From: Cinnamomum chago
Taxonomy: Eukaryota > Streptophyta > Magnoliopsida > Laurales > Lauraceae
Reading direction: 5' to 3'
DNA length: 64,000 nucleotides
NCBI GenBank assembly: GCA_038049695.1
Contig: CP142461.1
Coordinates: 25,923,001 to 25,987,000, forward strand
Below, piece by piece: positions 1 through 64,000 of the stretch. Each line of letters starts with the position of its first letter. The stretch's first letter is position 1. The translations under genes were made by a program, and so were the position numbers. The notes beneath the pieces are model-generated. The model did no database searches. It saw only the letters and a list, made by a program, of their open reading frames with translations, and was not told the origin of the DNA.

Positions 1-50
1 GAGTACGGCACTTGAAACTTTATTTTCTATTAAAGCTCGATCCTTGAGTT

Positions 51-58
51 TTCTAGAA
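51..58. other. TTCTAGAA palindrome (representative copy)
   Basis: This eight-base palindrome, with an XbaI-type TCTAGA core, lies about 50 bp into most monomers in the context GAGTTTTCTAGAAGGAG. It is altered in I (CTCTAAAAGG), G (CTAGATGG) and many D copies (TTCCAGAAGG). The TTCNNGAA arrangement matches two heat-shock-element subunits, but the third subunit needed for a standard site is not clear. Confidence 0.35.
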
Positions 59-158
59 GGAGTATTTGCACCGAGGGTCGTATGAAACATATAGTATAGT
101 GAACAATTTCGCATAGATACATTGATTGTGTTTTCGTGCAGAGGTTTCGTACAACGCG

Positions 159-171
159 CCCGAAGTTCGGG
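159..171. other. Central dyad CCCGAAGTTCGGG (representative copy)
   Basis: A perfect dyad with six-base arms around one G in monomer A. It is equally perfect in D and E and is reduced in B (CCTGAAG), G (CTCGAAG) and I (GTTCTAG). The inner CGAAGTTCG is present in nearly all monomers, including type 2 (TCCGAAGTTCGAC). It could be a protein-binding half-site pair or simply a conserved relic; nothing here proves function. Confidence 0.5.
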
Positions 172-322
172 TTTTAGCCTTTTCAGACGTAAGACATCCT
201 GAAGTGTTTACCAAACCCAAGATTCACATGAAACCCGTTTCAAACCGAAAAGAATCTCGAAATAACCTACAATGCGCATCTCAGCCAGAATCTCTTCAAT
301 TGGATTTCGACGCGTAAGACTA

Positions 323-645
323 GAGTACGACACTTGAAACCCTATTTCCTATTAAAGCCTGATCCTAGAGTTTTCTAGAAGGAGTATTTCCACCGAGGGT
401 CGCATGAAACACATAGTAGAGTCAACAGTTTCGCATATATACATTGATTGTGTTTTCGTGCAAAGGTTTCGTACAACGCGCCTGAAGTTCGGGTTTTAGC
501 GTTTTCAGACGTAAAACTTCATGAAGTGTTTACCAAACCCAAGACTCACCCGACACCAGTTTCAAACCGAAAAGAATCTCGAAATAACCTACAGTGCGCA
601 TCTCAGCCCAGAATCTCTTCAATTGGATTTCGAGGCGTAAGACTA
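323..645 (+). repeat. Monomer B (type 1), reference copy in U1
   Basis: It is 323 bp with a type-1 head and a type-1 tail. Diagnostic bases include AAAGCCTGATCC, TATTTCCACCGAG, ACAGTTTCGCATATATAC, GTGCAAAGG, TTTTAGCGTTTTCAG, ACTTCATGAAG and CCGACACCAG. In U1-U6 it reads AAGACTCACC and from U7 onward AAGATTCACC, a useful subfamily marker. Confidence 0.95.
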
Positions 646-968
646 GAGTACGACACTTGAAACCCTTTTTGCTTTTAGAAATGGATCCCGTAGTTTTCTA
701 GAAGGAGTATTTGGACCAAGAGTCGCATGGAACACATTGTAGAGTCAACAACTTCGTAAAGCTACATTCTTTGAGTTTTCATACAAACGTTCCGTATGAC
801 GCATCCGAAGTTCGACTTTTAGCCTTTTCAGTCACAGAACTCCCTGAAGTGTTTACAAAACCCAAGATTCACCCGAAACCCGTTTTAAAACGAAAAGAAT
901 CTCGAAATAACCTACAATGCGCAACTCAGCCCCGAATCCTTTCAATTGGATTTCGAGGCGTAAGACTA
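646..968 (+). repeat. Monomer C (type 2), reference copy in U1
   Basis: It is 323 bp with a type-2 head and a type-2 tail (GCGCAACTCAGCC, TCCTTTCAATTGG). Diagnostic bases include AAATGGATCCCGTAG, GGACCAAGAGTCGC, TACATTCTTTGAG, CATACAAACGTTCC and CCGTTTTAAAACG. In U1-U6 it has TTTGCTTTTAGAAATGG and GCATGGAACAC; from U7 it has TTTTCTTTTAAAAATGG (U12 keeps the G of TTTGC) and GCATGAAACAC. Confidence 0.95.
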
Positions 969-1290
969 GAGTACGACACTTGAAACCTTATTTTATATTA
1001 AAGCTCAATCCTAGAGTTTTCCAGAAGGAGTTTTTGCACCGAGGGTTGCGTGAAACACTTATTATAGTCAACAATTTCGCATAGATACATTGATTGTGTT
1101 TTCAGGCAAAGGTTTCGTACAACGCGCCCGAAGTTCGGGTTTAGCCTTTTCAGACGTAAAACTTCCTGAAGTGTTTACCAAACCCAAGATTCACATGTAA
1201 CCCGTTTCAAACCGAAAAGAATCTCGAAATAACCTACAATGCGCAACTCAGTCCAGAATCCTTTCAATTGGATTTCGAGGCGTAAGACTA
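969..1290 (+). repeat. Monomer D (type-1 head, type-2 tail), reference copy in U1
   Basis: It is 322 bp. The head is type 1 (ATATTAAAGC, GCACCGAGGGTTGCG, TTGTGTTTTC) but the tail reads GCGCAACTCAGTCC and TCCTTTCAATTGG, the type-2 form. It looks like an ancient fusion of a type-1 and a type-2 monomer. Other marks are ACACTTATTATAG, TTCAGGCAAAGG, a one-base-short GGGTTTAGCC and ACATGTAACCCG. The base loss closes the open frame seen in most other monomers. Confidence 0.92.
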
Positions 1291-1613
1291 GAGTACGACA
1301 CTTGAAATCTTATTTCCTATTAAAGCCCGATCCTAGAGTTTTCTAGAAGGAGTATTTTTACCGAGGGTCGTATGAAACACATAGTATAGTCAACAATTTC
1401 GCTTAGATACAATGATTGTGTTTTCGTGCAGAGGTTTCGTACAACGCGCCCGAAGTTCGGGTTTTAGCCTTTTTACACGTAAAACTTCCTAAAGCGTTTA
1501 CCAAACCCAAGATTCACCCGAAACCCGTTTCCAACCGAAAAGAATGTCGAAATAACCTACAGTGCGCATCCCAGCCCAGAATCTCTTCAATTGGATTTCA
1601 AGGCGTAAGACTA
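1291..1613 (+). repeat. Monomer E (type 1), reference copy in U1
   Basis: It is 323 bp with a type-1 head and tail. Diagnostic bases are GAAATCTTATTTCC, TATTTTTACCGAG, TTTCGCTTAGATAC, CTTTTTACACG, CCTAAAGCG, CCCGTTTCCAACCG, AGAATGTCG, GCGCATCCCAGCCC and GGATTTCAAGGCG. From U13 onward a T insertion (ACAATTTTCGC instead of ACAATTTCGC) makes it 324 bp. Confidence 0.95.
1523..1539 (-). other. CENP-B-box-like motif (representative copy in monomer E)
   Basis: The minus strand reads TTCGGTTGGAAACGGGT. The human CENP-B box is CTTCGTTGGAAACGGGA. TTGGAAACGGG is shared exactly, and seven of nine essential bases match in an ungapped alignment. The TTCG and CGGG half-sites are both present but eight bases apart instead of seven. 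A, D, F, G and J carry a one-base variant (TTTGAAACGGG; in A at 233-249). B, H and I have lost the CGGG half. Binding is not shown by this resemblance. Confidence 0.35.
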
Positions 1614-1936
1614 GACTACGACACTTAAAACCCTTTTTTCTTTTAAAACTCGATCCCGGAGTTTTCTAGAAGGAGTATTTGGACCGAGAGTCGCTTGAAA
1701 CACATAGTTGAGTCAACAACTTCGTAAAGCTCCATTGATTGAGTTTTCGTACAGAAGTTCCGTACGACTCTTCCGAAGTTCGACCTTTAGCCTTTTTAGT
1801 CGCAGAACTCCCTGAAGTGTTTACCAAACCCAAGATTCACCCGAAACCCGTTTCAAACCGAAAAGAATGCCGAAATAACCTACAATGCGCAACTCAGCCC
1901 AGAATCCTTTCAATTGGATTTCGAGGCGTAAGACTA
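1614..1936 (+). repeat. Monomer F (type 2), reference copy in U1
   Basis: It is 323 bp with a type-2 head and tail. It starts GACTACGACACTTAAAAC and carries GTCGCTTGAAAC, CATAGTTGAGTC, AAGCTCCATTG, TACGACTCTTCC, CGACCTTTAGCC, TTTTTAGTCGCAG and AGAATGCCG. It ends next to G at ACTAGAGAACGAC. Confidence 0.95.
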
Positions 1937-2259
1937 GAGAACGACACTTGAATCCTTATTTTCTATTAAAGCTCGATCCTGGAGTTTTCTAGATGGAGTA
2001 TTTGCACCGAGAGTCGAATGAAACACATAGTATAGTCAGCAATTTAACATAATTACATTGATTGTGTTTTCGTGCAGAGGTTTCGTACAACTCGCTCGAA
2101 GTTCGGGTTTTAGCCTTTTCAGACGTAAAACTTCCTGAAGTGTTTACCAAACCCAAGATTCACCCGAAACCCGTTTCAAACCGAAAAGAATATCGAATTA
2201 ACCAACAATGCACATCTCAGCCCAGAATCTTTTCAATTGGATTTCGAGACGTAAGACTA
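1937..2259 (+). repeat. Monomer G (type 1), reference copy in U1
   Basis: It is 323 bp with a type-1 head and tail. It starts GAGAACGACACTTGAATCC and carries TCTAGATGGAG, GTCGAATGAAAC, ATTTAACATAATTAC, CAACTCGCTCGAAG, GAATATCGAATTAACCAAC and GGATTTCGAGACG. This U1 copy has the private variant TGCACATCTCAG; other copies read TGCGCATCTCAG. Confidence 0.95.
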
Positions 2260-2583
2260 GAGTACGACACTTGAAACCGTTTTTTCTTTTAAAACTCGAT
2301 CCCGGAGTTTTCTAGAAGAGGTATTTGGACCGAGAGTCGCAAGAAACACATAGTAGAGTTAACAACTTCGTAAAGCTACATTGATTGAGTTTTCCTACAG
2401 AAGTTCCGTACGACGCTTCCGAAGTTCGACTTTTTAGCCTTTTCAGTCCCAAAATTCCCTGAAGTGTTTACCAAACCCAAGATTCACCCGAAAGCATTTT
2501 CAAACTGAAAAGAATCTCGAAATAACCTACAAGGCGCAACTCAGCCCAGAATCATTTCAATTGGATTTCGGGGCGTAAAACTA
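2260..2583 (+). repeat. Monomer H (type 2), reference copy in U1
   Basis: It is 324 bp with a type-2 head and tail. An extra T in CGACTTTTTAGCC sets its length and shifts any frame. Diagnostic bases are TCTAGAAGAGG, GTCGCAAGAAAC, AGAGTTAACAAC, TTTTCCTACAG, GTCCCAAAATTCCC, CGAAAGCATTTTC, CTACAAGGCGC, AATCATTTC and GATTTCGGGGCG. Confidence 0.95.
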
Positions 2584-2906
2584 GAGTACAACACTTGAAA
2601 CCTTATTTTCTATTAAAGCTCGATCCTAGAGTTCTCTAAAAGGAGTATTTGCACCGAGGGTCGCATGAAACACATAGTATAGTCAACAATTTCGCATAGA
2701 TACATTGATTGTGTTTTCGTGCAGAGGTTTCGTACAACGCGCTCGAAGTTCTAGTTTTAGCCGTTTCAATCGTAAAACTTCCTACAGTATTTCCCAAACC
2801 CAAGATTCACCCGAAACCCATTTCAAGCCGAAAAGAATCTCGAAATAACCTATAATGCGCAACGCAGCCCAGAATCTCTTCAATTGGATTTCGAGGCGTA
2901 AGACTA
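2584..2906 (+). repeat. Monomer I (type 1), reference copy in U1
   Basis: It is 323 bp with a type-1 head. It starts GAGTACAACAC and carries AGTTCTCTAAAAGG in place of the usual TTCTAGAAGG, so the TTCTAGAA palindrome is lost here. Other marks are GAAGTTCTAG, GCCGTTTCAATCG, CTACAGTATTTCCC, CCCATTTCAAG and TATAATGCGCAACGCAG. Confidence 0.95.
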
Positions 2907-3230
2907 GAGTACGACAATTGAAACCTTTTTTTCTTTTAAAACTCGATCGCGGAGTTTTCTAGAAGGAGTATTTGGACTGAGGGTCGCATGAAACACATAG
3001 TAGAGTCAAAAACTTCGTAAAGCTACATTGATTGAGTTTTCATACAGAAGTTCTGTACGATGCTTCCGAAGTTCGACTTTTAGCGTTTTCTAGAGGCAGA
3101 ACTCCCTGAAGTGTTTACCAAACCCAAGATTCACCCGAAACCCGTTTCAAACCGAAATGAATCTCGAAATAACCTACAATGCGCAACTCAGACCACAGTC
3201 CTTTCAATAGGATTTCGAGGCGTAAGACTA
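2907..3230 (+). repeat. Monomer J (type 2), reference copy in U1
   Basis: It is 324 bp with a type-2 head and tail. It carries CTCGATCGCGGAG, GGACTGAGGGTCGC, GTCAAAAACTTCG, GTTCTGTACGATGC, GCGTTTTCTAGAGGCAG, CCGAAATGAATC and GACCACAGTCCTTTC. It ends the canonical 10-mer. In U1-U9 it starts GAGTACGACAATTG; from U10 it starts GAGTACGACACTTG. Confidence 0.95.
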
Positions 3231-6200
3231 GAGTACGGCACTTGAAACTTTATTTTCTATTAAAGCTCGATCCTTGAGTTTTCTAGAAGGAGTATTTGCA
3301 CCGAGGGTCGTATGAAACATATAGTATAGTGAACAATTTCGCATAGATACATTGATTGTGTTTTCGTGCAGAGGTTTCGTACAACGCGCCCGAAGTTCGG
3401 GTTTTAGCCTTTTCAGACGTAAGACATCCTGAAGTGTTTACCAAACCCAAGATTCACATGAAACCCGTTTCAAACCGAAAAGAATCTCGAAATAACCTAC
3501 AATGCGCATCTCAGCCAGAATCTCTTCAATTGGATTTCGACGCGTAAGACTAGAGTACGACACTTGAAACCCTATTTCCTATTAAAGCCTGATCCTAGAG
3601 TTTTCTAGAAGGAGTATTTCCACCGAGGGTTGCATGAAACACATAGTAGAGTCAACAGTTTCGCATATATACATTGATTGTGTTTTCGTGCAAAGGTTTC
3701 GTACAACGCGCCTGAAGTTCGGGTTTTAGCGTTTTCAGACGTAAAACTTCATGAAGTGTTTACCAAACCCAAGACTCACCCGACACCAGTTTCAAACCGA
3801 AAAGAATCTCGAAATAACCTACAGTGCGCATCTCAGCCCAGAATCTCTTCAATTGGATTTCGAGGCGTAAGACTAGAGTACGACACTTGAAACCCTTTTT
3901 GCTTTTAGAAATGGATCCCGTAGTTTTCTAGAAGGAGTATTTGGACCAAGAGTCGCATGGAACACATTGTAGAGTCAACAACTTCGTAAAGCTACATTCT
4001 TTGAGTTTTCATACAAACGTTCCGTATGACGCATCCGAAGTTCGACTTTTAGCCTTTTCAGTCACAGAACTCCCTGAAGTGTTTACAAAACCCAAGATTC
4101 ACCCGAAACCCGTTTTAAAACGAAAAGAATCTCGAAATAACCTACAATGCGCAACTCAGCCCCGAATCCTTTCAATTGGATTTCGAGGCGTAAGACTAGA
4201 GTACGACACTTGAAACCTTATTTTATATTAAAGCTCAATCCTAGAGTTTTCGAGAAGGAGTTCTTGCACCGAGGGTTGCGTGAAACACTTATTATAGTCA
4301 ACAATTTCGCATAGATACATTGATTGTGTTTTCAGGCAAAGGTTTCGTACAACGCGCCCGAAGTTCGGGTTTAGCCTTTTCAGACGTAAAACTTCCTGAA
4401 GTGTTTACCAAACCCAAGATTCACATGTAACCCGTTTCAAACCGAAAAGAATCTCGAAATAACCTACAATGCGCAACTCAGTCCAGAATCCTTTCAATTG
4501 GATTTCGAGGCGTAAGACTAGAGTACGACACTTGAAATCTTATTTCCTATTAAAGCCCGATCCTAGAGTTTTCTAGAAGGAGTATTTTTACCGAGGGTCG
4601 TATGAAACACATAGTATAGTCAACAATTTCGCTTAGATACAATGATTGTGTTTTCGTGCAGAGGTTTCGTACAACGCGCCCGAAGTTCGGGTTTTAGCCT
4701 TTTTACACGTAAAACTTCCTAAAGCGTTTACCAAACCCAAGATTCACCCGAAACCCGTTTCCAACCGAAAAGAATGTCGAAATAACCTACAGTGCGCATC
4801 CCAGCCCAGAATCTCTTCAATTGGATTTCAAGGCGTAAGACTAGACTACGACACTTAAAACCCTTTTTTCTTTTAAAACTCGATCCCGGAGTTTTCTAGA
4901 AGGAGTATTTGGACCGAGAGTCGCTTGAAACACATAGTTGAGTCAACAACTTCGTAAAGCTCCATTGATTGAGTTTTCGTACAGAAGTTCCGTACGACTC
5001 TTCCGAAGTTCGACCTTTAGCCTTTTTAGTCGCAGAACTCCCTGAAGTGTTTACCAAACCCAAGATTCACCCGAAACCCGTTTCAAACCGAAAAGAATGC
5101 CGAAATAACCTACAATGCGCAACTCAGCCCAGAATCCTTTCAATTGGATTTCGAGGCGTAAGACTAGAGAACGACACTTGAATCATTATTTTCTATTAAA
5201 GCTCGATCCTGGAGTTTTCTAGATGGAGTATTTGCACCGAGAGTCGAATGAAACACATAGTATAGTCAGCAATTTAACATAATTACATTGATTGTGTTTT
5301 CGTGCAGAGGTTTCGTACAACTCGCTCGAAGTTCGGGTTTTAGCCTTTTCAGACGTAAAACTTCCTGAAGTGTTTACCAAACCCAAGATTCACCCGAAAC
5401 CCGTTTCAAACCGAAAAGAATATCGAATTAACCAACAATGCGCATCTCAGCCCAGAATCTTTTCAATTGGATTTCGAGACGTAAGACTAGAGTACGACAC
5501 TTGAAACGATTTTTTCTTTTAAAACTCGATCCCGGAGTTTTCTAGAAGAGGTATTTGGACCGAGAGTCGCAAGAAACACATAGTAGAGTTAACAACTTCG
5601 TAAAGCTACATTGATTGAGTTTTCCTACAGAAGTTCCGTACGACGCTTCCGAAGTTCGACTTTTTAGCCTTTTCAGTCCCAAAATTCCCTGAAGTGTTTA
5701 CCAAACCCAAGATTCACCCGAAAGCATTTTCAAACTGAAAAGAATCTCGAAATAACCTACAAGGCGCAACTCAGCCCAGAATCATTTCAATTGGATTTCG
5801 GGGCGTAAAACTAGAGTACAACACTTGAAACCTTATTTTCTATTAAAGCTCGATCCTAGAGTTCTCTAAAAGGAGTATTTGCACCGAGGGTCGCATGAAA
5901 CACATAGTATAGTCAACAATTTCGCATAGATACATTGATTGTGTTTTCGTGCAGAGGTTTCGTACAACGCGCTCGAAGTTCTAGTTTTAGCCGTTTCAAT
6001 CGTAAAACTTCCTACAGTATTTCCCAAACCCAAGATTCACCCGAAACCCATTTCAAGCCGAAAAGAATCTCGAAATAACCTATAATGCGCAACGCAGCCC
6101 AGAATCTCTTCAATTGGATTTCGAGGCGTAAGACTAGAGTACGACAATTGAAACCCTTTTTTCTTTTAAAACTCGATCGCGGAGTTTTCTAGAAGGAGTA

Positions 6201-6460
6201 TTTGGACTGAGGGTCGCATGAAACACATAGTAGAGTCAAAAACTTCGTAAAGCTACATTGATTGAGTTTTCATACAGAAGTTCTGTACGATGCTTCCGAA
6301 GTTCGACTTTTAGCGTTTTCTAGAGGCAGAACTCCCTGAAGTGTTTACCAAACCCAAGATTCACCCGAAACCCGTTTCAAACCGAAATGAATCTCGAAAT
6401 AACCTACAATGCGCAACTCAGACCACAGTCCTTTCAATAGGATTTCGAGGCGTAAGACTA
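3231..6460 (+). repeat. HOR unit U2, canonical 10-mer (3230 bp)
   Basis: Same order and length as U1. Private bases include GGGTTGCATG in B near 3630, TTCGAGAAGGAGTTCTTG in D near 4250, GAATCATTATT at the start of G and GAAACGATTTTTTC at the start of H. Confidence 0.97.
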
Positions 6461-9400
6461 GAGTACGGCACTTGAAACTTTATTTTCTATTAAAGCTCGA
6501 TCCTTGAGTTTTCTAGAAGGAGTATTTGCACCGAGGGTCGTATGAAACATATAGTATAGTGAACAATTTCGCATAGATACATTGATTGTGTTTTCGTGCA
6601 GAGGTTTCGTACAACGCGCCCGAAGTTCGGGTTTTAGCCTTTTCAGACGTAAGACATCCTGAAGTGTTTACCAAACCCAAGATTCACATGAAACCCGTTT
6701 CAAACCGAAAAGAATCTCGAAATAACCTACAATGCGCATCTCAGCCAGAATCTCTTCAATTGGATTTCGACGCGTAAGACTAGAGTACGACACTTGAAAC
6801 CCTATTTCCTATTAAAGCCTGATCCTAGAGTTTTCTAGAAGGAGTATTTCCACCGAGGGTCGCATGAAACACATAGTAGAGTCAACAGTTTCGCATATAT
6901 ACATTGATTGTGTTTTCGTGCAAAGGTTTCGTACAACGCGCCTGAAGTTCGGGTTTTAGCGTTTTCAGACGTAAAACTTCATGAAGTGTTTACCAAACCC
7001 AAGACTCACCCGACACCAGTTTCAAACCGAAAAGAATCTCGAAATAACCTACAGTGCGCATCTCAGCCCAGAATCTCTTCAATTGGATTTCGAGGCGTAA
7101 GACTAGAGTACGACACTTGAAACCCTTTTTGCTTTTAGAAATGGATCCCGTAGTTTTCTAGAAGGAGTATTTGGACCAAGAGTCGCATGGAACACATTGT
7201 AGAGTCAACAACTTCGTAAAGCTACATTCTTTGAGTTTTCATACAAACGTTCCGTATGACGCATCCGAAGTTCGACTTTTAGCCTTTTCAGTCACAGAAC
7301 TCCCTGAAGTGTTTACAAAACCCAAGATTCACCCGAAACCCGTTTTAAAACGAAAAGAATCTCGAAATAACCTACAATGCGCAACTCAGCCCCGAATCCT
7401 TTCAATTGGATTTCGAGGCGTAAGACTAGAGTACGACACTTGAAACCTTATTTTATATTAAAGCTCAATCCTAGAGTTTTCCAGAAGGAGTTTTTGCACC
7501 GAGGGTTGCGTGAAACACTTATTATAGTCAACAATTTCGCATAGATACATTGATTGTGTTTTCAGGCAAAGGTTTCGTACAACGCGCCCGAAGTTCGGGT
7601 TTAGCCTTTTCAGACGTAAAACTTCCTGAAGTGTTTACCAAACCCAAGATTCACATGTAACCCGTTTCAAACCGAAAAGAATCTCGAAATAACCTACAAT
7701 GCGCAACTCAGTCCAGAATCCTTTCAATTGGATTTCGAGGCGTAAGACTAGAGTACGACACTTGAAATCTTATTTCCTATTAAAGCCCGATCCTAGAGTT
7801 TTCTAGAAGGAGTATTTTTACCGAGGGTCGTATGAAACACATAGTATAGTCAACAATTTCGCTTAGATACAATGATTGTGTTTTCGTGCAGAGGTTTCGT
7901 ACAACGCGCCCGAAGTTCGGGTTTTAGCCTTTCTACACGTAAAACTTCCTAAAGCGTTTACCAAACCCAAGATTCACCCGAAACCCGTTTCCAACCGAAA
8001 AGAATGTCGAAATAACCTACAGTGCGCATCCCAGCCCAGAATCTCTTCAATTGGATTTCAAGGCGTAAGACTAGACTACGACACTTAAAACCCTTTTTTC
8101 TTTTAAAACTCGATCCCGGAGTTTTCTAGAAGGAGTATTTGGACCGAGAGTCGCTTGAAACACATAGTTGAGTCAACAACTTCGTAAAGCTCCATTGATT
8201 GAGTTTTCGTACAGAAGTTCCGTACGACTCTTCCGAAGTTCGACCTTTAGCCTTTTTAGTCGCAGAACTCCCTGAAGTGTTTACCAAACCCAAGATTCAC
8301 CCGAAACCCGTTTCAAACCGAAAAGAATGCCGAAATAACCTACAATGCGCAACTCAGCCCAGAATCCTTTCAATTGGATTTCGAGGCGTAAGACTAGAGA
8401 ACGACACTTGAATCCTTATTTTCTATTAAAGCTCGATCCTGGAGTTTTCTAGATGGAGTATTTGCACCGAGAGTCGAATGAAGCACATAGTATAGTCAGC
8501 AATTTAACATAATTACATTGATTGTGTTTTCGTGCAGAGGTTTCGTACAACTCGCTCGAAGTTCGGGTTTTAGCCTTTTCAGACGTAAAACTTCCTGAAG
8601 TGTTTACCAAACCCAAGATTCACCCGAAACCCGTTTCAAACCGAAAAGAATATCGAATTAACCAACAATGCGCATCTCAGCCCAGAATCTTTTCAATTGG
8701 ATTTCGAGACGTAAGACTAGAGTACGACACTTGAAACCGTTTTTTCTTTTAAAACTCGATCCCGGAGATTTCTAGAAGAGGTATTTGGACCGAGAGTCGC
8801 AAGAAACACATAGTAGAGTTAACAACTTCGTAAAGCTACATTGATTGAGTTTTCCTACAGAAGTTCCGTACGACGCTTCCGAAGTTCGACTTTTTAGCCT
8901 TTTCAGTCCCAAAATTCCCTGAAGTGTTTACCAAACCCAAGATTCACCCGAAAGCATTTTCAAACTGAAAAGAATCTCGAAATAACCTACAAGGCGCAAC
9001 TCAGCCCAGAATCATTTCAATTGGATTTCGGGGCGTAAAACTAGAGTACAACACTTGAAACCTTATTTTCTATTAAAGCTCGATCCTAGAGTTCTCTAAA
9101 AGGAGTATTTGCACCGAGGGTCGCATGAAACACATAGTATAGTCAACAATTTCGCATAGATACATTGATTGTGTTTTCGTGCAGAGGTTTCGTACAACGC
9201 GCTCGAAGTTCTAGTTTTAGCCGTTTCAATCGTAAAACTTCCTACAGTATTTCCCAAACCCAAGATTCACCCGAAACCCATTTCAAGCCGAAAAGAATCT
9301 CGAAATAACCTATAATGCGCAACGCAGCCCAGAATCTCTTCAATTGGATTTCGAGGCGTAAGACTAGAGTACGACAATTGAAACCCTTTTTTCTTTTAAA

Positions 9401-9690
9401 ACTCGATCGCGGAGTTTTCTAGAAGGAGTATTTGGACTGAGGGTCGCATGAAACACATAGTAGAGTCAAAAACTTCGTAAAGCTACATTGATTGAGTTTT
9501 CATACAGAAGTTCTGTACGATGCTTCCGAAGTTCGACTTTTAGCGTTTTCTAGAGGCAGAACTCCCTGAAGTGTTTACCAAACCCAAGATTCACCCGAAA
9601 CCCGTTTCAAACCGAAATGAATCTCGAAATAACCTACAATGCGCAACTCAGACCACAGTCCTTTCAATAGGATTTCGAGGCGTAAGACTA
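6461..9690 (+). repeat. HOR unit U3, canonical 10-mer (3230 bp)
   Basis: Canonical order. Private bases are CTTTCTACACG in E near 7932 and GAAGCACATAG in G near 8482. It is the first unit in the window with the H variant GGAGATTTCTAG, which runs through U7 and recurs in U9. Confidence 0.97.
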
Positions 9691-12600
9691 GAGTACGGCA
9701 CTTGAAACTTTATTTTCTATTAAAGCTCGATCCTTGAGTTTTCTAGAAGGAGTATTTGCACCGAGGGTCGTATGAAACATATAGTATAGTGAACAATTTC
9801 GCATAGATACATTGATTGTGTTTTCGTGCAGAGGTTTCGTACAACGCGCCCGAAGTTCGGGTTTTAGCCTTTTCAGACGTAAGACATCCTGAAGTGTTTA
9901 CCAAACCCAAGATTCACATGAAACCCGTTTCAAACCGAAAAGAATCTCGAAATAACCTACAATGCGCATCTCAGCCAGAATCTCTTCAATTGGATTTCGA
10001 CGCGTAAGACTAGAGTACGACACTTGAAACCCTATTTCCTATTAAAGCCTGATCCTAGAGTTTTCTAGAAGGAGTATTTCCACCGAGGGTCGCATGAAAC
10101 ACATAGTAGAGTCAACAGTTTCGCATATATACATTGATTGTGTTTTCGTGCAAAGGTTTCGTACAACGCGCCTGAAGTTCGGGTTTTAGCGTTTTCAGAC
10201 GTAAAACTTCATGAAGTGTTTACCAAACCCAAGACTCACCCGACACCAGTTTCAAACCGAAAAGAATCTCGAAATAACCTACAGTGCGCATCTCAGCCCA
10301 GAATCTCTTCAATTGGATTTCGAGGCGTAAGACTAGAGTACGACACTTGAAACCCTTTTTGCTTTTAGAAATGGATCCCGTAGTTTTCTAGAAGGAGTAT
10401 TTGGACCAAGAGTCGCATGGAACACATTGTAGAGTCAACAACTTCGTAAAGCTACATTCTTTGAGTTTTCATACAAACGTTCCGTATGACGCATCCGAAG
10501 TTCGACTTTTAGCCTTTTCAGTCACAGAACTCCCTGAAGTGTTTACAAAACCCAAGATTCACCCGAAACCCGTTTTAAAACGAAAAGAATCTCGAAATAA
10601 CCTACAATGCGCAACTCAGCCCCGAATCCTTTCAATTGGATTTCGAGGCGTAAGACTAGAGTACGACACTTGAAACCTTATTTTATATTAAAGCTCAATC
10701 CTAGAGTTTTCCAGAAGGAGTTTTTGCACCGAGGGTTGCGTGAAACACTTATTATAGTCAACAATTTCGCATAGATACATTGATTGTGTTTTCGTGCAGA
10801 GGTTTCGTACAACGCGCCCGAAGTTCGGGTTTTAGCCTTTTCAGACGTAAGACATCCTGAAGTGTTTACCAAACCCAAGATTCACATGAAACCCGTTTCA
10901 AACCGAAAAGAATCTCGAAATAACCTACAATGCGCATCTCAGCCAGAATCTCTTCAATTGGATTTCGACGCGTAAGACTAGAGTACGACACTTGAAACCC
11001 TATTTCCTATTAAAGCCTGATCCTAGAGTTTTCTAGAAGGAGTATTTCCACCGAGGGTCGCATGAAACACATAGTAGAGTCAACAGTTTCGCATATATAC
11101 ATTGATTGTGTTTTCGTGCAAAGGTTTCGTACAACGCGCCTGAAGTTCGGGTTTTAGCGTTTTCAGACGTAAAACTTCATGAAGTGTTTACCAAACCCAA
11201 GACTCACCCGACACCAGTTTCAAACCGAAAAGAATCTCGAAATAACCTACAGTGCGCATCTCAGCCCAGAATCTCTTCAATTGGATTTCGAGGCGTAAGA
11301 CTAGAGTACGACACTTGAAACCCTTTTTGCTTTTAGAAATGGATCCCGTAGTTTTCTAGAAGGAGTATTTGGACCAAGAGTCGCATGGAACACATTGTAG
11401 AGTCAACAACTTCGTAAAGCTACATTCTTTGAGTTTTCATACAAACGTTCCGTATGACGCATCCGAAGTTCGACTTTTAGCCTTTTCAGTCACAGAACTC
11501 CCTGAAGTGTTTACAAAACCCAAGATTCACCCGAAACCCGTTTTAAAACGAAAAGAATCTCGAAATAACCTACAATGCGCAACTCAGCCCCGAATCCTTT
11601 CAATTGGATTTCGAGGCGTAAGACTAGAGTACGACACTTGAAACCTTATTTTATATTAAAGCTCAATCCTAGAGTTTTCCAGAAGGAGTTTTTGCACCGA
11701 GGGTTGCGTGAAACACTTATTATAGTCAACAATTTCGCATAGATACATTGATTGTGTTTTCAGGCAAAGGTTTCGTACAACGCGCCCGAAGTTCGGGTTT
11801 AGCCTTTTCAGACGTAAAACTTCCTGAAGTGTTTACCAAACCCAAGATTCACATGTAACCCGTTTCAAACCGAAAAGAATCTCGAAATAACCTACAATGC
11901 GCAACTCAGTCCAGAATCCTTTCAATTGGATTTCGAGGCGTAAGACTAGAGTACGACACTTGAAATCTTATTTCCTATTAAAGCCCGATCCTAGAGTTTT
12001 CTAGAAGGAGTATTTTTACCGAGGGTCGTATGAAACACATAGTATAGTCAACAATTTCGCTTAGATACAATGATTGTGTTTTCGTGCAGAGGTTTCGTAC
12101 AACGCGCCCGAAGTTCGGGTTTTAGCCTTTTTACACGTAAAACTTCCTAAAGCGTTTACCAAACCCAAGATTCACCCGAAACCCGTTTCCAACCGAAAAG
12201 AATGTCGAAATAACCTACAGTGCGCATCCCAGCCCAGAATCTCTTCAATTGGATTTCAAGGCGTAAGACTAGACTACGACACTTAAAACCCTTTTTTCTT
12301 TTAAAACTCGATCCCGGAGTTTTCTAGAAGGAGTATTTGGACCGAGAGTCGCTTGAAACACATAGTTGAGTCAACAACTTCGTAAAGCTCCATTGATTGA
12401 GTTTTCGTACAGAAGTTCCGTACGACTCTTCCGAAGTTCGACCTTTAGCCTTTTTAGTCGCAGAACTCCCTGAAGTGTTTACCAAACCCAAGATTCACCC
12501 GAAACCCGTTTCAAACCGAAAAGAATGCCGAAATAACCTACAATGCGCAACTCAGCCCAGAATCCTTTCAATTGGATTTCGAGGCGTAAGACTAGAGAAC

Positions 12601-13888
12601 GACACTTGAATCCTTATTTTCTATTAAAGCTCGATCCTGGAGTTTTCTAGATGGAGTATTTGCACCGAGAGTCGAATGAAACACATAGTATAGTCAGCAA
12701 TTTAACATAATTACATTGATTGTGTTTTCGTGCAGAGGTTTCGTACAACTCGCTCGAAGTTCGGGTTTTAGCCTTTTCAGACGTAAAACTTCCTGAAGTG
12801 TTTACCAAACCCAAGATTCACCCGAAACCCGTTTCAAACCGAAAAGAATATCGAATTAACCAACAATGCGCATCTCAGCCCAGAATCTTTTCAATTGGAT
12901 TTCGAGACGTAAGACTAGAGTACGACACTTGAAACCGTTTTTTCTTTTAAAACTCGATCCCGGAGATTTCTAGAAGAGGTATTTGGACCGAGAGTCGCAA
13001 GAAACACATAGTAGAGTTAACAACTTCGTAAAGCTACATTGATTGAGTTTTCCTACAGAAGTTCCGTACGACGCTTCCGAAGTTCGACTTTTTAGCCTTT
13101 TCAGTCCCAAAATTCCCTGAAGTGTTTACCAAACCCAAGATTCACCCGAAAGCATTTTCAAACTGAAAAGAATCTCGAAATAACCTACAAGGCGCAACTC
13201 AGCCCAGAATCATTTCAATTGGATTTCGGGGCGTAAAACTAGAGTACAACACTTGAAACCTTATTTTCTATTAAAGCTCGATCCTAGAGTTCTCTAAAAG
13301 GAGTATTTGCACCGAGGGTCGCATGAAACACATAGTATAGTCAACAATTTCGCATAGATACATTGATTGTGTTTTCGTGCAGAGGTTTCGTACAACGCGC
13401 TCGAAGTTCTAGTTTTAGCCGTTTCAATCGTAAAACTTCCTACAGTATTTCCCAAACCCAAGATTCACCCGAAACCCATTTCAAGCCGAAAAGAATCTCG
13501 AAATAACCTATAATGCGCAACGCAGCCCAGAATCTCTTCAATTGGATTTCGAGGCGTAAGACTAGAGTACGACAATTGAAACCCTTTTTTCTTTTAAAAC
13601 TCGATCGCGGAGTTTTCTAGAAGGAGTATTTGGACTGAGGGTCGCATGAAACACATAGTAGAGTCAAAAACTTCGTAAAGCTACATTGATTGAGTTTTCA
13701 TACAGAAGTTCTGTACGATGCTTCCGAAGTTCGACTTTTAGCGTTTTCTAGAGGCAGAACTCCCTGAAGTGTTTACCAAACCCAAGATTCACCCGAAACC
13801 CGTTTCAAACCGAAATGAATCTCGAAATAACCTACAATGCGCAACTCAGACCACAGTCCTTTCAATAGGATTTCGAGGCGTAAGACTA
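9691..13888 (+). repeat. HOR unit U4, expanded 13-mer (4198 bp)
   Basis: Order A-B-C-(D/A)-B-C-D-E-F-G-H-I-J. It exceeds a canonical unit by exactly 968 bp, three monomers (322+323+323). The hybrid D/A monomer at 10659-10980 marks the unequal crossover that duplicated A-B-C. The two A-B-C copies look essentially identical, so the event is recent or has been homogenised. Confidence 0.96.
10659..10980 (+). repeat. Hybrid monomer D/A, crossover junction in U4
   Basis: It begins as D (ATATTAAAGCTC, GAGGGTTGCG, ACACTTATTATAG) and continues as A (GTGCAGAGG, GTAAGACATCC, GACGCGTAAG). The last D-specific base is at 10759 (TATAGTCAAC, where A has GTGAAC) and the first A-specific base is at 10794. The exchange therefore lies in the roughly 34 bp of identity between them. 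Length stays 322 bp. Confidence 0.94.
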
Positions 13889-16800
13889 GAGTACGGCACT
13901 TGAAACTTTATTTTCTATTAAAGCTCGATCCTTGAGTTTTCTAGAAGGAGTATTTGCACCGAGGGTCGTATGAAACATATAGTATAGTGAACAATTTCGC
14001 ATAGATACATTGATTGTGTTTTCGTGCAGAGGTTTCGTACAACGCGCCCGATGTTCGGGTTTTAGCCTTTTCAGACGTAAGACATCCTGAAGTGTTTACC
14101 AAACCCAAGATTCACATGAAACCCGTTTCAAACCGAAAAGAATCTCGAAATAACCTACAATGCGCATCTCAGCCAGAATCTCTTCAATTGGATTTCGACG
14201 CGTAAGACTAGAGTACGACACTTGAAACCCTATTTCCTATTAAAGCCTGATCCTAGAGTTTTCTAGAAGGAGTATTTCCACCGAGGGTCGCATGAAACAC
14301 ATAGTAGAGTCAACAGTTTCGCATATATACATTGATTGTGTTTTCGTGCAAAGGTTTCGTACAACGCGCCTGAAGTTCGGGTTTTAGCGTTTTCAGACGT
14401 AAAACTTCATGAAGTGTTTACCAAACCCAAGACTCACCCGACACCAGTTTCAAACCGAAAAGAATCTCGAAATAACCTACAGTGCGCATCTCAGCCCAGA
14501 ATCTCTTCAATTGGATTTCGAGGCGTAAGACTAGAGTACGACACTTGAAACCCTTTTTGCTTTTAGAAATGGATCCCGTAGTTTTCTAGAAGGAGTATTT
14601 GGACCAAGAGTCGCATGGAACACATTGTAGAGTCAACAACTTCGTAAAGCTACATTCTTTGAGTTTTCATACAAACGTTCCGTATGACGCATCCGAAGTT
14701 CGACTTTTAGCCTTTTCAGTCACAGAACTCCCTGAAGTGTTTACAAAACCCAAGATTCACCCGAAACCCGTTTTAAAACGAAAAGAATCTCGAAATAACC
14801 TACAATGCGCAACTCAGCCCCGAATCCTTTCAATTGGATTTCGAGGCGTAAGACTAGAGTACGACACTTGAAACCTTATTTTATATTAAATCTCAATCCT
14901 AGAGTTTTCTAGAAGGAGTTTTTGCACCGAGGGTTGCGTGAAACACTTATTATAGTCAACAATTTCGCATAGATACATTGATTGTGTTTTCAGGCAAAGG
15001 TTTCGTACAACGCGCCCGAAGTTCGGGTTTAGCCTTTTCAGACGTAAAACTTCCTGAAGTGTTTACCAAACCCAAGATTCACATGTAACCCGTTTCAAAC
15101 CGAAAAGAATCTCGAAATAACCTACAATGCGCAACTCAGTCCAGAATCCTTTCAATTGGATTTCGAGGCGTAAGACTAGAGTACGACACTTGAAATCTTA
15201 TTTCCTATTAAAGCCCGATCCTAGAGTTTTCTAGAAGGAGTATTTTTACCGAGGGTCGTATGAAACACATAGTATAGTCAACAATTTCGCTTAGATACAA
15301 TGATTGTGTTTTCGTGCAGAGGTTTCGTACAACGCGCCCGAAGTTCGGGTTTTAGCCTTTTTACACGTAAAACTTCCTAAAGCGTTTACCAAACCCAAGA
15401 TTCACCCGAAACCAGTTTCCAACCGAAAAGAATGTCGAAATAACCTACAGTGCGCATCCCAGCCCAGAATCTCTTCAATTGGATTTCAAGGCGTAAGACT
15501 AGACTACGACACTTAAAACCCTTTTTTCTTTTAAAACTCGATCCCGGAGTTTTCTAGAAGGAGTATTTGGACCGAGAGTCGCTTGAAACACATAGTTGAG
15601 TCAACAACTTCGTAAAGCTCCATTGATTGAGTTTTCGTACAGAAGTTCCGTACGACTCTTCCGAAGTTCGACCTTTAGCCTTTTTAGTCGCAGAACTCCC
15701 TGAAGTGTTTACCAAACCCAAGATTCACCCGAAACCCGTTTCAAACCGAAAAGAATGCCGAAATAACCTACAATGCGCAACTCAGCCCAGAATCCTTTCA
15801 ATTGGATTTCGAGGCGTAAGACTAGAGAACGACACTTGAATCCTTATTTTCTATTAAAGCTCGATCCTGGAGTTTTCTAGATGGAGTATTTGCACCGAGA
15901 GTCGAATGAAACACATAGTATAGTCAGCAATTTAACATAATTACATTGATTGTGTTTTCGTGCAGAGGTTTCGTACAACTCGCTCGAAGTTCGGGTTTTA
16001 GCCTTTTCAGACGTAAAACTTCCTGAAGTGTTTACCAAACCCAAGATTCACCCGAAACCCGTTTCAAACCGAAAAGAATATCGAATTAACCAACAATGCG
16101 CATCTCAGCCCAGAATCTTTTCAATTGGATTTCGAGACGTAAGACTAGAGTACGACACTTGAAACCGTTTTTTCTTTTAAAACTCGATCCCGGAGATTTC
16201 TAGAAGAGGTATTTGGACCGAGAGTCGCAAGAAACACATAGTAGAGTTAACAACTTCGTAAAGCTACATTGATTGAGTTTTCCTACAGAAGTTCCGTACG
16301 ACGCTTCCGAAGTTCGACTTTTTAGCCTTTTCAGTCCCAAAATTCCCTGAAGTGTTTACCAAACCCAAGATTCACCCGAAAGCATTTTCAAACTGAAAAG
16401 AATCTCGAAATAACCTACAAGGCGCAACTCAGCCCAGAATCATTTCAATTGGATTTCGGGGCGTAATACTAGAGTACAACACTTGAAACCTTATTTTCTA
16501 TTAAAGCTCGATCCTAGAGTTCTCTAAAAGGAGTATTTGCACCGAGGGTCGCATGAAACACATAGTATAGTCAACAATTTCGCATAGATACATTGATTGT
16601 GTTTTCGTGCAGAGGTTTCGTACAACGCGCTCGAAGTTCTAGTTTTAGCCGTTTCAATCGTAAAACTTCCTACAGTATTTCCCAAACCCAAGATTCACCC
16701 GAAACCCATTTCAAGCCGAAAAGAATCTCGAAATAACCTATAATGCGCAACGCAGCCCAGAATCTCTTCAATTGGATTTCGAGGCGTAAGACTAGAGTAC

Positions 16801-17118
16801 GACAATTGAAACCCTTTTTTCTTTTAAAACTCGATCGCGGAGTTTTCTAGAAGGAGTATTTGGACTGAGGGTCGCATGAAACACATAGTAGAGTCAAAAA
16901 CTTCGTAAAGCTACATTGATTGAGTTTTCATACAGAAGTTCTGTACGATGCTTCCGAAGTTCGACTTTTAGCGTTTTCTAGAGGCAGAACTCCCTGAAGT
17001 GTTTACCAAACCCAAGATTCACCCGAAACCCGTTTCAAACCGAAATGAATCTCGAAATAACCTACAATGCGCAACTCAGACCACAGTCCTTTCAATAGGA
17101 TTTCGAGGCGTAAGACTA
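13889..17118 (+). repeat. HOR unit U5, canonical 10-mer (3230 bp)
   Basis: Canonical order. Private bases: CGATGTTCGGG in A near 14050, which breaks the central dyad; AAATCTCAATCC in D near 14889; AAACCAGTTTCC in E near 15412; GTAATACTAGAG near the H/I border at 16466. Confidence 0.97.
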
Positions 17119-20100
17119 GAGTACGGCACTTGAAACTTTATTTTCTATTAAAGCTCGATCCTTGAGTTTTCTAGAAGGAGTATTTGCACCGAGGGTCGTA
17201 TGAAACATATAGTATAGTGAACAATTTCGCATAGATACATTGATTGTGTTTTCGTGCAGAGGTTTCGTACAACGCGCCCGAAGTTCGGGTTTTAGCCTTT
17301 TCAGACGTAAGACATCCTGAAGTGTTTACCAAACCCAAGATTCACATGAAACCCGTTTCAAACCGAAAAGAATCTCGAAATATCCTACAATGCGCATCTC
17401 AGCCAGAATCTCTTCAATTGGATTTCGACGCGTAAGACTAGAGTACGACACTTGAAACCCTATTTCCTATTAAAGCCTGATCCTAGAGTTTTCTAGAAGG
17501 AGTATTTCCACCGAGGGTCGCATGAAACACATAGTAGAGTCAACAGTTTCGCATATATACATTGATTGTGTTTTCGTGCAAAGGTTTCGTACAACGCGCC
17601 TGAAGTTCGGGTTTTAGCGTTTTCAGACGTAAAACTTCATGAAGTGTTTACCAAACCCAAGACTCACCCGACACCAGTTTCAAACCGAAAAGAATCTCGA
17701 AATAACCTACAGTGCGCATCTCAGCCCAGAATCTCTTCAATTGGATTTCGAGGCGTAAGACTAGAGTACGACACTTGAAACCCTTTTTGCTTTTAGAAAT
17801 GGATCCCGTAGTTTTCTAGAAGGAGTATTTGGACCAAGAGTCGCATGGAACACATTGTAGAGTCAACAACTTCGTAAAGCTACATTCTTTGAGTTTTCAT
17901 ACAAACGTTCCGTATGACGCATCCGAAGTTCGACTTTTAGCCTTTTCAGTCACAGAACTCCCTGAAGTGTTTACAAAACCCAAGATTCACCCGAAACCCG
18001 TTTTAAAACGAAAAGAATCTCGAAATAACCTACAATGCGCAACTCAGCCCCGAATCCTTTCAATTGGATTTCGAGGCGTAAGACTAGAGTACGACACTTG
18101 AAACCTTATTTTATATTAAAGCTCAATCCTAGAGTTTTCCAGAAGGAGTTTTTGCACCGAGGGTTGCGTGAAACACTTATTATAGTCAACAATTTCGCAT
18201 AGATACATTGATTGTGTTTTCAGGCAAAGGTTTCGTACAACGCGCCCGAAGTTCGGGTTTAGCCTTTTCAGACGTAAAACTTCCTGAAGTGTTTACCAAA
18301 CCCAAGATTCACATGTAACCCGTTTCAAACCGAAAAGAATCTCGAAATAACCTACAATGCGCAACTCAGTCCAGAATCCTTTCAATTGGATTTCGAGGCA
18401 TAAGACTAGAGTACGACACTTGAAATCTTATTTCCTATTAAAGCCCGATCCTAGAGTTTTCTAGAAGGAGTATTTTTTCCGAGGGTCGTATGAAACACAT
18501 AGTATAGTCAACAATTTCGCTTAGATACAATGATTGTGTTTTCGTGCAGAGGTTTCGTACAACGCGCCCGAAGTTCGGGTTTTAGCCTTTTTACACGTAA
18601 AACTTCCTAAAGCGTTTACCAAACCCAAGATTCACCCGAAACCCGTTTCCAACCGAAAAGAATGTCGAAATAACCTACAGTGCGCATCCCAGCCCAGAAT
18701 CTCTTCAATTGGATTTCAAGGCGTAAGACTAGACTACGACACTTAAAACCCTTTTTTCTTTTAAAACTCGATCCCGGAGTTTTCTAGAAGGAGTATTTGG
18801 ACCGAGAGTCGCTTGAAACACATAGTTGAGTCAACAACTTCGTAAAGCTCCATTGATTGAGTTTTCGTACAGAAGTTCCGTACGACTCTTCCGAAGTTCG
18901 ACCTTTAGCCTTTTTAGTCGCAGAACTCCCTGAAGTGTTTACCAAACCCAAGATTCACCCGAAACCCGTTTCAAACCGAAAAGAATGCCGAAATAACCTA
19001 CAATGCGCAACTCAGCCCAGAATCCTTTCAATTGGATTTCGAGGCGTAAGACTAGAGAACGACACTTGAATCCTTATTTTCTATTAAAGCTCGATCCTGG
19101 AGTTTTCTAGATGGAGTATTTGCACCGAGAGTCGAATGAAACACATAGTATAGTCAGCAATTTAACATAATTACATTGATTGTGTTTTCGTGCAGAGGTT
19201 TCGTACAACTCGCTCGAAGTTCGGGTTTTAGCCTTTTCAGACGTAAAACTTCCTGAAGTGTTTACCAAACCCAAGATTCACCCGAAACCCGTTTCAAACC
19301 GAAAAGAATATCGAATTAACCAACAATGCGCATCTCAGCCCAGAATCTTTTCAATTGGATTTCGAGACGTAAGACTAGAGTACGACACTTGAAACCGTTT
19401 TTTCTTTTAAAACTCGATCCCGGAGATTTCTAGAAGAGGTATTTGGACCGAGAGTCGCAAGAAACACATAGTAGAGTTAACAACTTCGTAAAGCTACATT
19501 GATTGAGTTTTCCTACAGAAGTTCCGTACGACGCTTCCGAAGTTCGACTTTTTAGCCTTTTCAGTCCCAAAATTCCCTGAAGTGTTTACCAAACCCAAGA
19601 TTCACCCGAAAGCATTTTCAAACTGAAAAGAATCTCGAAATAACCTACAAGGCGCAACTCAGCCCAGAATCATTTCAATTGGATTTCGGGGCGTAAAACT
19701 AGAGTACAACACTTGAAACCTTATTTTCTATTAAAGCTCGATCCTAGAGTTCTCTAAAAGGAGTATTTGCACCGAGGGTCGCATGAAACACATAGTATAG
19801 TCAACAATTTCGCATAGATACATTGATTGTGTTTTCGTGCAGAGGTTTCGTACAACGCGCTCGAAGTTCTAGTTTTAGCCGTTTCAATCGTAAAACTTCC
19901 TACAGTATTTCCCAAACCCAAGATTCACCCGAAACCCATTTCAAGCCGAAAAGAATCTCGAAATAACCTATAATGCGCAACGCAGCCCAGAATCTCTTCA
20001 ATTGGATTTCGAGGCGTAAGACTAGAGTACGACAATTGAAACCCTTTTTTCTTTTAAAACTCGATCGCGGAGTTTTCTAGAAGGAGTATTTGGACTGAGG

Positions 20101-20348
20101 GTCGCATGAAACACATAGTAGAGTCAAAAACTTCGTAAAGCTACATTGATTGAGTTTTCATACAGAAGTTCTGTACGATGCTTCCGAAGTTCGACTTTTA
20201 GCGTTTTCTAGAGGCAGAACTCCCTGAAGTGTTTACCAAACCCAAGATTCACCCGAAACCCGTTTCAAACCGAAATGAATCTCGAAATAACCTACAATGC
20301 GCAACTCAGACCACAGTCCTTTCAATAGGATTTCGAGGCGTAAGACTA
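17119..20348 (+). repeat. HOR unit U6, canonical 10-mer (3230 bp)
   Basis: Canonical order. Private bases: AAATATCCTAC in A near 17383, GAGGCATAAG at the end of D near 18400 and TATTTTTTCCGAG in E near 18477. It is the last unit carrying the older B and C markers (AAGACTCACC; GCATGGAACAC). Confidence 0.97.
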
Positions 20349-23300
20349 GAGTACGGCACTTGAAACTTTATTTTCTATTAAAGCTCGATCCTTGAGTTTT
20401 CTAGAAGGAGTATTTGCACCGAGGGTCGTATGAAACATATAGTATAGTGAACAATTTCGCATAGATACATTGATTGTGTTTTCGTGCAGAGGTTTCGTAC
20501 AACGCGCCCGAAGTTCGGGTTTTAGCCTTTTCAGACGTAAGACATCCTGAAGTGTTTACCAAACCCAAGATTCACATGAAACCCGTTTCAAACCGAAAAG
20601 AATCTCGAAATAACCTACAATGCGCATCTCAGCCAGAATCTCTTCAATTGGATTTCGACGCGTAAGACTAGAGTACGACACTTGAAACCCTATTTCCTAT
20701 TAAAGCCTGATCCTAGAGTTTTCTAGAAGGAGTATTTCCACCGAGGGTCGCATGAAACACATAGTAGAGTCAACAGTTTCGCATATATACATTGATTGTG
20801 TTTTCGTGCAAAGGTTTCGTACAACGCGCCTGAAGTTCGGGTTTTAGCGTTTTCAGACGTAAAACTTCATGAAGTGTTTACCAAACCCAAGATTCACCCG
20901 ACACCAGTTTCAAACCGAAAAGAATCTCGAAATAACCTACAGTGCGCATCTCAGCCCAGAATCTCTTCAATTGGATTTCGAGGCGTAAGACTAGAGTACG
21001 ACACTTGAAACCCTTTTTTCTTTTAAAAATGGATCCCGTAGTTTTCTAGAAGGAGTATTTGGACCAAGAGTCGCATGAAACACATTGTAGAGTCAACAAC
21101 TTCGTAAAGCTACATTCTTTGAGTTTTCATACAAACGTTCCGTATGACGCATCCGAAGTTCGACTTTTAGCCTTTTCAGTCACAGAACTCCCTGAAGTGT
21201 TTACAAAACCCAAGATTCACCCGAAACCCGTTTTAAAACGAAAAGAATCTCGAAATAACCTACAATGCGCAACTCAGCCCCGAATCCTTTCAATTGGATT
21301 TCGAGGCGTAAGACTAGAGTACGACACTTGAAACCTTATTTTATATTAAAGCTCAATCCTAGAGTTTTCTAGAAGGAGTTTTTGCACCGAGGGTTGCGTG
21401 AAACACTTATTATAGTCAACAATTTCGCATAGATACATTGATTGTGTTTTCAGGCAAAGGTTTCGTACAACGCGCCCGAAGTTCGGGTTTAGCCTTTTCA
21501 GACGTAAAACTTCCTGAAGTGTTTACCAAACCCAAGATTCACATGTAACCCGTTTCAAACCGAAAAGAATCTCGAAATAACCTACAATGCGCAACTCAGT
21601 CCAGAATCCTTTCAATTGGATTTCGAGGCGTAAGACTAGAGTACGACACTTGAAATCTTATTTCCTATTAAAGCCCGATCCTAGAGTTTTCTAGAAGGAG
21701 TATTTTTACCGAGGGTCGTATGAAACACATAGTATAGTCAACAATTTCGCTTAGATACAATGATTGTGTTTTCGTGCAGAGGTTTCGTACAACGCGCCCG
21801 AAGTTCGGGTTTTAGCCTTTTTACACGTAAAACTTCCTAAAGCGTTTACCAAACCCAAGATTCACCCGAAACCCGTTTCCAACCGAAAAGAATGTCGAAA
21901 TAACCTACAGTGCGCATCCCAGCCCAGAATCTCTTCAATTGGATTTCAAGGCGTAAGACTAGACTACGACACTTAAAACCCTTTTTTCTTTTAAAACTCG
22001 ATCCCGGAGTTTTCTAGAAGGAGTATTTGGACCGAGAGTCGCTTGAAACACATAGTTGAGTCAACAACTTCGTAAAGCTCCATTGATTGAGTTTTCGTAC
22101 AGAAGTTCCGTACGACTCTTCCGAAGTTCGACCTTTAGCCTTTTTAGTCGCAGAACTCCCTGAAGTGTTTACCAAACCCAAGATTCACCCGAAACCCGTT
22201 TCAAACCGAAAAGAATGCCGAAATAACCTACAATGCGCAACTCAGCCCAGAATCCTTTCAATTGGATTTCGAGGCGTAAGACTAGAGAACGACACTTGAA
22301 TCCTTATTTTCTATTAAAGCTCGATCCTGGAGTTTTCTAGATGGAGTATTTGCACCGAGAGTCGAATGAAACACATAGTATAGTCAGCAATTTAACATAA
22401 TTACATTGATTGTGTTTTCGTGCAGAGGTTTCGTACAACTCGCTCGAAGTTCGGGTTTTAGCCTTTTCAGACGTAAAACTTCCTGAAGTGTTTACCAAAC
22501 CCAAGATTCACCCGAAACCCGTTTCAAACCGAAAAGAATATCGAATTAACCAACAATGCGCATCTCAGCCCAGAATCTTTTCAATTGGATTTCGAGACGT
22601 AAGACTAGAGTACGACACTTGAAACCGTTTTTTCTTTTAAAACTCGATCCCGGAGATTTCTAGAAGAGGTATTTGGACCGAGAGTCGCAAGAAACACATA
22701 GTAGAGTTAACAACTTCGTAAAGCTACATTGATTGAGTTTTCCTACAGAAGTTCCGTACGACGCTTCCGAAGTTCGACTTTTTAGCCTTTTCAGTCCCAA
22801 AATTCCCTGAAGTGTTTACCAAACCCAAGATTCACCCGAAAGCATTTTCAAACTGAAAAGAATCTCGAAATAACCTACAAGGCGCAACTCAGCCCAGAAT
22901 CATTTCAATTGGATTTCGGGGCGTAAAACTAGAGTACAACACTTGAAACCTTATTTTCTATTAAAGCTCGATCCTAGAGTTCTCTAAAAGGAGTATTTGC
23001 ACCGAGGGTCGCATGAAACACATAGTATAGTCAACAATTTCGCATAGATACATTGATTGTGTTTTCGTGCAGAGGTTTCGTACAACGCGCTCGAAGTTCT
23101 AGTTTTAGCCGTTTCAATCGTAAAACTTCCTACAGTATTTCCCAAACCCAAGATTCACCCGAAACCCATTTCAAGCCGAAAAGAATCTCGAAATAACCTA
23201 TAATGCGCAACGCAGCCCAGAATCTCTTCAATTGGATTTCGAGGCGTAAGACTAGAGTACGACAATTGAAACCCTTTTTTCTTTTAAAACTCGATCGCGG

Positions 23301-23578
23301 AGTTTTCTAGAAGGAGTATTTGGACTGAGGGTCGCATGAAACACATAGTAGAGTCAAAAACTTCGTAAAGCTACATTGATTGAGTTTTCATACAGAAGTT
23401 CTGTACGATGCTTCCGAAGTTCGACTTTTAGCGTTTTCTAGAGGCAGAACTCCCTGAAGTGTTTACCAAACCCAAGATTCACCCGAAACCCGTTTCAAAC
23501 CGAAATGAATCTCGAAATAACCTACAATGCGCAACTCAGACCACAGTCCTTTCAATAGGATTTCGAGGCGTAAGACTA
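20349..23578 (+). repeat. HOR unit U7, canonical 10-mer, first of the second subfamily (3230 bp)
   Basis: Canonical order. B and C switch together to new markers here (AAGATTCACC; TTCTTTTAAAAATGG; GCATGAAACAC), while H keeps GGAGATTTCTAG as in U3-U6. Confidence 0.97.
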
Positions 23579-26500
23579 GAGTACGGCACTTGAAACTTTA
23601 TTTTCTATTAAAGCTCGATCCTTGAGTTTTCTAGAAGAAGTATTTGCACCGAGGGTCGTATGAAACATATAGTATAGTGAACAATTTCGCATAGATACAT
23701 TGATTGTGTTTTCGTGCAGAGGTTTCGTACAACGCGCCCGAAGTTCGGGTTTTAGCCTTTTCAGACGTAAGACATCCTGAAGTGTTTACCAAACCCAAGA
23801 TTCACATGAAACCCGTTTCAAACCGAAAAGAATCTCGAAATAACCTACAATGCGCATCTCAGCCAGAATCTCTTCAATTGGATTTCGACGCGTAAGACTA
23901 GAGTACGACACTTGAAACCCTATTTCCTATTAAAGCCTGATCCTAGAGTTTTCTAGAAGGAGTATTTCCACCGAGGGTCGCATGAAACACATAGTAGAGT
24001 CAACAGTTTCGCATATATACATTGATTGTGTTTTCGTGCAAAGGTTTCGTACAACGCGCCTGAAGTTCGGGTTTTAGCGTTTTCAGACGTAAAACTTCAT
24101 GAAGTGTTTACCAAACCCAAGATTCACCCGACACCAGTTTCAAACCGAAAAGAATCTCGAAATAACCTACAGTGCGCATCTCAGCCCAGAATCTCTTCAA
24201 TTGGATTTCGAGGCGTAAGACTAGAGTACGACACTTGAAACCCTTTTTTCTTTTAAAAATGGATCCCGTAGTTTTCTAGAAGGAGTATTTGGACCAAGAG
24301 TCGCATGAAACACATTGTAGAGTCAACAACTTCGTAAAGCTACATTCTTTGAGTTTTCATACAAACGTTCCGTATGACGCATCCGAAGTTCGACTTTTAG
24401 CCTTTTCAGTCACAGAACTCCCTGAAGTGTTTACAAAACCCAAGATTCACCCGAAACCCGTTTTAAAACGAAAAGAATCTCGAAATAACCTACAATGCGC
24501 AACTCAGCCCCGAATCCTTTCAATTGGATTTCGAGGCGTAAGACTAGAGTACGACACTTGAAACCTTATTTTATATTAAAGCTCAATCCTAGAGTTTTCT
24601 AGAAGGAGTTTTTGCACCGAGGGTTGCGTGAAACACTTATTATAGTCAACAATTTCGCATAGATACATTGATTGTGTTTTCAGGCAAAGGTTTCGTACAA
24701 CGCGCCCGAAGTTCGGGTTTAGCCTTTTCAGACGTAAAACTTCCTGAAGTGTTTACCAAACCCAAGATTCACATGTAACCCGTTTCAAACCGAAAAGAAT
24801 CTCGAAATAACCTACAATGCGCAACTCAGTCCAGAATCCTTTCAATTGGATTTCGAGGCGTAAGACTAGAGTACGACACTTGAAATCTTATTTCCTATTA
24901 AAGCCCGATCCTAGAGTTTTCTAGAAGGAGTATTTTTACCGAGGGTCGTATGAAACACATAGTATAGTCAACAATTTCGCTTAGATACAATGATTGTGTT
25001 TTCGTGCAGAGGTTTCGTACAACGCGCCCGAAGTTCGGGTTTTAGCCTTTTTACACGTAAAACTTCCTAAAGCGTTTACCAAACCCAAGATTCACCCGAA
25101 ACCCGTTTCCAACCGAAAAGAATGTCGAAATAACCTACAGTGCGCATCCCAGCCCAGAATCTCTTCAATTGGATTTCAAGGCGTAAGACTAGACTACGAC
25201 ACTTAAAACCCTTTTTTCTTTTAAAACTCGATCCCGGAGTTTTCTAGAAGGAGTATTTGGACCGAGAGTCGCTTGAAACACATAGTTGAGTCAACAACTT
25301 CGTAAAGCTCCATTGATTGAGTTTTCGTACAGAAGTTCCGTACGACTCTTCCGAAGTTCGACCTTTAGCCTTTTTAGTCGCAGAACTCCCTGAAGTGTTT
25401 ACCAAACCCAAGATTCACCCGAAACCCGTTTCAAACCGAAAAGAATGCCGAAATAACCTACAATGCGCAACTCAGCCCAGAATCCTTTCAATTGGATTTC
25501 GAGGCGTAAGACTAGAGAACGACACTTGAATCCTTATTTTCTATTAAAGCTCGATCCTGGAGTTTTCTAGATGGAGTATTTGCACCGAGAGTCGAATGAA
25601 ACACATAGTATAGTCAGCAATTTAACATAATTACATTGATTGTGTTTTCGTGCAGAGGTTTCGTACAACTCGCTCGAAGTTCGGGTTTTAGCCTTTTCAG
25701 ACGTAAAACTTCCTGAAGTGTTTACCAAACCCAAGATTCACCCGAAACCCGTTTCAAACAGAAAAGAATATCGAATTAACCAACAATGCGCATCTCAGCC
25801 CAGAATCTTTTCAATTGGATTTCGAGACGTAAGACTAGAGTACGACACTTGAAACCGTTTTTTCTTTTAAAACTCGATCCCGGAGTTTTCTAGAAGAGGT
25901 ATTTGGACCGAGAGTCGCAAGAAACACATAGTAGAGTTAACAACTTCGTAAAGCTACATTGATTGAGTTTTCCTACAGAAGTTCCGTACGACGCTTCCGA
26001 AGTTCGACTTTTTAGCCTTTTCAGTCCCAAAATTCCCTGAAGTGTTTACCAAACCCAAGATTCACCCGAAAGCATTTTCAAACTGAAAAGAATCTCGAAA
26101 TAACCTACAAGGCGCAACTCAGCCCAGAATCATTTCAATTGGATTTCGGGGCGTAAAACTAGAGTACAACACTTGAAACCTTATTTTCTATTAAAGCTCG
26201 ATCCTAGAGTTCTCTAAAAGGAGTATTTGCACCGAGGGTCGCATGAAACACATAGTATAGTCAACAATTTCGCATAGATACATTGATTGTGTTTTCGTGC
26301 AGAGGTTTCGTACAACGCGCTCGAAGTTCTAGTTTTAGCCGTTTCAATCGTAAAACTTCCTACAGTATTTCCCAAACCCAAGATTCACCCGAAACCCATT
26401 TCAAGCCGAAAAGAATCTCGAAATAACCTATAATGCGCAACGCAGCCCAGAATCTCTTCAATTGGATTTCGAGGCGTAAGACTAGAGTACGACAATTGAA

Positions 26501-26808
26501 ACCCTTTTTTCTTTTAAAACTCGATCGCGGAGTTTTCTAGAAGGAGTATTTGGACTGAGGGTCGCATGAAACACATAGTAGAGTCAAAAACTTCGTAAAG
26601 CTACATTGATTGAGTTTTCATACAGAAGTTCTGTACGATGCTTCCGAAGTTCGACTTTTAGCGTTTTCTAGAGGCAGAACTCCCTGAAGTGTTTACCAAA
26701 CCCAAGATTCACCCGAAACCCGTTTCAAACCGAAATGAATCTCGAAATAACCTACAATGCGCAACTCAGACCACAGTCCTTTCAATAGGATTTTGAGGCG
26801 TAAGACTA
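23579..26808 (+). repeat. HOR unit U8, canonical 10-mer (3230 bp)
   Basis: Canonical order. It has CTAGAAGAAGTATT in A near 23636, AAACAGAAAAG in G near 25759 (shared with U9), H with GGAGTTTTCTAG and ATTTTGAGGCG at the end of J near 26794. Confidence 0.97.
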
Positions 26809-29800
26809 GAGTACGGCACTTGAAACTTTATTTTCTATTAAAGCTCGATCCTTGAGTTTTCTAGAAGGAGTATTTGCACCGAGGGTCGTATGAAACATAT
26901 AGTATAGTGAACAATTTCGCATAGATACATTGATTGTGTTTTCGTGCAGAGGTTTCGTACAACGCGCCCGAAGTTCGGGTTTTAGCCTTTTCAGACGTAA
27001 GACATCCTGAAGTGTTTACCAAACCCAAGATTCACATGAAACCCGTTTCAAACCGAAAAGAATCTCGAAATAACCTACAATGCGCATCTCAGCCAGAATC
27101 TCTTCAATTGGATTTCGACGCGTAAGACTAGAGTACGACACTTGAAACCCTATTTCCTATTAAAGCCTGATCCTAGAGTTTTCTAGAAGGAGTATTTCCA
27201 CCGAGGGTCGCATGAAACACATAGTAGAGTCAACAGTTTCGCATATATACATTGATTGTGTTTTCGTGCAAAGGTTTCGTACAACGCGCCTGAAGTTCGG
27301 GTTTTAGCGTTTTCAGACGTAAAACTTCATGAAGTGTTTACCAAACCCAAGATTCACCCGACACCAGTTTCAAACCGAAAAGAATCTCGAAATAACCTAC
27401 AGTGCGCATCTCAGCCCAGAATCTCTTCAATTGGATTTCGAGGCGTAAGACTAGAGTACGACACTTGAAACCCTTTTTTCTTTTAAAAATGGATCCCGTA
27501 GTTTTCTAGAAGGAGTATTTGGACCAAGAGTCGCATGAAACACATTGTAGAGTCAACAACTTCGTAAAGCTACATTCTTTGAGTTTTCATACAAACGTTC
27601 CGTATGACGCATCCGAAGTTCGACTTTTAGCCTTTTCAGTCACAGAACTCCCTGAAGTGTTTACAAAACCCAAGATTCACCCGAAACCCGTTTTAAAACG
27701 AAAAGAATCTCGAAATAACCTACAATGCGCAACTCAGCCCCGAATCCTTTCAATTGGATTTCGAGGCGTAAGACTAGAGTACGACACTTGAAACCTTATT
27801 TTATATTAAAGCTCAATCCTAGAGTTTTCTAGAAGGAGTTTTTGCACCGAGGGTTGCGTGAAACACTTATTATAGTCAACAATTTCGCATAGATACATTG
27901 ATTGTGTTTTCAGGCAAAGGTTTCGTACAACGCGCCCGAAGTTCGGGTTTAGCCTTTTCAGACGTAAAACTTCCTGAAGTGTTTACCAAACCCAAGATTC
28001 ACATGTAACCCGTTTCAAACCGAAAAGAATCTCGAAATAACCTACAATGCGCAACTCAGTCCAGAATCCTTTCAATTGGATTTCGAGGCGTAAGACTAGA
28101 GTACGACACTTGAAATCTTATTTCCTATTAAAGCCCGATCCTAGAGTTTTCTAGAAGGAGTATTTTTACCGAGGGTCGTATGAAACACATAGTATAGTCA
28201 ACAATTTCGCTTAGATACAATGATTGTGTTTTCGTGCAGAGGTTTCGTACAACGCGCCCGAAGTTCGGGTTTTAGCCTTTTTACACGTAAAACTTCCTAA
28301 AGCGTTTACCAAACCCAAGATTCACCCGAAACCCGTTTCCAACCGAAAAGAATGTCGAAATAACCTACAGTGCGCATCCCAGCCCAGAATCTCTTCAATT
28401 GGATTTCAAGGCGTAAGACTAGACTACGACACTTAAAACCCTTTTTTCTTTTAAAACTCGATCCCGGAGTTTTCTAGAAGGAGTATTTGGACCGAGAGTC
28501 GCTTGAAACACATAGTTGAGTCAACAACTTCGTAAAGCTCCATTGATTGAGTTTTCGTACAGAAGTTCCGTACGACTCTTCCGAAGTTCGACCTTTAGCC
28601 TTTTTAGTCGCAGAACTCCCTGAAGTGTTTACCAAAACCCAAGATTCACCCGAAACCCGTTTCAAACCGAAAAGAATGCCGAAATAACCTACAATGCGCA
28701 ACTCAGCCCAGAATCCTTTCAATTGGATTTCGAGGCGTAAGACTAGAGAACGACACTTGAATCCTTATTTTCTATTAAAGCTCGATCCTGGAGTTTTCTA
28801 GATGGAGTATTTGCACCGAGAGTCGAATGAAACACATAGTATAGTCAGCAATTTAACATAATTACATTGATTGTGTTTTCGTGCAGAGGTTTCGTACAAC
28901 TCGCTCGAAGTTCGGGTTTTAGCCTTTTCAGACGTAAAACTTCCTGAAGTGTTTACCAAACCCAAGATTCACCCGAAACCCGTTTCAAACAGAAAAGAAT
29001 ATCGAATTAACCAACAATGCGCATCTCAGCCCAGAATCTTTTCAATTGGATTTCGAGACGTAAGACTAGAGTACGACACTTGAAACCGTTTTTTCTTTTA
29101 AAACTCGATCCCGGAGATTTCTAGAAGAGGTATTTGGACCGAGAGTCGCAAGAAACACATAGTAGAGTTAACAACTTCGTAAAGCTACATTGATTGAGTT
29201 TTCCTACAGAAGTTCCGTACGACGCTTCCGAAGTTCGACTTTTTAGCCTTTTCAGTCCCAAAATTCCCTGAAGTGTTTACCAAACCCAAGATTCACCCGA
29301 AAGCATTTTCAAACTGAAAAGAATCTCGAAATAACCTACAAGGCGCAACTCAGCCCAGAATCATTTCAATTGGATTTCGGGGCGTAAAACTAGAGTACAA
29401 CACTTGAAACCTTATTTTCTATTAAAGCTCGATCCTAGAGTTCTCTAAAAGGAGTATTTGCACCGAGGGTCGCATGAAACACATAGTATAGTCAACAATT
29501 TCGCATAGATACATTGATTGTGTTTTCGTGCAGAGGTTTCGTACAACGCGCTCGAAGTTCTAGTTTTAGCCGTTTCAATCGTAAAACTTCCTACAGTATT
29601 TCCCAAACCCAAGATTCACCCGAAACCCATTTCAAGCCGAAAAGAATCTCGAAATAACATATAATGCGCAACGCAGCCCAGAATCTCTTCAATTGGATTT
29701 CGAGGCGTAAGACTAGAGTACGACAATTGAAACCCTTTTTTCTTTTAAAACTCGATCGCGGAGTTTTCTAGAAGGAGTATTTGGACTGAGGGTCGCATGA

Positions 29801-30039
29801 AACACATAGTAGAGTCAAAAACTTCGTAAAGCTACATTGATTGAGTTTTCATACAGAAGTTCTGTACGATGCTTCCGAAGTTCGACTTTTAGCGTTTTCT
29901 AGAGGCAGAACTCCCTGAAGTGTTTACCAAACCCAAGATTCACCCGAAACCCGTTTCAAACCGAAATGAATCTCGAAATAACCTACAATGCGCAACTCAG
30001 ACCACAGTCCTTTCAATAGGATTTCGAGGCGTAAGACTA
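26809..30039 (+). repeat. HOR unit U9, canonical 10-mer (3231 bp)
   Basis: Canonical order. One extra A in F (ACCAAAACCCAAG near 28635) accounts for the 3231-bp length. G shares AAACAGAAAAG with U8, H has GGAGATTTCTAG, and I has AACATATAATG near 29659. Confidence 0.97.
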
Positions 30040-33000
30040 GAGTACGGCACTTGAAACTTTATTTTCTATTAAAGCTCGATCCTTGAGTTTTCTAGAAGGA
30101 GTATTTGCACCGAGGGTCGTATGAAACATATAGTATAGTGAACAATTTCGCATAGATACATTGATTGTGTTTTCGTGCAGAGGTTTCGTACAACGCGCCC
30201 GAAGTTCGGGTTTTAGCCTTTTCAGACGTAAGACATCCTGAAGTGTTTACCAAACCCAAGATTCACATGAAACCCGTTTCAAACAGAAAAGAATCTCGAA
30301 ATAACCTACAATGCGCATCTCAGCCAGAATCTCTTCAATTGGATTTCGACGCGTAAGACTAGAGTACGACACTTGAAACACTATTTCCTATTAAAGCCTG
30401 ATCCTAGAGTTTTCTAGAAGGAGTATTTCCACCGAGGGTCGCATGAAACACATAGTAGAGTCAACAGTTTCGCATATATACATTGATTGTGTTTTCGTGC
30501 AAAGGTTTCGTACAACGCGCCTGAAGTTCGGGTTTTAGCGTTTTCAGACGTAAAACTTCATGAAGTGTTTACCAAACCCAAGATTCACCCGACACCAGTT
30601 TCAAACCGAAAAGAATCTCGAAATAACCTACAGTGCGCATCTCAGCCCAGAATCTCTTCAATTGGATTTCGAGGCGTAAGACTAGAGTACGACACTTGAA
30701 ACCCTTTTTTCTTTTAAAAATGGATCCCGTAGTTTTCTAGAAGGAGTATTTGGACCAAGAGTCGCATGAAACACATTGTAGAGTCAACAACTTCGTAAAG
30801 CTACATTCTTTGAGTTTTCATACAAACGTTCCGTATGACGCATCCGAAGTTCGACTTTTAGCCTTTTCAGTCACAGAACTCCCTGAAGTGTTTACAAAAC
30901 CCAAGATTCACCCGAAACCCGTTTTAAAACGAAAAGAATCTCGAAATAACCTACAATGCGCAACTCAGCCCCGAATCCTTTCAATTGGATTTCGAGGCGT
31001 AAGACTAGAGTACGACACTTGAAACCTTATTTTTATTAAAGCTCAATCCTAGAGTTTTCTAGAAGGAGTTTTTGCACCGAGGGTTGCGTGAAACACTTAT
31101 TATAGTCAACAATTTCGCATAGATACATTGATTGTGTTTTCAGGCAAAGGTTTCGTACAACGCGCCCGAAGTTCGGGTTTAGCCTTTTCAGACGTAAAAC
31201 TTCCTGAAGTGTTTACCAAACCCAAGATTCACATGTAACCCGTTTCAAACCGAAAAGAATCTCGAAATAACCTACAATGCGCAACTCAGTCCAGAATCCT
31301 TTCAATTGGATTTCGAGGCGTAAGACTAGAGTACGACACTTGAAATCTTATTTCCTATTAAAGCCCGATCCTAGAGTTTTCTAGAAGGAGTATTTTTACC
31401 GAGGGTCGTATGAAACACATAGTATAGTCAACAATTTCGCTTAGATACAATGATTGTGTTTTCGTGCAGAGGTTTCGTACAACGCGCCCGAAGTTCGGGT
31501 TTTAGCCTTTTTACACGTAAAACTTCCTAAAGCGTTTACCAAACCCAAGATTCACCCGAAACCCGTTTCCAACCGAAAAGAATGTCGAAATAACCTACAG
31601 TGCGCATCCCAGCCCAGAATCTCTTCAATTGGATTTCAAGGCGTAAGACTAGACTACGACACTTAAAACCCTTTTTTCTTTTAAAACTCGATCCCGGAGT
31701 TTTCTAGAAGGAGTATTTGGACCGAGAGTCGCTTGAAACACATAGTTGAGTCAACAACTTCGTAAAGCTCCATTGATTGAGTTTTCGTACAGAAGTTCCG
31801 TACGACTCTTCCGAAGTTCGACCTTTAGCCTTTTTAGTCGCAGAACTCCCTGAAGTGTTTACCAAACCCAAGATTCACCCGAAACCCGTTTCAAACCGAA
31901 AAGAATGCCGAAATAACCTACAATGCGCAACTCAGCCCAGAATCCTTTCAATTGGATTTCGAGGCGTAAGACTAGAGAACGACCCTTGAATCCTTATTTT
32001 CTATTAAAGCTCGATCCTGGAGTTTTCTAGATGGAGTATTTGCACCGAGAGTCGAATGAAACACATAGTATAGTCACCAATTTAACATAATTACATTGAT
32101 TGTGTTTTCGTGTAGAGGTTTCGTACAACTCGCTGAAGTTCGGGTTTTAGCCTTTTCAGACGTAAAACTTCCTGAAGTGTTTACCAAACCCAAGATTCAC
32201 CCGAAACCCGTTTCAAACCGAAAAGAATATCGAATTAACCAACAATGCGCATCTCAGCCCAGAATCTTTTCAATTGGATTTCGAGACGTAAGACTAGAGT
32301 ACGACACTTGAAACCCTTTTTTCTTTTAAAACTCGATCCCGGAGTTTTCTAGAAGAGGTATTTGGACCGAGAGTCGCAAGAAACACATACTAGAGTTAAC
32401 AACTTCGTAAAGCTACATTGATTGAGTTTTCCTACAGAAGTTCCGTACGACGCTTCCGAAGTTCGACTTTTTAGCCTTTTCAGTCCCAAAATTCCCTGAA
32501 GTGTTTACCAAACCCAAGATTCACCCGAAAGCATTTTCAAACTGAAAAGAATCTCGAAATAACCTACAAGGCGCAACTCAGCCCAGAATCATTTCAATTG
32601 GATTTCGGGGCGTAAAACTAGAGTACAACACTTGAAACCTTATTTTCTATTAAAGCTCGATCCTAGAGTTCTCTAAAAGGAGTATTTGCACCGAGGGTCG
32701 CATGAAACCCATAGTATAGTCAACAATTTCGCATAGATACATTGATTGTGTTTTCGTGCAGAGGTTTCGTACAACGCGCTCGAAGTTCTAGTTTTAGCCG
32801 TTTCAATCGTAAAACTTCCTACAGTATTTCCCAAACCCAAGATTCACCCGAAACCCATTTCAAACCGAAAAGAATCTCGAAATAACCTATAATGCGCAAC
32901 GCAGCCCAGAATCTCTTCAATTGGATTTCGAGGCGTAAGACTAGAGTACGACACTTGAAACCCTTTTTTCTTTTAAAACTCGATCGCGGAGTTTTCTAGA

Positions 33001-33267
33001 AGGAGTATTTGGACTGAGGGTCGCATGAAACACATAGTAGAGTCAAAAACTTCGTAAAGCTACATTGATTGAGTTTTCATACAGAAGTTCTGTACGATGC
33101 TTCCGAAGTTCGACTTTTAGCGTTTTCTAGAGGCAGAACTCCCTGAAGTGTTTACCAAACCCAAGATTCACCCGAAACCCGTTTCAAACCGAAATTAATC
33201 TCGAAATAACCTACAATGCGCAACTCAGACCACAATCCTTTCAATAGGATTTCGAGGCGTAACACTA
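30040..33267 (+). repeat. HOR unit U10, canonical 10-mer (3228 bp)
   Basis: Canonical order with two one-base losses, in D (near 31032) and in G (CTCGCTGAAG near 32133). It founds the third subfamily with U11 and partly U12: GACCCTTGAATCC at the F/G border, ACATACTAGAG in H, CATGAAACCCATAG in I, AAATTAATC and GTAACACTAG in J. B starts with the rare GAAACACTATTTCC. Confidence 0.96.
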
Positions 33268-36200
33268 GAGTACGGCACTTGAAACATTATTTTCTATTAA
33301 AGCTCGATCCTTGAGTTTTCTAGAAGGAGTATTTGCACCGAGGGTCGTATGAAACATATAGTATAGTGAACAATTTCGCATAGATACATTGATTGTGTTT
33401 TCGTGCAGAGGTTTCGTACAACGCGCCCGAAGTTCGGGTTTTAGCCTTTTCAGACGTAAGACATCCTGAAGTGTTTACCAAACCCAAGATTCACATGAAA
33501 CCCGTTTCAAACCGAAAAGAATCTCGAAATAACCTACAATGCGCATCTCAGCCAGAATCTCTTCAATTGGATTTCGACGCGTAAGACTAGAGTACGACAC
33601 TTGAAACCCTATTTCCTATTAAAGCCTGATCCTAGAGTTTTCTAGAAGGAGTATTTCCACCGAGGGTCGCATGAAACACATAGTAGAGTCAACAGTTTCG
33701 CATATATACATTGATTGTGTTTTCGTGCAAAGGTTTCGTACAACGCGCCTGAAGTTCGGGTTTTAGCGTTTTCAGACGTAAAACTTCATGAAGTGTTTAC
33801 CAAACCCAAGATTCACCCGACACCAGTTTCAAACCGAAAAGAATCTCGAAATAACCTACAGTGCGCATCTCAGCCCAGAATCTCTTCAATTGGATTTCGA
33901 GGCGTAAGACTAGAGTACGACACTTGAAACCCTTTTTTCTTTTAAAAATGGATCCCGTAGTTTTCTAGAAGGAGTATTTGGACCAAGAGTCGCATGAAAC
34001 ACATTGTAGAGTCAACAACTTCGTAAAGCTACATTCTTTGAGTTTTCATACAAACGTTCCGTATGACGCATCCGAAGTTCGACTTTTAGCCTTTTCAGTC
34101 ACAGAACTCCCTGAAGTGTTTACAAAACCCAAGATTCACCCGAAACCCGTTTTAAAACGAAAAGAATCTCGAAATAACCTACAATGCGCAACTCAGCCCC
34201 GAATCCTTTCAATTGGATTTCGAGGCGTAAGACTAGAGTACGACACTTGAAACCTTATTTTATATTAAAGCTCAATCCTAGAGTTTTCTAGAAGGAGTTT
34301 TTGCACCGAGGGTTGCGTGAAACACTTATTATAGTCAACAATTTCGCATAGATACATTGATTGTGTTTTCAGGCAAAGGTTTCGTACAACGCGCCCGAAG
34401 TTCGGGTTTAGCCTTTTCAGACGTAAAACTTCCTGAAGTGTTTACCAAACCCAAGATTCACATGTAACCCGTTTCAAACCGAAAAGAATCTCGAAATAAC
34501 CTACAATGCGCAACTCAGTCCAGAATCCTTTCAATTGGATTTCGAGGCGTAAGACTAGAGTACGACACTTGAAATCTTATTTCCTATTAAAGCCCGATCC
34601 TAGAGTTTTCTAGAAGGAGTATTTTTACCGAGGGTCGTATGAAACACATAGTATAGTCAACAATTTCGCTTAGATACAATGATTGTGTTTTCGTGCAGAG
34701 GTTTCGTACAACGCGCCCGAAGTTCGGGTTTTAGCCTTTTTACACGTAAAACTTCCTAAAGCGTTTACCAAACCCAAGATTCACCCGAAACCCGTTTCCA
34801 ACCGAAAAGAATGTCGAAATAACCTACAGTGCGCATCCCAGCCCAGAATCTCTTCAATTGGATTTCAAGGCGTAAGACTAGACTACGACACTTAAAACCC
34901 TTTTTTCTTTTAAAACTCGATCCCGGAGTTTTCTAGAAGGAGTATTTGGACCGAGAGTCGCTTGAAACACATAGTTGAGTCAACAACTTCGTAAAGCTCC
35001 ATTGATTGAGTTTTCGTACAGAAGTTCCGTACGACTCTTCCGAAGTTCGACCTTTAGCCTTTTTAGTCGCAGAACTCCCTGAAGTGTTTACCAAACCCAA
35101 GATTCACCCGAAACCCGTTTCAAACCGAAAAGAATGCCGAAATAACCTACAATGCGCAACTCAGCCCAGAATCCTTTCAATTGGATTTCGAGGCGTAAGA
35201 CTAGAGAACGACCCTTGAATCCTTATTTTCTATTAAAGCTCGATCCTGGAGTTTTCTAGATGGAGTATTTGCACCGAGAGTCGAATGAAACACATAGTAT
35301 AGTCACCAATTTAACATAATTACATTGATTGTGTTTTCGTGCAGAGGTTTCGTACAACTCGCTGAAGTTCGGGTTTTAGCCTTTTCAGACGTAAAACTTC
35401 CTGAAGTGTTTACCAAACCCAAGATTCACCCGAAACCCGTTTCAAACCGAAAAGAATATCGAATTAACCAACAATGCGCATCTCAGCCCAGAATCTTTTC
35501 AATTGGATTTCGAGACGTAAGACTAGAGTACGACACTTGAAACCCTTTTTTCTTTTAAAACTCGATCCCGGAGTTTTCTAGAAGAGGTATTTGGACCGAG
35601 AGTCGCAAGAAACACATACTAGAGTTAACAACTTCGTAAAGCTACATTGATTGAGTTTTCCTACAGAAGTTCCGTACGACGCTTCCGAAGTTCGACTTTT
35701 TAGCCTTTTCAGTCCCAAAATTCCCTGAAGTATTTACCAAACCCAAGATTCACCCGAAAGCATTTTCAAACTGAAAAGAATCTCGAAATAACCTACAAGG
35801 CGCAACTCAGCCCAGAATCATTTCAATTGGATTTCGGGGCGTAAAACTAGAGTACAACACTTGAAACCTTATTTTCTATTAAAGCTCGATCCTAGAGTTC
35901 TCTAAAAGGAGTATTTGCACCGAGGGTCGCATGAAACCCATAGTATAGTCAACAATTTCGCATAGATACATTGATTGTGTTTTCGTGCAGAGGTTTCGTA
36001 CAACGCGCTCGAAGTTCTAGTTTTAGCCGTTTCAATCGTAAAACTTCCTACAGTATTTCCCAAACCCAAGATTCACCCGAAACCCATTTCAAACCGAAAA
36101 GAATCTCGAAATAACCTATAATGCGCAACGCAGCCCAGAATCTCTTCAATTGGATTTCGAGGCGTAAGACTAGAGTACGACACTTGAAACCCTTTTTTCT

Positions 36201-36496
36201 TTTAAAACTCGATCGCGGAGTTTTCTAGAAGGAGTATTTGGACTGAGGGTCGCATGAAACACATAGTAGAGTCAAAAACTTCGTAAAGCTACATTGATTG
36301 AGTTTTCATACAGAAGTTCTGTACGATGCTTCCGAAGTTCGACTTTTAGCGTTTTCTAGAGGCAGAACTCCCTGAAGTGTTTACCAAACCCAAGATTCAC
36401 CCGAAACCCGTTTCAAACCGAAATTAATCTCGAAATAACCTACAATGCGCAACTCAGACCACAATCCTTTCAATAGGATTTCGAGGCGTAACACTA
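33268..36496 (+). repeat. HOR unit U11, canonical 10-mer (3229 bp)
   Basis: Canonical order. It shares nearly all the U10 markers, including the G base loss, the I variant GAAACCCATAG and the J variants AAATTAATC and GTAACACTAG. Private: GAAACATTATTTTC at the start of A and GAAGTATTTACC in H near 35730. Confidence 0.96.
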
Positions 36497-39400
36497 GAGT
36501 ACGGCACTTGAAACTTTATTTTCTATTAAAGCTCGATCCTTGAGTTTTCTAGAAGGAGTATTTGCACCGAGGGTCGTATGAAACATATAGTATAGTGAAC
36601 AATTTCGCATAGATACATTGATTGTGTTTTCGTGCAGAGGTTTCGTACAACGCGCCCGAAGTTCGGGTTTTAGCCTTTTCAGACGTAAGACATCCTGAAG
36701 TGTTTACCAAACCCAAGATTCACATGAAACCCGTTTCAAACCGAAAAGAATCTCGAAATAACCTACAATGCGCATCTCAGCCAGAATCTCTTCAATTGGA
36801 TTTCGACGCGTAAGACTAGAGTACGACACTTGAAACCCTATTTCCTATTAAAGCCTGATCCTAGAGTTTTCTAGAAGGAGTATTTCCACCGAGGGTCGCA
36901 TGAAACACATAGTAGAGTCAACAGTTTCGCATATATACATTGATTGTGTTTTCGTGCAAAGGTTTCGTACAACGCGCCTGAAGTTCGGGTTTTAGCGTTT
37001 TCAGACGTAAAACTTCATGAAGTGTTTACCAAACCCAAGATTCACCCGACACCAGTTTCAAACCGAAAAGAATCTCGAAATAACCTACAGTGCGCATCTC
37101 AGCCCAGAATCTCTTCAATTGGATTTCGAGGCGTAAGACTAGAGTACGACACTTCAAACCCTTTTTGCTTTTAAAAATGGATCCCGTAGTTTTCTAGAAG
37201 GAGTATTTGGACCAAGAGTCGCATGAAACACATTGTAGAGTCAACAACTTCGTAAAGCTACATTCTTTGAGTTTTCATACAAACGTTCCGTATGACGCAT
37301 CCGAAGTTCGACTTTTAGCCTTTTCAGTCACAGAACTCCCTGAAGTGTTTACAAAACCCAAGATTCACCCGAAACCCGTTTTAAAACGAAAAGAATCTCG
37401 AAATAACCTACAATGCGCAACTCAGCCCCGAATCCTTTCAATTGGATTTCGAGGCGTAAGACTAGAGTACGACACTTGAAACCTTATTTTATATTAAAGC
37501 TCAATCCTAGAGTTTTCTAGAAGGAGTTTTTGCACCGAGGGTTGCGTGAAACACTTATTATAGTCAACAATTTCGCATAGATACATTGATTGTGTTTTCA
37601 GGCAAAGGTTTCGTACAACGCGCCCGAAGTTCGGGTTTAGCCTTTTCAGACGTAAAACTTCCTGAAGTGTTTACCAAACCCAAGATTCACATGTAACCCG
37701 TTTCAAACCGAAAAGAATCTCGAAATAACCTACAATGCGCAACTCAGTCCAGAATCCTTTCAATTGGATTTCGAGGCGTAAGACTAGAGTACGACACTTG
37801 AAATCTTATTTCCTATTAAAGCCCGATCCTAGAGTTTTCTAGAAAGAGTATTTTTACCGAGGGTCGTATGAAACACATAGTATAGTCAACAATTTCGCTT
37901 AGATACAATGATTGTGTTTTCGTGCAGAGGTTTCGTACAACGCGCCTGAAGTTCGGGTTTTAGCCTTTTTACACGTAAAACTTCCTAAAGCGTTTACCAA
38001 ACCCAAGATTCACCCGAAACCCGTTTCCAACCGAAAAGAATGTCGAAATAACCTACAGTGCGCATCCCAGCCCAGAATCTCTTCAATTGGATTTCAAGGC
38101 GTAAGACTAGACTACGACACTTAAAACCCTTTTTTCTTTTAAAACTCGATCCCGGAGTTTTCTAGAAGGAGTATTTGGACCGAGAGTCGCTTGAAACACA
38201 TAGTTGAGTCAACAACTTCGTAAAGCTCCATTGATTGAGTTTTCGTACAGAAGTTCCGTACGACTCTTCCGAAGTTCGACCTTTAGCCTTTTTAGTCGCA
38301 GAACTCCCTGAAGTGTTTACCAAACCCAAGATTCACCCGAAACCCGTTTCAAACCGAAAAGAATGCCGAAATAACCTACAATGCACAACTCAGCCCAGAA
38401 TCCTTTCAATTGGATTTCGAGGCGTAAGACTAGAGAACGACCCTTGAATCCTTATTTTCTATTAAAGCTCGATCCTGGAGTTTTCTAGATGGAGTATTTG
38501 CACCGAGAGTCGAATGAAACACATAGTATAGTCAACAATTTAACATAATTACATTGATTGTGTTTTCGTGCAGAGGTTTCGTACAACTCGCTGAAGTTCG
38601 GGTTTTAGCCTTTTCAGACGTAAAACTTCCTGAAGTGTTTACCAAACCCAAGATTCACCCGAAACCCGTTTCAAACCGAAAAGAATATCGAATTAACCAA
38701 CAATGCGCATCTCAGCCCAGAATCTTTTCAATTGGATTTCGAGACGTAAGACTAGAGTACGACACTTGAAACCCTTTTTTCTTTTAAAACTCGATCCCGG
38801 AGTTTTCTAGAAGAGGTATTTGGACCGAGAGTCGCAAGAAACACATACTAGAGTTAACAACTTCGTAAAGCTACATTGATTGAGTTTTCCTACAGAAGTT
38901 CCGTACGACGCTTCCGAAGTTCGACTTTTTAGCCTTTTCAGTCCCAAAATTCCCTGAAGTGTTTACCAAACCCAAGATTCACCCGAAAGCATTTTCAAAC
39001 TGAAAAGAATCTCGAAATAACCTACAAGGCGCAACTCAGCCCAGAATCATTTCAATTGGATTTCGGGGCGTAAAACTAGAGTACAACACTTGAAACCTTA
39101 TTTTCTATTAAAGCTCGATCCTAGAGTTCTCTAAAAGGAGTATTTGCACCGAGGGTCGCATGAAACACATAGTATAGTCAACAATTTCGCATAGATACAT
39201 TGATTGTGTTTTCGTGCAGAGGTTTCGTACAACGCGCTCGAAGTTCTAGTTTTAGCCGTTTCAATCGTAAAACTTCCTACAGTATTTCCCAAACCCAAGA
39301 TTCACCCGAAACCCATTTCAAGCCGAAAAGAATCTCGAAATAACCTATAATGCGCAACGCAGCCCAGAATCTCTTCAATTGGATTTCGAGGCGTAAGACT

Positions 39401-39725
39401 AGAGTACGACACTTGAAACCCTTTTTTCTTTTAAAACTCGATCGCGGAGTTTTCTAGAAGGAGTATTTGGACCGAGGGTCGCATGAAACACATAGTAGAG
39501 TCAAAAACTTCGTAAAGCTACATTGATTGAGTTTTCATACAGAAGTTCTGTACGATGCCTCCGAAGTTCGACTTTTAGCGTTTTCTAGAGGCAGAACTCC
39601 CTGAAGTGTTTACCAAACCCAAGATTCACCCGAAACCCGTTTCAAACCGAAATGAATCTCGAAATAACCTACAATGCGCAACTCAGACCACAATCCTTTC
39701 AATAGGATTTCGAGGCGTAAGACTA
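36497..39725 (+). repeat. HOR unit U12, canonical 10-mer, mosaic (3229 bp)
   Basis: Canonical order. F-H follow U10/U11 (GACCCTTGAATCC, CTCGCTGAAG, ACATACTAGAG), whereas J follows U13 (GGACCGAGGGTCGC, GATGCCTCCG) and I has GAAACACATAG. G also shares GTCAACAATTTAAC with U13. Private: ACACTTCAAACC at the start of C near 37153, GAAAGAGTATT in E near 37844 and ATGCACAACTC in F near 38394. Confidence 0.95.
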
Positions 39726-42700
39726 GAGTACGGCACTTGAAACTTTATTTTCTATTAAAGCTCGATCCTTGAGTTTTCTAGAAGGAGTATTTGCACCGAG
39801 GGTCGTATGAAACATATAGTATAGTGAACAATTTCGCATAGATACATTGATTGTGTTTTCGTGCAGAGGTTTCGTACAACGCGCCCGAAGTTCGGGTTTT
39901 AGCCTTTTCAGACGTAAGACATCCTGAAGTGTTTACCAAACCCAAGATTCACATGAAACCCGTTTCAAACCGAAAAGAATCTCGAAATAACCTACAATGC
40001 GCATCTCAGCCAGAATCTCTTCAATTGGATTTCGACGCGTAAGACTAGAGTACGACACTTGAAACCCTATTTCCTATTAAAGCCCGATCCTAGAGTTTTC
40101 TAGAAGGAGTATTTCCACCGAGGGTCGCATGAAACACATAGTAGAGTCAACAGTTTCGCATATATACATTGATTGTGTTTTCGTGCAAAGGTTTCGTACA
40201 ACGCGCCTGAAGTTCGGGTTTTTGCGTTTTCAGACGTAAAACTTCATGAAGTGTTTACCAAACCCAAGATTCACCCGACACCAGTTTCAAACCGAAAAGA
40301 ATCTCGAAATAACCTACAGTGCGCATCTCAGCCCAGTATCTCTTCAATTGGATTTCGAGGCGTAAGACTAGAGTACGACACTTGAAACCCTTTTTTCTTT
40401 TAAAAATGGATCCCGTAGTTTTCTAGAAGGAGTATTTGGACCAAGAGTCGCATGAAACACATTGTAGAGTCAACAACTTCGTAAAGCTACATTCTTTGAG
40501 TTTTCATACAAACGTTCCGTATGACGCATCCGAAGTTCGACTTTTAGCCTTTTCAGTCACAGAACTCCCTGAAGTGTTTACAAAACCCAAGATTCACCCG
40601 AAACCCGTTTTAAAACGAAAAGAATCTCGAAATAACCTACAATGCGCAACTCAGCCCCGAATCCTTTCAATTGGATTTCGAGGCGTAAGACTAGAGTACG
40701 ACACTTGAAACCTTATTTTATATTAAAGCTCAATCCTAGAGTTTTCCAGAAGGAGTTTTTGCACCGAGGGTTGCGTGAAACACTTATTATAGTCAACAAT
40801 TTCGCATAGATACATTGATTGTGTTTTCAGGCAAAGGTTTCGTACAACGCGCCCGAAGTTCGGGTTTAGCCTTTTCAGACGTAAAACTTCCTGAAGTGTT
40901 TACCAAACCCAAGATTCACATGTAACCCGTTTCAAACCAAAAAGAATCTCGAAATAACCTACAATGCGCAACTCAGTCCAGAATCCTTTCAATTGGATTT
41001 CGAGGCGTAAGACTAGAGTACGACACTTGAAATCTTATTTCCTATTAAAGCCCGATCCTAGAGTTTTCTAGAAGGAGTATTTTTACCGAGGGTCGTATGA
41101 AACACATAGTATAGTCAACAATTTTCGCTTAGATACAATGATTGTGTTTTCGTGCAGAGGTTTCGTACAACGCGCCCGAAGTTCGGGTTTTAGCCTTTTT
41201 ACACGTAAAACTTCCTAAAGCGTTTACCAAACCCAAGATTCACCCGAAACCCGTTTCCAACCGAAAAGAATGTCGAAATAACCTACAGTGCGCATCCCAG
41301 CCCAGAATCTCTTCAATTGGATTTCAAGGCGTAAGACTAGACTACGACACTTAAAACCCTTTTTTCTTTTAAAACTCGATCCCGGAGTTTTCTAGAAGGA
41401 GTATTTGGACCGAGAGTCGCTTGAAACACATAGTTGAGTCAACAACTTCGTAAAGCTCCATTGATTGAGTTTTCGTACAGAAGTTCCGTACGACTCTTCC
41501 GAAGTTCGACCTTTAGCCTTTTTAGTCGCAGAACTCCCTGAAGTGTTTACCAAACCCAAGATTCACCCGAAACCCGTTTCAAACCGAAAAGAATGCCGAA
41601 ATAACCTACAATGCGCAACTCAGCCCAGAATCCTTTCAATTGGATTTCGAGGCGTAAGACTAGAGAACGACGCTTGAATCCTTATTTTCTATTAAAGCTC
41701 GATCCTGGAGTTTTCTAGATGGAGTATTTGCACCGAGAGTCGAATGAAACACATAGTATAGTCAACAATTTAACATAATTTCATTGATTGTGTTTTCGTG
41801 CAGAGGTTTCGTACAACTCGCTCGAAGTTCGGGTTTTAGCCTTTTCAGACGTAAAACTTCCTGTAGTGTTTACCAAACCCAAGATTCACCCGAAACCCGT
41901 TTCAAACCGAAAAGAATATCGAATTAACCAACAATGCGCATCTCAGCCCAGAATCTTTTCAATTGGATTTCGAGACGTAAGACTAGAGTACGACACTTGA
42001 AACGCTTTTTTCTTTTAAAACTCGATCCCGGAGTTTTCTAGAAGAGGTATTTGGACCGAGAGTCGCAAGAAACACATAGTAGAGTTAACAACTTCGTAAA
42101 GCTACATTGATTGAGTTTTCCTACAGAAGTTCCGTACGACGCTTCCGAAGTTCGACTTTTTAGCCTTTTCAGTCCCAAAATTCCCTGAAGTGTTTACCAA
42201 ACCCAAGATTCACCCGAAAGCATTTTCAAACTGAAAAGAATCTCGAAATAACCTACAAGGCGCAACTCAGCCCAGAATCATTTCAATTGGATTTCGGGGC
42301 GTAAAACTAGAGTACAACACTTGAAACCTTATTTTCTATTAAAGCTCGATCCTAGAGTTCTCTAAAAGGAGTATTTGCACCGAGGGTCGCATGAAACACA
42401 TAGTATAGTCAACAATTTCGCATAGATACATTGATTGTGTTTTCGTGCAGAGGTTTCGTACAACGCGCTCGAAGTTCTAGTTTTAGCCGTTTCAATCGTA
42501 AAACTTCCTACAGTATTTCCCAAACCCAAGATTCACCCGAAACCCATTTCAAGCCGAAAAGAATCTCGAAATAACCTATAATGCGCAACGCAGCCCAGAA
42601 TCTCTTCAATTGGATTTCGAGGCGTAAGACTAGAGTACGACACTTGAAACCCTTTTTTCTTTTAAAACTCGATCGCGGAGTTTTCTAGAAGGAGTATTTG

Positions 42701-42956
42701 GACCGAGGGTCGCATGAAACACATAGTAGAGTCAAAAACTTCGTAAAGCTACATTGATTGAGTTTTCATACAGAAGTTCTGTACGATGCCTCCGAAGTTC
42801 GACTTTTAGCGTTTTCTGGAGGCAGAACTCCCTGAAGTGTTTACCAAACCCAAGATTCACCCGAAACCCGTTTCAAACCGAAATGAATCTCGAAATAACC
42901 TACAATGCGCAACTCAGACCACAATCCTTTCAATAGGATTTCGAGGCGTAAGACTA
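39726..42956 (+). repeat. HOR unit U13, canonical 10-mer, first with the E T-insertion (3231 bp)
   Basis: Canonical order. E carries ACAATTTTCGC for the first time in the window. Private or restricted: GGGTTTTTGCG and CCCAGTATCTC in B, AACGACGCTTGAATCC at the F/G border, TAATTTCATTG and CCTGTAGTG in G. B has AAAGCCCGATCC, shared with the B-derived head in U14. Confidence 0.96.
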
Positions 42957-44572
42957 GAGTACGGCACTTGAAACTTTATTTTCTATTAAAGCTCGATCCT
43001 TGAGTTTTCTAGAAGGAGTATTTGCACCGAGGGTCGTATGAAACATATAGTATAGTGAACAATTTGGCATAGATACATTGATTGTGTTTTCGTGCAGAGG
43101 TTTCGTACAACGCGCCCGAAGTTCGGGTTTTAGCCTTTTCAGACGTAAGACATCCTGAAGTGTTGACCAAACCCAAGATTCACATGAAACCCGTTTCAAA
43201 CCGAAAAGAATCTCGAAATAACCTACAATGCGCATCTCAGCCAGAATCTCTTCAATTGGATTTCGACGCGTAAGACTAGAGTACGACACTTGAAACCCTA
43301 TTTCCTATTAAAGCCCGATCCTAGAGTTTTCTAGAAGGAGTATTTCCACCGAGGGTCGCATGAAACACATAGTAGAGTCAACAATTTTCGCTTAGATACA
43401 ATGATTGTGTTTTCGTGCAGAGGTTTCGTACAACGCGCCCGAAGTTCGGGTTTTAGCGTTTTTACACGTAAAACTTCCTAAAGCGTTTACCAAACCCAAG
43501 ATTCACCCGAAACCCGTTTCCAACCGAAAAGAATGTCGAAATAACCTACAGTGCGCATCCCAGCCCAGAATCTCTTCAATTGGATTTCAAGGCGTAAGAC
43601 TAGACTACGACACTTAAAACCCTTTTTTCTTTTAAAACTCGATCCCGGAGTTTTCTAGAAGGAGTATTTGGACCGAGAGTCGCTTGAAACACATAGTTGA
43701 GTCAACAACTTCGTAAAGCTCCATTGATTGAGTTTTCGTACAGAAGTTCCGTACGACTCTTCCGAAGTTCGACCTTTAGCCTTTTTAGTCGCAGAACTCC
43801 CTGAAGTGTTTACCAAACCCAAGATTCACCCGAAACCCGTTTCAAACCGAAAAGAATGCCGAAATAACCTACAATGCGCAACTCAGCCCAGAATCCTTTC
43901 AATTGGATTTCGAGGCGTAAGACTAGAGAACGACACTTGAATCCTTATTTTCTATTAAAGCTCGATCCTGGAGTTTTCTAGATGGAGTATTTGCACCGAA
44001 AGTCGAATGAAACACATAGTATAGTCAGCAATTTAACATAATTACATTGATTGTGTTTTCGTGCAGAGGTTTCGTACAACTCGCTCGAAGTTCGGGTTTT
44101 AGCCTTTTCAGACGTAAAACTTCCTGAAGTGTTTACCAAACCCAAGATTCACCCGAAACCCGTTTCAAACCGAAAAGAATATCGAATTAACCAACAATGC
44201 GCATCTCAGCCCAGAATCTTTTCAATTGGATTTCGAGACGTAAGACTAGAGTACGACACTTGAAACGCTTTTTTCTTTTAAAACTCGATCCCGGAGTTTT
44301 CTAGAAGAGGTATTTGGACCGAGAGTCGCAAGAAACACATAGTAGAGTTAACAACTTCGTAAAGCTACATTGATTGAGTTTTCCTACAGAAGTTCCGTAT
44401 GACGCTTCCGAAGTTCGACTTTTTAGCCTTTTCAGTCCCAAAATTCCCTGAAGTGTTTACCAAACCCAAGATTCACCCGAAAGCATTTTCAAACTGAAAA
44501 GAATCTCGAAATAACCTACAAGGCGCAACTCAGCCCAGAATCATTTCAATTGGATTTCGGGGCGTAAAACTA
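42957..44572 (+). repeat. HOR unit U14, contracted 5-mer (1616 bp)
   Basis: Order A-(B/E)-F-G-H, followed directly by the I/A hybrid that opens U15. Three monomers are lost by exchange between B and E, and two more at the I/A junction. G carries CACCGAAAGTCG, a marker confined to U14-U18. Private: AATTTGGCATAG and GTGTTGACC in A, and CCGTATGACG in H. Confidence 0.95.
43279..43602 (+). repeat. Hybrid monomer B/E, crossover junction in U14
   Basis: It starts as B (GAAACCCTATTTCC, TATTTCCACCGAG, AGTAGAGTCAAC) and becomes E at ACAATTTTCGCTTAG. The B-specific G is at 43375 and the first E-specific base is at 43384, so the exchange lies within about 8 bp. A lone B-like base remains downstream at 43458 (TTTTAGCGTTTTTACAC), suggesting mismatch repair patchiness or an independent mutation. 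Confidence 0.92.
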
Positions 44573-44894
44573 GAGTACAACACTTGAAACCTTATTTTCT
44601 ATTAAAGCTCGATCCTTGAGTTTTCTAGAAGGAGTATTTGCACCGAGGGTCGTATGAAACATATAGTATAGTGAACAATTTCGCATAGATACATTGATTG
44701 TGTTTTCGTGCAGAGGTTTCGTACAACGCGCCCGAAGTTCGGGTTTTAGCCTTTTCAGACGTAAGACATCCTGAAGTGTTTACCAAACCCAAGATTCACA
44801 TGAAACCCGTTTCAAACCGAAAAGAATCTCGAAATAACCTACAATGCGCATCTCAGCCAGAATCTCTTCAATTGGATTTCGACGCGTAAGACTA
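44573..44894 (+). repeat. Hybrid monomer I/A, crossover junction (first copy)
   Basis: It starts with the I bases GAGTACAACAC and GAAACCTTATT, then switches to A at GATCCTTGAG and stays A to GACGCGTAAG. The last I-specific base is 44591 and the first A-specific base is 44617. Identical junctions open U16 (47157), U17 (49741) and U18 (52325), so one crossover was later copied. Confidence 0.94.
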
Positions 44895-47156
44895 GAGTAC
44901 GACACTTGAAACCCTATTTCCTATTAAAGCCTGATCCTAGAGTTTTCTAGAAGGAGTATTTCCACCGAGGGTCGCATGAAACACATAGTAGAGTCAACAG
45001 TTTCGCATATATACATTGATTGTGTTTTCGTGCAAAGGTTTCGTACAACGCGCCTGAAGTTCGGGTTTTAGCGTTTTCAGACGTAAAACTTCATGAAGTG
45101 TTTACCAAACCCAAGATTCACCCGACACCAGTTTCAAACCGAAAAGAATCTCGAAATAACCTACAGTGCGCATCTCAGCCCAGAATCTCTTCAATTGGAT
45201 TTCGAGGCGTAAGACTAGAGTACGACACTTGAAACCCTTTTTTCTTTTAAAAATGGATCCCGTAGTTTTCTAGAAGGAGTATTTGGACCAAGAGTCGCAT
45301 GAAACACATTGTAGAGTCAACAACTTCGTAAAGCTACATTCTTTGAGTTTTCATACAAACGTTCCGTATGACGCATCCGAAGTTCGACTTTTAGCCTTTT
45401 CAGTCACAGAACTCCCTGAAGTGTTTACAAAACCCAAGATTCACCCGAAACCCGTTTTAAAACGAAAAGAATCTCGAAATAACCTACAATGCGCAACTCA
45501 GCCCCGAATCCTTTCAATTGGATTTCGAGGCGTAAGACTAGAGTACGACACTTGAAACCTTATTTTATATTAAAGCTCAATCCTAGAGTTTTCTAGAAGG
45601 AGTTTTTGCACCGAGGGTTGCGTGAAACACTTATTATAGTCAACAATTTCGCATAGATACATTGATTGTGTTTTCAGGCAAAGGTTTCGTACAACGCGCC
45701 CGAAGTTCGGGTTTAGCCTTTTCAGACGTAAAACTTCCTGAAGTGTTTACCAAACCCAAGATTCACATGTAACCCGTTTCAAACCGAAAAGAATCTCGAA
45801 ATAACCTACAATGCGCAACTCAGTCCAGAATCCTTTCAATTGGATTTCGAGGCGTAAGACTAGAGTACGACACTTGAAATCTTATTTCCTATTAAAGCCC
45901 GATCCTAGAGTTTTCTAGAAGGAGTATTTTTACCGAGGGTCGTATGAAACACATAGTATAGTCAACAATTTTCGCTTAGATACAATGATTGTGTTTTCGT
46001 GCAGAGGTTTCGTACAACGCGCCCGAAGTTCGGGTTTTAGCCTTTTTACACGTAAAACTTCCTAAAGCGTTTACCAAACCCAAGATTCACCCGAAACCCG
46101 TTTCCAACCGAAAAGAATGTCGAAATAACCTACAGTGCGCATCCCAGCCCAGAATCTCTTCAATTGGATTTCAAGGCGTAAGACTAGACTACGACACTTA
46201 AAACCCTTTTTTCTTTTAAAACTCGATCCCGGAGTTTTCTAGAAGGAGTATTTGGACCGAGAGTCGCTTGAAACACATAGTTGAGTCAACAACTTCGTAA
46301 AGCTCCATTGATTGAGTTTTCGTACAGAAGTTCCGTACGACTCTTCCGAAGTTCGACCTTTAGCCTTTTTAGTCGCAGAACTCCCTGAAGTGTTTACCAA
46401 ACCCAAGATTCACCCGAAACCCGTTTCAAACCGAAAAGAATGCCGAAATAACCTACAATGCGCAACTCAGCCCAGAATCCTTTCAATTGGATTTCGAGGC
46501 GTAAGACTAGAGAACGACACTTGAATCCTTATTTTCTATTAAAGCTCGATCCTGGAGTTTTCTAGATGGAGTATTTGCACCGAAAGTCGAATGAAACACA
46601 TAGTATAGTCAGCAATTTAACATAATTACATTGATTGTGTTTTCGTGCAGAGGTTTCGTACAACTCGCTCGAAGTTCGGGTTTTAGCCTTTTCAGACGTA
46701 AAACTTCCTGAAGTGTTTACCAAACCCAAGATTCACCCGAAACCCGTTTCAAACCGAAAAGAATATCGAATTAACCAACAATGCGCATCTCAGCCCAGAA
46801 TCTTTTCAATTGGATTTCGAGACGTAAGACTAGAGTACGACACTTGAAACGCTTTTTTCTTTTAAAACTCGATCCCGGAGTTTTCTAGAAGAGGTATTTG
46901 GACCGAGAGTCGCAAGAAACACATAGTAGAGTTAACAACTTCGTAAAGCTACATTGATTGAGTTTTCCTACAGAAGTTCCGTACGACGCTTCCGAAGTTC
47001 GACTTTTTAGCCTTTTCAGTCCCAAAATTCCCTGAAGTGTTTACCAAACCCAAGATTCACCCGAAAGCATTTTCAAACTGAAAAGAATCTCGAAATAACC
47101 TACAAGGCGCAACTCAGCCCAGAATCATTTCAATTGGATTTCGGGGCGTAAAACTA
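44573..47156 (+). repeat. HOR unit U15, 8-mer lacking I and J (2584 bp)
   Basis: Order (I/A)-B-C-D-E-F-G-H. It is the first of three consecutive units with this structure. G has CACCGAAAGTCG and E has the T insertion. Confidence 0.96.
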
Positions 47157-49740
47157 GAGTACAACACTTGAAACCTTATTTTCTATTAAAGCTCGATCCT
47201 TGAGTTTTCTAGAAGGAGTATTTGCACCGAGGGTCGTATGAAACATATAGTATAGTGAACAATTTCGCATAGATACATTGATTGTGTTTTCGTGCAGAGG
47301 TTTCGTACAACGCGCCCGAAGTTCGGGTTTTAGCCTTTTCAGACGTAAGACATCCTGAAGTGTTTACCAAACCCAAGATTCACATGAAACCCGTTTCAAA
47401 CCGAAAAGAATCTCGAAATAACCTACAATGCGCATCTCAGCCAGAATCTCTTCAATTGGATTTCGACGCGTAAGACTAGAGTACGACACTTGAAACCCTA
47501 TTTCCTATTAAAGCCTGATCCTAGAGTTTTCTAGAAGGAGTATTTCCACCGAGGGTCGCATGAAACACATAGTAGAGTCAACAGTTTCGCATATATACAT
47601 TGATTGTGTTTTCGTGCAAAGGTTTCGTACAACGCGCCTGAAGTTCGGGTTTTAGCGTTTTCAGACGTAAAACTTCATGAAGTGTTTACCAAACCCAAGA
47701 TTCACCCGACACCAGTTTCAAACCGAAAAGAATCTCGAAATAACCTACAGTGCGCATCTCAGCCCAGAATCTCTTCAATTGGATTTCGAGGCGTAAGACT
47801 AGAGTACGACACTTGAAACCCTTTTTTCTTTTAAAAATGGATCCCGTAGTTTTCTAGAAGGAGTATTTGGACCAAGAGTCGCATGAAACACATTGTAGAG
47901 TCAACAACTTCGTAAAGCTACATTCTTTGAGTTTTCATACAAACGTTCCGTATGACGCATCCGAAGTTCGACTTTTAGCCTTTTCAGTCACAGAACTCCC
48001 TGAAGTGTTTACAAAACCCAAGATTCACCCGAAACCCGTTTTAAAACGAAAAGAATCTCGAAATAACCTACAATGCGCAACTCAGCCCCGAATCCTTTCA
48101 ATTGGATTTCGAGGCGTAAGACTAGAGTACGACACTTGAAACCTTATTTTATATTAAAGCTCAATCCTAGAGTTTTCTAGAAGGAGTTTTTGCACCGAGG
48201 GTTGCGTGAAACACTTATTATAGTCAACAATTTCGCATAGATACATTGATTGTGTTTTCAGGCAAAGGTTTCGTACAACGCGCCCGAAGTTCGGGTTTAG
48301 CCTTTTCAGACGTAAAACTTCCTGAAGTGTTTACCAAACCCAAGATTCACATGTAACCCGTTTCAAACCGAAAAGAATCTCGAAATAACCTACAATGCGC
48401 AACTCAGTCCAGAATCCTTTCAATTGGATTTCGAGGCGTAAGACTAGAGTACGACACTTGAAATCTTATTTCCTATTAAAGCCCGATCCTAGAGTTTTCT
48501 AGAAGGAGTATTTTTACCGAGGGTCGTATGAAACACATAGTATAGTCAACAATTTTCGCTTAGATACAATGATTGTGTTTTCGTGCAGAGGTTTCGTACA
48601 ACGCGCCCGAAGTTCGGGTTTTAGCCTTTTTACACGTAAAACTTCCTAAAGCGTTTACCAAACCCAAGATTCACCCGAAACCCGTTTCCAACCGAAAAGA
48701 ATGTCGAAATAACCTACAGTGCGCATCCCAGCCCAGAATCTCTTCAATTGGATTTCAAGGCGTAAGACTAGACTACGACACTTAAAACCCTTTTTTCTTT
48801 TAAAACTCGATCCCGGAGTTTTCTAGAAGGAGTATTTGGACCGAGAGTCGCTTGAAACACATAGTTGAGTCAACAACTTCGTAAAGCTCCATTGATTGAG
48901 TTTTCGTACAGAAGTTCCGTACGACTCTTCCGAAGTTCGACCTTTAGCCTTTTTAGTCGCAGAACTCCCTGAAGTGTTTACCAAACCCAAGATTCACCCG
49001 AAACCCGTTTCAAACCGAAAAGAATGCCGAAATAACCTACAATGCGCAACTCAGCCCAGAATCCTTTCAATTGGATTTCGAGGCGTAAGACTAGAGAACG
49101 ACACTTGAATCCTTATTTTCTATTAAAGCTCGATCCTGGAGTTTTCTAGATGGAGTATTTGCACCGAAAGTCGAATGAAACACATAGTATAGTCAGCAAT
49201 TTAACATAATTACATTGATTGTGTTTTCGTGCAGAGGTTTCGTACAACTCGCTCGAAGTTCGGGTTTTAGCCTTTTCAGACGTAAAACTTCCTGAAGTGT
49301 TTACCAAACCCAAGATTCACCCGAAACCCGTTTCAAACCGAAAAGAATATCGAATTAACCAACAATGCGCATCTCAGCCCAGAATCTTTTCAATTGGATT
49401 TCGAGACGTAAGACTAGAGTACGACACTTGAAACGCTTTTTTCTTTTAAAACTCGATCCCGGAGTTTTCTAGAAGAGGTATTTGGACCGAGAGTCGCAAG
49501 AAACACATAGTAGAGTTAACAACTTCGTAAAGCTACATTGATTGAGTTTTCCTACAGAAGTTCCGTACGACGCTTCCGAAGTTCGACTTTTTAGCCTTTT
49601 CAGTCCCAAAATTCCCTGAAGTGTTTACCAAACCCAAGATTCACCCGAAAGCATTTTCAAACTGAAAAGAATCTCGAAATAACCTACAAGGCGCAACTCA
49701 GCCCAGAATCATTTCAATTGGATTTCGGGGCGTAAAACTA
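47157..49740 (+). repeat. HOR unit U16, 8-mer lacking I and J (2584 bp)
   Basis: Same order and markers as U15, with no clear private difference found by eye. It opens with the I/A hybrid at 47157-47478. Confidence 0.96.
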
Positions 49741-52324
49741 GAGTACAACACTTGAAACCTTATTTTCTATTAAAGCTCGATCCTTGAGTTTTCTAGAAGG
49801 AGTATTTGCACCGAGGGTCGTATGAAACATATAGTATAGTGAACAATTTCGCATAGATACATTGATTGTGTTTTCGTGCAGAGGTTTCGTACAACGCGCC
49901 CGAAGTTCGGGTTTTAGCCTTTTCAGACGTAAGACATCCTGAAGTGTTTACCAAACCCAAGATTCACATGAAACCCGTTTCAAACCGAAAAGAATCTCGA
50001 AATAACCTACAATGCGCATCTCAGCCAGAATCTCTTCAATTGGATTTCGACGCGTAAGACTAGAGTACGACACTTGAAACCCTATTTCCTATTAAAGCCT
50101 GATCCTAGAGTTTTCTAGAAGGAGTATTTCCACCGAGGGTCGCATGAAACACATAGTAGAGTCAACAGTTTCGCATATATACATTGATTGTGTTTTCGTG
50201 CAAAGGTTTCGTACAACGCGCCTGAAGTTCGGGTTTTAGCGTTTTCAGACGTAAAACTTCATGAAGTGTTTACCAAACCCAAGATTCACCCGACACCAGT
50301 TTCAAACCGAAAAGAATCTCGAAATAACCTACAGTGCGCATCTCAGCCCAGAATCTCTTCAATTGGATTTCGAGGCGTAAGACTAGAGTACGACACTTGA
50401 AACCCTTTTTTCTTTTAAAAATGGATCCCGTAGTTTTCTAGAAGGAGTATTTGGACCAAGAGTCGCATGAAACACATTGTAGAGTCAACAACTTCGTAAA
50501 GCTACATTCTTTGAGTTTTCATACAAACGTTCCGTATGACGCATCCGAAGTTCGACTTTTAGCCTTTTCAGTCACAGAACTCCCTGAAGTGTTTACAAAA
50601 CCCAAGATTCACCCGAAACCCGTTTTAAAACGAAAAGAATCTCGAAATAACCTACAATGCGCAACTCAGCCCCGAATCCTTTCAATTGGATTTCGAGGCG
50701 TAAGACTAGAGTACGACACTTGAAACCTTATTTTATATTAAAGCTCAATCCTAGAGTTTTCTAGAAGGAGTTTTTGCACCGAGGGTTGCGTGAAACACTT
50801 ATTATAGTCAACAATTTCGCATAGATACATTGATTGTGTTTTCAGGCAAAGGTTTCGTACAACGCGCCCGAAGTTCGGGTTTAGCCTTTTCAGACGTAAA
50901 ACTTCCTGAAGTGTTTACCAAACCCAAGATTCACATGTAACCCGTTTCAAACCGAAAAGAATCTCGAAATAACCTACAATGCGCAACTCAGTCCAGAATC
51001 CTTTCAATTGGATTTCGAGGCGTAAGACTAGAGTACGACACTTGAAATCTTATTTCCTATTAAAGCCCGATCCTAGAGTTTTCTAGAAGGAGTATTTTTA
51101 CCGAGGGTCGTATGAAACACATAGTATAGTCAACAATTTTCGCTTAGATACAATGATTGTGTTTTCGTGCAGAGGTTTCGTACAACGCGCCCGAAGTTCG
51201 GGTTTTAGCCTTTTTACACGTAAAACTTCCTAAAGCGTTTACCAAACCCAAGATTCACCCGAAACCCGTTTCCAACCGAAAAGAATGTCGAAATAACCTA
51301 CAGTGCGCATCCCAGCCCAGAATCTCTTCAATTGGATTTCAAGGCGTAAGACTAGACTACGACACTTAAAACCCTTTTTTCTTTTAAAACTCGATCCCGG
51401 AGTTTTGTAGAAGGAGTATTTGGACCGAGAGTCGCTTGAAACACATAGTTGAGTCAACAACTTCGTAAAGCTCCATTGATTGAGTTTTCGTACAGAAGTT
51501 CCGTACGACTCTTCCGAAGTTCGACCTTTAGCCTTTTTAGTCGCAGAACTCCCTGAAGTGTTTACCAAACCCAAGATTCACCCGAAACCCGTTTCAAACC
51601 GAAAAGAATGCCGAAATAACCTACAATGCGCAACTCAGCCCAGAATCCTTTCAATTGGATTTCGAGGCGTAAGACTAGAGAACGACACTTGAATCCTTAT
51701 TTTCTATTAAAGCTCGATCCTGGAGTTTTCTAGATGGAGTATTTGCACCGAAAGTCGAATGAAACACATAGTATAGTCAGCAATTTAACATAATTACATT
51801 GATTGTGTTTTCGTGCAGAGGTTTCGTACAACTCGCTCGAAGTTCGGGTTTTAGCCTTTTCAGACGTAAAACTTCCTGAAGTGTTTACCAAACCCAAGAT
51901 TCACCCGAAACCCGTTTCAAACCGAAAAGAATATCGAATTAACCAACAATGCGCATCTCAGCCCAGAATCTTTTCAATTGGATTTCGAGACGTAAGACTA
52001 GAGTACGACACTTGAAACGCTTTTTTCTTTTAAAACTCGATCCCGGAGTTTTCTAGAAGAGGTATTTGGACCGAGAGTCGCAAGAAACACATAGTAGAGT
52101 TAACAACTTCGTAAAGCTACATTGATTGAGTTTTCCTACAGAAGTTCCGTACGACGCTTCCGAAGTTCGACTTTTTAGCCTTTTCAGTCCCAAAATTCCC
52201 TGAAGTGTTTACCAAACCCAAGATTCACCCGAAAGCATTTTCAAACTGAAAAGAATCTCGAAATAACCTACAAGGCGCAACTCAGCCCAGAATCATTTCA
52301 ATTGGATTTCGGGGCGTAAAACTA
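49741..52324 (+). repeat. HOR unit U17, 8-mer lacking I and J (2584 bp)
   Basis: Same structure as U15 and U16. A private change, GAGTTTTGTAGAAGG in F near 51408, breaks the TTCTAGAA palindrome there. It opens with the I/A hybrid at 49741-50062. Confidence 0.96.
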
Positions 52325-55300
52325 GAGTACAACACTTGAAACCTTATTTTCTATTAAAGCTCGATCCTTGAGTTTTCTAGAAGGAGTATTTGCACCGAGG
52401 GTCGTATGAAACATATAGTATAGTGAACAATTTCGCATAGATACATTGATTGTGTTTTCGTGCAGAGGTTTCGTACAACGCGCCCGAAGTTCGGGTTTTA
52501 GCCTTTTCAGACGTAAGACATCCTGAAGTGTTTACCAAACCCAAGATTCACATGAAACCCGTTTCAAACCGAAAAGAATCTCGAAATAACCTACAATGCG
52601 CATCTCAGCCAGAATCTCTTCAATTGGATTTCGACGCGTAAGACTAGAGTACGACACTTGAAACCCTATTTCCTATTAAAGCCTGATCCTAGAGTTTTCT
52701 AGAAGGAGTATTTCCACCGAGGGTCGCATGAAACACATAGTAGAGTCAACAGTTTCGCATATATACATTGATTGTGTTTTCGTGCAAAGGTTTCGTACAA
52801 CGCGCCTGAAGTTCGGGTTTTAGCGTTTTCAGACGTAAAACTTCATGAAGTGTTTACCAAACCCAAGATTCACCCGACACCAGTTTCAAACCGAAAAGAA
52901 TCTCGAAATAACCTACAGTGCGCATCTCAGCCCAGAATCTCTTCAATTGGATTTCGAGGCGTAAGACTAGAGTACGACACTTGAAACCCTTTTTTCTTTT
53001 AAAAATGGATCCCGTAGTTTTCTAGAAGGAGTATTTGGACCAAGAGTCGCATGAAACACATTGTAGAGTCAACAACTTCGTAAAGCTACATTCTTTGAGT
53101 TTTCATACAAACGTTCCGTATGACGCATCCGAAGTTCGACTTTTAGCCTTTTCAGTCACAGAACTCCCTGAAGTGTTTACAAAACCCAAGATTCACCCGA
53201 AACCCGTTTTAAAACGAAAAGAATCTCGAAATAACCTACAATGCGCAACTCAGCCCCGAATCCTTTCAATTGGATTTCGAGGCGTAAGACTAGAGTACGA
53301 CACTTGAAACCTTATTTTATATTAAAGCTCAATCCTAGAGTTTTCTAGAAGGAGTTTTTGCACCGAGGGTTGCGTGAAACACTTATTATAGTCAACAATT
53401 TCGCATAGATACATTGATTGTGTTTTCAGGCAAAGGTTTCGTACAACGCGCCCGAAGTTCGGGTTTAGCCTTTTCAGACGTAAAACTTCCTGAAGTGTTT
53501 ACCAAACCCAAGATTCACATGTAACCCGTTTCAAACCGAAAAGAATCTCGAAATAACCTACAATGCGCAACTCAGTCCAGAATCCTTTCAATTGGATTTC
53601 GAGGCGTAAGACTAGAGTACGACACTTGAAATCTTATTTCCTATTAAAGCCCGATCCTAGAGTTTTCTAGAAGGAGTATTTTTACCGAGGGTCGTATGAA
53701 ACACATAGTATAGTCAACAATTTTCGCTTAGATACAATGATTGTGTTTTCGTGCAGAGGTTTCGTACAACGCGCCCGAAGTTCGGGTTTTAGCCTTTTTA
53801 CACGTAAAACTTCCTAAAGCGTTTACCAAACCCAAGATTCACCCGAAACCCGTTTCCAACCGAAAAGAATGTCGAAATAACCTACAGTGCGCATCCCAGC
53901 CCAGAATCTCTTCAATTGGATTTCAAGGCGTAAGACTAGACTACGACACTTAAAACCCTTTTTTCTTTTAAAACTCGATCCCGGAGTTTTCTAGAAGGAG
54001 TATTTGGACCGAGAGTCGCTTGAAACACATAGTTGAGTCAACAACTTCGTAAAGCTCCATTGATTGAGTTTTCGTACAGAAGTTCCGTACGACTCTTCCG
54101 AAGTTCGACCTTTAGCCTTTTTAGTCGCAGAACTCCCTGAAGTGTTTACCAAACCCAAGATTCACCCGAAACCCGTTTCAAACCGAAAAGAATGCCGAAA
54201 TAACCTACAATGCGCAACTCAGCCCAGAATCCTTTCAATTGGATTTCGAGGCGTAAGACTAGAGAACGACACTTGAATCCTTATTTTCTATTAAAGCTCG
54301 ATCCTGGAGTTTTCTAGATGGAGTATTTGCACCGAAAGTCGAATGAAACACATAGTATAGTCAGCAATTTAACATAATTACATTGATTGTGTTTTCGTGC
54401 AGAGGTTTCGTACAACTCGCTCGAAGTTCGGGTTTTAGCCTTTTCAGACGTAAAACTTCCTGAAGTGTTTACCAAACCCAAGATTCACCCGAAACCCGTT
54501 TCAAACCGAAAAGAATATCGAATTAACCAACAATGCGCATCTCAGCCCAGAATCTTTTCAATTGGATTTCGAGACGTAAGACTAGAGTACGACACTTGAA
54601 ACGCTTTTTTCTTTTAAAACTCGATCCCGGAGTTTTCTAGAAGAGGTATTTGGACCGAGAGTCGCAAGAAACACATAGTAGAGTTAACAACTTCGTAAAG
54701 CTACATTGATTGAGTTTTCCTACAGAAGTTCCGTACGACGCTTCCGAAGTTCGACTTTTTAGCCTTTTCAGTCCCAAAATTCCCTGAAGTGTTTACCAAA
54801 CCCAAGATTCACCCGAAAGCATTTTCAAACTGAAAAGAATCTCGAAATAACCTACAAGGCGCAACTCAGCCCAGAATCATTTCAATTGGATTTCGGGGCG
54901 TAAAACTAGAGTACAACACTTGAAACCTTATTTTCTATTAAAGCTCGATCCTAGAGTTCTCTAAAAGGAGTATTTGCACCGAGGGTCGCATGAAACACAT
55001 AGTATAGTCAACAATTTCGCATAGATACATTGATTGTGTTTTCGTGCAGAGGTTTCGTACAACGCGCTCGAAGTCCTAGTTTTAGACGTTTCAATCGTAA
55101 AACTTCCTACAGTATTTCCCAAACCCAAGATTCACCCGAAACCCATTTCAAACCGAAAAGAATCTCGAAATAACCTATAATGCGCAACGCAGCCCAGAAT
55201 CTCTTCAATTGGATTTCGAGGCGTAAGACTAGAGTACGACACTTGAAACCCTTTTTTCTTTTAAAACTCGATCGCGGAGTTTTCTAGAAGGAGTATTTGG

Positions 55301-55555
55301 ACTGAGGGTCGCATGAAACACATAGTAGAGTCAAAAACTTCGTAAAGCTACATTGATTGAGTTTTCATACAGAAGTTCTGTACGATGCTTCCGAAGTTCG
55401 ACTTTTAGCGTTTTCTAGAGGCAGAACTCCCTGAAGTGTTTACCAAACCCAAGATTCACCCGAAACCCGTTTCAAACCGAAATGAATCTCGAAATAACCT
55501 ACAATGCGCAACTCAGACCACAATCCTTTCAATAGGATTTCGAGGCGTAAGACTA
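52325..55555 (+). repeat. HOR unit U18, 10-mer opening with the I/A hybrid (3231 bp)
   Basis: Order (I/A)-B-C-D-E-F-G-H-I-J. It shares the I/A opening and the G marker CACCGAAAGTCG with U15-U17 but keeps I and J, so it is the right border of the 8-mer block. I reads GAAGTCCTAG, TTTTAGACG and CCATTTCAAACCG; the last is shared with U10 and U11. Confidence 0.95.
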
Positions 55556-57815
55556 GAGTACGGCACTTGAAACTTTATTTTCTATTAAAGCTCGATCCTT
55601 GAGTTTTCTAGAAGGAGTATTTGCACCGAGGGTCGTATGAAACATATAGTATAGTGAACAATTTCGCATAGATACATTGATTGTGTTTTCGTGCAGAGGT
55701 TTCGTACAACGCGCCCGAAGTTCGGGTTTTAGCCTTTTCAGACGTAAGACATCCTGAAGTGTTTACCAAACCCAAGATTCACATGAAACCCGTTTCAAAC
55801 CGAAAAGAATCTCGAAATAACCTACAATGCGCATCTCAGCCAGAATCTCTTCAATTGGATTTCGACGCGTAAGACTAGAGTACGACACTTGAAACCCTAT
55901 TTCCTATTAAAGCCTGATCCTAGAGTTTTCTAGAAGGAGTATTTCCACCGAGGGTCGCATGAAACACATAGTAGAGTCAACAGTTTCGCATATATACATT
56001 GATTGTGTTTTCGTGCAAAGGTTTCGTACAACGCGCCTGAAGTTCGGGTTTTAGCGTTTTCAGACGTAAAACTTCATGAAGTGTTTACCAAACCCAAGAT
56101 TCACCCGACACCAGTTTCAAACCGAAAAGAATCTCGAAATAACCTACAGTGCGCATCTCAGCCCAGAATCTCTTCAATTGGATTTCGAGGCATAAGACTA
56201 GAGTACGACACTTGAAACCCTTTTTTCTTTTAAAAATGGATCCCGTAGTTTTCTAGAAGGAGTATTTGGACCAAGAGTCGCATGAAACACATTGTAGAGT
56301 CAACAACTTCGTAAAGCTACATTCTTTGAGTTTTCATACAAACGTTCCGTATGACGCATCCGAAGTTCGACTTTTAGCCTTTTCAGTCAAAGAACTCCCT
56401 GAAGTGTTTACAAAACCCAAGATTCACCCGAAACCCGTTTTAAAACGAAAAGAATCTCGAAATAACCTACAATGCGCAACTCAGCCCCGAATCCTTTCAA
56501 TTGGATTTCGAGGCGTAAGACTAGAGTACGACACTTGAAACCTTATTTTATATTAAAGCTCAATCCTAGAGTTTTCCAGAAGGAGTTTTTGCACCGAGGG
56601 TTGCGTGAAACACTTATTATAGTCAACAATTTCGCATAGATACATTGATTGTGTTTTCAGGCAAAGGTTTCGTACAACGCGCCCGAAGTTCGGGTTTAGC
56701 CTTTTCAGACGTAAAACTTCCTGAAGTGTTTACCAAACCCAAGATTCACATGTAACCCGTTTCAAACCGAAAAGAATCTCGAAATAACCTACAATGCGCA
56801 ACTCAGTCCAGAATCCTTTCAATTGGATTTCGAGGCGTAAGACTAGAGTACGACACTTGAAATCTTATTTCCTATTAAAGCCCGATCCTAGAGTTTTCTG
56901 GAAGGAGTATTTTTACCGAGGGTCGTATGAAACACATAGTATAGTCAACAATTTTCGCTTAGATACAATGATTGTGTTTTCGTGCAGAGGTTTCGTACAA
57001 CGCGCCCGAAGTTCGGGTTTTAGCCTTTTTACACGTAAAACTTCCTAAAGCGTTTACCAAACCCAAGATTCACCCGAAACCCGTTTCCAACCGAAAAGAA
57101 TGTCGAAATAACCTACAGTGCGCATCCCAGCCCAGAATCTCTTCAATTGGATTTCAAGGCGTAAGACTAGACTACGACACTTAAAACCCTTTTTTCTTTT
57201 AAAACTCGATCCCGGAGTTTTCTAGAAGGAGTATTTGGACCGAGAGTCGCTTGAAACACATAGTTGAGTCAACAACTTCGTAAAGCTCCATTGATTGAGT
57301 TTTCGTACAGAAGTTCCGTACGACTCTTCCGAAGTTCGACCTTTAGCCTTTTTAGTCGCAGAACTCCCTGAAGTGTTTACCAAACCCAAGATTCACCCGA
57401 AACCCGTTTCAAACCGAAAAGAATGCCGAAATAACCTACAATGCGCAACTCAGCCCAGAATCCTTTCAATTGGATTTCGAGGCGTAAGACTAGAGAACGA
57501 CACTTGAATCCTTATTTTCTATTAAAGCTCGATCCTGGAGTTTTCTAGATGGAGTATTTGCACCGAGAGTCGAATGAAACACATAGTATAGTCAGCAATT
57601 TAACATAATTACATTGATTGTGTTTTCGTGCAGAGGTTTCGTACAACTCGCTCGAAGTTCGGGTTTTAGCCTTTTCAGACGTAAAACTTCCTGAAGTGTT
57701 TACCAAACCCAAGATTCACCCGAAACCCGTTTCAAACCGAAAAGAATATCGAATTAACCAACAATGCGCATCTCAGCCCAGAATCTTTTCAATTGGATTT
57801 CGAGACGTAAGACTA

Positions 57816-58138
57816 GAGTACGACACTTGAAACACTATTTCCTATTAAAGCCTGATCCTAGAGTTTTCTAGAAGGAGTATTTCCACCGAGGGTCGCATGA
57901 AACACATAGTAGAGTCAACAGTTTCGCATATATACATTGATTGTGTTTTCGTGCAAAGGTTTCGTACAACGCGCCTGAAGTTCGGGTTTTAGCGTTTTCA
58001 GACGTAAAACTTCATGAAGTGTTTACCAAACCCAAGATTCACCCGACACCAGTTTCAAACCGAAAAGAATCTCGAAATAACCTACAGTGCGCATCTCAGC
58101 CCAGAATCTCTTCAATTGGATTTCGAGGCGTAAGACTA
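57816..58138 (+). repeat. B monomer joined directly after G (H/B junction) in U19
   Basis: The preceding G ends normally (GATTTCGAGACG). The next monomer reads GAAACACTATTTCC and AAAGCCTGATCC, so it is B rather than H. The exchange lies between about 57807 and 57835 in sequence identical in H and B. The base change giving GAAACACTATTTCC is otherwise seen only in B of U10 (near 30378). Confidence 0.93.
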
Positions 58139-58783
58139 GAGTACGACACTTGAAACCCTTTTTTCTTTTAAAAATGGATCCCGTAGTTTTCTAGAAGGAG
58201 TATTTGGACCAAGAGTCGCATGAAACACATTGTAGAGTCAACAACTTCGTAAAGCTACATTCTTTGAGTTTTCATACAAACGTTCCGTATGACGCATCCG
58301 AAGTTCGACTTTTAGCCTTTTCAGTCACAGAACTCCCTGAAGTGTTTACAAAACCCAAGATTCACCCGAAACCCGTTTTAAAACGAAAAGAATCTCGAAA
58401 TAACCTACAATGCGCAACTCAGCCCCGAATCCTTTCAATTGGATTTCGAGGCGTAAGACTAGAGTACGACACTTGAAACCTTATTTTATATTAAAGCTCA
58501 ATCCTAGAGTTTTCTAGAAGGAGTTTTTGCACCGAGGGTTGCGTGAAACACTTATTATAGTCAACAATTTCGCATAGATACATTGATTGTGTTTTCAGGC
58601 AAAGGTTTCGTACAACGCGCCCGAAGTTCGGGTTTAGCCTTTTCAGACGTAAAACTTCCTGAAGTGTTTACCAAACCCAAGATTCACATGTAACCCGTTT
58701 CAAACCGAAAAGAATCTCGAAATAACCTACAATGCGCAACTCAGTCCAGAATCCTTTCAATTGGATTTCGAGGCGTAAGACTA

Positions 58784-59106
58784 GAGTACGACACTTGAAA
58801 TCTTATTTCCTATTAAAGCCCGATCCTAGAGTTTTCTAGAAGGAGTATTTCCACCGAGGGTCGCATGAAACACATAGTAGAGTCAACAGTTTCGCATATA
58901 TACATTGATTGTGTTTTCGTGCAAAGGTTTCGTACAACGCGCCTGAAGTTCGGGTTTTAGCGTTTTCAGACGTAAAACTTCATGAAGTGTTTACCAAACC
59001 CAAGATTCACCCGACACCAGTTTCAAACCGAAAAGAATCTCGAAATAACCTACAGTGCGCATCTCAGCCCAGAATCTCTTCAATTGGATTTCAAGGCGTA
59101 AGACTA
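58784..59106 (+). repeat. Mosaic monomer E/B/E in U19 (gene-conversion-like)
   Basis: Both ends are E (GAAATCTTATTTCC and AAAGCCCGATCC on the left; GATTTCAAGGCG and ACTAGACTACG on the right). Between them every diagnostic base is B: TATTTCCACCGAG, CGCATATATAC, GTGCAAAGG, ACTTCATGAAG, CCGACACCAG and GCATCTCAGCCC. The minimum B tract is 58851-59064 and the maximum 58822-59092. Length is an unaltered 323 bp and the flanking monomers D and F are in normal order. Confidence 0.93.
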
Positions 59107-60723
59107 GACTACGACACTTAAAACCCTTTTTTCTTTTAAAACTCGATCCCGGAGTTTTCTAGAAGGAGTATTTGGACCGAGAGTCGCTTGAAACACATAG
59201 TTGAGTCAACAACTTCGTAAAGCTCCATTGATTGAGTTTTCGTACAGAAGTTCCGTACGACTCTTCCGAAGTTCGACCTTTAGCCTTTTTAGTCGCAGAA
59301 CTCCCTGAAGTGTTTACCAAACCCAAGATTCACCCGAAACCCGTTTCAAACCGAAAAGAATGCCGAAATAACCTACTATGCGCAACTCAGCCCAGAATCC
59401 TTTCAACTGGATTTCGAGGCGTAAGACTAGAGAACGACACTTGAATCCTTATTTTCTATTAAAGCTCGATCCTGGAGTTTTCTAGATGGAGTATTTGCAC
59501 CGAGAGTCGAATGAAACACATAGTATAGTCAGCAATTTAACATAATTACATTGATTGTGTTTTCGTGCAGAGGTTTCGTACAACTCGCTCGAAGTTCGGG
59601 TTTTACCCTTTTCAGACGTAAAACTTCCTGAAGTGTTTACCAAACCCAAGATTCACCCGAAACCCGTTTCAAACCGAAAAGAATATCGAATTAACCAACA
59701 ATGCGCATCTCAGCCCAGAATCTTTTCAATTGGATTTCGAGACGTAAGACTAGAGTACGACACTTGAAACGCTTTTTTCTTTTAAAACTCGATCCCGGAG
59801 TTTTCTAGAAGAGGTATTTGGACCGAGAGTCGCAAGAAACACATAGTAGAGTTAACAACTTCGTAAAGCTACATTGATTGAGTTTTCCTACAGAAGTTCC
59901 GTACGACGCTTCCGAAGTTCGACTTTTTAGCCTTTTCAGTCCCAAAATTCCCTGAAGTGTTTACCAAACCCAAGATTCACCCGAAAGCATTTTCAAACTG
60001 AAAAGAATCTCGAAATAACCTACAAGGCGCAACTCAGCCCAGAATCATTTCAATTGGATTTCGGGGCGTAAAACTAGAGTACAACACTTGAAACCTTATT
60101 TTCTATTAAAGCTCGATCCTAGAGTTCTCTAAAAGGAGTATTTGCACCGAGGGTCGCATGAAACACATAGTATAGTCAACAATTTCGCATAGATACATTG
60201 ATTGTGTTTTCGTGCAGAGGTTTCGTACAACGCGCTCGAAGTTCTAGTTTTAGCCGTTTCAATCGTAAAACTTCCTACAGTATTTCCCAAACCCAAGATT
60301 CACCCGAAACCCATTTCAAGCCGAAAAGAATCTCGAAATAACCTATAATGCGCAACGCAGCCCAGAATCTCTTCAATTGGATTTCGAGGCGTAAGACTAG
60401 AGTACGACACTTGAAACCCTTTTTTCTTTTAAAACTCGATCGCGGAGTTTTCTAGAAGGAGTATTTGGACTGAGGGTCGCATGAAACACATAGTAGAGTC
60501 AAAAACTTCGTAAAGCTACATTGATTGAGTTTTCATACAGAAGTTCTGTACGATGCTTCCGAAGTTCGACTTTTAGCGTTTTCTAGAGGCAGAACTCCCT
60601 GAAGTGTTTACCAAACCCAAGATTCACCCGAAACCCGTTTCAAACCGAAATGAATCTCGAAATAACCTACAATGCGCAACTCAGACCACAGTCCTTTCAA
60701 TAGGATTTCGAGGCGTAAGACTA

Positions 60724-63308
60724 GAGTACGGCACTTGAAACTTTATTTTCTATTAAAGCTCGATCCTTGAGTTTTCTAGAAGGAGTATTTGCACCGAGGG
60801 TCGTATGAAACATATAGTATAGTGAACAATTTCGCATAGATACATTGATTGTGTTTTCGTGCAGAGGTTTCGTACAACGCGCCCGAAGTTCGGGTTTTAG
60901 CCTTTTCAGACGTAAGACATCCTGAAGTGTTTACCAAACCCAAGATTCACATGAAACCCGTTTCAAACCGAAAAGAATCTCGAAATAACCTACAATGCGC
61001 ATCTCAGCCAGAATCTCTTCAATTGGATTTCGACGCGTAAGACTAGAGTACGACACTTGAAACCCTATTTCCTATTAAAGCCTGATCCTAGAGTTTTCTA
61101 GAAGGAGTATTTCCACCGAGGGTCGCATGAAACACATAGTAGAGTCAACAGTTTCGCATATATACATTGATTGTGTTTTCGTGCAAAGGTTTCGTACAAC
61201 GCGCCTGAAGTTCGGGTTTTAGCGTTTTCAGACGTAAAACTTCATGAAGTGTTTACCAAACCCAAGATTCACCCGACACCAGTTTCAAACCGAAAAGAAT
61301 CTCGAAATAACCTACAGTGCGCATCTCAGCCCAGAATCTCTTCAATTGGATTTCGAGGCGTAAGACTAGAGTACGACACTTGAAACCCTTTTTTCTTTTA
61401 AAAATGGATCCCGTAGTTTTCTAGAAGGAGTATTTGGACCAAGAGTCGCATGAAACACATTGTAGAGTCAACAACTTCGTAAAGCTACATTCTTTGAGTT
61501 TTCATACAAACGTTCCGTATGACGCATCCGAAGTTCGACTTTTAGCCTTTTCAGTCACAGAACTCCCTGAAGTGTTTACAAAACCCAAGATTCGCCCGAA
61601 ACCCGTTTTAAAACGAAAAGAATCTCGAAATAACCTACAATGCGCAACTCAGCCCCGAATCCTTTCAATTGGATTTCGAGGCGTAAGACTAGAGTACGAC
61701 ACTTGAAACCTTATTTTATATTAAAGCTCAATCCTAGAGTTTTCCAGAAGGAGTTTTTGCACCGAGGGTTGCGTGAAACACTTATTATAGTCAACAATTT
61801 CGCATAGATACATTGATTGTGTTTTCAGGCAAAGGTTTCGTACAACGCGCCCGAAGTTCGGGTTTAGCCTTTTCAGACGTAAAACTTCCTGAAGTGTTTA
61901 CCAAACCCAAGATTCACATGTAACCCGTTTCAAACCGAAAAGAATCTCGAAATAACCTACAATGCGCAACTCAGTCCAGAATCCTTTCAATTGGATTTCG
62001 AGGCGTAAGACTAGAGTACGACACTTGAAATCTTATTTCCTATTAAAGCCCGATCCTAGAGTTTTCTAGAAGGAGTATTTTTACCGAGGGTCGTATGAAA
62101 CACATAGTATAGTCAACAATTTTCGCTTAGATACAATGATTGTGTTTTCGTGCAGAGGTTTCGTACAACGCGCCCGAAGTTCGGGTTTTAGCCTTTTTAC
62201 ACGTAAAACTTCCTAAAGCGTTTACCAAACCCAAGATTCACCCGAAACCCGTTTCCAACCGAAAAGAATGTCGAAATAACCTACAGTGCGCATCCCAGCC
62301 CAGAATCTCTTCAATTGGATTTCAAGGCGTAAGACTAGACTACGACACTTAAAACCCTTTTTTCTTTTAAAACTCGATCCCGGAGTTTTCTAGAAGGAGT
62401 ATTTGGACCGAGAGTCGCTTGAAACACATAGTTGAGTCAACAACTTCGTAAAGCTCCATTGATTGAGTTTTCGTACAGAAGTTCCGTACGACTCTTCCGA
62501 AGTTCGACTTTTTAGCCTTTTCAGTCCCAAAATTCCCTGAAGTGTTTACCAAACCCAAGATTCACCCGAAAGCATTTTCAAACTGAAAAGAATCTCGAAA
62601 TAACCTACAAGGCGCAACTCAGCCCAGAATCATTTCAATTGGATTTCGGGGCGTAAAACTAGAGTACAACACTTGAAACCTTATTTTCTATTAAAGCTCG
62701 ATCCTAGAGTTCTCTAAAAGGAGTATTTGCACCGAGGGTCGCATGAAACACATAGTATAGTCAACAATTTCGCATAGATACATTGATTGTGTTTTCGTGC
62801 AGAGGTTTCGTACAACGCGCTCGAAGTTCTAGTTTTAGCCGTTTCAATCGTAAAACTTCCTACAGTATTTCCCAAACCCAAGATTCACCCGAAACCCATT
62901 TCAAGCCGAAAAGAATCTCGAAATAACCTATAATGCGCAACGCAGCCCAGAATCTCTTCAATTGGATTTCGAGGCGTAAGACTAGAGTACGACACTTGAA
63001 ACCCTTTTTTCTTTTAAAACTCGATCGCGGAGTTTTCTAGAAGGAGTATTTGGACTGAGGGTCGCATGAAACACATAGTAGAGTCAAAAACTTCGTAAAG
63101 CTACATTGATTGAGTTTTCATACAGAAGTTCTGTACGATGCTTCCGAAGTTCGACTTTTAGCGTTTTCTAGAGGCAGAACTCCCTGAAGTGTTTACCAAA
63201 CCCAAGATTCACCCGAAACCCGTTTCAAACCGAAATGAATCTCGAAATAACCTACAATGCGCAACTCAGACCACAATCCTTTCAATAGGATTTCGAGGCG
63301 TAAGACTA
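60724..63308 (+). repeat. HOR unit U20, 8-mer lacking G (2585 bp)
   Basis: Order A-B-C-D-E-(F/H)-I-J. It differs from the U15-U17 8-mers in both the monomers lost and the junction. The extra base relative to 2584 follows from the monomer lengths (E 324, F/H 324, J 324). Private: GATTCGCCCG in C near 61593. Confidence 0.95.
62338..62661 (+). repeat. Hybrid monomer F/H, crossover junction in U20
   Basis: It starts as F (GTCGCTTGAAAC, CATAGTTGAG, TACGACTCTTCC) and becomes H at CGACTTTTTAGCC, then GTCCCAAAATTCCC, CGAAAGCATTTTC and GATTTCGGGGCG. The last F-specific base is 62493 and the first H-specific base about 62509. The exchange therefore lies in roughly 15 bp around the conserved CGAAGTTCG dyad. 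Two monomers were lost. Confidence 0.94.
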
Positions 63309-64000
63309 GAGTACGGCACTTGAAACTTTATTTTCTATTAAAGCTCGATCCTTGAGTTTTCTAGAAGGAGTATTTGCACCGAGGGTCGTATGAAACATAT
63401 AGTATAGTGAACAATTTCGCATAGATACATTGATTGTGTTTTCGTGCAGAGGTTTCGTACAACGCGCCCGAAGTTCGGGTTTTAGCCTTTTCAGACGTAA
63501 GACATCCTGAAGTGTTTACCAAACCCAAGATTCACATGAAACCCGTTTCAAACCGAAAAGAATCTCGAAATAACCTACAATGCGCATCTCAGCCAGAATC
63601 TCTTCAATTGGATTTCGACGCGTAAGACTAGAGTACGACACTTGAAACCCTATTTCCTATTAAAGCCTGATCCTAGAGTTTTCTAGAAGGAGTATTTCCA
63701 CCGAGGGTCGCATGAAACACATAGTAGAGTCAACAGTTTCGCATATATACATTGATTGTGTTTTCGTGCAAAGGTTTCGTACAACGCGCCTGAAGTTCGG
63801 GTTTTAGCGTTTTCAGACGTAAAACTTCATGAAGTGTTTACCAAACCCAAGATTCACCCGACACCAGTTTCAAACCGAAAAGAATCTCGAAATAACCTAC
63901 AGTGCGCATCTCAGCCCAGAATCTCTTCAATTGGATTTCGAGGCGTAAGACTAGAGTACGACACTTGAAACCCTTTTTTCTTTTAAAAATGGATCCCGTA
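63309..64000 (+). repeat. HOR unit U21, partial (A, B and 47 bp of C)
   Basis: A is 63309-63630, B is 63631-63953, and C is cut at the window end. B has the later AAGATTCACC marker. The array evidently continues beyond the window. Confidence 0.95.

What the first reader, a model, noticed from the sequence alone, without database searches (positions are those of the whole stretch)
1..64000. Uncatalogued-looking 10-monomer higher-order satellite of 3230 bp
The complete 64 kb is a homogeneous HOR array: copies of the unit differ by tenths of a percent by eye, while monomers within a unit differ by roughly 10-25%. HOR arrays of this length with a ~323-bp monomer mark loci of active unequal exchange. 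They are typical of functional centromeres in some lineages. I do not recognise the family.
Basis: partly seen in the sequence, partly recalled or inferred. Interest (0 to 1): 0.72.

Follow-up and report, generated by a model that had tools for sequence, protein, structure and literature searches.

The report
Likely plant centromere satellite, ten-part repeat
This stretch is part of a roughly two-million-base block of repeated DNA near the middle of a plant chromosome, made of near-identical ten-part units and very probably part of the centromere; it is a new example of a known kind of DNA, built in a way that resembles human centromeres.

Summary
The 64 kb is one satellite: 198 monomers of about 323 bp in a ten-monomer unit A-J of 3,230 bp; 13 complete units are 99.52% identical on average, monomer types 81-92%. 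The window lies on contig 11 of a 1.06-Gb plant genome. Samples place the array core at about 25.42-27.41 Mb of this 56.6-Mb contig, with older, divergent copies on both sides. Monomers form two classes in the order YYXYYXYXYX; all 20 class-diagnostic columns lie in the first 201 of 328. Five resolved hybrid monomers all join same-class partners. Diverged relatives are listed on 10 of 14 contigs; contigs 1, 4, 8 and 11 show different unit spacings. Best explanation: a centromeric satellite evolving by out-of-register recombination and layered expansion. CENH3 occupancy cannot be tested here. No satellite catalogue was available; text searches of an open-access library found no match. The species is unknown. 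It is a new member of a known kind with a human-like architecture.

The parts
1..64000 (+). whole window: part of the core of the HOR satellite array (contig 11, 25,923,001-25,987,000)
1..3230 (+). first complete 10-monomer unit (A-J), 3,230 bp
1..322 (+). monomer A (class Y)
323..645 (+). monomer B (class Y)
646..968 (+). monomer C (class X)
969..1289 (+). monomer D (class Y); the D/E boundary is uncertain by one base
1290..1613 (+). monomer E (class Y)
1614..1936 (+). monomer F (class X; the type most often closest to copies in the flanks and on contig 8)
1937..2259 (+). monomer G (class Y)
2260..2583 (+). monomer H (class X)
2584..2906 (+). monomer I (class Y)
2907..3230 (+). monomer J (class X)
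10659..10980 (+). D/A hybrid monomer (Y/Y) at a D-to-B junction
   Evidence: 14 mismatches to D and 14 to A, 1 as a mosaic, break in columns 101-136
43279..43602 (+). B/E hybrid monomer (Y/Y) at the A-to-E junction
   Evidence: 9 mismatches as E, 19 as B, 3 as a mosaic, break in columns 97-105
44573..52324 (+). three complete 8-monomer units ABCDEFGH in a row (I and J missing). The A after each of four H-to-A junctions (at 44,573, 47,157, 49,741 and 52,325) fits an I/A hybrid
   Evidence: 3 mismatches as A, 0 as an I/A mosaic, at all four; break in columns 19-44
58783..59106 (+). E/B hybrid (Y/Y) in an E slot between D and F, as a conversion tract would look
   Evidence: 5 mismatches as B, 21 as E, 1 as a mosaic, break in columns 38-67
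62338..62661 (+). F/H hybrid monomer (X/X) at the E-to-H junction
   Evidence: 11 mismatches as H, 16 as F, 0 as a mosaic, break in columns 157-172

Best explanation
The window is part of the young core of a centromeric satellite array of a plant. An older satellite, diverged copies of which persist in the flanks and on other chromosomes, split on this chromosome into two monomer classes (X and Y). A run of ten such monomers was then amplified by out-of-register recombination into a long homogeneous array, displacing older copies to the edges. It most likely serves as the DNA platform on which CENH3 nucleosomes and the kinetochore form. Shown here: the HOR structure, its homogeneity, hybrid monomers, older copies on both sides, interior position, and diverged relatives with other unit spacings on other contigs. 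Inferred: CENH3 occupancy, centromere function, and the order of events.
For: (1) Homogeneous 10-mer HOR in the window. (2) Of 19 ten-kb stretches of contig 11 fetched, 15 hold the satellite; L004 (25.45 Mb, a retrotransposon insert), L017 (28.0), L018 (29.0) and L019 (25.20) do not. Stretches from 25.50 to 27.41 Mb match the window's types at a mean of 97.1-99.8%; L001 and L002 at the left only at 87-88%; L003 changes from old to core type near 25.420 Mb. Older copies also lie near 25.03 and 25.16 Mb, and, beyond the core's end at 27,407,511, at 27.42 Mb; 1-kb samples at 27.45, 27.50, 27.60 and 27.80 Mb hold none apart from one weak 25-base hit at 27.45. (3) The array sits at 44-48% of a 56.6-Mb contig. 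(4) Hybrids D/A, B/E, E/B and F/H from a search of all pairs and I/A from a junction-guided test: five of five same-class. (5) Divergence grows with distance. (6) Other contigs: contig 8, 31.36-36.0 Mb, 2,577-bp and 1,938-bp periods; contig 1, about 3,292-3,295 bp; contig 4, 973 bp, in part grouped to 2,910 bp; further members listed on contigs 2, 3, 5, 6, 7 and 12. (7) Tree: all 14 contig 8 rows form one group (0.97), and so do the core's Y types (0.97) and X types (0.98).
Against: No CENH3, methylation or cytological data. No members were listed on contigs 9, 10, 13 and 14, though listings are capped at 100 places. Members are also listed away from the interior or from a single place per contig: contig 2 at 106.76 of 110.5 Mb, contig 12 at 54.5 of 70.2 Mb, contig 3 at 44.9 as well as 60-63 Mb, contig 7 at 21.8 as well as 33.4 Mb, contig 5 at 42.9, 45.2 and 56.7 Mb. 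Contig 11 copies do not form a single group in the tree: the oldest ones and one flank copy fall outside. HOR arrays without CENH3 peaks are known in poplar (PMC12046899, passages). A young homogeneous array proves recent amplification, not kinetochore function.
Confidence: 0.78

Rival explanations
1. Pericentromeric or non-centromeric heterochromatic satellite: the array is amplified and homogenised in the same way, but the kinetochore sits elsewhere, for example on retrotransposon-rich DNA.
For: HOR arrays that show no CENH3 peaks exist in poplar (PMC12046899, passages seen). A tandem run of a retrotransposon-like element lies within the array's left part at 25.426-25.475 Mb. Some contigs list the family at more than one place.
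Against: Interior array on contig 11 with young core and older copies on both sides; dense related arrays in the interior of contigs 1, 3, 4 and 8.
Confidence: 0.17
2. Selfish or knob-like satellite spreading among chromosomes with no chromosomal role.
For: Isolated copies exist: about two monomers at contig 2, 106.757 Mb, and several secondary places on contigs 3, 5 and 7.
Against: On contigs 8 and 11 the sampled copies lie in one interior block; contig 8 copies group together in the tree.
Confidence: 0.04
3. Assembly artefact: the unit or the array length is an artefact of collapsed or duplicated reads.
For: Near-identical repeats are hard to assemble; no reads were available to check.
Against: 0 of 78 pairs of complete units are identical; 85 of 114 distinct variants are seen once; hybrid monomers occur; other contigs have other spacings.
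Confidence: 0.01

Closest known systems
Human alpha-satellite higher-order repeat arrays
   Same: Long chromosome-specific HORs, near-identical copies of a unit with diverged monomers inside, two monomer classes partly alternating, monomeric copies at the edges, families spanning sets of chromosomes (compared with PMC8997354, passages seen).
   Different: 323-bp monomer here; 171 bp in human; the two sequences were not aligned. No CENP-B box. Class differences are spread over about 180 bp, while in human the A and B boxes are short sites. Monomers within a unit are more alike (81-92% here; 50-70% stated for human in the review).
Papaver centromeric satellites (PCEN338 and others; PMC11406182, passages seen)
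   Same: Plant, large satellite arrays, similar monomer length in one case (338 bp by its name), layered expansion described, different satellites on groups of chromosomes.
   Different: HOR lengths there follow a negative exponential distribution; in the sampled core here one long unit and its derivatives dominate. Sequences were not compared.
Plant HOR satellites in general, such as switchgrass and sorghum (PMC4053949, passages seen) and poplar Palv156 (PMC12046899, passages)
   Same: HOR organisation in plants is already documented and widespread; in poplar similarity falls with distance and monomers cluster by chromosome.
   Different: The passages seen give shorter units (an AB dimer in sorghum; units of up to 1,131 bp in switchgrass). 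A 10-monomer, 3.2-kb unit in samples across about 0.9 Mb, with derivatives across about 2 Mb, is longer. I cannot say that no such plant case is in print.

Membership tests
Higher-order repeat (HOR) satellite array | multi-monomer unit repeated with much higher identity between units than between its monomers | tested here: met
   99.52% between complete units against 81-92% between types
Higher-order repeat (HOR) satellite array | chromosome-specific unit | tested here: inconclusive
   an exact 50-mer of the family: 890 forward hits and 1 reverse; the listing is capped and seems to run in contig order: one place on contig 2, the rest on contig 11, so contigs 12-14 are not covered. Contigs 1, 4 and 8 show other spacings
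Centromeric satellite | megabase tandem array in the chromosome interior | tested here: met
   core about 25.42-27.41 of 56.58 Mb, from samples, not from continuous sequence
Centromeric satellite | family present on all or most chromosomes | tested here: inconclusive
   listed on 10 of 14 contigs; contigs 9, 10, 13, 14 not seen, but listings are cut at 100 places
Centromeric satellite | CENH3 nucleosome occupancy | not testable with these tools
   no chromatin data
Layered expansion | older divergent copies flank a young homogeneous core | tested here: met
   left flank samples (L001-L003, L046-L048) and one right flank sample (L041)
Alpha satellite | about 171-bp monomer | tested here: not met
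   monomer 323 bp; for two types the halves are no more alike than shuffles
Alpha satellite | CENP-B box in part of the monomers | tested here: not met
   0 matches to the box core on either strand of the window; a one-base-longer spacing TTCG-N8-CGGG occurs 134 times on the minus strand (box pattern recalled)
Subtelomeric or knob satellite | main arrays near chromosome ends | tested here: not met
   dense arrays seen on contigs 1, 3, 4, 8, 11 lie at about 44-67% of contig length (lengths); interstitial knobs are not excluded

The most novel reading that the evidence does not exclude
A plant has independently arrived at the human type of centromere: each chromosome carries its own long HOR, drawn from two or more families that span chromosomes, with a young core, old flanks and two monomer classes. 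Here the classes differ only in a 5' module of about 200 bp while the last about 127 bp is kept in common. The shared 3' part could then be the stretch held constant by function (CENH3 nucleosome or inner-kinetochore contact) and the 5' part free to diverge.
Probability: 0.25. Interest if true: 0.62.

Novelty: new member of a known kind. Interest (0 to 1): 0.42.

Why it matters
If CENH3 sits on this core, the species is a plant system for testing models of HOR growth (unequal exchange, break-induced replication, layered expansion) that lean heavily on human alpha satellite. The clean class modules and identifiable same-class hybrids let recombination events be read directly. Contig 8 keeps a relative with a single class in the copies sampled, so the origin of the two classes on contig 11 can be followed.

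Tried and rejected
Rejected or corrected. (a) My first idea that the family is confined to contigs 8 and 11 was wrong: that pattern was too strict, and looser or different ones found tens of thousands of matches (38,926 forward and 4,426 reverse, reversed control 8 and 9; 34,143 and 15,840, control 0; 9,512 and 8,093, control 0; these sets may overlap). (b) A dimeric origin of the monomer from two nucleosome-sized halves: for types A and F the halves are no more alike than shuffles, p 0.65 and 0.68. (c) CENP-B-box function: no box. (d) Special folding: z-scores -0.79 and 0.73 for two monomers; palindromes 8 against a shuffle mean of 7.49. (e) A 9.5-bp AT periodicity equals 323/34, hence a harmonic of the repeat, and is not used. 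(f) RNA or tRNA origin: nothing found. (g) A 72-base pattern that I composed found nothing, because that combination does not occur exactly; uninformative. (h) Locating other centromeres by a retrotransposon: 12 stretches of 1.5 kb on contigs 1, 3, 7, 9, 10 and 12 held no satellite; sites were guesses, and contigs 1, 3, 7 and 12 do list it elsewhere. (i) A unit of about 1,889 bp on contig 3, which I first read off the listing, is not borne out: spacings at 3, 6, 7, 10 and 13 monomers are about equally common; only the multiples of about 315 bp stand. (j) Species: RuBisCO genes and fragments show a plant, but I could not name it; twelve chromosomes plus two small contigs is only a guess from contig lengths. 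(k) First monomer-cutting script timed out and was rewritten.

Literature: searches. Their listings were seen; passages were seen from PMC8997354, PMC12046899, PMC11406182, PMC4053949 and, for the '323' mentions only, PMC9281035, PMC7736813 and PMC7010299. No paper was read whole. The library lacks most subscription papers, and no repeat catalogue was available, so 'not in print' cannot be claimed.
Full report
Observation. The window is one tandem array. I cut it into 198 monomers of 320-325 bp, which form ten types in the order A-J. Thirteen complete 10-mers of 3,228-3,231 bp have a mean pairwise identity of 99.52%, range 99.20-99.91. Mean identity within a type is 99.02-99.85%; between type consensuses it is 81.2-92.0%.

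Two monomer classes. A, B, D, E, G, I (class Y) are 88.6-92.0% alike among themselves, C, F, H, J (class X) 89.8-91.7%, and the two classes 81.2-85.4%. Of all 210 ways to split the ten types 4:6, this split has 20 diagnostic columns and the next best has 3. All 20 lie in alignment columns 20-200 and none in 201-327, although diversity within classes is similar along the monomer. If 20 columns fell evenly, none in that last part would have a probability of about 5e-5 (my arithmetic; the cut was chosen after seeing the data). Either exchange keeps the 3' part common to both classes or the classes began as chimeras. In the contig 8 copies sampled, the diagnostic sites carry a fixed mixture of X and Y states (mostly YYYXXXXYXYXYXXXYYYXX), as expected of a relative that branched off before X and Y separated. 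The old left flank of contig 11 also carries mixtures. Order in the unit: YYXYYXYXYX.

Recombination. Ten of 197 adjacencies are irregular. A search over all pairs of types finds four hybrids that gain at least 4 columns: D/A, B/E, E/B and F/H. A test guided by the junctions adds I/A at all four H-to-A junctions, with a gain of 3 columns; its presence in all four suggests one event, later amplified as 8-mers. All five are same-class. A random pair of types would be same-class in 42 of 90 cases (my arithmetic), so this is suggestive only. The G-to-B junction could not be resolved. The E/B hybrid sits in an E slot, as a conversion tract would. Divergence between same-type monomers rises from 0.41% within 6 kb to 0.64-0.74% beyond 45 kb.

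Surroundings. The window is contig 11, 25,923,001-25,987,000, of a 1.061-Gb, 14-contig assembly. The organism is a plant: fragments of the RuBisCO large-subunit gene lie in large contigs and small-subunit genes are present. Of 19 ten-kb stretches of contig 11, 15 hold the satellite. The 10-mer dominates the samples at 25.60-26.51 Mb, with local variants in L006 and L010; a 12-mer, ABCDEFGHIFIJ, appears at 26.70-27.01 Mb, and a further variant at the right edge. L003 changes from old to core type near 25.420 Mb. To the left, L002 and the first half of L003 hold an older unit recurring about every 2.5 kb, with shortened monomers of 255 bp; L001 alternates two variants. Older copies near 25.03 and 25.16 Mb are about 86-89% like their best matches among the copies compared. 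On the right the core ends at 27,407,511, and a block at 27.42 Mb has best matches of 92.6-93.5% to F. The extent between samples is inferred. This is the layered pattern described for human centromeres (PMC8997354, passages) and for Papaver (PMC11406182, passages).

Relatives in the genome. A 33-mer at up to 3 mismatches has 19,020 forward and 2 reverse hits; the listed places are on contigs 2, 8 and 11. A looser 25-mer has 38,926 and 4,426, against 8 and 9 for the reversed control, and its listing adds contigs 1, 4 and 7. A 30-mer of the sister branch has 34,143 and 15,840, control 0, listed on contigs 1 and 3. Further patterns add contigs 5 and 12 (18 and 17 hits) and 6 (9,512 and 8,093); (1 and 5 hits) repeats contigs 2 and 12. 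So 10 of 14 contigs have listed members; contigs 9, 10, 13 and 14 do not, but long listings stop at 100 places. For contigs 3, 5, 6 and 12 the family rests on pattern hits alone; for contigs 1, 2, 4, 7, 8 and 11 sequence was fetched and aligned. Spacings differ: on contig 8, 2,577 bp (autocorrelation 1.0 over 5.5 kb) and 1,938 bp (0.996 over 3.5 kb); on contig 1 about 3,292-3,295 bp, with opposite strand at 78.0 and 81.0 Mb; on contig 4, 973 bp (0.911), in part grouped to 2,910 bp; on contig 3 multiples of about 315 bp, unit not resolved. Identity to the contig 11 core is about 83% for contig 8, 86% for the contig 7 copy and 69-73% for contigs 1, 2 and 4. A tree of 46 sequences (10 type consensuses and 36 single copies that I chose from those sampled) separates contigs 7, 8, 11 and the distal contig 2 copy from contigs 1, 4 and the central contig 2 copy (support 0.99, midpoint root). 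The contig 8 rows (0.97) and both core classes (0.97, 0.98) are groups; contig 11 as a whole is not.

Mechanism and standing. The data fit out-of-register recombination of a satellite with repeated amplification of new units within the array. Centromere function is inferred from position, size, layering and spread across chromosomes. Poplar shows that HOR arrays may lack CENH3 peaks (PMC12046899, passages), and several contigs list the family at more than one place, so this stays an inference at about 0.78. HORs in plants are not new (PMC4053949: clear cases in 76 of 171 species with Sanger data, plants and animals together; passages). What looks unusual to me is the length of the unit and the two-class module structure. 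I therefore file it as a new member of a known kind.

Noticed in passing
contig 11, 25.426-25.475 Mb (L004 covers 25,450,001-25,460,000): A retrotransposon-like element repeats head to tail about every 6,022 bp, with nine copies of its repeat motif in a row inside the left part of the satellite; two neighbouring copies are 98% alike. One open frame has a zinc-knuckle match below Pfam's cut-off.
   Followed up: partly
genome-wide, contigs 1-12: The same element's 62-base repeat motif occurs 99 times exactly, on every one of contigs 1-12 and not on 13 or 14, often as pairs or runs about 6 kb apart.
   Followed up: no
L020, 6,691-7,342 (contig 2, 106.757 Mb): About two isolated satellite monomers in non-satellite sequence near the end of contig 2, on the minus strand.
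   Followed up: partly
L063, about 245-405 (contig 7, 33.35 Mb): A satellite monomer is interrupted by a short insert ending in a run of A and looking like a SINE (seen by eye in the sequence printed).
   Followed up: no
contig 1, 78.0 and 81.0 Mb: The satellite on contig 1 is on opposite strands at the two places with almost the same 3.29-kb spacing, which suggests an inversion within the array.
   Followed up: no
L062, first 110 bases (contig 1, 76.303 Mb): Sequence like the retrotransposon repeat motif of L004, reverse complemented, lies close to satellite copies on contig 1 as well (by eye).
   Followed up: no
window, minus strand: TTCG-N8-CGGG, one base longer than the CENP-B box spacing, occurs 134 times; probably coincidence.
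   Followed up: partly
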